DNA of 64,000 nucleotides from contig JBAIZL010000006.1 in the NCBI GenBank assembly GCA_036971475.1, positions 7,386,001 to 7,450,000 on the forward strand, in the 5' to 3' direction. The number at the start of each line of letters is the position of its first letter. Position 1 is the first letter of the stretch. Below the pieces are notes generated by a model. That model ran no database searches. It was not told the DNA's origin and was given only the letters and a program-made list of their open reading frames with translations. Made by a program: the position numbers and the translations under genes. Source of the stretch: Prosapia bicincta (lineage: Eukaryota > Arthropoda > Insecta > Hemiptera > Cercopidae). Below are positions 1-64,000 of this stretch, piece after piece.

Positions 1-315
1 ATGACTGAAATTTTGTTCTATATATATTACAAAGTTTTACATTTTAACTCTTTAAAAAAATAATTATTTGTTAAAAATAGTAACAATAGTAAACCATTAA
101 AAATATTTTTTCTTGATTTATAAAAACAAGGAGCTATAGAATTCCGTCAAAATTATTTTTTATAAAAATGAAAATAATAACTATTTTTATCTGTTAAAGC
201 AATGCAAAATACCTGCCTCCACGTGAAACATATTATAGATTATTTTTTATAAAAAATCTAAAATCCTATTCCACGGTACCATATAATTGTATATATATCA
301 ATTGGCGGTTTTTGT

Positions 316-393
<78 letters not shown>

Positions 394-461
394 TGAATGA
401 TTGCCAAAATTGTAGGCTGCTTATTTCTGACAAATAAAAACAAAAATTATATCCAGTTTTA
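1..461. other. AT-rich non-coding DNA
   Basis: No gene is visible. The stretch is AT-rich with homopolymeric A and T runs and contains one long dinucleotide repeat, listed separately. The only open frame on the minus strand is the translation of that repeat. Confidence 0.7.
317..391. repeat. (AT)n microsatellite
   Basis: About 37 uninterrupted AT dinucleotides. It lies just left of the first copy of the 1.8-kb direct repeat; the second copy is likewise preceded by an (AT)n/(GT)n tract. Confidence 0.95.
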
Positions 462-2260
462 TCTATCTATACAAATTCAATGATTAAAAAAAACCAAGGT
501 TTTACAGAATATTGCAAATTTTAATTATGCCTCCCAAAATATATGGGTTGAATGTGTGTGTAGGTAAGATAAAACACAAACTCGTTCCTACAAACACGGC
601 AAAATAACAACGGATACTCCAAAACAAGTTGGGCAAATGTGACTGAATAGCCTCGCCTACACAATTTAATGAAAAATAACTTTATAGCTATGTGCTAGTT
701 TATGATAGGTGTAAAATAAATAATTAGTTACAACACCAATTACCTAGAACTAAATGAAATAAGATTTACAAAACGTATACAAATTCAACACGACGAATAA
801 AAATGTATGAAATTGCCGATGGCAAGTCGGATCGTATGTAAAAGTTTAGAGCCTCCTTTCTTGAATAGTGTATATTCGATTAAGCAACTAAAACATCTTT
901 ATAACCAGTGTAACACAGGTCTTCATGTTGCACGTTTAAAACGTGTGTGGTCATTTTAGGGTAATTGTGGAAATAGTTGTGATAAACCTAACTTCGCTAC
1001 CTTCTTTCATAAGCTGGGGATGACTCTGGACATACCGTAGAATTAGTAAACTCACAGCAATTGAAAACGTGATGTAAATCCCGTGGTAACATAAACTCCC
1101 CAGAATCTTACTTTTATGTGTTCCGAAATCATTTGTTGAATCGAATATTTACTTTTTTGACTTAATTCTAAACATGGAAACAATGATACTCCAAGCGGAT
1201 TTTCCGAACCTAGAAACAGATCCAGTAATATATATTTGTATTGTTTTATTATTTACATGTCTTCACCGATTATTATTAAAATAATATATATAATTTAATT
1301 TTAGGAAAATCTTTGAAGAAAAACTATTATCTCGATTTAAATTACCCTCGATATTTTATTTATTTGCGTAAAACTCACAATATGACAAGGTCCAATTTTA
1401 TCCGAGAAGGATGCAAAGATATAAACAATATTTTTCTCTTTTCCGTTTACTGTGAAATATTTCTACACTAGCCTTCTGTTATATAATAACATGATTCCAT
1501 TTGTTCTCTGGAAGCCATTTGTATAATTCTTTTTAAACAATAAGTAAGAGTTTAGTAGCTTATTTAAAGACATTTATCAAATCTACACGTGCCATTTTCA
1601 AGTTTTACGATTTGATAGCTATTATACCACTATTTAGTCGCCATAATTCATCCTTTCATATTTGAAAAGTACTGTACGCATGTGTAGCTCTAGACGTTGC
1701 GGGACCATGGGCAATTCATTATTACTTTCTAGTGCTGGGGATTTAATAGGATAAATGATACAGTTACTTAATGCTGATTCAGGACTTTACGTATATTCTT
1801 GAAATTAATTTAATATGACTAAACCATTACTGTTTACTAAACCATTCATGTTATAATGGGGTATTTATAAGTTGATGTTTCTTAAAACGAAGTTCTAAAA
1901 TAAACACTCTTGTTTAAAACGACGTGAAATAATATGGAAAATAAACAACCAACTATAAATATAACTTTTACTATGGAATTACATTCAATATATTACATAG
2001 ATAGCTCAACTCGTGTAACATAATGTTACGGTTTCCGGCGGCGCGGAGATACTGATAGAGAATTGTTAGTTAGTTCAGTCTTTTCATACATAAACTTAAA
2101 ATATTAGGCTATAATTTGATGGCCTAAATTAAAATCTATTTTTAAATCATAATTTTGTTTTACATTTCTATTGATTGTGGTTCAACCTTGCGTCATTAAA
2201 CCATAATCCATAATTGGTGGATTAGCGACATTGTATTGAACAGAAGTAAGGAGCTTATTT
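462..2260 (+). repeat. Direct repeat, copy 1 (about 1.8 kb)
   Basis: This segment is collinear with 2889-4660. Shared landmarks in the same order include CTATCTATAC, CCTCCCAAAATRTATRG, GGGTAATTGTGGAAATAGTTG, CTGGGGATGACWCTGGACATACC, TTTTAGGAAAATCTTTGAA and CGGCGGCGCGGRGATACTG. The copies differ by many substitutions and small indels, so this is an old duplication. Neither copy has a sustained reading frame; one 170-nt open stretch after TTTTAG in this copy is interrupted by a stop in the other. It could be an old interspersed repeat rather than a local segmental duplication. Confidence 0.85.
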
Positions 2261-2509
2261 TTTAATTACCTATGAAGATGATTGCTATAAAATCGAAATG
2301 TACATAATAAAAGAAAAAAGTCATTTATGGTATAGAGGTTTCATTTATTTATAGTACACATTTCGCTACAGTTGTTTTATAAAGTTAATAGAGTCCCTTA
2401 CGTTCAATGTAAAATTACTCTGATACTAACTATAAAAGATTGTTAATTGATGAAAGATAAAACAATCTCTCCAAATTATAATAACCTCTGTTTAGTTAGT
2501 TAGACGCCC

Positions 2510-2671
2510 ATAAGATACATACATATATACATCGGTTTTTCAACCATCCTAAGCCACTGGGGCAGAGCCCTTTTAATAGATCTATTCCAAACCTCAAACG
2601 AACCATCCTGGGAATGTGTCAAACAATTTCATAAATTCTGTTTAGCGGTTTAGGCATGTATAACATACATA
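2510..2671 (+). repeat. Probable 3' tail of a non-LTR retroelement or SINE
   Basis: The stretch runs CGGTTTTTCAACCATCC, then AATTTCATAAATTCTG, GCGGTTTAGGCATG, and then passes into tandem CATA units. This resembles the conserved 3' ends of insect RTE/CR1-type LINEs and their SINEs, which finish with a 'cggttnagnngtttnggc' motif followed by a short tandem repeat. No coding part is attached. The family assignment is by general resemblance. Confidence 0.4.
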
Positions 2672-2888
<217 letters not shown>

Positions 2889-4660
2889 TATCTATACAGA
2901 CATTAATTCTAACTGTATCATAACTCAAGGGTCAACAGAGTATTCCAAAATACCTACCAGAAATTTCATTCATACCTCCCAAAATGTATAGATTGAATGT
3001 ATTTGTAAGTAAAATAAAACACAAAATCTTTTCTACAAACACTGCAAAATAGCAATGGTTATTCCAAAACAAGCTAAGCAAGTGTGGCCGAATAGCCTGG
3101 TCTACCCTTTTTTTTTAAGATAATAACTTTATAGCTACATACTACTTTTGATAGGTATAAAATAAATAATTAGTTACAATACAAGTTGCCTACAACTAAA
3201 GGAAATACCAGGGTGATTTCTTCAAAATCTTCCGTTTTATGTTTGAAACGCGAACAACTAAAGTTAATCTATAAGATTTAAATCATAATATGATATATGT
3301 TTAAAATCTTCATACGGTTTAATACATTTTTCAAAACGTATACAATTGTAAAACGATTTTAAAAATGTTTGAAATTACCGATTGTATGTATTTAAAAGCT
3401 TGGAGTCTCTTTTCTCGAACAGTTTCACTTTCGATTAAAGCTGCTAAAATATCATTATAACCCAGGACTTCAAAAAGCTTCTTTACAAACGTGGGTGGTC
3501 ATATTCGGGTAATTGTGGAAATAGTTGTGATAAAACTCACTTCGCTATATTTTTTCATAAACTGGGGATGACACTGGACATACCGTAATATTAGTACACT
3601 CACAGCAACTGAAAACTCTATTTAATCCCGTGGTCAAATAAACACAGAATCTTACTGTTATATGCTCCTCAATCATTATTAATTTGTTGAGCCTAATTTT
3701 TGACATTTTGACCTAATCCTAAAAGTGAAAACGATGGTAAGCCAAGCGGATTTCGCTAACTTTGAAACAGATCCACCAATATCTATTTGTATTGTTTTAT
3801 TATTTAAATGTCTTCACCGAATTATATAAAATAATATGTAAATTTATTTTAGGAAAATCTTTGAAAAAAAACTATTACCCTATTTAAATTACCCTCCATG
3901 ATTTCTTTTTATTCTAAAACTCACAATATGACAAGGTTCAGTTTTATCTGAGAAGTACGTATAGATATAAACAATATTTTTCTCTTTTCTGTTACTGGGA
4001 AATATTTATACAGTACCCTTGGTTCTGTAAGAAGGGGCTCAGTAAAGTGGTTTTATACTTAGTTGCCACAATTCATCCTTTCATATGTGAAAAATACTCT
4101 AGGCATTGGTTGGGCTCTAGACGTTGTGGGTCAATGGGCGATTCATTATTGCTGTCTAGTGCTGAGGATTTAATTGGAAAAGAATGATAGAGTTACTCAA
4201 TGCTGCTTAGGGCTTTAAAATACAGTATATGTTCTTGAAATTATTCTTTTAACCCTAAACTGTTACACGTTCATGTTATAATGGGGTATTTATAAGTTTA
4301 TATATCTTATAGAAAAGTTTTGAAATAAACACTTATTAAAAACGAAGTGAAACAATATGGAAAATAAACAACCAACTACAAATACACCTCTTAGTATGGA
4401 ATTACATTCAATATATTACATAGATAGTTCAGCTCATGTAACATTATGTCACGGTTCCCGGCGGCGCGGGGATACTGTTGGAGAATTGTTAGAGTTAGTT
4501 CGGTCTTTTCATATATAAACTTAAATATTTATCTATATTTTGATGGCCTAAACTAAAATCTATTTTATAAAGCATTACTTTATTTTAATTTGTATGGACT
4601 ATGGCCTAACCTTGCGACGTTAAAGGATAATCCATAATTGTTGGGTTCGCGATATTATAT
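2889..4660 (+). repeat. Direct repeat, copy 2 (about 1.8 kb)
   Basis: Second copy of the segment at 462-2260, in the same orientation and about 2.43 kb downstream. It lacks a block near 1490-1600 of copy 1 and has small indels throughout. A further short echo of the end of copy 1 (TTACGTTCAATGTAAAATTAC near 2399) reappears at about 5603, so the ancestral repeat may have extended further and been broken up. No coding potential is seen. Confidence 0.85.
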
Positions 4661-6547
4661 TAAAGAGAAGTATTAGTATTAACAATTATGTGATTGATAT
4701 GATAACGTAAACTGTCAACGCTTCTATATCCAGCCCAACGAATCGGTTTATCGGTGTCAACCATACCTAATCTTTAAATGACGAGAAGCAGTGTCTATGT
4801 ACTTCGGTCATGTATATAAAGAATAAATAATACAGACTACCACAAGGAATATCGCAGAAGTAAATCTTCGGTTGCATTTTGATAGTGCAATAATACGTCT
4901 TGTTTTTCAAGAATAGGATGGGACTATGGACAGTTTTCCATAATCATAAGTTGCAATACTATTGTACTCTGGGTTTAGTATGTTGCAATATACAATAGAA
5001 ACCAATAGTAGCCTATATTGTTACAAAATCGTATCATTGCATTCATGTTAACATTTAATGTGCCCAACGTATGTGTACTAAGTGTTAATTTCTATGCTTA
5101 CACTAAAGAGATAAATAGATAAAAATATAGGAAATCAGAGGCTGAATTCTATGATAGAAACAAATAATGTTTTCATCTATATATAAATATTTCAACATTG
5201 GGAAAAATTGGTTATATTCAAAAGTCATAGGAAAAAATTTAACTATTTTCCTTTACTTAAGAGAAAAGCACATTAATTGGACAAAACTGTTGGTGTTGTT
5301 TTATTATAAATATAACCTTTACAAATCTTTCGGAGGGTTATTCAATACCCACTGCCCTTAGTGATTCACGTTTAACCTACGAATCGATAAAAAGACGAAA
5401 ATGCTTGAATGCAGGAAGCTAGATCTGCGTCATGCGCAATGAGAATACTTTTTACATGGTGATCATCGCCCGTAGATTATATTGTAGACACATTTATACC
5501 AACATTGAGCTGTGGGGTCCACAAAATGCCATGATCAGGTTAAGGCTTAGACTTTAGTTTATTTAAAACAATTCGCTTGATATGGTATCATAAACAATAT
5601 TGTACCTTACGTTCAATGTAAAATTACTTGATATTAACTATAAAAGATTGTGTTAATTGATAAAAAATCAGTTAATAAAAAAAACACACAAATAAAAAAA
5701 TGGAAAAACTTACAAAACAGTCAACACCTTTTGCATCTTATTTTGCACTAACAATAAGATCGACATCTCTATTTTTTATCAGTAGTCTGTATACATAGTA
5801 TAACAAGGAGCTTTTTACGGCGATTTTTTTTAACTGCTTCTATCTACAATTTCCAGTTTTATCATTTTTACAAACCGTAAATTTCTTCTTACCATTATAT
5901 ATAGAATATTTATTTACGCATTATTATTTCTATTGAAATTCTATTCTTCCTATGTTAAGAAACCAAAACTCTTTTTCAAATATCAAAAGGAACGAAATTG
6001 TGTAGCCCGTGTACAATGAATAATTATTTTACAATCCTAAAGTTTAGTTTACTTTAAACATTAACAAATAAAGGACATACACTAGACTTACAAATTAAAC
6101 ATTTATTGACTCAAACGCGTTTCAACGACAAAGTCATCATCATCTGTGAGTGTTGCTACTACAAACTGTAACTTACAACTTGTAATATCTTACTCATATT
6201 AAAAAATCAAACAAATTCTTTAATTTATTTCCGTGTTCGGGTCAGCGCTGTTAACGATTATTTATAACGTTTTAAAATCAGAATAATGACCACTCCTTCA
6301 ATATATAAACGAAGCCAGGCCACATTTATTTGTCACTTTAATTTTGTTTTAGCACCCAAAATGTGTGTCACGTATCGGAATTTGTGGCCGTTAACTTTCA
6401 GACCTTTGTTCGTACGTTTCAAGTAGCCCGGCTGGAATAGATAAAGGTTGTGTACATGAATATTGTTAATCACGTTTTAAATTAAATAAAACACACACAT
6501 TTGGGATAACATTGTGAATAAAACCACAAATAATATTTGTAAATAGA
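4661..6547. other. Non-coding DNA between the direct repeat and the gypsy element
   Basis: No supported gene. The 64-codon open frame at 5167-5361 has no recognisable domain and ordinary AT-rich composition. The stretch includes a short echo of the direct repeat (5603-5671) and the palindrome-containing motif at 6112-6150 discussed in the findings. Confidence 0.6.
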
Positions 6548-6839
6548 AGTTATATAAACATTTTATGTGAACATTTCATAATTAAATGCGTGCTAGGAAA
6601 ATTCCTGCTTACGCAGCTTTAGTATTATATAGGTGTGAGAACAGAGCCCCGGCAGTGTGTAAGTCGCCTCTGTATCGCACAGACGTTTTCCACTCCGATT
6701 GAGTGCATATCAATTGTATTGTTTTATTAAGTAAAATTAATGTAACAGTTTTCTAAATTAATTGTTTATTAAATTCAAAGGTTTGTTAAAAATAAAAATC
6801 ATTTTTAAAAACCTTTCTTGCTTAATATAAAACGTAACT
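6548..6839 (+). repeat. 5' LTR of the gypsy element
   Basis: 292 bp, matching 12803-13094 at every position I compared, with terminal AGTTA...TAACT. A TATA-like stretch (TATTATATAGG, about 6623) lies upstream of a moderately GC-rich segment (CCCCGGCAG...CGCACAGACG) that may hold the transcription start. AATAAA-type sequence (6790s) follows and could serve polyadenylation. Confidence 0.96.
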
Positions 6840-6855
6840 GGCGCAGTCGGTAGGA
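6839..6855 (+). other. Primer-binding site, tRNA-Ser
   Basis: TGGCGCAGTCGGTAGGA is complementary over 17 nt to the 3' end (including CCA) of an insect tRNA-Ser. It starts on the last T of the LTR, an overlap seen in other errantivirus-type elements. The tRNA match comes from knowledge of the Drosophila tRNA-Ser 3' arm. Confidence 0.9.
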
Positions 6856-7149
6856 CACCTCAAGGAAGTTAGTGAATATAACGTCCGTCGGTTTTAACCG
6901 TTAATTGAGGAAACCTTAAGTAGAGTGAATATCTACAACCACTTAATAGAGCGCATATCTATTAAGAACACGAGCGAATATCGTGTAGGTGAAAAGTGAA
7001 AAGTGAAAGTTGTTCAAATGAGCAAAGTATTTTGGATCAACTTGTAAGTAGATCTTAAGATATAGAATTAAGAAAAAAGTAGAGTAAATACTTTTTAATT
7101 TTATATAATTGATTTTTAATTTTTATTATTTTGAAAATAATACTAAATA

Positions 7150-8184
7150 ATGGCAACGCCAATATTAAAAAAGGAGTATCTTGACATGATACCCGAGTAT
7201 AGTGGAGAGCCCACTATGCTCCACAGATTTATCTCGATATGTGATAAGATAGTGAATAAGTTTTATGTAAGCGAAAATCCAGAGGATTTTCAAAATGAGT
7301 ATCTGTTCTCCTCTATTCTTTCTAAATTAAAAGGCCAAGCACTGGAAATGGTTGTAAACTCTAACTCTTACAATTGGCACGAAACTAGAAAAGTATTATT
7401 AATTAGTTATTCAGACAAAAGAGATTGTTTCACATTAAACTTAGAGATGTCAGAATTAAAACAAGAAAGTAACGAATCACCATTTCAATTCTATGAGAAA
7501 ATTCAAAAGTTACTAAATTTACAAATTTCATTTTTTATGAATAAAGAGCCTCAAAGGCAGATGGCTAAAGACATTTTAATAGAATACGTTCAGAAACTAG
7601 CTTTAAGAGTTCTCCTTAGGGGTTTGCATGAACCCATCGGGTCACTAATGCGTACCAAGAACCCTAACACTCTTAGTGAAGCACTTAATATGCTCACAAA
7701 CGACTTTCAATTTAAAAATAATAAAATGTTTACTCAGCCAAGCAAACAACCAGTCTTTCAGAAAAGCCAAACTCATAACGTAAGAAGACCAATACATACT
7801 GAATTTAAATACCACCAAATACCTAAACAACCTTATCAACACCCAAATCCTTCCTATAGACCACCAACTTTTGCTAATCACGGTCAGCCTCAAAGGGGAC
7901 AACCAAACAACAACACTACTAAACCTCAGTATCCTCAGCGAAATACGGGTTATCAACCTACCCCTATGAGTATTTCCACTAGACAGACAGATAGGCCTTC
8001 TAGACAAACGAATTTGTATCAAATGACCGGACAAGGAGCCGAAAAAGACGATTACACTATGTACCAGACTAATGGACAAGAATCATTCGCTTTTGAAGAA
8101 GATCTCGGGAAAGAAGAGTACTTCGAAGAATCCCAAAATTTAACGAAGAAGAGACAGCTAAAATCGATCAGGACGATTTTTTAG
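7150..8184 (+). CDS. Gag protein of the gypsy element
   Basis: 344 residues encoding the structural protein of the intracellular particle. The first ~190 residues are a helical capsid-type region (EEYLDMIPEYSGEP near the start is typical of gypsy Gag). The C-terminal third is rich in Gln, Pro, Asn, Thr and Arg, with repeated PQ/PSYRPP-type segments and an acidic tail. There is no CCHC zinc knuckle; basic residues probably bind the RNA, as in the 17.6/297 group. The ATG lies about 300 nt after the primer site, in a good context. The frame ends in GATTTTTTAG, and the pol frame overlaps it by 23 nt in the +1 register. Confidence 0.9.
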   Translation: MATPILKKEYLDMIPEYSGEPTMLHRFISICDKIVNKFYVSENPEDFQNEYLFSSILSKLKGQALEMVVNSNSYNWHETRKVLLISYSDKRDCFTLNLEMSELKQESNESPFQFYEKIQKLLNLQISFFMNKEPQRQMAKDILIEYVQKLALRVLLRGLHEPIGSLMRTKNPNTLSEALNMLTNDFQFKNNKMFTQPSKQPVFQKSQTHNVRRPIHTEFKYHQIPKQPYQHPNPSYRPPTFANHGQPQRGQPNNNTTKPQYPQRNTGYQPTPMSISTRQTDRPSRQTNLYQMTGQGAEKDDYTMYQTNGQESFAFEEDLGKEEYFEESQNLTKKRQLKSIRTIF

Positions 8185-8215
8185 GACATACGAGCCTCGG
8201 AATCGATTTTCAATA

Positions 8216-8596
8216 ATGAATCTACAAAGCGAAAATAACGAGCTACCATTTATATACGACACAGACACCAAATCTAGAATATTAATTGACACAGGCAGTA
8301 CTAGATCATTTATGCGAAAATCTTTAGGCTGGAAAAATTTTAAAACAAGCATAAAAAAAAAACCGTTTGAAGTAATCACCGCACACGGCACTTCAAAAGA
8401 AAATTTTTGCTGCACCATACCTCTGTTGTCTAAAAAAGCAATTAAATTTTATTTATTTGACTTTCATCAGAATTTCGACCTATTACTCGGGCTAGACAAT
8501 ATAAAGGATTTAGGAATAAGCTTAGACTTTACAAATAATAAATTAATACTTTGTGATGAGGAAATCCCTATTCAATATTTTAACACAGAAGAACAA

Positions 8597-8645
<49 letters not shown>

Positions 8646-9574
8646 GTCAGGAACAGAAAGCAAAAAAGGGAACAAGTTATGTTATACAAGCCCGCGCTAG
8701 CCAAATGATTAAATTTAGAATACAAAATATTCAAGATGGAGAAGGACTCTTACCATACAAAAACTTAAATGGATTAGAAATTCCGCAGTGTATAGTCTCA
8801 GTACACAAGGGAGAAGCCTACTGCCCTATAATAAACAACACAGAAGTAAATTTAGAATTAACAGTAAATGAACCATTAGAATTAAAATCTTTAGAAGAAT
8901 ACAATATCCTTAGACCTGATGCAATGCAAATGAACGTTAATTTCAATTTATTAGATTATAAACAAAAAAATTCGAGAAGAAAAAATTTAGATTTATCAAA
9001 ATTTAGAATGGAACATATGAACTCGGAAGAAAAATCCGCTATAACAAGTTTAATAAAAGATTATGCAGATTTATTCCATATTGAGGGAAACGATTTAACT
9101 TTTACCAACCAAATAAAACATGTTATTAGGACTACTGATGAAATTCCCGTATACTCCAGAAATTATAGATATCCAGAGATTTACAAGAACGAAATTAATA
9201 AACAAACTGAGGACATGCTTGATCAAGGAATTATTAGACCTTCAAATTCTCCATGGAACTCTCCTGTCTGGATTGTACCCAAAAAACAAGACGCTTCTGG
9301 CAAAAGAAAATTTCGATTAGTAATAGATTTTAGAGGATTAAACAAGAAAACAATTGACGATAAATTTCCCTTGCCAAACATTACCGACATATTAGATAAA
9401 TTAGGACGATCTCAGTATTTTACAACTTTAGATTTAGCTTCAGGATTTCACCAAGTAGAAATGGATAAAAATAGCATAGAAAAAACAGCGTTTTCAACAG
9501 AAACGGGACACTACGAATTTTTAAGAATGCCCTTTGGACTAAAGAATAGCCCCCTACATTTCAAAGAATTATGA
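8216..9574 (+). CDS. Pol, first part: protease and N-terminal reverse transcriptase (frame broken at the 3' end)
   Basis: 452 residues from the first ATG; the frame is open from 8162, overlapping gag, so expression could be by frameshift or by internal initiation. The retropepsin motif ILIDTGSTRSF is at residues ~20-30. An asparagine run (~128-143) follows, then the RT fingers/palm: VWIVPKKQ, RLVIDFRGLNKKT and TLDLASGFHQVEMD, with the last carrying the first catalytic Asp near residue 405. The frame stops just after MPFGLKNSP, in the middle of RT, next to a run of five C at about 9549. The remainder of RT continues in another frame, overlapping by 4 nt. The break is a real inactivating indel or a consensus error. 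Confidence 0.93.
8598..8644 (+). repeat. (AAT)n microsatellite inside pol
   Basis: About 15 AAT units encode an asparagine run between protease and RT without breaking the frame. The hinge between the two domains is probably tolerant of such expansion. Confidence 0.95.
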
Positions 9575-12036
9575 ATAATATTCTGAGAGGCATCCAAAAC
9601 GAAACATGTTTAGTTTATTTAGACGACATTATAATTTACTCCACTAGCCTCCAAGAACATATACAAAGACTTAAAGAAGTATTCGACAGATTACGCAAAG
9701 CCAACTTTAAAGTACAGCTGGATAAAACAGAATTTTTAAGAAAAGAAGTAGCGTATCTAGGGCATGTTGTTACACCGGAAGGCGTAAAACCTAACCCAGC
9801 AAAGATTTTGGCAATCAAAAACTATCCAATACCCGAAACCACCAAACAAATTAAAGGATTTTTAGGACTAATAGGCTATTATCGAAAATTTATTAAAAAC
9901 TTCGCCAAGACAACAAAACCCTTTACTAACTGTTTAAAGAAAAATGCAAAAATAAACATAGAAAATCCAGACTTCATAGAATGTTTTGAAACATGTAAAA
10001 ATATACTGACTAATGAGCCCCTTCTACAATACCCAGATTTTGAAAAGGAGTTTACTCTAACGACAGACGCGAGTAATTTTGCACTAGGAGCGATTTTAAG
10101 CCAGGACAAAAATGGAAAGGACCTTCCTATAGCGTATGCCAGCAGAACTTTAAACGACAGCGAAACTAATTACTCCGCGATTGAAAAGGAATTACTAGCA
10201 ATCGTATGGGCCACTAAACACTTTAGGCCTTATTTATTTGGAAGAAAATTTAAAATTTATACAGACCATAAACCTTTACAATGGTTATTTTCAGTTAAAG
10301 AACCAAATTCCAAGCTTTTAAGATGGAGATTAAAATTAGAGGAATATGATTATGACATAAGATACAAAAAAGGCAAATTAAACCAAAACGCCGATGCCTT
10401 ATCTAGAATACAATTGAACATTACTAATAAAAGGTCAACAAACACCCAACACACTGTAGAACCAGACCTTGATTTATCTCCAGCTGGATTAATCCAACGT
10501 TTCTTCCCGGAATTAAATGAAGATAACGAGTCTATGGTCGTACAACTCGACGCAACAGATAATGCCAACTTAGAGTACGATCAAGAAAGTGACAGTCAAA
10601 CCGTGCATTCCAACTTCGAAGGGAACACCCAAATTGAAATACCAATTTCCGACGAGCCTGTAAACTTTGGGAGAAATCAAATATTTTTGTCATTGGTAAA
10701 GTATGAGCCAAAGAAAGTAAAAATTATAAAACTATTCGGAACTTCAAAAATTCGTTTAATGGTCGAAATATCAGAAAATAACTTTAAAGAAGACATAGTT
10801 AACTTTGTAAAATCATATTTGGTACCCAAAATAAAATATAATCTATATTTTGAAGACGATTTTTACGAGAAATTTGCATCATGCGTAGCCAAAAATTTCA
10901 AACAAACTGAACTAAATTTGGTTAAGTGTAATAACAAACTCTTAGACCTAACTTCGGAAGAAGATACCTTAGAAACGATAAGTAATTATCATGTCAGCAA
11001 AACCAATCACCGAGGGATACAGGAAACATACGAACAAATTAAGCGAAGATATTATTGGCCTAATTTAAAATCACTAATCCAAAATTTCATAAATCAGTGT
11101 GACATATGTCAAAGAACCAAATATGACAGAATTCCCTTACAATTAGAGATGAACTTGACACCCACAGCTGCAAGGCCTTTCCAGATAATTCACATCGACA
11201 CTATCTCTTTAGAAAAGAATGCGTTTATCAGCATTGTCGACAGTTTCACAAAGTATGCTCAAGCTTATCGCTTGGGAAGCTCTCAAGCTACAGAGATTGC
11301 AGACAAGTTATTAGATTACTTTGCGCAGTTCTGCTTACCAACAGTTATTATCTCAGACAATGGAACGGAGTTTAATAACAGGATTGTGAAGGAGATATTA
11401 GACCTGCATAAAATCAAAATCCATTTTATGAGTACACAAAACCCCCAATCAAACGGATTATGTGAAAGATTTCATTCCACCTTAATAGAACACATAAGGC
11501 TGTTAAACAATCAAATCGAATTTAAAAAAGACAGTATAATTAAGAAAGTCAAATATGCTATAATTGCCTATAACAATAGCATTCATTCAGTCACAAAATT
11601 AACGCCGTGCGAAGTCTTATTTGGACACATAAATTCAAACTCTTTATTAGATATAGATTTAGAAAAACAAATTGTAAATGACTACGTTTTAAACCATAAA
11701 GAAAAGACAAAAATACTTTATGAAAACATTAGGGATAACAATCAAAGAATTAAAGAAAAAGTTTTAGAAAAAAGGAATGTAAACAAAGAACCACTTCCAG
11801 AAATAAAATCTGAAGTTTATATAAAATCAGTTCAGAAGCAAAGCAAAACTAAAAACAGATATAGCAAGGAAGAAATAGCTTCGATAGATAAAGAAAGAAA
11901 AACTGGAAAAATAAAGCCTAGACATCATAACACAAAAGACAAAATACATTTGTCGAAAATTAAAAGGCCTAAGAAGATAAAAAATGTAATTAATGACCCA
12001 AATCCTTCTTGTTCATATTCGACACAATCAAATTAA
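9571..12036 (+). CDS. Pol, second part: C-terminal RT, RNase H and integrase
   Basis: 821 residues in one open frame. The RT catalytic box VYLDDIIIYS is at residues 15-24. RNase H shows TTDASNFALG (~164), an ELLAIVWATKHFRPYL block and YTDHKPLQWL (~230). Integrase has an HHCC zinc finger (H~472, H~480, C~510, C~513) and a D,D-35-E core (HIDT ~541, SDNGTEF ~596, CERFH ~632). A basic C-terminal tail carries a chromodomain-less KRPKK end. The start given is the first ATG in this frame; in the intact family the frame would be continuous with the preceding part. This copy could still be mobilised in trans, since its LTRs and cis sites are intact. Confidence 0.94.
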   Translation: MNNILRGIQNETCLVYLDDIIIYSTSLQEHIQRLKEVFDRLRKANFKVQLDKTEFLRKEVAYLGHVVTPEGVKPNPAKILAIKNYPIPETTKQIKGFLGLIGYYRKFIKNFAKTTKPFTNCLKKNAKINIENPDFIECFETCKNILTNEPLLQYPDFEKEFTLTTDASNFALGAILSQDKNGKDLPIAYASRTLNDSETNYSAIEKELLAIVWATKHFRPYLFGRKFKIYTDHKPLQWLFSVKEPNSKLLRWRLKLEEYDYDIRYKKGKLNQNADALSRIQLNITNKRSTNTQHTVEPDLDLSPAGLIQRFFPELNEDNESMVVQLDATDNANLEYDQESDSQTVHSNFEGNTQIEIPISDEPVNFGRNQIFLSLVKYEPKKVKIIKLFGTSKIRLMVEISENNFKEDIVNFVKSYLVPKIKYNLYFEDDFYEKFASCVAKNFKQTELNLVKCNNKLLDLTSEEDTLETISNYHVSKTNHRGIQETYEQIKRRYYWPNLKSLIQNFINQCDICQRTKYDRIPLQLEMNLTPTAARPFQIIHIDTISLEKNAFISIVDSFTKYAQAYRLGSSQATEIADKLLDYFAQFCLPTVIISDNGTEFNNRIVKEILDLHKIKIHFMSTQNPQSNGLCERFHSTLIEHIRLLNNQIEFKKDSIIKKVKYAIIAYNNSIHSVTKLTPCEVLFGHINSNSLLDIDLEKQIVNDYVLNHKEKTKILYENIRDNNQRIKEKVLEKRNVNKEPLPEIKSEVYIKSVQKQSKTKNRYSKEEIASIDKERKTGKIKPRHHNTKDKIHLSKIKRPKKIKNVINDPNPSCSYSTQSN

Positions 12037-12802
12037 AATCCCTACCATACCTTTGTCCACTAGTTCTATGCAAGAAACTTTATTAAACTTTTAAACAACA
12101 TTGTTTTTATTAATTGTATGTGTTACAAACTTTTGTAATTAATTAAATGATATGTAACTAATTATGGTAATAAATATTGTTAATTATTTGAAATATGTTA
12201 ATCACAAAAAGAAATGTAATTGAAGAAAATTAGAAACTATACTCTTAAAGAGATAACAAAACAAAAAGAATTCTTATAAACTGACTAGAATCCTTATCAA
12301 ATCTATAACAGGCAAGTTGAATGTAAATGATGGAAAAAATTATGAAAAATTATATAAAACTTTTATTGTAATCAATGTAAATTTTGTAGAACAAAAATTA
12401 GATTCTGATAACAATTGTATATGTTATAAACATTTTGTATCTATCCTATGATAGAAAAGACTCATTATAAATTGTATTAATCAATTCCAAATACTTTTGC
12501 TCAGTTGAATTATAATGAACAGAAAATTAGACTGTAAAATGCCCATCATCGAAAACAATAACGCCTACAAACTACGAGGATACTGCGTTGGAAATCGCAG
12601 ACCACCCGTTTAACTGGATCTTGGAAATCAACCTTTGCCTGGTGACTTTCTCCAGTGAAGAGGACTTCAACCCATGCCGAAAATTGCCCTTACGGAGGCC
12701 TATTCAGCAGCTTATATACTTCACCCTCATCAAGAAGATGAAGAGGACCTCAACCGATGCCGAAACTTCGCCAACCCCCGAAGTTTTCTTTAGGGATGGA
12801 GG
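12037..12802 (+). other. 3' non-coding region of the gypsy element; no env
   Basis: About 766 nt between pol and the 3' LTR. Errantiviruses with env have a ~1.4-kb glycoprotein frame here; none is visible. The first half is AT-rich with many stops. A more GC-rich 200-nt block (12580-12790) contains a 74-codon frame with no recognisable signal peptide or fusion motif, so I do not call it a gene. Confidence 0.75.
12792..12802 (+). other. Polypurine tract of the gypsy element
   Basis: AGGGATGGAGG ends exactly at the first base of the 3' LTR; it is nearly all purine and is the expected plus-strand primer site. Confidence 0.85.
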
Positions 12803-13094
12803 AGTTATATAAACATTTTATGTGAACATTTCATAATTAAATGCGTGCTAGGAAAATTCCTGCTTACGCAGCTTTAGTATTATATAGGTGTGAGAACAGA
12901 GCCCCGGCAGTGTGTAAGTCGCCTCTGTATCGCACAGACGTTTTCCACTCCGATTGAGTGCATATCAATTGTATTGTTTTATTAAGTAAAATTAATGTAA
13001 CAGTTTTCTAAATTAATTGTTTATTAAATTCAAAGGTTTGTTAAAAATAAAAATCATTTTTAAAAACCTTTCTTGCTTAATATAAAACGTAACT
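12803..13094 (+). repeat. 3' LTR of the gypsy element
   Basis: 292 bp, with no differences from the 5' LTR found by eye. It is followed by the second copy of the TAGA target duplication. Confidence 0.96.
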
Positions 13095-13667
13095 TAGATG
13101 AATCATGTTTTATATAGTAAAATATTTTTTTTTAGTTTATGAAATTTTGTTTCTAAACAGATGTTTAATATTTCCAATAATGGAAAGAGAGGAGCCAAGT
13201 TATATCACATTTCAAAACATTTCAGTTAACCTTAATGCAAAAATATATATGCAAAGTAATGAAGAAACAAAATTAATCTGAAAAATATAAGCATAACCTG
13301 CATGCGATGATTACAGATAAACATTAAAATTTTAAACTCTAACTACGAGAAATTCAAACATATTTTAATAATGATATACTACGTGGTAAAAGTGTTTGTA
13401 ACTGGCTAAGACAATTATCTTTAATCTCAAAAATATAAATAAATAGAAGATATTAGGCTCAAATAATAAATTATATTCAGAAAAAATGTCTAGAGATATA
13501 TAAAAATATATATTAAAATAATTAGTCTAGTTTTTGTGATTTTATAAAGAATAAATTGAATAGCCTCTTTGGCACTACACGATTTGTGGTTTTAAAACAA
13601 CTAATTAGTGTAAAGATATTGGCGCCGCCTATGTAGCTGAGGTAGTCACAAGACACTCTCCACAAGA
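13095..13667. other. AT-rich non-coding DNA
   Basis: Flanking genomic DNA into which the gypsy element inserted. No gene, RNA or repeat is recognised. Confidence 0.6.
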
Positions 13668-13739
13668 ACTGTGTGTGTGTGTGTGTGTGTGTGTTGGAGC
13701 CCACATGAGGAACCTATAGAACTATGTAATGAGAACACA

Positions 13740-13770
<31 letters not shown>

Positions 13771-13881
13771 TGGAGCCCACATGAGGAACCTATAGAACTA
13801 TGTAATGAGAACACACATGTGTGTGTGTGTGTTGGAGCCCACATGAGGAACCTATAGAACTATGTAATGAGAACACACATG

Positions 13882-13924
<43 letters not shown>

Positions 13925-14040
13925 GGAGCCCACATGAGGAACCTATAGAACTATGTAATGAGAACACATGTGTGTGTGTGTGTGTGTGTGTTGGAGCCCA
14001 CATGATGAACCTATAGAACTATGTAATGAGAACACACATG

Positions 14041-14077
<37 letters not shown>

Positions 14078-14125
14078 GGAGCCCACATGAGGAACCTATA
14101 GAACTATGTAATGAGAACACACATG

Positions 14126-14162
<37 letters not shown>

Positions 14163-14403
14163 GGAGCCCACATGAGGAACCTATAGAACTATGTAATGAG
14201 AACACACATGTTGTGTGTGTGTGTGTGTGTTGGAGCCCACATGAGGAACCTATAGAACTATGTAATGAGAACACACATGTTGTGTGTGTGTGTTGGAGCC
14301 CACATGATGAACCTATAGAACTATGTAATGAGAACACACGTGTGTGTGTGTGTGTGCTGGAGCCCACATGAGGAACCGATAGAACTATGTAATGAGAACA
14401 CAT
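13668..14403 (+). repeat. Ten-copy minisatellite with variable (GT)n spacers
   Basis: A conserved core of about 46 bp (starting TTGGAGCCCACATGAGGAA and ending AATGAGAACACA) is repeated ten times, each copy separated by a GT tract of very different length (about 10 to 45 nt). Cores differ by single bases (GAGG/GATG, CTATAG/CGATAG). Open frames on both strands arise because the unit lacks stops in some registers; they are not genes. Confidence 0.95.
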
Positions 14404-15049
14404 CTAGACCACTCTTAATAAAATTATCGGAGTGTCGCCGGGAGGCGGTTAAACAAAGTGTATAAATGCAAGGCTAGTTCGAAGGATCTAGAACTTGCCG
14501 TGGCTTATAACGACCGCTAAATGTAATAAAGTAAAAGCTTGTGTCAGAATTTTGAAAAGTTCACCCGACATCGCCAAAAGAAGTCCCGAGGTAATAGCAT
14601 CGTTTCCAGATGGACGACTTCTTCCAGCCAGGAGGTCCAAGATGAGATACCACTGAAGGCAAGTGAACTGACAGTAATTCTTGACCGATTTTTTTATAAA
14701 TAATAAAGATTTTATCAAAAACAAATTTCAACATCACTATTTGGTTTTACCGGTGATTTTAAAGTGTATTAAAGTATGAAAGTTGTCACAAATATTGCAA
14801 GTCATTTTGAAATCTACATTAATTGAAGTTTTAAAATGGAATAAATAAAAGTTGGTAAAAAAATTCGATGTTTGTAAAAAAAAGTTTATTCAAGGTTGTA
14901 TAAATTGGATACATCTTAAACAGATGAAGTTTTTGCATAGTTTGTAAATAAAATGTTATCACAAAATCGAAAGAATGTAGCTATTTCAGAAAATCCTGTA
15001 AGGGAAACTATATACGATAAATAAAAAGCGTTAGTTTCCAATTAGCTGT
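14404..15049. other. Non-coding DNA left of the BEL element
   Basis: No gene supported. The 14404-14660 part is less AT-rich than its surroundings and could be part of an unrecognised interspersed repeat. The minus-strand frame at 14488-14724 shows no domain. Confidence 0.5.
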
Positions 15050-15306
15050 TGTTATTTCTATAAACTTTTGACACTGCCGCTACAGGCGGAACACTCGTCA
15101 TATTTATATAATTATGCTGGTAATAAAACTTATTTCATATTTAAACACTATTTATTACTTCACATCTTTCTTAAAACAAAACTCTAAACAAAGAACTGAG
15201 AAAAAAACTAAAACAATTACAAATCATCTGTTAATTTATATAATGTTCTTTTTCTTTTTTTTCATAGAGGATTGTCATAGAGTATTATATTATTGCATTC
15301 ACAACA
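15050..15306 (-). repeat. 3' LTR of the BEL element
   Basis: 257 bp from TGTTATTTCT to TTCACAACA on the plus strand. It matches 20773-21029 at every position I compared. Confidence 0.96.
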
Positions 15307-15322
15307 TACTCCCACCTTTTGA
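15307..15322 (-). other. Polypurine tract of the BEL element
   Basis: On the minus strand AAAAGGTGGGAGTA lies directly before the 3' LTR; a purine-rich primer site is expected at this position. Confidence 0.75.
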
Positions 15323-15435
15323 GTTATGGTTTAACTCAAAACATTAAAAAATAGTATATTGTTAAAAGATTAATCAACAAATTTTTGTGGAAGCTTAATT
15401 TGTCTGCCACTTCTTGAATATGTCACAATTTTATT

Positions 15436-15786
15436 TTATTTTGTCACATTATCTTCTTCCAGGTGTAGTTCATGTTCATTGGTTTTTGTCACTTTTGGTT
15501 TAATCTTTTCTTTTAATTGTTCTTGGATGGTTTCTTCTTGCATTTCAAGAGGATATAGTCTTTGTATTGGTCTCAATAAACTTCCAAAAGCAGTCTTCAA
15601 TTGCACTAATCTACACACTCCATCTCTACTAATGATAGTCTTTTCTATCAGTCCTATTGGCCAATCAATTCTTTTTTTATTTTCAACTTCAATCAGTACT
15701 AATTCTCCAACTTTCAACTGTCTGCCGTTTTTCTTACTTTTTAAAGCTAATTGTCCTAAATACTCAATCCTAAATCTTTTTCGCAA
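15436..15786 (-). pseudogene. BEL pol C-terminus (DUF5641 region), out of frame with the integrase part
   Basis: 116 residues from the first ATG; the frame is open further upstream to about 15890. GELVLIEVENKKRIDWPIG and GVCRLVQLKTA are the typical BEL DUF5641 signatures found after integrase, with an RPIQRLYPLE motif behind. In intact relatives this is the end of one Pol polyprotein. Here it lies in a different frame from the integrase core, which stops at 15873, so a small indel separates them. Confidence 0.88.
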
Positions 15787-15872
15787 TGCTTCTCTCAGGT
15801 GTTGTCGATAACGTACTCTCTTGTTAAGACTTTTTGTATTTACATGGTCACAATCTGGAACTCCAATTTCTT

Positions 15873-17030
15873 TTAAGTCATGTAAAACATATTTGGAGTA
15901 ATAGCAGTTAGGTCTGAAGAAGTTTCAGATAAATATGTCAAAGGTCTAGAATTCATGATACTTTCACAATCACATAAGATTGTCTCCATTTCCTCATAAT
16001 CCAATGACGTTTTGCCCAAGGTTTTGCGTAGCAACTGTTTCATGAGTCGGATGAGTCGCTCCCACCATCCGCCCCACCATGCAGCAGAGGGAGGGTTAAA
16101 CCTCCAGTCAATTTGTTGGCATGAGCTATATTTTAAGATAGCATTCCAATCTAGAATTTTAAATGCCTTTTCTGTACCTGTGAAATTGGTACCATTGTCA
16201 CTATATATTATTGATGGTCTTCCTCGCCTTGCAATAAATCTTCTAAGTGTATCTATAAATGCTTCGACAGAAAGAAACTTTACTAACTCCAAATGAACAG
16301 CACGGTATACTGCACAAGTGAATATGCAGATCCAAACTTTACTGCCATCTCGTAGAAACAAAGGTCCCGCAAAATCAATTCCAACCACTTCAAATACTGC
16401 GGCATCTCGTACTCTACTTTCAGGTAAGGGTGGAGTGATTGTTTCTACATTTTTTGAATTATGTCTCTGACAAGGAATACATTTTTTCAAAGTATTACTT
16501 ATTGTTTTTCTTCCTCTCAATATCCAATAGTTTTCTCTTAATAAACTTAAGAGACCTTGAACTCCCACATGACATGATCTCTTATGTATTGTAAGAATAA
16601 GAATATCTACAATGTCATGTTTTGATGGTAGAACAACAGGAAATTTAAAATTTTCCAAATCCTTTCTTTCTGTTAATTTTGTCTTTAGCCTTATAATACC
16701 ATCAGCAGCCATAAATGGTGACAATGAAGCCAATTTAGGCTCCCTTATTCCTTCAAATGATTGCTGTTGAACAATTCTAATTATAAAATTGTTAGCTTCA
16801 ATAATCTCCTTACATGACAAAACTTTACTCACACACTTTTCCTTCTTTGAGGGGTTACAATTATGAATAAATCTCAGCAACCATGCAAAAACACACACAA
16901 TCTTATCAAAATCATTTGAAAAGTAATAAAACCAATCTTTTGGGTAATTATTACTTAAAAGTGAAGGTGTAGGTCCTTTCTTTTTTTCTAAAGAAATTAA
17001 TTCTTCGTCAGGTTCAGGTTCATTTGATGG
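15873..17030 (-). pseudogene. BEL pol, integrase part (downstream of an in-frame TGA)
   Basis: The frame is the same as the upstream gag-pol frame and is open from just after the TGA at 17031. The zinc-binding region has H...H (HKRSCHVG) and CIPCQRH. The catalytic core has VGIDFAGPL, IYSDNGTNF and the WWERLIRLMK block with the final Glu, giving the D,D-E triad. The first ATG is at 16898, but translation would need read-through of the TGA. The frame ends early in TAA after ITPNMF, where homologues continue, because of the frame change. Confidence 0.9.
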
Positions 17031-20000
17031 TCAGGTATCTTCAGGCAACTTCAACCATGACGGGCCCTCCCACCATCTGGAACTAATCAACCTGGAAACT
17101 GAACATCCTCTACTGGGCAAGTCTGCTGGATTCATAGTGCCGGGAATGTGCCGCCAAGATGTTCTGGAAGTGAGGCTGCAGATTTCTTCAACTCTATTTC
17201 TAACAAATACTCCCCAGTTTTCTTCTCTTTTAATCCAAGCTATTACTGTAGAAGAGTCACTCCAATAAAAAAATTTAATATTACATTCAAATTTGTTTTC
17301 ATCTCTTAATTCTTGCACTACTGAAGAACCTAATCTAGCACCTATAGTAGCAGCCATTAGTTCAAGTCTGGGTATTGTCATCTTCTTTACAGGTGCTACA
17401 CGTGACTTTGCCTGGATTAGCTGTAATTGAATACATGTACTAAGTTCAAAACGCATAAATACTGCTGTTGAGTACGCAAATTTGCTGGCATCACAAAATA
17501 TGTGAACTGATACAGAAATGATTACGTCATCCACACCTTGTAGCCATCGTGGAATCTTCATCTCTTTTAATTGATCGAGTTCCTGAAACCATATATTGAA
17601 TCGTTGTTTGATTTCTTCTGGTACTTCTTTGTCCCACCCACAATTATCTTTCCAGCATTCCTGCAATAATAACTTAGGGCATATGGAAATAGGACAAGTG
17701 AATCCAATAGGATCGAACAATCTGTGTGCAGTGGACAATATAACACGTTGTGTTACCAAGTTCTCTTCTAAATTTACTATTTTATGAAAACTCACAGAAA
17801 TTGTGTCTTCTTTCTTGTCCCAGGTGAGACCTAGGACTGAAGCCTCTGTCTTGTCTTCCAGACCAGGTTCAGTATATTCCCATCCTCGCAGCTCAAACTT
17901 TCCCAAAGAAAATATTTGTATTGCTTCTGAAATGAACTGTTTCAAATCCCTTTCATTATTTACACCTGTAACACAGTTATCAACATAGAAACTTTTAAAC
18001 AACTTTTCTATTGTACATTTAGAAAATTGATTGTCTTCAGCACACTGTACTAAATACTTCTGCAGGTGGTAGTTGATGACGGCATTGAGCAAAAATGGAC
18101 TACTTGAGACTCCAAAAACAACTCTTCTATGTCGGAAAATCTTGAGTGATCCATCTGTGTTTTGCCACAGAAATCTTAGGAAATCTCTGTCCTCTTCATA
18201 CAAACTTATTTGCAAAAACGCCTTTTTTATGTCAGCGATAACTCCTATTTTATAAAGTCGAAAACGTAAAAGCAAAGCTGGTATTATTTCAATTAAGTTA
18301 ATACCTATTTCCAAACACTGATTAAGGGAATAGTAACCCTTTTCTTTAGACGAGGCATCAAAAACCGGTCTTACTGCAGTGGTGCTGTTTTCTTTTATCA
18401 CTGGTCTATGAGGTAAATAGTGACCTTCATCCCATTTGCTTATTGGGATTTCCTCAATAACACCATCTTCCAGCCAATCTGAAAACACATTGTTATATAC
18501 ATTATATAAACTTTCATTTGTTAGCTTTTTCACTGAGTTTTCAAGCCTTTTTTTTGCAAGATTGAAATTTCTTGGAACTTCTGGGTGGTCTTCGGACCAA
18601 GGTAATTTGACTTCATAGCGTCCTTCTTCATTTACTCTCACAGTTTCCAAAAATTGTGTTTGAACAGAATGTTCAATTTCTTGTTTGCTTCTGGTCTGTA
18701 GTGGGTCTTTTATACCTAAAACATCCATTTCCCACAGCTTGCATATTGAATTACTTTGTACAAACATAGAAAGTGCTGTCATAGAACTAAATTCTTTACT
18801 TTCTTGAAATTTTCCTGTCAAAACCCATCCTAAATGAGTTTCAAGGGCTATAATACCACAATCTAGAACCTCTTTTCTTCCAGTTAGAAGTTTCCCATAT
18901 ATGTCAGCCCCAATTAATATCTCAATTGGACTGTCTGCATCCTGAAACAATTTAATACCTCTTTCCATCAGTTCATCAGTCCATCTTCCTGGTTTCAAGG
19001 CAGGAACATAAGTACAAATATTTATTTCACTAAGTGCCTTGAAATTACAAGAATATGTTTTATCTATACTTTGTAGTCTGACTTTGTAGCATGCATGATT
19101 GCGAGGCTTAGTGACCTCTCCTCCAAACAGGCCATGTAATAATGTTTCTTCACCACAAGTGTCATATTTCATTTTTTCAACAGTCGATTTCCTTATGTAT
19201 GACCTCTGGGATCCACTGTCAAAAAGTAAACGCACATTGAGTTCTTTTGTGTCACTAACAGCCTTGACAACAAGAGTTTGCATGTAAACCTGATTGCCAT
19301 TCACATTGGACAAGGAATTCTCAAAATTGGGCTCAGCTTCTTTTTCCTCGCATTTAGGTTTAATGTTAGACCTATTAAAATTATTCTGCAACTTTGAACA
19401 CATAAGTGGTACATGTTTTCCATTACAAATAATACATTTAACAATAGCTCTGCAATGTTTACTTAAATGTCCTACTTTTGTACAAGAAAAGCAACACCTT
19501 TTGCTAGTAAGAATATTCTGCCTTTCTTCTAAAGACATGTCCCTAGCTTTAAAACAGTTTTCACTTAAATGACCACCGTCACAAAACACACACATCGATA
19601 ACTTCGTCTTATCTGTGCTTACTGTAGACGTATTTGATTTTACATTTACAAGGCCAGCTGCTGTAACATTGCTGGTAGGCCTTCTTGTATTTTTAATATG
19701 CTTATCTTTACTTGCAAAGTCTCTTTTATATGAACTCGTAGGATTATCACCTGTTGATACTTTTGTTTTTTGTAAACCAAATCCCTGTTTAGCTAAGTTT
19801 ATTCTTTCTTCTCCCTCCACTTCAATTTTCAAAAAATTCATTAGGCTATCTAGCCTACTTTTACTTTCTGACGCGGTCTCGTCCTGTTGAGAGTTAGGCC
19901 TACTTCTCTGCCAAGCTATTAATAAATCCTCCCTGAGACAAGATTCTACTAATGGGAAGAGCATAGCAGCGTACTTCTCCTTTGTTACACCTAAAGTTTC

Positions 20001-20702
20001 TAAACACCTTAGTTTTGACTCAATTTGATCATAAAGTGAGGAAATAGTAATTTTACTTTCACTGCTATTTAATGTTATTACAATTTTCAAGATTTCTCTT
20101 ATGTAAAACTCTACTAACAGGTCATCTTTGGCAAAGCGAGATTTTAAATGTTCAATAGCCTGTTCATAACTACGTCCACATGGGGGAAAACTCTCGACAA
20201 TTTCCCTAGCCTTAGTATTAGGGATAGTCGCTTGCAGGAGATACTGATACTTGTCATCAGAATCAATACAGGGGTCTTCATGGATTTTCTTAAATTGGCC
20301 CCAAAACGGCAACCAATCACTAATATCACCACCAAACTTTTTAAACTCAAGTGTGGGTAACTTAAATTTACGTTTTTCTACATTCACACTAGTATCTGTC
20401 TTAGGCCTAGCCTTGTCAATAGCCTGTTCAACTAAATACTCAACTATTTTAAACTTGCCTGAGTATTCATCGGCAGATTCTACCTCATTTTCTAAAACTT
20501 CAGTAGATGCATTTTCATTTAGTAAAACTTCAATAATTTCTCGGTCTAAGACCTCCAATTGATTATGTTTTTCACGTAATAGCTCTAAATTAGCTTTTAA
20601 CAAAATCACATCATCTTCATTTTTTATGGATTCTAATAATGTATTGTGTAAACGTGAAAATCCAGTTCTAAACAATTTTCTTTTCTTTTTCAGAGCATCC
20701 AT
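17031..20702 (-). CDS. BEL Gag-Pol: capsid-like region, protease, RT and RNase H
   Basis: 1223 residues. The N-terminus is basic and helical, followed by a DUF1759-type Gag region (~110-260, with LPTLEFKKFGGD). Three zinc knuckles lie at ~368, ~400 and ~421 (CVFCDGGH, CFSCTKVGH, CIICNGKH). The protease motif LLFDSGSQRS is at ~494. RT spans ~740-950 (RPVFDASSK ~777; catalytic YVDNC ~906, the form usual in insect BEL elements). RNase H has IFCDASKFAYS (~1071) and YWSDSSTV (~1150). The ATG lies 51 nt inside the primer site, in a single-frame Gag-Pol typical of BEL. It ends in TGA after LKLPEDT, and the same frame continues into integrase, so the stop is a lesion or a read-through site. Confidence 0.94.
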   Translation of the reverse strand: MDALKKKRKLFRTGFSRLHNTLLESIKNEDDVILLKANLELLREKHNQLEVLDREIIEVLLNENASTEVLENEVESADEYSGKFKIVEYLVEQAIDKARPKTDTSVNVEKRKFKLPTLEFKKFGGDISDWLPFWGQFKKIHEDPCIDSDDKYQYLLQATIPNTKAREIVESFPPCGRSYEQAIEHLKSRFAKDDLLVEFYIREILKIVITLNSSESKITISSLYDQIESKLRCLETLGVTKEKYAAMLFPLVESCLREDLLIAWQRSRPNSQQDETASESKSRLDSLMNFLKIEVEGEERINLAKQGFGLQKTKVSTGDNPTSSYKRDFASKDKHIKNTRRPTSNVTAAGLVNVKSNTSTVSTDKTKLSMCVFCDGGHLSENCFKARDMSLEERQNILTSKRCCFSCTKVGHLSKHCRAIVKCIICNGKHVPLMCSKLQNNFNRSNIKPKCEEKEAEPNFENSLSNVNGNQVYMQTLVVKAVSDTKELNVRLLFDSGSQRSYIRKSTVEKMKYDTCGEETLLHGLFGGEVTKPRNHACYKVRLQSIDKTYSCNFKALSEINICTYVPALKPGRWTDELMERGIKLFQDADSPIEILIGADIYGKLLTGRKEVLDCGIIALETHLGWVLTGKFQESKEFSSMTALSMFVQSNSICKLWEMDVLGIKDPLQTRSKQEIEHSVQTQFLETVRVNEEGRYEVKLPWSEDHPEVPRNFNLAKKRLENSVKKLTNESLYNVYNNVFSDWLEDGVIEEIPISKWDEGHYLPHRPVIKENSTTAVRPVFDASSKEKGYYSLNQCLEIGINLIEIIPALLLRFRLYKIGVIADIKKAFLQISLYEEDRDFLRFLWQNTDGSLKIFRHRRVVFGVSSSPFLLNAVINYHLQKYLVQCAEDNQFSKCTIEKLFKSFYVDNCVTGVNNERDLKQFISEAIQIFSLGKFELRGWEYTEPGLEDKTEASVLGLTWDKKEDTISVSFHKIVNLEENLVTQRVILSTAHRLFDPIGFTCPISICPKLLLQECWKDNCGWDKEVPEEIKQRFNIWFQELDQLKEMKIPRWLQGVDDVIISVSVHIFCDASKFAYSTAVFMRFELSTCIQLQLIQAKSRVAPVKKMTIPRLELMAATIGARLGSSVVQELRDENKFECNIKFFYWSDSSTVIAWIKREENWGVFVRNRVEEICSLTSRTSWRHIPGTMNPADLPSRGCSVSRLISSRWWEGPSWLKLPEDT

Positions 20703-20753
20703 TATAAAATACTTACTAATGGATCATAGATTTTAACTGTAACCAAATTATTA

Positions 20754-20770
20754 TCCTGTCACGGTCGCCA
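20754..20770 (-). other. Primer-binding site, tRNA-Arg
   Basis: On the minus strand TGGCGACCGTGACAGGA is complementary to the 3' end of tRNA-Arg(UCG), including CCA. It lies 2 nt inside the 5' LTR. Confidence 0.9.
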
Positions 20771-20772
20771 TA

Positions 20773-21029
20773 TGTTATTTCTATAAACTTTTGACACTGC
20801 CGCTACAGGCGGAACACTCGTCATATTTATATAATTATGCTGGTAATAAAACTTATTTCATATTTAAACACTATTTATTACTTCACATCTTTCTTAAAAC
20901 AAAACTCTAAACAAAGAACTGAGAAAAAAACTAAAACAATTACAAATCATCTGTTAATTTATATAATGTTCTTTTTCTTTTTTTTCATAGAGGATTGTCA
21001 TAGAGTATTATATTATTGCATTCACAACA
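20773..21029 (-). repeat. 5' LTR of the BEL element
   Basis: 257 bp, with no differences from the 3' LTR found by eye. It contains the promoter for the minus-strand element; no clear core element beyond AT-rich TATA-like sequence can be assigned. Confidence 0.96.
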
Positions 21030-21034
21030 GCTGT

Positions 21035-21631
21035 TATTAGTTTTGCATTAATTAATAACATGTGTTTTCTCAGATTACTTAAACAAAAGGTTTTCAAGTG
21101 AACAACACCTTTAAAATCCCCCCCCCCCCCGAGTATTATGCTAGCTGAGTGAAATACTTGGCTAATTTGTTTTTAACGAATTTATGAATTTTTTTTCCTA
21201 AGAGCTAAATAGGTTTTGGTGAAATTACAGGTTTCGATTTTTTAAATCGAATTTCTAGCTTAGGTCATTACCACTGCAGGGCATTTGTATGGACAATGCA
21301 GAAGGAGAGGACAATATATAAAAAGGTAAAATGTCAAAGTGTAAAAGTTTGGATGTCAATGACAACGAGGGAGATATTCTTGAATAGCAACAAATGGGGG
21401 TAAATGAGAACATACGGGATGTCGAAGGGATCAAGTGAATTATCAAAAAATGGCGCAAAAAGGTAAGAAAGGTGGAAGAGTAAGATTAGGGTCACAAACC
21501 CACAAAAATAAATCCATAAAAATAAATTAACTTTTATTAAATTACAAAATTATTAACAATAAGAAAATAAATATTATCGTTTCTATGGTAATACATCAGT
21601 CGAAATACATCAATCAAGAGTTATCACCAAA
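21035..21631 (+). promoter_or_regulatory. Candidate promoter and 5' leader of the micro-exon gene
   Basis: A good TATA box, TATATAAAAAGG (21315-21326), lies ~300 nt upstream of the exon 1 ATG. The leader contains several ATGs, so either it carries upstream frames or part is removed. A GTAAGA donor at 21463 and a CATCAG acceptor ending at 21599 could remove a 137-nt intron. An alternative short first exon starts at the ATG at 21450 (M-A-Q-K, then phase-1 donor). A poly-C run (21119-21130) lies further up. All of this is inference from sequence signals. Confidence 0.3.
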
Positions 21632-21662
21632 ATGAAGTGGTTCAAGTTTATTCGAAAATACT
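21632..21662 (+). CDS. Micro-exon gene, exon 1 (start codon)
   Basis: The ATG in CACCAAAATGA context starts MKWFKFIRKY and one base of the next codon, followed by GTAAGT. Spliced to exon 2, the split codon becomes Cys. The short basic-aromatic N-terminus is not a classical signal peptide. An alternative initial exon exists at 21450-21462 with the same phase. Confidence 0.45.
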
Positions 21663-22374
21663 GTAAGTTAATATTACAAATATATATAAATATGTTTACA
21701 AAAATTAAACTGGGAATCTTTCTCTTACCTTTCCTAGCTTGTTTGTGTAAAACGTACCATAGGAGTCACTCCAATATCTTAATTAGCTCCAGTTAAAATG
21801 ACCCCCTGCAATTGTCGTTGAGATTACCTCCATTAAATTTTTATAAACACCTTGGAAATACATGTAATAAAAAGTATATGCCACAAACTTTTGAAACTAA
21901 AGTTTTCTGTCTTTCGTTAAACAGTTATTCACGGTAATTGTGTAGAACATTTTTACTTTATCACCCTCCAACCATTCGTACCTCATAGATACGCTATTTT
22001 ATCACGAAAGTGTAGGCCTGTACTATTATTCTGCTATCTTAAAAAACAAAACTACTATGCAAAAGTTGTAATCATCTTTATTTCGTGATTGTTTAATTTT
22101 CTATTTATCGTATGTATTTATTTTATATTGTTTATTTGGTAATTTACTGAGCAGAAATAATTCATTAAATGGAACATGTCAAATAAAACTGCAATATTAT
22201 AGGCCACTAAAGCGATATTAAAAGTCTGTAAAATATTTCGACATTAGGTATCGTAAGATTGAGCTAAATATTTCTATTTCTTTATATATCAATAATAAGA
22301 ACCATGTTTACAGTAGGCCTAAACTTTATATATATATAAATTTATATATAAAATATATTTATTTTTAAATTTAT

Positions 22375-22438
<64 letters not shown>

Positions 22439-25400
22439 CCAATAGATCTAACATAGTTCAATTCAAATTTACCTATCTATATTAATTTGTGGAAAATATT
22501 CAATATGAATGTAAAATTAAATTGGTTTGTATTCATACCATTTTGTATATTCTTTACTTAACCTACAAAAATAGTGCACACCGTAGTTAGTACTGAATAA
22601 CCAAAATCATTTTACAAAATTTTGTGTTTTCTTTAGTTCAGTTATAAACAAATACCTTCAAATTTTCCACTTGGACATTACACCTTATTTTAGGTGACAG
22701 GTTCAATTTTTTACTACTGTTATAGAGTTAAAAAAATCAAGTAACATGGAAGCTGCCAGATATTTTCTGAAAGGTATCACTTTGAATGGGATTCGATCAT
22801 CAGTCACCCAGGCTTTAACTTCTTTGACATTATATTAACTAAGTGTGATAAAATGAGCATTGATGTATGTTCTAATTATTTATTTATGTCCGAGCAAACA
22901 TATAAGATAAATGCTTAAATAGGTGTGTAATATAAATAATATTGTACTTACATGATTTAAGACGGTTGGAAAACTTTACTACACTATTATACGTCTTTTT
23001 CTTGATGTCATTTACACTCCCTCTAGGAATTCCAAATTCCGAAGATAGCTTAACCTCATTTTCTCCTTTTCGTAACCGTTGTAGAATGTCGTACTTAACA
23101 GCCAACGTCAAAGTTTTATAATTACCGCTTTTAGGCATTTATTCTTTATATAACCGTATAGTTTGTTATAACAGTATTGTGACGAATTAAAGAAGGTGAC
23201 GAGTTAGAGAGGTTTTACTGCAATTGGATTATCTGTAAGATGAACGAGAAATTAAAAACCATCATACATTTCCAACAATAATTTTTGATTGCTTATCCAC
23301 CTTGAGTATATCTTTAAGTTAAGTACTAGGCCCTTACCTATGCACAAAAGTTCTTTTTTATACGGCCCTTGTTACTGTTTCCGGTTACATTTTCTCGATC
23401 ATACCCATCTCCTTGGTTGTATTTTTGAATTATCACATGACGATACTATAGATATGTTGAAAAAACAAGTTAATTAAGTGTTAAGCCGGAGAATTGATTT
23501 TATAATATACAAAACTAAATAAAAACAATGGTCGAATTTATTGAGGCTTTATAAATAAAAACTGATTCCTCTCAACAAGCAAATACATTATTCTCCAAAC
23601 TATAATTAAAATTCCTAAACACTATTTTAAAATAGAAATAGAAGTATTTGTAAACGTAAAGTTATTGGAAGCCAATAAAACTTTTATACGTGTAAATATA
23701 ATATAAGTCAATAATGGTAAACTTATGTGGTTTGAAGTGTTAGTAACCAAATAACATATTCCTTCGGTGTGTTACAGGTTTGTGTTGGTGCAAAATTAAC
23801 AAGAACAAAAAGAAAGATCTCGGTAAAGTTTAAATTGATACATTTTCTCACCTATCTAGTATATGGGACTATTGCTCCATCATGGCTTCTCTCGCTGCGT
23901 CTTAACTACGTACGCTTTCTCTCGTCTTCTTCTACAAATATTGTTACATTTTCTCCCTTACTCTAGTATATGGGACTATTGCTCCATCATGGCTTCTCTC
24001 GCTGCGTCTTAACTACGTACGCTTTCTCTCGTCTTCTTCTACAAATATTGTTACATTTTCTCCCTTACTCTAGTATATGGGCCTATTGCTCCATCATGGC
24101 TTCTCTCGCTGCGTCTTAACTACGTACGCTTTCTCTCGTCTTCTTCTACAAATATTGTTACATTTTCTCCCTTACTCTAGTATATGGGACTATTGCTCCA
24201 TCATGGCTTCTCTCGCTGCGTCTTAACTACGTACGCTTTCTCTCGTCTTCTTCTACAAATATTGTTACATTTTCTCCCTTACTCTAGTATATGGGACCAT
24301 TGCTCCATCATGGCTTCTCTCGCTGCGTCTTAACTACGTACGCTTTCTCTCGTCTTCTTCTACAAATATTGTTACATTTTCTCCCTTACTCTAGTATATG
24401 GGACTATTGCACCATCATGGCTTCTCTCGCTGCGTGTTAACTACGTACGCTTTCTCTCGTCTTCTTCTACAAATATTGTTACATTTTCTCCCTTACTCTA
24501 GCTCGCTGCGTCTTAACTACGTACGCTTTCTCTCGTCTTCTTCTACAAATATTGTTACATTTTCTCCCTTACTCTAGTATATGGGACTATTGCACCATCA
24601 TGGCTTCTCTCGCTGCGTCTTAACTACGTACGCTTTCTCTCGTCTTCTTCTACAAATATTGTTACATTTTCTCCCTTACTCTAGTATATGGGACTATTGC
24701 TCCATCATGGCTTCTCTCGCTGCGTCTTAACTACGTACGCTTTCTCTCTTCTTCTACAAATATTGTTACATTTTCTCCCTTACTCTAGTATATGGGACTA
24801 TTGCACCATCATGGCTTCTCTCGCTGCGTCTTAACTACGTACGCTTTCTCTCGTCTTCTTCTACAAATATTGTTACATTTTCTCCCTTACTCTAGTATAT
24901 GGGACTATTGCACCATCATGGCTTCCCTCGCTGCGTCTTAACTACGTACGCTTTCTCTCGTCTTCTTCTACAAATATTGTTACATTTTCTCCCTTACTCT
25001 AGTATATGGGACTATTGCACCATCATGGCTTCTCTCGCAGGGTGTTAACTACGTACGCTTTCTCTCGTCTTCTTTTACAAATATTGTTACATTTTCTCCC
25101 TTACTCTAGTATATGGGACTATTGCAACATCATGGCTTCTCTCGCTGCGTCTTAACTACGTACGCTTTCTCTCGTCTTCCTCTACAAATATTGTTACATT
25201 TTCTCCCTTACTCTAGTATATGGGACTATTGCACCATCATGGCTTCTCTCGCTGCGTCTTAACTACGTACGCTTTCTCTCGTCTTCTTCTACAAATATTG
25301 TTACATTTTCTCCCTTACTCTAGTATATGGGACTATTGCACCATCATGGCTTCTCTCGCTGCGTCTTAACTACTTACGCTTTCTCTCGTCTTCTTCTACA

Positions 25401-28400
25401 AATATTGTTACATTTTCTCCCTTACTCTAGTATATGGGACTAGAGCTCTCTGTCGTGACTTCTCTCCCAGTGTCTTAACTAAGTACGCTTTCTCTCGTCT
25501 TCTTCTACAAATATTGTTACATTTTCTCCCTTACTCTAGTATATGGGACTATCGCTCTCCGCCGTGGCTTCTCTAGCTGCGTCTTAACTACGTACGCTTT
25601 CTCTCGTCTTCTTCTACAAATACTGTTACATTTTCTCCCTTACTCTAGTATATGGAACTAGAGCTCTCTGTCGTGACTTCTCTCGTTAAGTCCTAACTAC
25701 GTACGCTTTCTCTCGTCTTCTTCTACAAATACTGTTACATTTTCTCCCTTACTCTAGTATATGGAACTAGAGCTCTCTGTCGTGACTTCTTTCACTGCGT
25801 CTTAACTACGTACGCTTTCTCTCGTCTTCTTCTACAAATATTGTTACATTTTTTCCCTTACTCTATTATATGGGTCTATCGCTCTCCCTAATGACTTCTC
25901 TCGCTGCGTCTTAACTACGTACGGTTTCTCTCGTCTTCTTCTACAAATATTGTTACATTCTCTCATTAACTCTAGTATGTGGGTCTATCGCTCTCTGTCG
26001 TGACTTCTCTCGCTGCGTCTTAACTACGTACGCTTTCTCTCGTCTTCTTCTACAAATACTGTTACATTTTCTCCCTTACTCTAGTATATGGGACTATCGC
26101 TCTCCGTCGTGGCTTCTCTCGCTGCGTCTTAACTACGTATGCTTTCTCTCGTTTTCTTCTACAAATATTGTTACATTCTCTCATTAACTCTAGTATATGG
26201 GTCTATCGCTCTCTGTCGTGACTTCTCTCGCAGCGTCTTAACTACGTACGGTTTCTCTCGTCTTCTTCTACAAATATTGTTACATTTTCTCCCTTACTCT
26301 AGTATATGGGTCTATCGCTCTCCGTCATGACGTCTCTCTCAGTGTCTTAACTACGTACGGTTTCTCTCGTCTTCTTCTACAAATATTGTTACATTTCCTC
26401 CCTTACTCTAGTATACAGGACTATCGCTCTCCGCCGTGGCTGCTCTCGCTGCGTCTTAACTACTTACGCTTCTCTCTCGTCTTCTTCTACAAATATTGTT
26501 ACATTTTCTCATTAACTTTAGTATATGGGACTATCGCTCTCCGTCGTGGCTTCTCTCGCTGCGTCTTAACTACGTACGCTTTCTCTCGTTTTCTTCTACA
26601 AATATTGTTACATTCTCTCATTAACTCTAGTATATGGGTCTATCGCTCTCTGTCGTGACTTCTCTCGCAGCGTCTTAACTACGTACGGTTTCTCTCGTCT
26701 TCTTCTACAAATATTGTTACATTTTCTCCCTTACTCTAGTATACAGGACTATCGCTCTCCGCCGTGGCTTCTCTCGCTGCGTCTTAACTACTTTCGCTTC
26801 TCTCTCGTCTTCTTCTACAAATATTGTTACATTTTCTCATTAACTTTAGTATATGGGTCTATCGCTCTCCGTCATGACTTCTCTCGCTGAGTCCTAACTA
26901 CATACGCTTTCTCTCGTCTTCTTCTACAAATATTGTTACATTCTCTCATTAACTCTAGTATATGGGTCTATCGCTTTTCGTCATGACTTCTCTCGCTGAG
27001 TCCTAACTACATACGCTTTCTCTCGTCTTCTTCTACAAATATTGTTACATTCTCTCATTAACTGTAGTATATGGGACTAGAACTCTCTGTCGTGACTTCT
27101 CTCGCTGAGTCCTAACTACATACGCTTTCTTTCGTCTTCTTCTACATATGTTGTTACATTTTCTCCCTTACTCTAGTATATGGGTCTATCGCTCTCCGTC
27201 ATGACTTCTCTCGCTGAGTCCTAACTACGTACGCTTTCTCTCGTCTTCTTCTACAAATATTGTTACATTTTCTCATTAACTCTAGTATATGGGACTAGAG
27301 CTCTCTGTCGTGACTTCTCTCCCAGTGTCTTAACTATGTACGATTTCTCTCGTCTTCTTCTACAAATATTGTTACATTTTCTCCCTTACTCTAGTATACG
27401 GACTATCGCTCTCCGTCGTGGCTTCTCTCCCAGTGTCTTAACTACGTCCGCTTCTCTCTCGTCTTCTTCTACAAATACTGTTACATTCTCTCATTAACTC
27501 TAGTATATGGGGCTATTGTTCCGTCATAGTTTCTCTCGCTGTGTCTTAACTACGTACGCTTTCTCTCGTCTTCTTCTACAAATATTGTTGCATTCTCTCA
27601 TTAACTCTAGTATATGGGTCTATCGCTCTCCGTAATGACTTCTCTCGCTGAGTCTTAACTACGTACGCTTTCTCTCGTCTTCTTCTACAAATATTGCTAC
27701 ATTTTCTCATTAACTCTAATATATGGGACTAGAGCTCTCTATGGGACTAGAGCTCTCTATGGGACTAGAGCTCTCTGTCGTGACTTCTCTCCCAGTGTCT
27801 TATCTACGTACGCTATCTCTCGTCTTCTTCTACTAATATTGTTATATACTGTCATTAACTCTAGTATACTGGACTATCGCTCTCCGACTTTCTCTCGTCT
27901 TCTTCTACAAATATTGTTACATTTTTTTCCCTTACTCTTTTATATGGGTCTATCGCTCTCCCTAATGACTTCTCTCGCTGCGTCTTAACTACGTACGGTT
28001 TCTCTCGTCTTCTTCTACAAATATTGTTACATTCTCTCATTAACTCTAGTATGTGGGTCTATCGCTCTCTGTCGTGACTTCTCTCGCTGCGTCTTAACTA
28101 CGTACGCTTTCTCTCGTCTTGTTCTACAAATACTGTTACATTTTCTCCCTTACTCTAGTATATGGGACTATCGCTCTCCGTCGTGGCTTCTCTCGCTGCG
28201 TCTTAACTACGTACGCTTTCTCTCGTTTTCTTCTACAAATATTGTTACATTCTCTCATTAACTCTAGTATATGGGTCTATCGCTCTCTGTCGTGACTTCT
28301 CTCGCAGCGTCTTAACTACGTACGGTTTCTCTCGTCTTCTTCTACAAATATTGTTACATTTTCTCCCTTACTCTAGTATACAGGACTATCGCTCTCCGCC

Positions 28401-31400
28401 GTGGCTTCTCTCGCTGCGTCTTAACTACTTACGCTTCTCTCTCGTCTTCTTCGACAAATATTGTTACATTCTCTCATTAACTCTAGTATATGGGTCTATC
28501 GCTCTCCGTCATGACGTCTCTCTCAGTGTCTTAACTACGTACGCTTTCTCTCGTCTTCTTCTACAAATATTGTTACATTTTCTCATTAACTTTAGTATAT
28601 GGGTCTATCGCTCTCCGTCATGACTTCTCTCGCTGAGTCCTAACTACATAAGCCTTCTCTCGTCTTCTTCTACAAATATTGTTACATTCTCTCATTAACT
28701 CTAGTATATGGTTCTATCGCTTTTCGTCATGACTTCTCTCGCTGAGTCCTAACTACATACGCTTTCTCTCGTCTTCTTCTACAAATATTGTTACATTCTC
28801 TCATTAACTGTAGTATATGGGACTAGAGCTCTCTGTCGTGACTTCTCTCGCTGAGTCCTAACTACATACGCTTTCTTTCGTCTTCTTCTATATATGTTGT
28901 TACATTTTCTCCCTTACTCTAGTATATGGGTCTATCGCTCTCCGTCATGACTTCTCTCGCTGAGTCCTAACTACGTATGCTTTCTCTCGTCTTCTTCTAC
29001 AAATATTGTTACATTTTCTCATTAACTCTAGTATATGGGACTAGAGCTCTCTGTCGTGACTTCTCTCGCTGAGTCCTAACTACATACGCTTTCTCTCGTC
29101 TTCTTCTACAAATATTGTTACATTCTCTCATTAACTCTAGTATATGGGTCTATCGCTTTTCGTCATGACTTCTCTCGCTGAGTCCTAACTACATACGCTT
29201 TCTCTCGTCTTCTTCTACAAATATTGTTACATTCTCTCATTAACTGTAGTATATGGGACTAGAGCTCTCTGTCGTGACTTCTCTCGCTGAGTCCTAACTA
29301 CATACGCTTTCTTTCGTCTTCTTCTATATATGTTGTTACATTTTCTCCCTTACTCTAGTATATGGGTCTATCGCTCTCCGTCATGACTTCTCTCGCTGAG
29401 TCCTAACTACGTACGCTTTCTCTCGTCTTCTTCTACAAATATTGTTACATTTTCTCATTAACTCTAGTATATGGGACTAGAGCTCTCTGTCGTGACTTCT
29501 CTCGCTGAGTCCTAACTACATACGCTTTCTCTCGTCTTCTTCTACAAATATTGTTACATTCTCTCATTAACTCTAGTATATGGGGCTATTGTTCCGTCAT
29601 AGCTTCTCTCGCTGTGTCTTAACTACGTACGCTTTCTCTCGTCTTCTTCTACAAATATTGTTACATTCTCTCATTAACTCTAGTATATGGGTCTATCACT
29701 CTCCCTAATGACTTCTCTCCCAGTGTCTTAACTATGTACGATTTCTCTCGTCTTCTTCTACAAATATTGTTACATTTTCTCCCTTACTCTAGTATACGGA
29801 CTATCGCTCTCCGTCGTGGCTTCTCTCCCAGTGTCTTAACTACGTCCGCTTCTCTCTCGCCTTCTTCTACAAATACTGTTACATTCTCTCATTAACTCTA
29901 GTATATGGGGCTATTGTTCCGTCATAGCTTCTCTCGCTGTGTCTTAACTACGTACGCTTTCTCTCGTCTTCTTCTACAAATATTGTTGCATTCTCTCATT
30001 AACTCTAGTATATGGGTCTATCGCTCTCCGTAATGACTTCTCTCGCTGAGTCCTAACTACGTACGCTTTCTCTCGTCTTCTTCTACAAATATTGCTACAT
30101 TTTCTCATTAACTCTAATATATGGGACTAGAGCTCTCTATGGGACTAGAGCTCTCTATGGGACTAGAGCTCTCTGTCGTGACTTCTCTCCCAGTGTCTTA
30201 TCTACGTACGCTATCTCTCGTCTTCTTCTACTAATATTGTTATATACTGTCATTAACTCTAGTATACTGGACTATCGCTCTCCGTCGTGGTTTCTCTCCC
30301 AGTGTCTTAACTACGTCCGCTTCTCTCTCGTCTTCTTCTACAAATACTGTTACATTCTCCCATTAACTCTAGTATGTGGGGCTATTGTTCCGTCATAGCT
30401 TCTATAGCTTTGTCTTAACTACGTACGCTTTCTCTCGTCCTCTTCTACAAATATTGTTACATTTTCTCCCTTACTGTAGTATATGGATCTATCGCTCTCC
30501 GTCATGACTTCTCTCGCTGAGTCCTAACTACGTACGATATCTCTCGTCTTCTTCTACAAATATTGTTACATTTTCTCCCTTACTCTAGTATATGGGTCTA
30601 TCGCTCTCCGTCATGACTTCTCTCGCTGAGTCCTAACTACGTACGCTTTCTCTCGTCTTCTTCTACAAATATTGTTACATTTTCTCCCTTACTCTAGTAT
30701 ATGGGTCTATCGCTCTCCGTCATGACTTCTCTCGCTGAGTTCTAATTACGTACATTTTTTTCTCTCGATGTTGGTGATTGCTAAGAGTACGTAGGCTATT
30801 AGGGAGTTTGGATCTTGCTAAGTATACGTAGGCTATTAGGGAGTTTGCTGCGTGCTAAGTGTACGTAAGCTATTAGGGAGTTTGCTGCGTGCTAAGTGTA
30901 CGTATGCTATTAGGGAGTTTGCTGCGTGCTAAGTGTACGTAGGCTATTAGGGAGTTTGCTGCATGCTAAGTGTACGTAGGCTATTAGGGAGTTTGCTGCG
31001 TGCTAAGTGTACGTAGGCTATTAGGGAGTTTGCTGCGTGCTAAGTGTACGTAGGCTATTAGGGAGTTTGCTGCATGCTATGTGTACGTAGGCTCTTAGAA
31101 ATATTGGAAGTTGTTAGTAGACCTTGATAAAACATTGATTTAATGCTTTTATACATGTTAAGTGTAGATAATAGTATGTATGTAAATAAATGTAAGGAAA
31201 TTGTTAAATAGTTTGTCTAACATTGCCGTAAGTTTTATTGAGCCGTTATAGGAACGTATAAATAAATTTTGTGACTTATTATATAACTCATATACAATTT
31301 ATCTATTTTGAATGACGATATCGAATTTCCCCAGTCTCATATATCTACTTTAACGCTTGAATATGACCTCAACAAGGAATGTCACTTATTAGTGGAGGAA

Positions 31401-34400
31401 CAGTTAAAAACTGAAAGTGGTAAGTTTAAACTAAAAATTGTCAATTTACTCCAGTTTATTACTAAATATAGTTACTCTAAGCAATAGTTAGCAAAACGTT
31501 CATTACATTTGTTTTGTAAGTTTTTTACTATATTTGAAAGCTTCACCGGGATAACTTACACCGGAACAGCCTAACAATGTATAGGAATTGACAACTAGAT
31601 ATCAAGACATGTTTGACGTCTAGAGTGATTCTAGAAGCAGAAGTGATGTTATAAACAGCATAGAAACTTCATACTTCATGCCTATCCGTCAGGAACCCAA
31701 GGAGAATATCTATAGCGTACAATGAAAAATTGGATTCAGTCATTAAAGAGATGGATAGTGACTGTATATTTGAACCACCATTCACTCCAATAAAAACTCA
31801 CTCGTTGTACTGGTAAATCGTATCGTCCAGATTCTGGGATTACTTCCTAATTTCTAACGACATACTGAATGAAGATAGTAATGCGTCATCCAAGATAGAC
31901 TGCACCTTAATCATACTGTATTGGTGTAACGTGTATTCGACACTATACCATGAGAGCGGATACTTACAGATGGATGATGAAATGAGCCGGCCTTCATTCA
32001 AACATGATGTGCCTATGTACTTCGTTCTTTAAACTATGCATTTATTACAGGGGATTTTTCCAAGGTTTCGTAACATTAGACAAAATATCTTACTATCCCA
32101 AGTCTAAGCTGCAGTTTTTATTGACTGAGCATTAAAATTTTCAGGGATATGATAAAAGAAATCTTTGGTTTGTAAAGCTGTAAAATTACGATTTTTAGGC
32201 AACACATCGCTCTTTAATTACGAAAATGCTGACTAGCCTTCAAGAGGACCTTACGATGATCATTGTGCCCACAATGAAGTCAATAAAGCTTTCGTAAATG
32301 AAACAACTTAGATCTATTGAAATCAATCATAGCTATCTATAAACCAAAAGAATTACTCTAACCTACACCATATTAATAATTGGAGTTTTTTAAGTAAACT
32401 GAGAAACAAAAAAAAGAACCATATACAATAAGCTATTTGTTTTTGATAAGGATTACGACCCAACTACTGAATGCTGGCATAAGCAACGAGCGTGGAATAT
32501 TTTAATTAAAAATTGCCAGTTTACTTTAGTACGATTAAAAAAAAATCAATTAAATTATAGTTACCAAAACGTGTATTACTTTTGAAATATTTTTTTAAAA
32601 TCATTTACCTGTTTCAGACATGCCAGAATATGAGAACTGGGACATACCAGGTCCGGGTAAGTTAATTTTTTTGGAAATTTATATTAAAGTATTGTAATAG
32701 CTCTGAGAAAGTGTAACAAGCTTTTTACAGAAATTATGTTACTTACAGTGAATTCTTTAAATATTTGGAAAATTATTTTGATTTTAATAACAATTACCTT
32801 TCAATTAAAAGTTGAAAAAAAACTTGTGGACATGCTTAGATATTTTGTCTGATAATACAATATTAAACGGCAACTTTAAGATGTTTTAGTGGAGGCAATA
32901 GAAAGTATTGTAAAAAAGCTATTTGATTAAGATTGCGGCAGCAATGAACTGGGTCAGTTACTAGATAATCGAAAGATATTTCTGGTGAAATATTCTAGTT
33001 CTTTTAGGAATAAAATCATTTAGAACTCAACTGTTTCGGAGAACAATCTATCAGTCAGGATACAGGATTATTAGAAGCTATGAAAGAATGAGAGAAAAAT
33101 CTAGCAGCTTTTCACAGTCTATGACAAGAAAATCTAGGTGTCTGCCAGTTTAGAATATAGAATGGAACAATCACCGCGGGGTATGGAAGAGTGCTTGTTT
33201 TTCCCTGAAACTAGAGCCTTTCAATCGCTATAACCCAATATGAGGAGGACCACAGCAGATATAAATCGACACCCGTGGTTATATCGACTTTGCAGTGAGA
33301 TATAATTCAATAGAAAGATCCATCAGGAAAGCAGAAAAACGCGGTTTCAGACATCGGCTTTGAATAATAATTTGTCAAGGGTAAAGAAGGTCGACTTGTG
33401 TATGCCGCCATGTGGAGATACACTGTATGCCGCCATGTGGAGATACACAGGATGTGCTGCAGACAGTTCCAGGGAATGTGAGGATGGATGACAATGAACC
33501 GGATAAAACGACTGGAGAAAACGATTAACCGCCATCATCTAGAGCTATTGCATCTCTCAGTTGAAATACCGGAATCAAAATGCCAAGAAAACAGCCCAGG
33601 AATTTGATGAACATTGACAAAGTATTAATGAAACCGTGTGAAACCGTGCTACTAGAACCGAAGTAGAATGACTAGAGCCTCGACCACGGTGTCCCTGTAG
33701 CAAGAATGTCGTAGTACGAGAAGAAAACCTATTACTCGTCTGACGAATCTGAGTGGTGGGTACCTCGTTTAATTAATTAAGGGTAGTACAATGGGAGCTT
33801 GCTCAGTGATTTAATAATTGTAAACGGGTTCAATGGGTAAAGCGTCAATGTTAAAACGGGCAAGGCCCTCTGAAAAAGTAAGATTTCAGAAGAGCAGGAA
33901 GGATTTCAGTAAAAAACCTACACCGAAACAGCGTAATGGTGTAAAGGATTTGATATCAAGACTGGTTTGACATTGAGAATGCTCTTCCAGACAAAACTGA
34001 TGTAGTTCAAGACCACATAGAAACTGAAGACGCTATTCATTTTTATTGAAAAACCTGGCATTAAGTCTTAAATAAATGAAAAAAACGGTTGTCATTGAGT
34101 CAAACAAATGTATTTTAATAATGTTTCGGTTCGACACAAGTGCGTTGTCAATATTAAACATGAAAACAATATTGCAGTGTATTTATTTCACTCTCAGAAT
34201 ACTATTGCACCAATTGCAATCTATTAAAACTTTGGAAAATTCAATAAAGACGACATGCCCACCCGGCACAATTATTGGAGGTTATCTCAAGCGAAGTATG
34301 AATAATCTGTTTTTTTTAATGTCGAAAGGTCCTACAAAAAAATGAAGGAAATCTATGACCTGCACGCTAGAGAAGAGGGCTACTTACAAAAAAATCTCAT

Positions 34401-37400
34401 TTTTCTCTAATACACTTGAAAACGCCTTGGATTCTTTATTAAGCCTTAAAATTCAAGAGTATGAAGTTCTTAAGAAGATCAAACGATATCATCTAGTAGG
34501 AGGTTAGACATCCACAACGGAAACCAAGAAGCATCCACTTTATTCGACGAAGTCCTTACAAGGTCAAGACGGCATTGAGAGGATAGCAAATTAAGAGAGA
34601 CGCACAGGTCGTCATAGCTGTATAGAACTATATTTTATCAATAGCATATAGCGATTACGTTGACCTAGAAGACTGTGTAAGCTATGTGAAAACGTAGAGA
34701 TGTCAGGGATAATAACAACGGTCTTTCGAAATACGTTTTACCTAGATGCATAACTGGATTGTCAAGACCACAGCATCGGAATAACTCTGTATCTATAAAA
34801 TATTGTGCACCATATCTCCTACGTGACGAAAACCTCCATTCTTAGTAAACGATCTATCAAACTCTTCGGGAAAACTTTCTACACCAACAGGAACATAATT
34901 TTTGCTTAGGAATCAAGAATCTTCTATGGGGAGAGATAACTCAAAAGAAATTTTCAAAATCTCTGGTTTGACATGGTGGTCTGCAGCTTCAACCCTCAGA
35001 GCTCCCAGGAAGAACGGAAGCCTATGGATATGCTTAGATTCACATTTCAAAATCAGTTAAAAGGAATGACTGTACCGAGACAGAACCGTCTTCAGAAAGG
35101 GCAATGTAACAGGCAAGGTCCTATAATCTTTGCTATAAAGCGTAAAGCGAACATACTTTCAAGCTTAAGCGCGCACAAAGTACTCCGACTAATAAATGCT
35201 AGAGCCTAGTATAGGAAACGCGTAATATTATTATAAGGGGCATGGCACATTGTAAAGGACACAACATCACCTTCATTTTAGATCATTCTTGGAATAAATG
35301 TACAGACATTACTTGAAATCTCCTGTCATATCAAGATATAAAGGTATTGTAAAGACAATAGTATGTACTAGCTAACGACGAAAGATAAGCTGTATTAACA
35401 GAGTGACAGGTAGTGACAGTTTGGTGCGTGCTATGTGTACGTAGGCTATTAGGGAGTTTGCTGCGTGCTAAGTGTACGTAGGCTATTAGGGAGTTTGCTG
35501 CGTGCTAAGTGTACGTAGGCTATTAGGGAGTTTGCTGCGTGCTAAGTGTACGTAGGCTATTAGGGAGTTTGCTGCGTGCTAAGTGTACGTAGGCTATTAG
35601 GGAGTTTGCTGCGTGCTAAGTGTACGTAGGCTATTAGAGAGTTTGCTGCGTGCTAAGTGTACGTAGGCTATTAGGGAGTTTGCTGCGTGCTAAGTGTACG
35701 TAGGCTATTAGGGAGTTTGCTGCGTGCTAAGTGTACGTAGGCTATTAGGGAGTTTGCTGCGTGCTAAGTGTACGTAGGCTATTAGGGAGTTTGCTGCGTG
35801 CTAAGTGTACGTAGGCTATTAGGGAGTTTGCTGCGTGCTAAGTGTACGTAGGCTATTAGGCAGTTTGCTGCGTGCTAAGTGTACGTAGGCTATTAGGGAG
35901 TTTGCTGCGTGCTAAGTGTACGTAGGCTATTAGAGAGTTTGCTGCGTGCTAAGTGTACGTAGGCTATTAGGGAGTTTGCTGCGTGCTAAGTGTACGTAGG
36001 CTATTAGGGAGTTTGCTGCGTGCTAAGTGTACGTAGGCTATTAGGGAGTTTGCTGCGTGCTATGTGTACGTAGGCTATTAGGGAGTTTGCTGCGTGCTAA
36101 GTGTACGTAGGCTATTAGTGAGTTTAGTGCGTGCTAAGTGTACGTAGGCTATTAGGGAGTTTGCTGCGTGCTAAGTGTACGTAGGCTATTAGGGAGTTTG
36201 CTGCGTGCTAAGTGTACGTAGGCTATTAGGGAGTTTGCTGCGTGCTAAGTGTACGTAGGCTATTAGGGAGTTTGTGCGTGCTAAGTGTACGTAGGCTATT
36301 AGGGAGTTTGCTGCGTGCTAAGTGTACGTAGGCTATTAGTGAGTTTGGTGCGTGCTAGGTGTACGTAGGCTATTAGGGAGTTTGCTGCGTGCTAAGTGTA
36401 CGTAGGCTATTAGGGAGTTTGCTGCGTGCTAAGTGTACGTAGGCTATTAGGGAGTTTGCTGCGTGCTAAGTGTACGTAGGCTATTAGGGAGTTTGCTGCG
36501 TGCTAAGTGTACGTAGGCTATTAGGGAGTTTGCTGCGTGCTAAGTGTACGTAGGCTATTAGGGAGTTTGTGCGTGCTAAGTGTACGTAGGCTATTAGTGA
36601 GTTTAGTGCGTGCTAAGTGTACGTAGGCTATTAGGGAGTTTGCTGCGTGCTAAGTGTACGTAGGCTATTAGGGAGTTTGCTGCGTGCTAAGTGTACGTAG
36701 GCTATTAGGGAGTTTGCTGCGTGCTAAGTGTACGTAGGCTATTAGGGAGTTTGCTGCGTGCTAAGTTTACGTAGGCTATTAGGGAGTTTGCTGCGTGCTA
36801 AGTGTACGTAGGCTATTAGGGAGTTTGCTGCGTGCTAAGTGTACGTAGGCTATTAGGGAGTTTGTGCGTGCTAAGTGTACGTAGGCTATTAGGGAGTTTG
36901 CTGCGTGCTAAGTGTACGTAGGCTATTAGTGAGTTTGGTGCGTGCTAGGTGTACGTAGGCTATTAGGGAGTTTGCTGCGTGCTAAGTGTACGTAGGCTAT
37001 TAGGGAGTTTGCTGCGTGCTAAGTGTACGTAGGCTATTAGGGAGTTTGCTGCGTGCTAAGTGTACGTAGGCTATTAGGGAGTTTGCTGCGTGCTAAGTGT
37101 ACGTAGGCTATTAGGGAGTTTGCTGCGTGCTAAGTGTACGTAGGCTATTAGGGAGTTTGTGCGTGCTAAGTGTACGTAGGCTATTAGGGAGTTTGCTGCG
37201 TGCTAAGTGTACGTAGGCTATTAGTGAGTTTGGTGCGTGCTAGGTGTACGTAGGCTATTAGGGAGTTTGCTGCGTGCTAAGTGTACGTAGGCTATTAGGG
37301 AGTTTGCTGCGTGCTAAGTGTACGTAGGCTATTAGGGAGTTTGTGCGTGCTAAGTGTACGTAGGCTATTAGGGAGTTTGCTGCGTGCTAAGTGTACGTAG

Positions 37401-40400
37401 GCTATTAGGGAGTTTGCTGCGTGCTAAGTGTACGTAGGCTATTAGGGAGTTTGTGCGTGCTAAGTGTACGTAGGCTATTAGGGAGTTTGCTGCGTGCTAA
37501 GTGTACGTAGGCTATTAGGGAGTTTGTGCGTGCTAAGTGTACGTAGGCTATTAGGGAGTTTGTGCGTGCTAAGTGTACGTAGGCTATTAGGGAGTTTGCT
37601 GCGTGCTAAGTGTACGTACTCTTAGAAACATTGGAAGTGGTTAGTAGACCTTGATAAAACATTGATTTAATGCTTTTATACATGTTAAGTGTAGATAATA
37701 GTATGTATGTAAATAAATGTCAAAAAATTATTAAATAGTTTGTCTAACATTGCCGTAAGTTTTATTGAGTCGTTATAGGAACGTAAAATAAATTTTGTGA
37801 CTTATTATTTAACTCATATACAATTTATCTATTTTAGATGACGATATCCAAATTCCCCAGTCTCATACATCTACTTTAACTCTTGAATTTGACCTAACAA
37901 AGGAATGTCACTTATTAGTGGAGGAACAGTTAAAAACTGAAAGTGGTAAGTTTAAACTAAAATTTGACAGTTTACTATAGTTTATTACTAAATATAGTTA
38001 TTCTAAGCAATAGTTAGCAAAACGTTCATTACATTTGTTTTGTAAGTTTTTTACTATATTTGAAAGCTTCACCGGGATAACTTACACCGGAACAGCCTAA
38101 CAATGTATAGGATTTGACAACTAGATATCAAGACGTGTTTGACGTCTAGAGTGATTCTAGAGGGAGAAGTGATGATATAAACAGCATAGAAACTGAAGAC
38201 GTTATGCCTATCCGTCAGGAACCCAAAGCGAACATCTATAGCGTAGAATGAGAAATGGGATTCAGTCATTAAAGAGATGGATAGTGACTGTATATTTGAT
38301 CCGCCATTCACTCCATTAAAAACTCACACGTTGTACTGGTAAATCGTATCGTCCAGATTTTGGGATTATTTCCGATTTTGTAACCACATACTGAACGAAG
38401 ATAGTAATGCGTCATCCAAGATAGACTGCACCTTAAACATACTGTAGTGGTGTAACGTGTTTTCAACACTATACCAGGAGAGCGGATACTGATAGATAGA
38501 TGACGAAATGAGCCGTCCTTCATTTAAACATGATGTGCCTATGTACATTCGATCCTTAAACTATACATTTATTACAGGGGATTTGTCCAAGGCTTCGAAA
38601 CATTAGACACAATAGCTTACTATCCCAAGTGTAAGCTACAGTTTTTATTGACTGAGCATTAAAATTTTCAGGGATAAGATAAAAGAAATCTTTGGATTGT
38701 AAAGCTGTAATATTACGACTTTTAGGCAACACATCACTCTTTCTCTAATTACGAAAATGCTGACTAACCTTCAAGAGAACCTTGCGATGATCATTGTGCC
38801 CACAATGAAGTCAATAAATGTTTCGTAAATGAAACAACTTAGATCCATTGGAATCAATCATAGCTATCTATAAACCAAAAGAGTTACTCTAACCTAGACC
38901 ATCTTAATAATTGGAGTTTTTAAAGTAAATTGAGAAACAAAAAAAAGAACCATATACAATAAGCTATTTGTTTTTGATAAGGATTATGACCCAACTACTG
39001 AATGCTGGCCTAAGCAACGAGCGTGGAATGTTTTAATTAAAAATTGCCAGTTTACTTTAGTACGTTTCAAAAAAAATTCAATTCAATTATAGTTACCAAA
39101 ACGTCTATTACTTTTGAAATATTTTTTTAAAATCATTTACCTGTTTCAGACATTCCAGATTATGAGAACTGGGACATACCAGGTCCGGGTAAGTTAATTT
39201 TTTTTTAAGCTGGAAATTTATATTAAAGTATTTTAATAGCTCTGAGAAAGTGTAACAAGGTTTTTACAGAAATTATGTTACTTACAGTGAATTCTTTAAA
39301 TATTTGGAATTATTTTGATTTTAATAACAATTACCTTTCAATTAAAAGTTGAAAAAGAAACTTGTGGACATGCTTAAATATTTTGTCTGATAATACTCGT
39401 ACAATATTAAACGGCAACTTTAAGATGTTTTAGTGGAGGCAATAGAAAGTATTGTAAAAAAGCTATTTGATTGAGATTGCGGCAGCAATGAACTGGGTCA
39501 GTTACTGGATAATTGAAAGATATTTCTGGTGAAATATTCTAGTTCTTTTAGGAATAAAATCATTTAGAACTCAACTGTTTCGGAGAACAAACTATCAGAC
39601 ATGATACAGGATTTATAGAAGCTATGTAAAAACGTATTTGTAAAACTGATTGCGCCCTTTAAAGAATGAGAGAAAAATCTAGCAGCTATCCACTGTATAT
39701 GACAAGAAAATCTAGGTGTCTGCCAGTTTAGAATATAGAATGGAACAATCACCGCGGGGTATGGAAGAGTGCTTGCTTTTCCCTGAAACTAGAGCCTTTC
39801 AATCGCTATAACCCAATATGAGGAGGACCACAGCAGATATAAATAGGCACCCGTGGTTATATCGACTTTGCAGTGAGGTATAATTCAATAGAAAGATCCA
39901 TCAGGAAAGCAGAAAAACGCTGTTTCAGACATCGGCTTTGAATAATAATTTCTCAAGGTTAAATAAGGTCGACTTGTGTATGCCGCCATGTGGAGATACA
40001 CTGTATGCCGCCATGTGGAGATACACAGGATGTCCTGCAGACAGTTCCAGGGAATGTGAGGATGGATGACAATGAACCGGATAAAACGACTGGAGAAAAC
40101 GATTGACCGCCATCATCTTCAGCTGTTGCATCTCTCAGTTGAAATACCGGAATCAAAATGCCAAGAAAACAGCCCAGGAATTTGATGAACATTGACAAAG
40201 TATTAATGAAACCGTGTGAAACCGTGCTACTAGAACCGAAGAAGAATGACTAGAGCCTCTACCGCGGTGACCCTGTAGCAAGAATGTCCTAGTACTAGAA
40301 GAAAACCTATTACTCGTCTGCCGAATCTGAGTGGTGGGTACCTCGTTTAATTAATTAAGGGTAGTACAATGGGAGCTTGCTCAGCGATTTAATAATTTCA

Positions 40401-43400
40401 AACGGGTTCAATTTGTAAAGCGCCAATGTTAAAATGGGCAAGGCCCTCTGAAAAAAGAAGGTTTCAGAAGAGCATTAAGGATTTCAGTAAAAAACCTACA
40501 CCGAAACAGCGTAATGGTGTAAAGGAATTGATATCAAGACTGGTTTGACATTGAGAATGCTCTTTCAGACAGAACGGATGTAGTTCACGACCACATAGAA
40601 ACTGAAGACGCTATTCATTTTTATTGAAAAACCTGACATTAAGTCTTAAATAAATGAAAAAACGGTTGTCATTGAGTCAAACAAATGTATTTTAATAATG
40701 TTTCGGTTCGACACAAGTGCGTTGTCAATATTAAACATGAAAACAATATTACAGTGTATTTATTTAACTCTCAGAATACTATTGCACCCATTACAATCAT
40801 TTAAAACTTTGGAAAATTCAATAAAGACGACATGCCTACCCGGCACTACCATTGGAGGTTATCTCAAGCGAAGTATGAATAATCTGTTTTTTCCAATGTC
40901 GAAAGGTCCTACAAAAAAATGAAGGAAATCTATGGCCTGAACGCCAGAGAAGAGGGCTACTTACAAAAAAATTTCATTTTTCTGTAATACACTTGAAAAC
41001 GCCTTGGATTCTTTATTAAGCCTTAAATTTCGAAAGTATGAAGTTCTTAAGAAGATCAAACGATATCATCTACTAGGAGGTTAGAGACCCAAAACGGAAA
41101 CAAAAAATTATGCACTTTATTCGACAAAGTCCTTACAAGGTCAAGTCGTCATGGAGAAGATAGCCACTTAGGAGAGACGCACAGGTCGTGATAGCTGTAT
41201 AGAACTATATTTTATCAATAACATATAGCGATTACGTTGTCCTAGAAGACTGTGTAAGTTACGTCAATACGTAGAGCAACGGTCGTTCGAAACACGTTTT
41301 ACCGAGATGCATAACTGGAGGGTCAAGACCACAGCATCGGAATAACTCTGTATCTATAAAATATTGTGCACCATATCTCCTACGTGACGAAAACCTCCAT
41401 TCTTAGTAGAGACCGATCTATCAAACTCTTCGGGAAAACTTTCTACACCAACAGGAACATAATTTTTGCTTAGGAATCAAGAATCTTCTATGGGGAGAGA
41501 TAACTCAAAAGAAATTTCCAAAATCTCTGGTGTGACATGGTGGTCTGCAGCTTCAACCCTCAGAGCTCCCAGGAGGAACGGAAGACTATGGATATGCTTT
41601 GAGTCACATTTCAAGCTCAGTTAAAAGGAATGACTGTACGGAGACAGAGCCGTCTTCAGAAAGGGCAATGTAACAGGCAAGGTCCTGTAATCTTTGCTAT
41701 AAAGCGTAAAGCGAACATAATTTCAAGCTTAAGCTCGCACAAAGTACTCAGACTAATAAATACTAGAGCCTAGTATAGGAAACGCGTAATATTATTATAA
41801 GGGGCATGGCACATTGTAAAGGACACAACATCACCTTCATTTTAGATCATTCTTGGAATAAATGTACAGACATTACTTGAAATCTCCTGCATATCAAGAA
41901 GTAAAGGTATTGTAAAACGCTAAGACACTAGTATGTACTAGCTAACGACGAGAGAAAAGCTGTATTGACAGAGTGACAGGCAGTGACAGTTTGGTGCGTG
42001 CTATGTGTACGTAGGCTATTAGGGAGTTTGCTGCGTGCTAAGTGTACGTAGGCTATTAGGGAGTTTGCTGCGTGCTAAGTGTACGTAGGCTATTAGGGAG
42101 TTTGGTGCGGGCTAAGTGTACGTAGGCTATTAGAGAGTTTGCTGCGTGCTAAGTGTACGTAGGCTATTAGGGAGTTTGCTGCGTGCTAAGTGTACGTAGG
42201 CTATTAGGGAGTTTGCTGCGTGCTAAGTGTACGTAGGCTATTAGGGAGTTTGGTGCGGGCTAAGTGTACGTAGGCTATTAGAGAGTTTGCTGCGGGCTAA
42301 GTGTACGTAGGCTATTAGGGAGTTTGCTGCGTGCTAAGTGTACGTAGGCTATTAGGGAGTTTGCTGCGTGCTAAGTGTACGTAGGCTATTAGAGAGTTTG
42401 CTGCGGGCTAAGTGTACGTAGGCTATTAGGGAGTTTGCTGCGTGCTAAGTGTACGTAGGCTATTAGGGAGTTTGCTGCGTGCTAAGTGTACGTAGGCTAT
42501 TAGGGAGTTTGCTGCGTGCTAAGTGTACGTAGGCTATTAGGGAGTTTGCTGCGTGCTAAGTGTACGTAGGCTATTAGGGAGTTTGCTGCGTGCTAAGTGT
42601 ACGTAGGCTATTAGGGAGTTTGCTGCGTGCTAAGTGTACGTACTCTTAGAAACATTGGAAGTGGTTAGTAGACCTTGATAAAACATAGATTTAAGCTTTT
42701 ATACATGTTAAGTGTAGATAATAGTATGTACGTAAATAAATGTAAGGAAATTATTAAATAGTTTGTCTAACATTGCTGTAAGTTTTATTGAGCCGTTATA
42801 GGAACGTATAAATAAATTTTGTGACTTAATATATAACTCATATACAATTTATCTATTTTAGATGACGATATCCAAATTCTCCAGTCTCATATATCTACTT
42901 TAACTCTTGAATTTGACCTAACAAAGGAATGTCACTTGTTAGTGGACGAACAGTTAAAAACAGAAAGTGGTAAGTTTAAACTAAAAATTGTCAATTTACT
43001 CCAGTTTATTACTAAATATAGTGATCCTAAGCAATAGTTATCAAAACGTTCATTGCATTTGTTTTGTAAGTTTTTTACTATATTTGAAAGCTTCACCGGG
43101 GGAACTTACACCGGAACAGCCTAACAATGTATAGGAATTGACAACTAGATATAAACACGTGTTTGACGTCTAGAGTTATTCTAGAGGGAGACGTGATGTT
43201 ATAAACAGCATAGAAACAGAAGACTTCATGCCTATCCGTCAGGAACCCAAAGAGAATATCTATAGCGTAGAATGAGAAATTCGATTCAGTCATTAAAGAG
43301 ATGGATAGTGACTGTATATTTGATCCGCCATTCACTCCATTAAAAACTCACACGTTGTACTGGTAAATCGTATCGTCCAGATTTTGGGATTATTTCCGAT

Positions 43401-46400
43401 TTTGTAACCACATACTGAACGAAGATAGTAATGAGTTATCCAAGATAGACTGCACCTTAAACATACTGTAGTGGTGTAACGTGTTTTCGACACTATACCA
43501 TGAGAGCGGATACTGATAGATAGATGACGAAATGAGCCGGCCTTCATTCAAGCATGATATACCTATGTACATTCGATCCTTAAACTATGCATTTATTACT
43601 GGGGATTTGTCCAAGGTTTCGTTACATTAGACAATATAGCTTACAATCCCAAGTCTAAGCTGCAGTTTTTATTGACTGAGCATTACAATTTTCAGGGATA
43701 AGATAAAAGAATTCTTTGGGTTGTAAAGCTGTAATGTTACGACTTTTAATCGACACGTCGCTCTTTCTCCAATTACGAAAATGCTGACTAGCCTTCAAGA
43801 GAACCTTGCGATGATCATTGTGCCCACAATGAAGTCAATAAATGTTTCGTAAATGAAACAACTTAGATCCATTGGAATCAATCATAGCTATCTATAAACC
43901 AAAAGAGTTACTCTAACCTAGACCATCTTAATAATTGGAGTTTTTTAAAGTAAACTGAGAAACAAAAAAAAGAACCATATACAATAAGGTATTTGTTTTT
44001 GATACGGATTACGTCCAAACTACTGAATGCTGGCCTAAGCAACGAGCGTGGAATGTTTTAATTAAAAATTGCCGGTTTACTTTAGTACGATTAAAAAAAA
44101 ATTCAATTCAATTATAGTTACCAAAACGTGTATTACTTTTGAAATATAATTTTAAAATCATTTACCTGTTTCAGACATTCCAGATTATGAGAACTGGGAC
44201 ATACCAGGTCCGGGTAAGTTAATTTTTTTTTAAGCTGGAAATTTATATTAAAGTATTTTAATAGATCTGAGAAAGAGTAACAAGCTTTTTACAGAAATTA
44301 TGTTACTTATAGTGAATTCATTTAAATTTTGAAAATTATTTTGATTTTAGTAAATATTACCTTTCAATTAAAAGTTGAAAAAGAAACTTGTGGACATGCT
44401 TCAATATTTTGTCTGATAATACAATAATAAACGGCAACTTAAGCGCCTTTGAGATGTTTTAGTGGAAGCAATAGAAATTGTCGTAAAAAAGCTATTTGAT
44501 TGAGATTGCGGCAGCAATTAACTGGGTCAGTTACTAGACAATCGAAAGATATTTCTTGTGTAACATTCTGGTTCTTTTAGGAATAAAATCATTTAGAACT
44601 CAACTGTTTCGGAGAACAATCTATCAGACAGGATACAGGATTAATAGAAGCTATGTAAAAGCGATATTTGTAAAATGCCTAGATAGAGAAAAATCTAGCA
44701 GCTTTCACAGTCTATGAAAAGAAAATCTAGGCCAGTTTAGAATATAGAATGGAACAATCACCGCGGGGTATGGAAGAGTGCTTAGTTTACCCTGAAACTA
44801 GAGCCTTTCAATCGCTAGAACCCAATATGAAGAGGACCACAGCAGATATAAATCGGCACCCGTCGTTATATCGACTGGACAGTGAGATATAATTCAATTG
44901 AAAGATCCATTAGGAAAGCAGAAAAACGCTGTTTGAGACATCGGCTTTGAATAATAATTTCTCAAGGGTAAGCAAGGTCTACTTTTTGTGTATGCCGCCA
45001 TGTGGAGATACACTGGGTGTCCTGCAGACAGTTCCAGGGAATGAGAGGATGGATTACAATGAACCGGATAAAAAGATTGGAGATAACAATTGCCGCCATG
45101 TGGAGACACACTGGGTGTCCTACAGACAGTTCCAGGGAATGAGAGGATGGATTACAATGAACCGGATAAAAAGATTGGAGATAACAATTGCCGCCATGTG
45201 GAGACACACTGGGTATCCTGCAGACAGTTCCAGGGAATGTGAGGATGGATGACAATGAACCGGATAAAACGATTAGAGATAGCAATTGCCGCCATGTGGA
45301 GACACACTGGGTGTCCTGCAGGCAGTTCCAAGAAATGAGAGGATGGATTACAATGAACCTGATAAAACGATTGGAGTTAACGATTAACCGCCATCATCTA
45401 GAGCTATTGCATCTCTCAGTTTAAATACCGGAATCAAAATGCCAAGAAAACTGTCCAAGAATTTGATGAACATTGACAAGGTATTAATGAAACCGTGTGA
45501 AACCGTGCTACTAGAACCGAAGAAGAATGACTATAGCCTCGACATCGTGTCCCTGTAGCAAGAATGTCCTAGTACTAGAAGAAAACCTATTACTCGTCTG
45601 CCGAATCTGAGTGGTGGGTACCTCGTTTAATTAATTAAGGGTAGTACAATGGGAGCTTGCTCAGTGATTTAATAATTGTAAACGGGTTCAATGGGTAAAG
45701 CGTCAATGTTAAAACGGGCAAGGCCCTCTGAAAAAGTAAGATTTCAGAAGAGCAGGAAGGATTTCATTAAAAAAACTACACCGAAACATCGTAATGGTGT
45801 AAAGGAATTGATATCAAGACTTTTATGACATTGAGAGTGCTCTTCGAGACAGAACTGATGTAGTTCACGACCACATAGAATCTGAAGATGCTATTAATTT
45901 TTATTGAAAGACCTGACATTAAGTTTTAAATAAATGAGAAAACGGTTGTCATTGGGTCAAAAAAATGTATTTTAATAATGCTTCGGTTCGACACAAGTTC
46001 GTTGTCAATATTAAATATGAAAACAATATTGCAGTGTATTTATTCCACTCTCAGAATACTATTGCACCCATTACAATCATTTAAAACTTTGGAAAATTCA
46101 ATAAAGATGTATTCCTTGCCTACGCGGCACAACCATTGGAGGTTATCTCAAGCGAAGTATGAAAAATCGTTTTCTTTCCAATGTCGAAAAGCCCTACAAT
46201 AAAATGAAGGAAATCTATGACCTGATTGCCAGAGAAGAGGGCTACTAACAAGAAAATCTCATTTGGATCTAATACACTAGAAAACGCCTTTGATTCTTTA
46301 TTACGACAGAAAATTCAAAAGACGGCACTTGTGAAGTCCTTAAGAAGATCAAACGATATCATCTACTAGAATGTTAGACACCCAAAACGGAAACAAAAAA

Positions 46401-49400
46401 TTATGCACTTTATTCGACAAAGTCCTTACAAGGTCAAGTCGGCATGCAGAAGATAGCCACTGAAACCGTGCTACTAGAACCGAAGTAGAATGACTAGAAC
46501 CTCGACCACGGTGTCACTGTAAAAGGAATGTCCTAGTACTAGAAGAAAACCTATTACTCTTCTGACGAATCTGAGTGGTGGGTACCTCGTTAAATTTATT
46601 AAGGGTAATACAATGGGAGCTTTCTCAGGGATCTAATAATTGTAAACGGGTTCAATGGGTAAAGCGCTAATGTTAAAACGGGCAAGGCTCTCTGAAAAAA
46701 GGTTTCAGAAGAGCAGGGAGGATTTCAGTAAAAAAACTACACCGAAACAGCGTAATGGTGTAAAGGAATTGATATCAAGACTTGTATGACATCGAGAGTA
46801 CTCTTCGAGACAGAACTGATGTAGTACACGACCACATAGAAACTGAAGACGCTATCTATTTTTATTGAAACACCTGACATTAAGTTTTAAATAAGTGAGA
46901 AAACGGTTGCCATTGAGTCAAACAAATGTTTTTTTTTATTGCTTCGGTTCGACACAAGTTCTTTGTCCATATTAAACATGAAAACAACATTGCAGTACAT
47001 TTATTTCACTTTCAAAATACTATTGCACCCATTACACTCATTTAAAACTTTAGAAAATTCAATAAAGATGCCATGCCTTCCCGGCACAACCATTGGAGGT
47101 TATCTCAAGCGAAGTATGAATAATATTTTTCTTTCCAATATTGAAAAGTCGTCCAATAAAATGAAGGAAATCTATGACCTGAACGCCAAAGAAGAGGGCT
47201 ACTAACAAGAAAATCTCATTTGGCTCTATAACACTAGAAAACGTCGTGGATTCTTTATTAACTTTTTAAAGACGGTACTTGTGAAGTTCTTAAGAAGATC
47301 AAACGATATCATCTAAGTTAAACTCCGATAACGGAAGCCAAAAATCATGCATTTTATTCGACAAAGTCCTTACAAGGTCAAGACGGCATGCAGAGGATAA
47401 CAACTTAAGAGAGACGCACAGGTCGTCATAGCTGTTTAGAACTATATTTTTTCAGTAATATATAGCGATTACGTTGACCTAGATGCATTTGTAATCTATG
47501 TGAAACCATAGAGATGTCAGAGATAGTAACAACGGTCTTTCGAAACCCGTTTTACCGAAATGCATAACTAGAGGGTACAAGACCACAGCATCGGAATGCC
47601 TCTGTATCTATAAAATCGTATTGTGCACCATATCTCCAACGTGACGAAAACCTCCATACTTACTAAATATCGATCTATCAATCAAACTCTTCGTGAAAGC
47701 TTTGTACACCAACCGGAACATCATATTCGGTTAGGAATTGAGAACCTTCTATGGGGAGCGATATGACAAAAGAAATTTCGAAAATCTCTGGTTTGACATG
47801 GTGTTCTGCAGCTTCAACCCACGGAGCTCCAAGGAACTGCGGAAGACTATGGATATGCCTAGAGTCACATTTCAAGCTCAGTTAAAAGGAATTACTGTAC
47901 TGAGACGGAAACGTCTTCAGAATTGGCAATGTAACAGGCAAGGCCTTGTAATCTTTGCTATATAGCGTAATGCGAACATGTCTACTCAAGCTTAAACGCA
48001 CACAAAGTACTCGGACTAATAAATGCTAGAGCCTAGTATAGGAAACGCATAATTTTATAAGGGCGCTTTTAAAGGACACAACAACACCTTCGTTTTAGAT
48101 CATTCTTGGAATAAATGGACAGACATTACTTGAAATCTTTTCACATATCAAGATATAAAGGTATTGTAAAACGCTAAGTCAATAGTGTGTGCAATTTATT
48201 GACGAGAGAAAGCCTTTTTGAAACAGTGACAGGCAGTGACAGTTTGGTGTGTGCTAAGTGTACGTAGGCTATTAGTGAGTTTGCTGCGTGCTAAGTGTAC
48301 GTAGGCTATTAGTGAGTTTGGTGCGTGCTAGGTGTACGTAGGCTATTAGGGAGTTTGCTGCGTGCTAAGTGTACGTAGGCTATTAGTGAGTTTGGTGCGT
48401 GCTAGGTGTACGTTGGCTATTAGGGAGTTTGCTGCGTGCTAAGTGTACGTAGGCTATTAGTGAGTTTGGTGCGTGCTAGGTGTACGTAGGCTATTAGGGA
48501 GTTTGCTGCGTGCTAAGTGTACGTAGGCTATTAGTGAGTTTGGTGCGTGCTAGGTGTACGTTGGCTATTAGGGAGTTTGCTGCGTGCTAAGTGTTCGTAG
48601 GCTATTAGTGAGTTTGGTGCATGCTAGGTGTACGTAGGCTATTAGTGAGTTTGCTGCGTGCTAAGTGTACGTAGGCTATTAGTGAGTTTGGTGCGTGCTA
48701 GGTGTACGTAGGCTATTAGGGAGTTTGCTGCGTGCTAAGTGTACGTAGGCTATTAGTGAGTTTGGTGCGTGCTAGGTGTACGTTGGCTATTAGGGAGTTT
48801 GCTGCGTGCTAAGTGTACGTAGGCTATTAGTGAGTTTGGTGCGTGCTAGGTGTACGTAGGCTATTAGGGAGTTTGCTGCGTGCTAAGTGTACGTAGGCTA
48901 TTAGTGAGTTTGGTGCGTGCTAGGTGTACGTTGGCTATTAGGGAGTTTGCTGCGTGCTAAGTGTTCGTAGGCTATTAGTGAGTTTGGTGCGTGCTAGGTG
49001 TACGTAGGCTATTAGTGAGTTTGCTGCGTGCTAAGTGTACGTAGGCTATTAGGGAGTTTGCTGCGTGCTAAGTGTACGTAGGCTATTAGGGAGTTTGGTG
49101 CGTGCTAAGTGTGCGTAGGCTATTAGGGGGTTTGCTGCGTGCTAAGTGTACGTAGGCTATTAGGGAGTTTGGTGTGTGCTAAGTGGACATAGGCTATTAG
49201 AAAATTTGGAAGTTGTTGGTAGACCTTGATAAAAAATTGATTTAATGCTTTTATACATGTTAAGTGTAGATAATAGTATGTATGTAAATAAATGTAAGGA
49301 AATTATTAAATAGTTTGTCTAACATTGCTGTAAGTTTTATTGAGCCGTTATAGGAACGTATAAATAAACTTTGTGACTTATTATATAACTCATATACAAT

Positions 49401-52400
49401 TTATCTATTTTAGATGACGATATCGAAATTCCCCAGTCTCATATATCTACTTTAACTCTTGAATATAACCTAACCGAAGAATGTCAGTTATTAGTGGAGG
49501 AACAGTTAAAAACTGAAAGGGGTAAGTTTAAACTAAAATTTGACAGTTTACTTCAGTTTATTATTAAATATAGTTATTCTAAGCAATAGTTAGCAAAACG
49601 TTCATTACATTTGTTTTGTAAGTTTTTTACTATATTTGAAAGCTTCACCGGGATAACTTACACCGGAACAGCCTAACAATGTATAGGATTTGACAACTAG
49701 ATATCAAGACGTGTTTGACGTCTAGAGTGATTCTAGAGGGAGAAGTGATGATATAAACAGCATAGAAACTGAAGACGTTATGCCTATCCGTCAGGAACCC
49801 AAGGAGAATATCTTTAGCGTAGAATGAAACATTGGATTCAGTCATTAAAGAGATGGATAGTGACTGTATATCTGAACTGCCATTCACTCCAATAAAAAAC
49901 TCACACGTTGTACTGGTAAATCGTATCGTCCAGATTCTGGGATTATTTCCGATTTTGTAACTATATACTGATCGAAGATAGTAATGCGTTACCCCAGATA
50001 GACTGCACCTTAAACATACTGTAGTGGTGTAACGTGTTTTCGACACTTACCATGAGAGCGGATACTGGCAGATAGATGTCGAAATGAGCCGGCCTTCATT
50101 CAAACATGATATACCTATGTACATTCGATCCTTAAACTATGCATTTATTACAGGGGATTTGTCCAAGGTTTCGTAACTTTAGACAATATAGCTTACTATC
50201 CCAAGTCTAAGCTACAGTTTTTATTGACTGAGCATTAAAATTTTCAGGGATAAGATAAAAGAATTCTTTGGGTTGTAAAGCTGTAATGTTACGTCTTTTA
50301 GGCGACACGTCGCTCTTTCTCCAATTACGAAAATGCTGACTAGCCTTCAAGAGAACCTTGCGATGATTATTGTGCCCACAATGAAGTCAATAAATGTTTC
50401 GTAAATGAAACAACTTAGATCCATTGGAATTAATCATAGCTATCTATAAACCAAAAGAGTTACTTTAACTTAGACCATCTTATAAATTGGAGTTTTAAAG
50501 TAAAATGAGAAATCAAAAGATGGAAAGAATAGCTAGAGGAAAGCGGCTAGTTGGTCGAGATATGTGACGCGTCATTGGAGTCAATGTGTATCTACTGTGA
50601 TGGATGACCGCCCGTTCTGGGGGATAATAGGTGATAGTATATGTGATATTGAGCGACATCAAATAAAAACTAAGCTCACGTTAAATAAGATGACAACAAA
50701 GATATTGAAGGTCCTGTTTTATGGATGATATAGTGGCCACTTTGGAATAGATAAAACATTGAAGACAATTGTTCTACTAGGTGAACCTGAAGGAAGATAT
50801 ACAATTTATGAGGGAAATAACGGTACCGCCAGAAGAGGAAAATCTCCAAAGAGAAAGTAAACGTGATTGCTACCTTGTATTATGAGGATTCGATATGAGT
50901 ACTGTTAGCTGTACATAACATGTCTTTCAACATATGCAAGGTTTATTTTGACTTTTATAGGCTACATGAGTAAGAGGTTGGAGGCTAACGCTCTGGTGAA
51001 ACCAGAAGCTGTAACCATAACGGATACATAGTTTTAAGTCAAATAATGGGTCGTTTGTTTGTTTCCTCGTTGCTGCATTCAAAACTAAAATGTAACTCCG
51101 AGTTAACACAACTTTCTAGGACTTTCGCAGCGCTCTTTTTTTTAAAAAACCAGGGCTAGACAGGCGCCCTCTAGATAGGTGCTGTTTTATAGAGAATATT
51201 ATCTTACAAACTATTTACTATTTGGCATCAAATCGGATTTGGATACTGCTGTATTAGACTACGTAACTAACCTGCAGATTCATTCCGATATCTAGGATTC
51301 CTGCAATATAATGAAGAAAAGATATGATCTGAAGGAGAAAGCAGGGTACTACAAACCAGGAAATCTCATTTGCCTATATAACATTCGAAAACACTATAAA
51401 CTCTTCAACTTTTAAAAGTAAAGACATAGCCCGAATGAGGTTTTAAAGATATCATCTACCGGAAAAAGAGAAAACAAAAATAGTAATAAAATATTATGCA
51501 TTTTTAGCCCCCATTTCTTTGCAAGGATATCAATACTACTCAGAAAAACCAGGCGTTTAGGGCATTGCATAAAGAATTTGAGATACTATCATGCTGCAAG
51601 GGTGTGACGCCCAGCAGCGGATCGGCCTGGAAGGGAGGAAATACCGGTCGTGAAAGCAATCGACAAAGATTTTTTTTTGCGAAAACACATGACGATGCCT
51701 TGGCACACTGCGAAAGGGAAAACCTAAGAACGTTTTGTGGACCTGAGATTATCATTTTCGGTTTGGGATAAAGAAGCTTGCTATCCTAAGTCTGGTCTGG
51801 AGTTTTGATGGATTGAACTTAATATATTCCTACAGGCACAGTGCGAGTCCAGTAAACATGACTGACTATGGTGAGAAGAAGTCTTTTAAGTAAGGGCAGT
51901 GAATCGCTGCGATACATTTAGATACTTAGTATGGAATTTGTATACAATTGAGCTGTTCCAGACACTGCTAATAACCAGACTAAATTATGCGATCTGGCTC
52001 TTGAATTTGTCCCGACTATGGACATAGCCCTTATAAAGAGTTTGACCCAACTACAGAAAGCGACAAGTTAAACAAAAAATTACGGTTTACTTTACTATGT
52101 TTTACTAAATATAGTAATTTACTAGTTTATTACTAAAACATTTTAAATGGTTTTAATAGTTTATTTATCTGTTTTAGATGAACATGATCAAACAGCTGAA
52201 GAAAAGAAAAAAGAACGAGGTAAATTGAAAATTAAAAATGTTCGTAGGTTGGAATTGTTAACTAAAATACATAAATAATAGTTCTGAACAAGATATACAA
52301 GCTTTTTACAAACATAATATTACCTACTGTGTATTTTGTAAACTATATCTCTCATGGTTTCTATTTTAGTCACGTATAATGGTGGAGTGCTTTTATTTTT

Positions 52401-52807
52401 TTTGAAATACAGGCTGAAACAGAATGTTTCGGACATTATTCAAATTATTTTCATATAGTATTCTGTATTATTGGTAAAATGTGTTGCTAAGTTATTGGCC
52501 TTAAAAAATTGTAAGGAATAGGCGACATGTCTCAATAAAATACCTGTTTGTTTGTTACCGAAGGCACCATTCATGATGGGAATTTGCAACAAGATTTTCT
52601 TGCCGCATTGGTGAATTAACCATATTTATATACCTTAAATATATAAGTGAATATCCATTGATCACTTAAATTGTAGGAATACTTGAGATGTTTTTTTTAA
52701 ATAAGATATTTTATTAAATCTTTCCATATATTCAAGTTTTTTCTGTACTTTTACTCAGAGTATAATTCTTTACGTAATATTATAGAAAGCCAAACACACA
52801 CACTCCC

Positions 52808-52859
<52 letters not shown>

Positions 52860-55375
52860 ATATTTGTATGTAAATTCATTCAGTTACTTCATTTATAAAT
52901 TTAATATTCATATTTACTGTACATCATTTTTTCATTTTTCAAATTCCTTTTGTTGTAGTGCGTAGGCTACAATTGAGGAGGGAAGAGAGAGAGTTTTATA
53001 TTACACCTTCATTAGAAACAATTCCAGAAGAAAATGAAGAGACCCTCAGAGCCTGTAAGAAAAAATATTTATTCTTCTTCCCATTTATAGAAAAAATATT
53101 TCCTTTATTTGTTACTCATTTTATAATTCATAAATAATTTGGTTTGTTATGGGTGTACACTCGAAGTTTGATCAGGGGTTTTACGATTATAAAACGGCCG
53201 TTCGACACAAGATAGTTGACAATATTAAACATGAAAAGAATATTATAGTGCATTTACTTCACTTTTAAAATACTATTGCACTCATTACAATCATTTAAAA
53301 CTTTTGAAAATTCAATAAAGACGTCATGCCTCCCCGGTACAACCATTGGAGGTTATCTCAAGCGAACCACGAATAATCTGTTTCTTTCCAATGTCGAAAA
53401 GTCCTGCAATAAAAAAAATCAATGAGCTGAACGCCAAAGACGGGGACTACAATCTAGAAAATCTCATTTCGCTCTATAACTCTTGAAAGCGCCTTTATTA
53501 AGCTTTAAAATTCAAATCATGGGGCGTATGAAGTTCTTAAGAAGATCAATCAATATCATCTACTAGAGAGTTAGACACCCAAAACGGAAACAAAAAATCA
53601 TGCACTTTATTCGACAAAGTCCTTACAAGGCCAAGGTGGCATGCATAGGATAGCAACTTAAAAGAGACGCACAGGTCGTGATAGCTGTTTAGAACTATTT
53701 TGTTTTCAATAACATACAGCGATTACGTTGTTCTAGATGACTGTGTAAGATATGTGAAAACGTAGAGATGTCAGGGATAGTAACAACGGTCTTTCGAAAC
53801 ACGTTTTACTGAGATGCATTTTCATACATTTTACCAATCGATTTTCATACTATTTCCTTTATCAACATATGAAGGTGAAAGGATTGGTGAACACATGTAG
53901 GTGGGTCGAGTCTAAATTTCTCCAAAAATCAGAGGCTGTAATCATAGCGGAAATATTGTTAAGACAACTTGTAAACCGATTTTGTGATGCATTCACATCT
54001 AGGAAGGGACTTGAGAGTCAATACAAATTTCAAAGATGTACGAAGCGCTTGGGCATCCGAAGAACCAGGATTATACAGGCTTTTTTATAGAGAATTTTTC
54101 TGTCACAGCGATATACTATTTAGGATTAAACCGGATGAAGATAATGCAGGGTAAGACTAAGTCGTCAATCTTGGGGAGAAATTGCTCGCAGGATAAGCCT
54201 GGTCGTGTTCGTTCCATATCGAGGATTACTGCATTATAATGATGAAAAGCTATGAGTTGAAGGCGAAAGAATAAGACTCCAAACCACGAAATCTTTTTTG
54301 AGTATATAACATCCGAAAAAGCCATGGATTCACTCCCAAGCCGGTAAAGTAATTGGAATTCCCTTATGAGGTTCTATAGGGAATAAATGATATCATCTTC
54401 ATGATAAGGAGACGTTCAAAGGACAAACTAATCATGCATTTAAAGCAATTCGCAACTCTCAAGGGGATTAATAACTTTGTCCTGGAAGAGAGAAGCAAAG
54501 GTCGTGACAGCAGTCTACAGCGATATTTTTGCGATTACGATGGCCTAGCCGGCTCTGTGTGTGAACACTTGAAAGTGTCTGGGATAGTAACGACGGACTT
54601 TGGAAAGACGTTTTACTGAATTGAAAATCTGGAGGGTTAAGGCCAGCGCATCGGAATACCAATATAACTATAAAATAATGAGCACAATCTTTAATACATG
54701 ATGAAAAGTTCCATTGTTAGCAAAGACCGATAAATCAAACCCTTGGAGAAAGCTTTGCGCACCTACGGGAATATCATTTTAGGACGGGGATCAAGTAACT
54801 TTCTATCACTAAACAAGAATTGATAGTTTGAACAAGCGATATGATAGTTTGAACTGTAAAATTGGGAGAAGTATAATAAAAGAAATCTCCAAAGACTCAG
54901 GTGTCGACATCGTGGTCTGCATCTTCAACCGAAGGACCTCTAACGAAGATCGAAACACTAAATATATTCCAACAGGCACAATCCGAGTCCTGTAGCCAGG
55001 AATGTCTGTGCTGACATCAAGGGTTTTAAGAAGGCCAGTGGAAACGTTACAAGAAATTTAGATACTCATTATATAATTCTTATACAATTTGTCTGTTATA
55101 GACAAGCATAACCCAACTTAAATGTGCGATTTAACTCTTGAGTTTAACCTAACTTCAAAATCGACCTACCTGACGAATTCGACCAAACTACCGAAATAGA
55201 TAGGTTTAAATACTAATTTAAGGTTTATTTCAATATGCTTTAGTAAATACAAATTTTGTAAACAATAGTTACCAATTAGTATATTACATTTGACATGTTA
55301 TTTATAAATTGTTTATCTGTTTGAAATTGCTATATTTAAAATGTCATATCTATCTATCAATCTCTATCTCATTTT

Positions 55376-55413
<38 letters not shown>

Positions 55414-56836
55414 TGTATATATGTATATTTACCTATAGGTAGTAAAATGTTCGAAATTTGACTTTTTTGGTTGAAGGAGAAATCCAAAAAGGATGCTGTT
55501 ATTTTTAGTTTGCTGTAAGAAAGTGATATCGTACCAAATGATTGAATTTCAGATGTGTCTAATTTTGAATTGTGTTAGAGTATATTGCACCAAAGTGAAA
55601 TTATCTAATAGCAATTGTGTAAAAATAATAAGTAATAGACAGTTAGGGCGTTAGGTCTAAATAATATATATAAGGCCTACTTAAAGACGTCAATCTCAAA
55701 AAATCTTTGTCAGCGATTTATCGAAACACCTAAGCACGCTATTTTGCGATGAATCATTGAAACACTGTCCGACAGACACCCATCACAGAGTTCTATGGCT
55801 AAGTACTGTATGCACCTGATGAGTCCCAATACGAGACAAAGAGGGTCACCACTTGTCTAAAAAGAAAAAATGGGCTAAGAATTTTGATCATGTTTTGTAA
55901 AAAATATATAATATTGAAGTTGTTAAAAATTGTGTTGTAATTTAGCTTTTTAACATTTACAACCTAATAAATTTCATATACATCTTGTGCCACATATATA
56001 TATACATATTATTTCAGCCATAAAAATATGGTAAAGTAATAAGCTATAATTAGGTCACTCAACAAAATAATTAGGCTGATTTTAATGACTAGGCTCGTGA
56101 CCCAACATCGCGAGAACTCGAGCACACTTTCAAAAAAACACTTCAAGTAACGCAAGTCCTCTTGGGTTGACTAATTACCTGATTAATAATGGGAACATTC
56201 GTGATTAAATAATGTTTACTTTGGACTTATGAAGAAGTTGCTTTTCTGAAACTGTCGTGCTTTTTATTTAATCCATTACTTTTTGTCCCTATTCCTATAA
56301 GGCGTGTATCTGGTAGACCTTTTCATTACAGACTTTTCCTGGGAGACGTAATTCCCCTATTATTCCCCTCTTAAAACTATCCAAAGTCTTATATGGATAC
56401 ATTACTTTTATCCTCATCCTACCCCAGAATCACTCAGCTTCCACACGGGTATACAATAATCCTTCGTAGCGTCAGTCAGAAAAATATTGCGGACTCATTG
56501 GTTTTCTCATTACTGAAATTACTAAATGCAAGATAGTGAAAGAAAATTTGCCATACATACTACCATACGTAATTTATGAAAATTGCTGACAACTTCGGTT
56601 TTACGCCTCGTCCATCTCATTTAGCAACTCGACTCAAGACAGTTTTGACAATTCACTTACAACAACAGGTCAGCTTTTTCTTCATGAAGGGGGGGCATTT
56701 TTTGTTAAATTTTTTTAAATTAGTAGTTTTCGAGATCAATATTTTATAATAAAATGTTCTATAAACAATTTTACTTTACATTATATTCCCTAATCAATAT
56801 TTTATTAAGGGTCTGTATTTTATAAAGTATATTTTC

Positions 56837-56868
<32 letters not shown>

Positions 56869-58735
56869 TTCCATAGCAACAAGTTTTTCCGTTTATTTCC
56901 CACAATATCAAGTTTTTAAATTACAATGGCTGAGTTAATTATATCCCATTGTTCAAGTTATTTGCCATACGTTGGTTTTCATAGTTAGGTTATACATGAA
57001 TAAAGATCTATTTCATAGTAATCGAAAAAGGAAGCCCAAAACGCAAAAGAACGGAAGATAAAGTTTTTGCTATAATGTCTGAATATGTTGCATTTGTAGT
57101 TTATACCTATACTGAAGTTCTTGGTCGAAATTTAAAACATTTTAAAATATAACTTTTATAAAATAAATATTAAAACACAAATATATTAGGTATTTATTAA
57201 AATAAATATCTCTTTTATAAATATACTGTTATAAAACTTCTATAGATAAATGTACTGTTGTCTATAAATATTTTATGACCAGCATGTAAATTATAACACC
57301 ACTGTAAACAGTAACTTACTGTTAACATACACTATAACACAACACTATATACTGTCTTTGGTCTTTTCTTAGTTTTTTGTCGAATAAAAACGTCGTTTAT
57401 ATTGTTCTGAGTTCTGACATTGTTTCATGATCATTGTTGTTTAGTGACATTGTGTTCTATGCTTTAAACTTCCTCACGCCCTTCTTTTTAACTCGTCCTT
57501 TTTGCTGTATTTGATAAAACTGTAATATTCCAAAGCAGGACTAGGTATTGTGAGCCCTTAACCGATGCGTTTCCTAGCTTGATTAGAGAACTGATCTGAC
57601 CCAAAATCCTTCCTTCTTTATCAATACCGAAAATTAGATTGTCAAATTAATCAATCCACGCAGAAAGAACAAAAAACATTTACAAGTAAGCAACAATAGT
57701 TGTCACTATCATTCTTCAACAGAATTTTGCTTTGAACAATCCTTCACCTCTCTTGCAACACAGCCAGGTAGTATTAGCTACACACATATTAGAACCCAAA
57801 ACTAGATGTGAAAATTTCGATTATATTTTTAACACGATATATGTGGTGTTGAGCCATTCAAGTATAACGTTCTATTGTACAACCAAAACAAGAAAAAACA
57901 AAATATATTTGTCTGTAAAAGCAAACATGATTTATAAAAACAAAAAATACGCTATGTATAGAATCCAGAAAGCAAATGACGTCAGAGGCTTTTTGTATAG
58001 ATATGAGTACTAATAATACCGAGCAGGAAGCACGAAACTGCCGTAAGCAATATGTGGAATAACCGTTAGCTATGTGTTTGTGTAAATAAATTGTAAGTGT
58101 GTATTTGTATTGAGAATTAATATTGAAAAACTGCTGAGGTAGTATATGGCGCTTCTATCCATCACTAACAAAATTCTCATTATTTTATTTCTGGCTCCCC
58201 GTCACAGAAACAATTATCAGTATTAGACTACGTAATATTAACCACTCAAATACTAAGCCTAACTGCGATTGCTAAGGTGAAATTACCATTCGAATTGGGT
58301 TTTACTTACTAACACGCATCAGTTTTGCACGCAAGATACTAGCACGTATCGTTCTTCCTTTCATCGTATTCTAGTTGTGTTTCTTTTATCTTTCTTGTTT
58401 TTCTAACTACTTTTTGTTATTTCTTTTCTCTATTCTTCTAGTTTTCTTCTTTCCTTAGCATCATTTTCTAACCATCTTCTTTGTTTTTGTAACTCCTTTT
58501 CTTTCTTTTTTCTCTATTTCTTGTGTTTTTTTAATCTTTCTTATTTATTTTTCTTAATCGGTTTTTCACAAAACTTATAATTTATCGATGTTGGACTTCG
58601 ACATTGTTATATTTTGTTTATATGCAATTTGTTTAACTTATATTTATCTTAATTTTCTAAAGGAGATTTTGTTTTTCAGATTTTAACCAAGATACTGAGA
58701 ACTGTTGCCCGTCATCCTCCAAATTCCCCGGCTAA
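21632..58735 (+). CDS. Predicted micro-exon gene, whole span (exon 1 - exon 2 - [A-B]n - A - C - D - terminal exon)
   Basis: The gene is inferred from short plus-strand exons with GT/AG boundaries whose phases all agree. Exon 1 ends in phase 1; exon 2 (45 nt), A (108), B (39), C (42) and D (96) are each multiples of three and start with two and end with one base of a split codon; the terminal exon accepts phase 1 and stops. Using A2-B2-A3-B3-A4 the coding length is 672 nt (223 residues). Adding or skipping A or B copies keeps the frame. The product would begin basic and cysteine-rich and continue acidic and polar, with no recognised domain. Introns range from ~0.7 to ~14 kb and contain satellites and decayed gypsy DNA. 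Other exons may be missed. Not a known family to me. Confidence 0.5.
21663..22377. other. Intron sequence with no other feature
   Basis: AT-rich; nothing recognised besides short TA-rich stretches at its right end. It falls in the predicted first intron. Confidence 0.5.
22378..22434. repeat. (TA)n microsatellite
   Basis: About 28 uninterrupted TA units, flanked on the left by shorter TATATA stretches. Confidence 0.95.
22952..23138 (-). pseudogene. N-terminal fragment of a Tigger/pogo-like transposase (CENP-B type HTH)
   Basis: The frame begins MPKSGNYKTLTLAVKYDIL and continues with RLRKGENEVKLSSEFGIPRG and SVNDIKKK, the psq/CENP-B N-terminal helix-turn-helix of Tigger and jerky-like transposases. 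The match ends at a CAT|GTAAGT sequence (donor at 22951-22950), after which the frame reads AT-rich filler, so it may be the first exon of a domesticated or spliced copy. No second DNA-binding domain or DDE catalytic domain was found to the left. Most likely a truncated element; a terminal repeat lies 60-80 nt upstream of its start. Confidence 0.7.
23197..23220 (-). mobile_element. Terminal inverted repeat of the Tigger-like element
   Basis: On the minus strand CAGTAAAACCTCTCTAAC begins the element, close to the CAGTRRAACCTC ends of Tigger/pogo transposons. The expected flanking TA is not intact. No matching opposite end was found nearby. Confidence 0.65.
23221..23777. other. Intron sequence with no other feature
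   Basis: Non-coding AT-rich DNA between the Tigger-like end and exon 2. The 62-codon frame at 23289-23477 has no supporting features. Confidence 0.5.
23778..23822 (+). CDS. Micro-exon gene, exon 2
   Basis: 45 nt between TGTGTTACAG and GTAAAG, phase 1 at both ends. Its 14 complete codons read LCWCKINKNKKKDL. Joined to exon 1 it creates the cluster Y-C-L-C-W-C followed by a lysine-rich stretch, a layout often associated with palmitoylated, membrane-adjacent N-termini (inference). The 107-bp satellite array starts 25 nt after the donor. Confidence 0.5.
23848..30755 (+). repeat. Satellite array of 107-bp units (about 65 copies)
   Basis: The unit has TAGTATATGGGACTATTGC, CATCATGGCTTCTCTCGCTG, TTAACTACGTACGCTTTCTC, GTCTTCTTCTACAAATATTG and TTACATTTTCTCCCTTACTC in order, with a period of 107. 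Units at 23860-25430 are nearly identical apart from one with a deletion near 24500. From 25430 on they are diverged into subtypes (CTATCGCTCTCC, CTAGAGCTCTCTGTCG and others) arranged in higher-order repeats: a marker unit recurs after 2074 bp (25971 and 28045) and a triplicated CTATGGGACTAGAGCTCT segment after 2398 bp (27721 and 30119). It lies in the predicted intron after exon 2. Confidence 0.97.
30780..31098 (+). repeat. 37-bp satellite, array I (about 8.5 copies)
   Basis: The unit starts GCTAAGTGTACGTAGGCTAT and ends TAGGGAGTTTGCTGCGT. It abuts the end of the 107-bp array with only ~25 nt between, and ends about 215 nt before exon A1. Confidence 0.97.
31312..31419 (+). pseudogene. Exon A, copy 1 (acceptor site lost)
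   Basis: 108 nt, open in the phase-1 frame, ending in the donor GTAAGT. It corresponds position for position to A2-A4, but the preceding bases are TTTTGA instead of TTTTAG, so the acceptor AG is missing. It would probably be skipped. The coding frame itself is intact and reads QSHISTLTLEYDLNKECHLL in its middle. Confidence 0.6.
31541..32310 (+). pseudogene. Decayed Ty3/gypsy pol (pre-RT and RT), unit 1
   Basis: With stops and frame changes ignored, this stretch resembles the linker and RT of Ty3/gypsy pol. The linker matches are seen best in unit 2 (LTPEQ..., RYQDVF, IETEDVMPIRQEP), followed by VIKEMDSDCIF and a block before the palm. It is non-functional and lies in the intron between A1 and B1. 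Confidence 0.6.
32443..32480 (+). pseudogene. Truncated A-like exon remnant (delta-A), unit 1
   Basis: DKDYDPTTEC is encoded here. It resembles the 3' ends of the decayed A-type exons further right (EFDPTTES at 52033, DEFDQTTEI at 55175). No acceptor or donor is preserved. It lies about 140-175 nt before exon B1. Confidence 0.35.
32618..32656 (+). CDS. Exon B, copy 1
   Basis: 39 nt between TTACCTGTTTCAG and GTAAGT, phase 1-1. It reads MPEYENWDIPGP in complete codons. It differs from B2 and B3 at two codons, both non-synonymous. With A1 unusable, exon 2 could splice straight to B1 without changing frame. Confidence 0.5.
33360..34520 (+). pseudogene. Decayed retroelement sequence, unit 1
   Basis: A second pre-RT-like fragment (33930-34050, with DKTDVVQDHIETEDA out of frame) is followed by an integrase C-terminal-like stretch (KKMKEIYDLHAREEGY near 34340) as in Ty3/gypsy integrases, where RMKxRYDLKAN...GF precedes VWLYNP. 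Stops are frequent. The 78-codon frame at 34973-35209 has no recognised domain and is disrupted in the other units. Confidence 0.5.
35421..37625 (+). repeat. 37-bp satellite, array II (about 60 copies)
   Basis: The longest of the four arrays. It is mostly identical 37-bp units, with recurring variants: units missing CT (TTTGTGCGTG) and TTAGTGAGTTTGGTGCGTG with GCTAGGTG. Variants recur at regular spacing, which indicates local multi-unit amplification. Confidence 0.97.
37838..37945 (+). CDS. Exon A, copy 2
   Basis: 108 nt between TTTATCTATTTTAG and GTAAGT, phase 1-1. The complete codons include DDIQIPQSHTSTLTLEFDL and then TKECHLLVEEQLKTES. No family is recognised; it is acidic-polar with one Cys. 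Together with copies 1, 3 and 4 it shows substitutions but no indel or stop within 108 nt, although the adjoining introns differ by indels. Confidence 0.55.
38067..38810 (+). pseudogene. Decayed Ty3/gypsy pol (pre-RT and RT), unit 2
   Basis: The best-preserved copy of the relic. In shifting frames, with stops, it shows LTPEQ, RYQDVFDV, IETEDVMPIRQEP, VIKEMDSDCIFDPPFTP, a DSNASSKIDCTLN block and CNVFSTLYQESGY, matching gypsy RT motifs (VIKEM, the DDTLD block, WFSTLDLKSGYWQ). A later LQENLAMIIVP stretch sits where the YLDD region is expected. It is dead, and ancestral to the amplification because every unit has it. Confidence 0.65.
38973..39010 (+). pseudogene. Truncated A-like exon remnant (delta-A), unit 2
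   Basis: Encodes DKDYDPTTEC just upstream of B2, as in unit 1. No splice sites remain. Confidence 0.35.
39150..39188 (+). CDS. Exon B, copy 2
   Basis: 39 nt between CTGTTTCAG and GTAAGT, phase 1-1, reading IPDYENWDIPGP. The intron from A2 is 1204 nt (1198 and 1205 nt in units 1 and 3). Confidence 0.55.
39950..41080 (+). pseudogene. Decayed retroelement sequence, unit 2
   Basis: Counterpart of 33360-34520. It includes the paired GCCGCCATGTGGAGATACAC motif (39980-40025), a second pre-RT-like fragment and the integrase C-terminal-like stretch near 40915. No intact frame. Confidence 0.5.
41991..42647 (+). repeat. 37-bp satellite, array III (about 17-18 copies)
   Basis: Same unit as the other arrays, with GTGCGGGCTAAG and TTAGAGAGTTTG variants recurring at a spacing of about four units. 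Confidence 0.97.
42862..42969 (+). CDS. Exon A, copy 3
   Basis: 108 nt, TTTTAG acceptor and GTAAGT donor, phase 1-1, open frame. It differs from A2 at five codons: three replacements (P to L, T to I, E to D) and two silent. Confidence 0.55.
43091..43860 (+). pseudogene. Decayed Ty3/gypsy pol (pre-RT and RT), unit 3
   Basis: Same relic as in units 1, 2 and 4 at the same distance from exon A. Stops and indels are only partly shared among copies. Confidence 0.6.
43998..44035 (+). pseudogene. Truncated A-like exon remnant (delta-A), unit 3
   Basis: Encodes DTDYVQTTEC upstream of B3, aligned with the remnants in units 1 and 2. Confidence 0.3.
44175..44213 (+). CDS. Exon B, copy 3
   Basis: 39 nt, identical in sequence to B2, with TTTCAG acceptor and GTAAGT donor, phase 1-1. 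Confidence 0.55.
44994..45387 (+). repeat. 98-bp tandem repeat, about four copies
   Basis: GCCGCCATGTGGAGA recurs at 44994, 45092, 45190 and 45288, exactly 98 bp apart, each followed by CAGACAGTTCCAGG or a close variant. Units 1 and 2 have only one and a fraction. Open frames on both strands here are by-products of the repeat. Confidence 0.93.
45499..47400 (+). repeat. Tandem duplication of about 0.96 kb in unit 3
   Basis: GAAACCGTGCTACTAGAACC starts both halves (about 45499 and 46462). Each half contains the pre-RT-like fragment and the integrase C-terminal-like KMKEIYDL stretch (near 46200 and 47160). The halves differ by many substitutions. Confidence 0.85.
48242..49199 (+). repeat. 37-bp satellite, array IV (about 26 copies)
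   Basis: It differs from arrays I-III in being largely alternating: a standard unit (GCTGCGTGCTAAGTG) followed by a variant unit (GGTGCGTGCTAGGTG), giving a 74-bp dimer. A TACGTTGG variant and a TGTTCG variant recur at a longer spacing, implying a higher-order repeat of roughly eight to ten units. Confidence 0.96.
49414..49521 (+). CDS. Exon A, copy 4
   Basis: 108 nt, TTTTAG acceptor and GTAAGT donor, phase 1-1, open frame. It is the most diverged of the four (LEYNLTEECQLLVEEQLKTER). No exon B is found downstream; the next matching exon is C at 52178. Confidence 0.55.
49643..50400 (+). pseudogene. Decayed Ty3/gypsy pol (pre-RT and RT), unit 4
   Basis: Fourth copy of the RT relic. The minus-strand frame across it (49645-50046) is a shadow: it has no motif and is broken in the other units. 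Confidence 0.6.
50511..51900 (+). pseudogene. Decayed Ty3/gypsy pol, integrase part (older relic)
   Basis: SGHFGIDKTLKTI (50732-50771) resembles the integrase zinc-finger region (GHxGxxKTL). 50960-51100 contains a degraded match to the integrase core (seen more clearly at 53900). 51310-51470 encodes KKRYDLKEKAGYYKPGN-like sequence (integrase C-terminus). Frames are broken throughout. The 68-codon frame at 51565-51771 has no recognised domain. Confidence 0.55.
51962..52071 (+). pseudogene. Decayed A-type exon (A5)
   Basis: It follows GAGCTGTTCCAG and reads DLALEFVPTM in the phase-1 frame, aligned with STLTLEFDLT of exon A. After an apparent frame change the 3' end reads KEFDPTTES, and the donor GGTAAG of exon A is CGACAAG here, so it cannot splice normally. 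Only ~110 nt separate it from exon C, without the gypsy relic found in units 1-4. Confidence 0.55.
52178..52219 (+). CDS. Micro-exon gene, exon C (B-like)
   Basis: 42 nt between TTTATCTGTTTTAG and GTAAAT, phase 1-1. It reads EHDQTAEEKKKER, highly charged. Its flanks resemble those of exon B (similar pyrimidine tract; downstream ACAAGCTTTTTACA), so C and B are probably diverged copies of one exon. Confidence 0.5.
52808..52860. repeat. (AT)n-(GT)n microsatellite
   Basis: A short AT tract followed by about 18 GT units, in the intron between exons C and D. Confidence 0.93.
52959..53054 (+). CDS. Micro-exon gene, exon D
   Basis: 96 nt between TTCCTTTTGTTGTAG and GTAAGA, phase 1-1, open. Complete codons read RRLQLRREEREFYITPSL and then ETIPEENEETLRA: a basic start and an acidic end, probably helical. 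GC content and codon variety are higher than in the flanking AT-rich intron, which supports a coding role. Not found elsewhere in the window. No family recognised. Confidence 0.55.
53869..54120 (+). pseudogene. Ty3/gypsy integrase core relic
   Basis: WVES...EAVIIAEILLRQLVNRF followed by SRKGLESQYKFQ and RLGIRRTRI matches, with substitutions and one frame change, the gypsy integrase core (W-V-E, E-A-x-T-I/V-A, L-V-x-x-F, RNFES, CEALGIxKTRTTP). The catalytic Asp region is altered. The integrase C-terminus relic follows at 54240-54470. Confidence 0.75.
55102..55195 (+). pseudogene. Decayed A-type exon (A6)
   Basis: It follows CTGTTATAG and aligns with exon A (TTTAACTCTTGAGTTTAACC against TTTAACTCTTGAATTTGACC). 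The phase-1 frame meets TAA after six codons and the donor position reads ATAGGT. The 3' end encodes DEFDQTTEI in another frame. Confidence 0.55.
55379..55411. repeat. (TC)n microsatellite
   Basis: About 16 TC units. Confidence 0.93.
56842..56868. repeat. (AT)n microsatellite
   Basis: About 13 AT units. Confidence 0.9.
58680..58735 (+). CDS. Micro-exon gene, terminal exon
   Basis: The best acceptor of the region, GATTTTGTTTTTCAG, is followed by a phase-1 frame reading FNQDTENCCPSSSKFPG and TAA. Joined to exon D the split codon is TAT (Tyr). The 17-codon tail has a Cys pair, echoing the Cys-rich N-terminus. A T-rich stretch follows, and a possible polyadenylation signal AATAAA lies at about 59247. 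Confidence 0.4.
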
Positions 58736-58740
58736 TCCTT

Positions 58741-58960
58741 TATTTTCTATTACTTTTTTTATTATTTTTTTTTATTATTTTTTTTAATTTTTCATCTATT
58801 TATTATCCCTTTTTTATTTTTTCAATTTTTTTTCATTATTTTTTTATTACTTTTTTTTATATTTATTTTCTATTACTTTTCCCTTATATTTTTTATTATT
58901 TACCCTTTATTAAACTATTTCTTATTTATGTATTTATTTTTGTATTATTTTTTATTATCC
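58741..58960. repeat. T-rich low-complexity stretch
   Basis: Runs of T with TATT interruptions on the plus strand. The 133-codon plus-strand frame across it (Phe/Ile/Tyr-rich) is compositional. If the gene model is right this is its 3' untranslated region. Confidence 0.8.
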
Positions 58961-59168
58961 TTGACTCTATTTGTTCAAAACCTATCTACAACATTTTAAA
59001 TATTATTAGTAAAACACATTTAGTTATGCCTCGTTCTTATAGATTTTGTTGTTTTTTTTCAATTGGTTTTTACTTTTCTCGCCTTAGCTCTCCTCTGTTT
59101 GACTGAATATATGCCTAATTCTTTGGAGAACAAAATTTACTTGCTCTAATTTCTTAGCATGAAGTTCA

Positions 59169-59214
<46 letters not shown>

Positions 59215-59536
59215 CCATTATCTAGAGTCCTTTGACATTGCTCGTTAATAAACAAAATAATTCATAAAATAACTAATACAAAACAACATAATATTACAAG
59301 ATATATATTTTTTTTGTTTACAAGTATCCTGGGAAAAGTAGATGAACCAACTACCATGTGATTTCAATAGAGTTTATAATTGTGTTCCTAAATATAAATC
59401 TACAGCATTAACATTTACTTAGGCTATTTACACAAAATCCAATTCCCACTAATTTCAACCCTACCTTAATTTCACCATGATTCCTGGATATATTTTATAT
59501 GGACACAAAATTTATGTTATAGTTTTAAATACTCAC

Positions 59537-59575
<39 letters not shown>

Positions 59576-59639
59576 TTTCATTTCCTTTATTATTGTTCTT
59601 ATTATTTAAAAATATAATTTAAAGAATTTTTTTATTTTG
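58961..59639. other. Non-coding AT-rich DNA
   Basis: Contains two (AT)n tracts (59172-59208, 59540-59567) and a possible AATAAA at 59247. Nothing else recognised. Confidence 0.6.
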
Positions 59640-62600
59640 GCCTAAGACAAAAGTTATGTAAAGACCTATATCAATGCATAATCTATCACAATAGCTCCGT
59701 GAAGACAGCTGCCAGTGCATACCCCATCACAATAGCTACGTAATGACGTCTTCCAATGCAAAGCCTACCACTAAAGCTACGTAGAGACAGTTACCTAGTA
59801 AACAGTTACGTAGAGACTTCTATCTATGCATGACCTAAAGCAATAGCTACGTATAGACATCTACCAATGCATGACTTAAGCCAAAAGTTACGTAAAGACC
59901 CTATATCAATGCATTCCCTATCACAATAGCTGAGTGAAGACAGCTGCCAATGCATACCCCATCACAATAGCTCCGTAATGACGTCTTACAATGCATACCC
60001 TACCACTAAAGCTACGTAGAGACAGTTACCTAGTAAACAGTTACGTAGAGACTTCTATCTATGCATGACCTAAAGCAATAGCTACGTATAGACATCTACC
60101 AATGCATGACTTAAGCCAAAAGTTACGTAAAGACCCTATATCAATGCATACCCTATCACAATAGCTGAGTGAAGACAGCTGCCAATGCATACCCCATCAC
60201 AATAGCTCCGTAATGACGTCTTCCAATGCATACCCTATCACAATAGCTGAGTGAAGACAGCTGCCAATGCATACCCTGTTACTAAAGCTACGTAGAGACA
60301 GTTACCTAGTAAACAGTTACATAGAGACTTCTATCTATGCATGACCTAAAGCAATAGCTACGTATAGACATCTACCAATGCATGACTTAAGCCAAAAGTT
60401 ACGTAAAGACCCTATATCAATGCATACCCTATCACAATAGCTGAGTGAAGACAGCTGCCAGTGCATACCCCATCACAATAGCTCCGTAATGACGTCTTCC
60501 AATGCATACCCTACCACTAAAGCTACGTAGAGACAGTTACCTAGTAAACAGTTACGTAGAGACTTCTATCTATGCATGACCTAAAGCAATGGCTACGTAT
60601 AGACATCTACCAATGCATGACTTAAGCCTAAAGTTACGTAAAGACCTATATCAATGCATACCCTATCACAATAGCTGAGTGAAGACAGCTGCCAATGCAT
60701 ACCCCATCACAATAGCTCCGTAATGACGTCTTCCAATGCATACCCTATCACAATAGCTGAGTGAAGACAGCTGCCAATGCATACCCTATCACAATAGCTG
60801 AGTGAAGACAGCTGCCAATGCATACCCTACCACTAAAGCTACGTAAAGACAGTTACCTAGTAAACAGTTACGTAGAGACTTCTATCTATGCATGACCTAA
60901 AGCAATAGCTACGTATAGACATCTACCAATGCATGACTTAAGCCAAAAGTTACGTAAAGACCCTATATCAATGCATACCCTATCACAATAGCTGAGTGAA
61001 GACAGCTGCCAATGCATACCCCATCACAATAGCTCCGTAATGACGTCTTACAATGCATACCCTACCACTAAAGCTACGTAGAGACAGTTACCTAGTAAAA
61101 AGTTACGTAGAGACTTCTATCTATGCATGACCTAAAGTAATAGCTACGTATAGACATCTACCAATGCATGACTTAAGCCAAAAGTTACGTAAAGACCCTA
61201 TATCAATGCATACCCTATCACAATAGCTGAGTGAAGACAGCTGCCAATGCATACCCCATCACAATAGCTCCGTAATGACGTCTTCCAATGCATACCCTAT
61301 CACAATAGCTGAGTGAAGACAGCTGCCAATGCATACCCTACCACTAAAGCTACGTAGAGACAGTTACCTAGTAAAAAGTTACGTAGAGACTTCTATCTAT
61401 GCATGACCTAAAGTAATAGCTACGTATAGACATCTACCAATGTATGACTTAAGCCAAAAGTTACGTAAAGACCTATATCAATGCATACCCCATCACAATA
61501 GCTCCGTGAAGACAGCTGCCAGTGCATACCCCATCACAATAGCTTCGTAATGACGTCTTCCAATGCATACCCCACCACTAAAGCTACGTAGAGACAGTTA
61601 CCTAGTAAACAGTTACGTAGAGACTTCTATCTATGCATGACCTAAAGCAATAGCTACGTATAGACATCTACCAATGCATGACTTAAGCCAAAATTTACGT
61701 AAAGACCTATATCAACGCATAACCTATCACAATAGCTGAGTGAAGACAGCTGCCAATGCATACCCTATCACAATAGCTCCATAAAGACAGCTACCAATGC
61801 ATGACCTAAAGCAATAGCTAGGTATAGACATCTACCAATTCATGACCTAAGACAATATTTACGTAAAGTACTATATCAATGCATAACCTATCGCCATAGC
61901 TCCGTGAATACAGCTACCAATGCATACCCTTTCACAATATCTACGTAAAACAGCTATCAAAGCATGCCCTATCCTAATAGCTACGTTAAGACAGCAACCA
62001 ATGCATAGCGTATTACAATAGCTCTGTAAAGACAGCTACCAATGTATACCTCATCATAATAGCTATAATAGCTACGTAAAATCTGTCACCGATCCATGAC
62101 CTAAGACAATATTTACGTATAGACCTAGATCAATGCATGAGCTAAGACAATTGCTCCGTAAAGACAGCTACAAATGCATAACTCATCACAATAGCTATAT
62201 AAAGACAGCCACCAATGCATAACCTATCACAATAGCAACGTAAAACAGTTATCAACGCATGCCTCATCTCAATAGCTCCGTAAAGACAGCTACAAATGCA
62301 TACCCTATCACAATAGCTACTTAAAAACTGTCACCAATCCATGACCTAAGTATATAATTACGTAAAGACTTCTATCAATGCATGACCAAAGGCAATAGCT
62401 ACGTATAGACATCTACCAATGCATGACCTAAGGCAGTAGTTACGAAAAGACCTATATTAATCCATACCCTATCACAATAACTCCGTGAAGACAGGTACCA
62501 ATTCATACCCTATCACAATAGCTACGTAAAGACAGCTACCAATGCATACCTTATCACAGTAGCTCCGTAAAGACAGCTACCAATGCATACACCATCACAA

Positions 62601-62790
62601 TAGCTACGTAGAAACGTTTATCGACCCATGACCTAAGACAATAGTTACGTAAAGACCTCAATCAATGAACTAAGGAAATAGCTCCGTAATGACATCTACT
62701 AATGCATGACCTTAAACAATACATACGTAAAAACGGCTACTTACGAATGATCTAGGATAATAGGTACGTAAAGACCTCCCACCAGCATTC
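59640..62790 (+). repeat. Satellite array of about 41-bp units with higher-order structure
   Basis: Monomers follow AATGCATACCCTATCAC, AATAGCTACGTAAAGAC, AGCTACC. From 59880 to 61700 specific variants form a higher-order repeat: the CAAAAGTTACGTAAAGAC monomer recurs at intervals of about 235, 276, 236, 313, 236, 276 and 236 bp, i.e. a six-monomer block with one or two extra monomers. From about 61760 on monomers are diverged without clear higher order, as expected at an array edge. Confidence 0.95.
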
Positions 62791-62854
62791 TCTGTTTCAT
62801 ATAAGAACTGAAGTGCTGATGGGTTTTATAGAGAGATGTTGAAAGAGTGTTTTT

Positions 62855-63035
62855 AATGAGTTTGTGCGCGAAACGGAAAAGTTTTTAAAAGCAAGGAATT
62901 TGTCACGGAAGGGTATTTTACTGTTAGACAAAGCACCGCCACATCCTGTTGAAGATCAAATATGCTCTGATGATATCCTAGCTTTATATCTTCTCGCAAT
63001 ATTACAAGCCTAATGCAGCCGATGGATCCTCATGT

Positions 63036-63096
<61 letters not shown>

Positions 63097-63640
63097 ATAA
63101 AAAAACTACCCTTTTACAAACATACTTGTAAGCTTTCTAAAAAGCGAGTTGTGTACTGTATACTGAGTCAGACTGTATAATCCTGAGTCATAATAAAACT
63201 GCTGGCTGTGTTATTCATCCACAAATAGAAACATATTCGACATTTCTTATCAAGAAACTCCCAGTTTATGAAAACTCCGACGTGTACAAGTTGAGATAAC
63301 AGATGTTACGATTATTGAAATGGTACAAACAACTACTGAAGACAGTGATGACGATAATGAAGATGATGGTTCGACCGAGTCAGTAAGAAAGAAGAGAAAA
63401 TCACTCACCGTGAAGAAACGACTGCCTTGGAAACTGCATTACTGTATATTGAACAATAGACACCACTCTAACAGATGCACTTCTGCTAAGACGACTAAGC
63501 GATACCGTAGCACGAAAACAATCAGATATCAAACGCAGAAGACACATAACAACCTTTCCAAAACAATTTAGCAACCGTGATGAACAATGTATTCCAAAGC
63601 AACATTATTTTATGTAAGTACTGTAATCAATAAAGTTCTA
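62855..63640 (+). pseudogene. Degenerate Tigger/jerky-like transposase, C-terminal half
   Basis: NEFVRETEKFLKARNLSRKG then ILLLDKAPPHPVED matches the DDE region of Tigger transposases, where the second catalytic Asp lies in LLLDNAPAHP. The usual PPNTTxLxQPMD motif follows in a shifted frame. After a (TA)n insertion, DVTIIEMVQTTTEDSDDD and an out-of-frame ALETALLYIEQQ stretch match the family C-terminus. The 83-codon frame at 63320 is part of this relic and not an independent gene. The N-terminal half is absent; the satellite array ends just upstream. Confidence 0.8.
63040..63098. repeat. (TA)n microsatellite inside the transposase relic
   Basis: About 28 TA units with one TTTA interruption; it interrupts the Tigger-like coding relic. 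Confidence 0.93.
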
Positions 63641-63685
63641 TAAACCGAGTTTTTTGGTTTTCGATTCGACTCGGTCCCACCTACC

Positions 63686-63707
63686 ACGAATTATCGAGGT
63701 TCTACTG
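63686..63707 (+). mobile_element. 3' terminal inverted repeat of the Tigger-like element
   Basis: The end reads ATCGAGGTTCTACTG and is followed by TA, the family's target site. On the minus strand it starts CAGTAGAACCTCGATAATTC, the classical Tigger terminus. No 5' partner is in the window. Confidence 0.8.
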
Positions 63708-63709
63708 TA

Positions 63710-64000
63710 TTTGTTTCCGTACCAATTATCACCGTACTTGAAACAGTTTTAATGCAACTCTATTGACTATGCGACTCTATGCATTACCATAGACGTTAAA
63801 GTTACTCTTGGTTTAGAATATCGTAACCTAAGATCAACGTGCAATATGAATCAACAAAAGAGTAGAGGAAATATGTTTACCTGTCTTAGAAGTAGTCGGA
63901 GGGATCAGAATTTCTGTTTTAACGGATTGTTGAATGTCATTTCACTGTCACCGCTAACGATACCATCCTTTTTTAAAGAACAAAAGAACTTAACGCGAAA
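63710..64000. other. Non-coding DNA
   Basis: Nothing recognised in the last 290 bases. Confidence 0.6.

What the first reader, a model, noticed from the sequence alone, without database searches (positions are those of the whole stretch)
21632..58735. A candidate gene built of symmetric phase-1 micro-exons, with no recognisable family
Reading the plus strand for splice signals yields exons of 31 (coding), 45, 108, 39, 42, 96 and 56 nt. Each has a pyrimidine-AG acceptor and a GTAAGT-like donor, and each is open in the same phase (1-1). The split codons join without a stop. Such all-symmetric micro-exon architecture lets any exon be skipped or repeated without frame loss; it is known from schistosome MEG genes and aphid bicycle genes (the latter with a different phase). 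The predicted product matches neither by motif that I can see.
Basis: partly seen in the sequence, partly recalled or inferred. Interest (0 to 1): 0.9.

Follow-up and report, generated by a model that had tools for sequence, protein, structure and literature searches.

The report
Frame-safe mini-exon gene in mobile-like blocks
A gene-like set of small exons that each keep the reading frame, with one exon pair copied several times in a row, recurs at 14 or more places in one genome inside look-alike blocks tens of thousands of bases long that likely spread as mobile DNA; its predicted protein matched no known family, and its length would be able to change without breaking the message.

Summary
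The same exons recur in 30 clusters in this 2.2-Gb genome, 14 with E3+E6+E7. Splice sites and frame are kept in 28 of 29 other E3, 17 of 18 E4, 5 of 5 E2 and 7 of 7 E6 copies; five chance candidates score 3/15, 1/5, 4/5, 4/5 and 12/104. dN/dS is 0.13-0.50. At three of five other loci read, E5 is a 45-nt array; every array read holds a stop. Introns and flanks are shared too, up to a left end found upstream of 11 of the 14 clusters and a right end shared by two loci. So the gene sits in large units that probably moved as blocks. No relative was found. Expression is untested.

The parts
21632..21662 (+). E1, first coding exon (ATG; MKWFKFIRKY + first base of a codon)
   Evidence: same exon and donor at C146 (98% with flanks), the only other locus where it could be compared
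23778..23822 (+). E2, 45 nt, Cys/Lys-rich (with the base from E1: CLCWCKINKNKKKDL)
   Evidence: AG/GT and frame kept in 5 of 5 other copies (4 loci)
31312..31419 (+). E3a, 108 nt, open frame but acceptor is GA instead of AG
32618..32656 (+).
   Evidence: 17 of 18 other copies intact
37838..37945 (+).
   Evidence: 28 of 29 other copies intact (the 29: 3 in the window, 23 from other loci, 3 distant); dN/dS 0.22 over 28 copies
39150..39188 (+).
   Evidence: 17 of 18 other copies intact; lowest local divergence in the unit profile
42862..42969 (+).
44175..44213 (+).
49414..49521 (+). E3d, 108 nt, last unit; no E4 found after it in the window
52178..52219 (+). E5, 42 nt; single at the window, C199 and C357, a 45-nt array at C146, C313 and C260
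   Evidence: whole exon with its own acceptor at 2 of 2 single-copy loci; the other three of the 5 of 5 are last units of arrays
52959..53054 (+). E6, 96 nt
   Evidence: 7 of 7 other copies intact (5 loci + 2 short fetched pieces)
58680..58735 (+). E7, last exon, 53 coding nt + TAA
   Evidence: open to the same stop in 5 of 5 other copies read
31104..50704 (+). tandem units of about 5-6.5 kb, each with E3, the first three with E4
23834..31098 (.). satellites before the first unit: 107/109-bp array (to 30753) and 37-bp array (30779-31098)
35418..37618 (.). 37-bp satellite in the repeated unit; more at 41988-42642 and 48241-49200
1..64000 (.). most of the window, apart from the two LTR elements, lies in the dispersed unit; left end 531 bases outside (C333:7385470), right end estimated about 1.9 kb outside and not read

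Best explanation
This is a multi-copy family of frame-keeping small exons (every internal exon in the window a multiple of three, every intron in phase 1) whose tandemly copied exon pair would let a predicted protein gain or lose repeats without losing frame, and which sits in large blocks with a shared left end that likely spread as mobile DNA. Shown: exon identity, splice-site and frame conservation across paralogues, dN/dS below 1, tandem copying of the E3-E4 pair, repeat growth inside E5, and shared introns and flanks up to common ends. Inferred: that the transcript is spliced as E1-E2-(E3-E4)n-E3-E5-E6-E7; that blocks moved by a transposition-like step and not by ordinary segmental duplication; that the product is an acidic repeat protein (236 aa, pI 4.4 for the 11-exon model of the window), probably held at the inner side of a membrane by its Cys/Lys-rich N-terminus, with length set by the number of E3-E4 repeats. 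Its work is a guess: I favour a scaffold or binding protein whose number of binding sites is tuned by repeat number.
For: 143 exon matches in 30 clusters on 8 contigs, 14 with E3+E6+E7. Splice sites and frame intact in 28/29 (E3), 17/18 (E4), 5/5 (E2), 7/7 (E6) other copies, against 3/15, 1/5, 4/5, 4/5 and 12/104 for five other candidates. Five of five further short pieces that I chose (57-94% aa identity) keep the exact 108- or 96-nt exon, open, with AG/GT (they are also counted). dN/dS 0.13-0.50; third codon positions vary 2.2-2.5 times as much as first and second in E3. Introns and flanks align at about 83-96% between chromosomes. Three loci with different flanks share one left end, two share one right end. 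The left-end 24-mer lies upstream in the right orientation of 11 of 14 full clusters, although the genome has 201 such sites in 2.2 Gb. First and last E3 units of C146, C313 and C260 group by position and middle ones by locus, two of them identical: blocks moved with their arrays and arrays grew again afterwards.
Against: No RNA evidence. All four E5 arrays read, at three loci, hold at least one in-frame stop, and one also a 44-nt unit that shifts frame: those copies work only if the last unit's own TTTTAG is used as acceptor, or not at all. Window E3a has lost its acceptor; 6 of the 143 matches contain a stop. The window's own E3 units do not group by position with those of the other loci. 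A scan for selected coding stretches ranked E6 first of 2291 windows but had non-exon windows next, and only E5 and E3a besides among its 30 best. No transposase in the part searched (20 of 130 open frames of at least 50 aa put to Pfam). No target-site duplication could be read. The left-end sequence also belongs to an older repeat; most of the roughly 100 places listed of 201 are far from this gene. E3 synonymous divergence is about four times that of its flanks, which the model does not explain.
Confidence: 0.5

Rival explanations
1. An ordinary orphan host gene family spread by segmental duplication; the shared ends are repeats at which copies break and recombine, not the ends of a mobile unit.
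For: The left-end kilobase had 341 first-look candidates (40 scored) and its 24-mer 201 sites, most of those listed away from this gene. The left ends of two gene-bearing loci, the window (87%) and C260:258.8M (88%), are no closer to C146's than unrelated copies are, while seven others are at 97-98%. No transposase found.
Against: The same left terminus upstream of 11 of 14 full clusters on several contigs, different flanks right beyond it, and a common right terminus in two loci fit a defined unit better.
Confidence: 0.3
2. A dead or non-coding repeat with exon-like strings; the conservation only reflects recent copying.
For: The pattern alone is close to chance; units are recent copies; several copies are damaged, the E5 arrays above all.
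Against: dN/dS below 1 in all five exons tested; three E3 copies at 57-62% aa identity keep exon length, frame and splice sites; the larger control sets decay.
Confidence: 0.1
3. A remote branch of bicycle-type secreted effector genes (same intron phase, small exons).
For: Same intron phase as bicycle genes (PMC9168663, passages) and many small same-phase exons.
Against: The published structure-only classifier gives 0.069, 0.017 and 0.009 for three models against 0.72, which I take as its cut-off; no hydrophobic signal-peptide core by a simple hydropathy test; internal exons up to 108 nt.
Confidence: 0.06

Closest known systems
Aphid bicycle genes (PMC9168663 and PMC13041983, passages only)
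   Same: Many small internal exons that nearly all start at codon position 2 (intron phase 1); large orphan family; a repeat-built giant member (megacycle) is described
   Different: Fails the bicycle structure classifier; no evident signal peptide; longer exons; here the gene lies in dispersed blocks with shared ends. CYC motif and saposin-like fold were not tested.
Schistosome micro-exon genes, MEG (PMC5825161 and PMC8293314, passages only)
   Same: Symmetric exons that can be skipped without frame loss; expansion linked to transposable elements is proposed there
   Different: MEG exons are 6-36 bp over about 80% of the coding region; here 0 of 9 internal exons of the 11-exon model are that short. 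MEGs encode signal peptides.
Mobile elements that carry genes, for example Helitron/Helentron elements with internal satellites (recalled, no call)
   Same: Defined ends, internal tandem arrays, carried gene, many copies
   Different: No helicase, transposase or integrase of its own found in the part searched; very large; ends lie next to (CA)n and (TG)n runs

Membership tests
bicycle genes | internal exons start at codon position 2 | tested here: met
bicycle genes | passes the published gene-structure classifier (0.72, taken as cut-off) | tested here: not met
   0.069, 0.017, 0.009 for 7-, 11- and 10-exon models; 0.37, 0.12, 0.07 with gene length set to 5 kb
bicycle genes | N-terminal signal sequence | tested here: inconclusive
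   most hydrophobic 9-mer of the first 25 residues averages 0.69 (Kyte-Doolittle); no signal-peptide program at hand
bicycle genes | CYC motif | not tested
   motif spacing was not taken from the paper
bicycle genes | saposin-like fold | not tested
   no structure job was run
schistosome MEG | about 80% of coding region in symmetric exons of 6-36 bp | tested here: not met
   smallest internal exon 39 nt
schistosome MEG | signal peptide, secreted or membrane-anchored | tested here: inconclusive
   hydropathy only
mobile element | sharp common ends with different flanks | tested here: met
   left end at 3 loci (C333, C146, C313), right end at 2 others (C199, C260); no locus had both flanks read
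mobile element | target-site duplication | tested here: inconclusive
mobile element | own transposase or integrase | tested here: inconclusive
   none above a Pfam cut-off among 20 of 130 open frames of at least 50 aa; four sub-threshold hits, one of them CENP-B_N (E 0.006)

The most novel reading that the evidence does not exclude
A new class of giant mobile unit, tens of kilobases long, whose cargo is a symmetric-exon gene kept by selection: the unit spreads the gene between chromosomes while exon-pair copying inside it makes protein-length variants at each landing site without breaking frame.
Probability: 0.33. Interest if true: 0.85.

Novelty: new variant of a known kind. Interest (0 to 1): 0.6.

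Why it matters
All-symmetric small-exon gene families are rare and known mainly from parasite and gall effectors. In this one the exon pair has visibly been copied of late (two units identical over the roughly 500-700 bases compared, beside units about 93-95% alike), the loss of one acceptor can be seen to leave the frame intact, and the gene travels in large blocks. That makes it testable whether symmetric exons are favoured because the DNA around them is unstable, and whether large mobile units can carry and diversify intron-bearing genes.

Tried and rejected
The 7-exon product against Pfam (0 families at E up to 10), PDB sequences (3 chance-level hits, best E 0.41) and 5.8 billion predicted proteins (none); the protein collection again with a longer composite (none). 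A scan for further selected coding stretches put E6 first; the next window (53905, plus) lies in an old open frame that I read as a worn integrase piece (own reading, no Pfam hit), so I did not add it. Inverted repeats between left and right ends: nothing convincing beyond the (CA)n/(TG)n runs (the right ends were read later and compared by eye). Paper searches for similar cases: bicycle/aphid/microexons, micro-exon/symmetric/effector (41), microexons/salivary/planthopper (52), phase 1 introns/small exons/venom (53), giant transposon/insect/cargo (81), tandem exon duplication/transposable element (122). I saw their listings and passages of four papers, no whole text; nothing in what I saw describes this family. 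No structure was predicted.

Not reached: searches with the right end and with the E1 region were sent but not answered; a search for mitochondrial genes to name the species was planned and never sent.

Full report
Setting. The window is C333:7386001-7450000 of a 2.2-Gb genome in 361 contigs. The species is not known to me. It holds a Gypsy element (about 6.5-13.1 kb, plus) and a BEL/Pao element (about 15.1-21.0 kb, minus), by Pfam domains; BEL/Pao elements are known from animals (recalled).

The observation. All seven exons exist at the stated coordinates, every internal exon a multiple of three, every intron in phase 1, with one open frame of 138 codons. By pattern alone this is little above chance: 18 phase-1 candidates on the plus strand, 12 on the minus strand, 10.2 +/- 3.2 in 40 shuffles.

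It is a family. A six-frame search of the genome with the product gave 143 matches (150 of 151 candidates scored, so a lower bound; E1, E2 and E5 are too short to appear on their own); 6 of the 143 contain a stop. Grouped at 35 kb they form 30 clusters on 8 contigs; 14 have E3, E6 and E7. Of 64 E3 matches I read the DNA of about 30. Splice sites and frame are kept in 28 of 29 other copies (E3), 17 of 18 (E4), 5 of 5 (E2) and 7 of 7 (E6). Fourteen of the 18 scan candidates were tested (four nested ones left out); the five that are not exons of this gene score 3 of 15, 1 of 5, 4 of 5, 4 of 5 and 12 of 104, the last inside a satellite array and the second over a TG run. The two at 4 of 5 show that five recent copies alone would not discriminate; E3 and E4 carry the argument. 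Three E3 copies at 57-62% aa identity and two E6 copies at 81 and 94%, picked by me, all keep exon length, frame and borders (counted again). Averaged pairwise dN/dS is 0.22 (E3, 28 copies), 0.30 (E4, 19), 0.24 (E6, 6), 0.13 (E2, 6) and 0.50 (E7, 6); pairs are not independent. E1 is supported by one other locus only.

The missed exons. In the window E3 occurs four times and E4 three times, in tandem units of about 5-6.5 kb. E3a has TTTTGA in place of TTTTAG, so it is probably not used; since all exons are symmetric, the frame survives. Full clusters show one to six E3 matches. In a tree of 20 E3 units from five loci with 300-base flanks, first units of C146, C313 and C260 group together, last units of the same three group together, and their middle units group by locus, with two C313 units identical and two C260 units 99.9% alike; the window's units and the single C199 unit do not follow position. 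So, at least among three loci, arrays moved as blocks and were extended again afterwards.

E5. At the window, C199 and C357 it is a single 42-nt exon with its own acceptor. At C146, C313 and C260 it is a 45-nt array (DEHDHTAEEKKKDVL, 3 to 9 units, two arrays at C260). All four arrays hold an in-frame stop and one a 44-nt unit. Each unit is preceded by TTTTAG, so the last unit could still be spliced in as a normal 42-nt exon; this is a guess. This is the strongest sign of decay in the family.

The block. Introns and flanks align between loci at about 83-96% over most of the window apart from the two LTR elements, which are absent at C146. Homology ends on the left at the same base in C333, C146 and C313, each with its own flank and a (CA)n run just outside, and on the right at the same point in C199 and C260, followed by a (TG)n run and different flanks. 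From these I estimate blocks of about 43 kb (C146), 52 kb (C313) and 66 kb (C333 with its insertions); the right ends of these three were not read. From left end to E7 the 11 clusters span 22 to 60 kb. The left-end 24-mer occurs at 201 sites with up to 3 mismatches (reversed control 0; about 100 places listed) and lies upstream, in the right orientation, of 11 of the 14 full clusters and of one cluster with E3 only; the other three (C199, C357, C79:64 Mb) may have unlisted copies or none. Its first kilobase is an older dispersed repeat (40 of 341 candidates scored, 82-100% identity for the long matches). So either the block is a large mobile unit with that end, or the repeat is a break point used by segmental duplication. 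I favour the first, at modest odds.

The product. The 11-exon model gives 236 aa, pI 4.4, very hydrophilic; the N-terminus MKWFKFIRKYCLCWCKINKNKKK has no signal-peptide core by hydropathy. A membrane tether by acylated cysteines next to lysines is an inference. No relative was found in Pfam at E up to 10 or among 5.8 billion predicted proteins, and nothing better than E 0.41 in PDB sequences; the collection may hold few spliced animal proteins.

Comparison. PMC9168663 (passages only) states that almost all bicycle internal exons start at codon position 2; that is intron phase 1, the phase here. With the coefficients printed there, our models score 0.069, 0.017 and 0.009 against 0.72. PMC5825161 and PMC8293314 (passages) give MEG exons as 6-36 bp with signal peptides, and describe transposable elements near MEGs as a likely cause of their expansion. 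The family works like these (symmetric exons), but I do not file it in either.

Other coding content. A scan for synonymous excess over the aligned unit (2291 windows) ranked E6 first, but non-exon windows came next and only E5 and E3a were also among the best 30, so it neither proves the other exons nor excludes further genes. Twenty of 130 open frames of at least 50 aa gave no Pfam hit above cut-off.

Unexplained. E3 third positions vary more (0.156) than its flanks (0.056), and synonymous divergence is about four times that of the flanks. Homogenisation of introns between copies, with old exon classes kept apart, would do it; this was not tested.

Noticed in passing
window 6544-13098: Gypsy element inserted in the unit; absent at C146, where the two sides meet with a 4-base overlap, as for a 4-base target duplication.
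   Followed up: partly
window 15049-21029: BEL/Pao element absent at C146; a copy 99% identical over 913 bases sits at another point of the C260 unit.
   Followed up: partly
L029:1619-1972 (minus): Open frame with a BIR (inhibitor of apoptosis) domain, E 9.6e-23, outside the C146 unit to its left.
   Followed up: no
window 22887-23138 (minus): CENP-B_N-like fragment in intron 1, below the Pfam cut-off (E 0.006); may be an old pogo/Tigger piece.
   Followed up: partly
window 53758-54087 (plus): Open frame that reads to me like a worn retroelement integrase, no Pfam hit; strong synonymous excess.
   Followed up: partly
C333:7385470 (531 bases left of the window) and 201 sites genome-wide: Left-end terminus beside (CA)n runs belongs to a repeat with about 200 sites, most of those listed without this gene nearby.
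   Followed up: partly
window 1-4861: The left part of the unit contains two diverged head-to-tail copies of the same 2-3 kb stretch.
   Followed up: no
L044:8592-9866; L040:950-2174: C199 has two inverted E2 copies, and C260 has two inverted E5 arrays with a piece of E7 near one.
   Followed up: no
window 37838-37945 and copies: E3 third codon positions and synonymous sites vary more than the neighbouring introns.
   Followed up: partly
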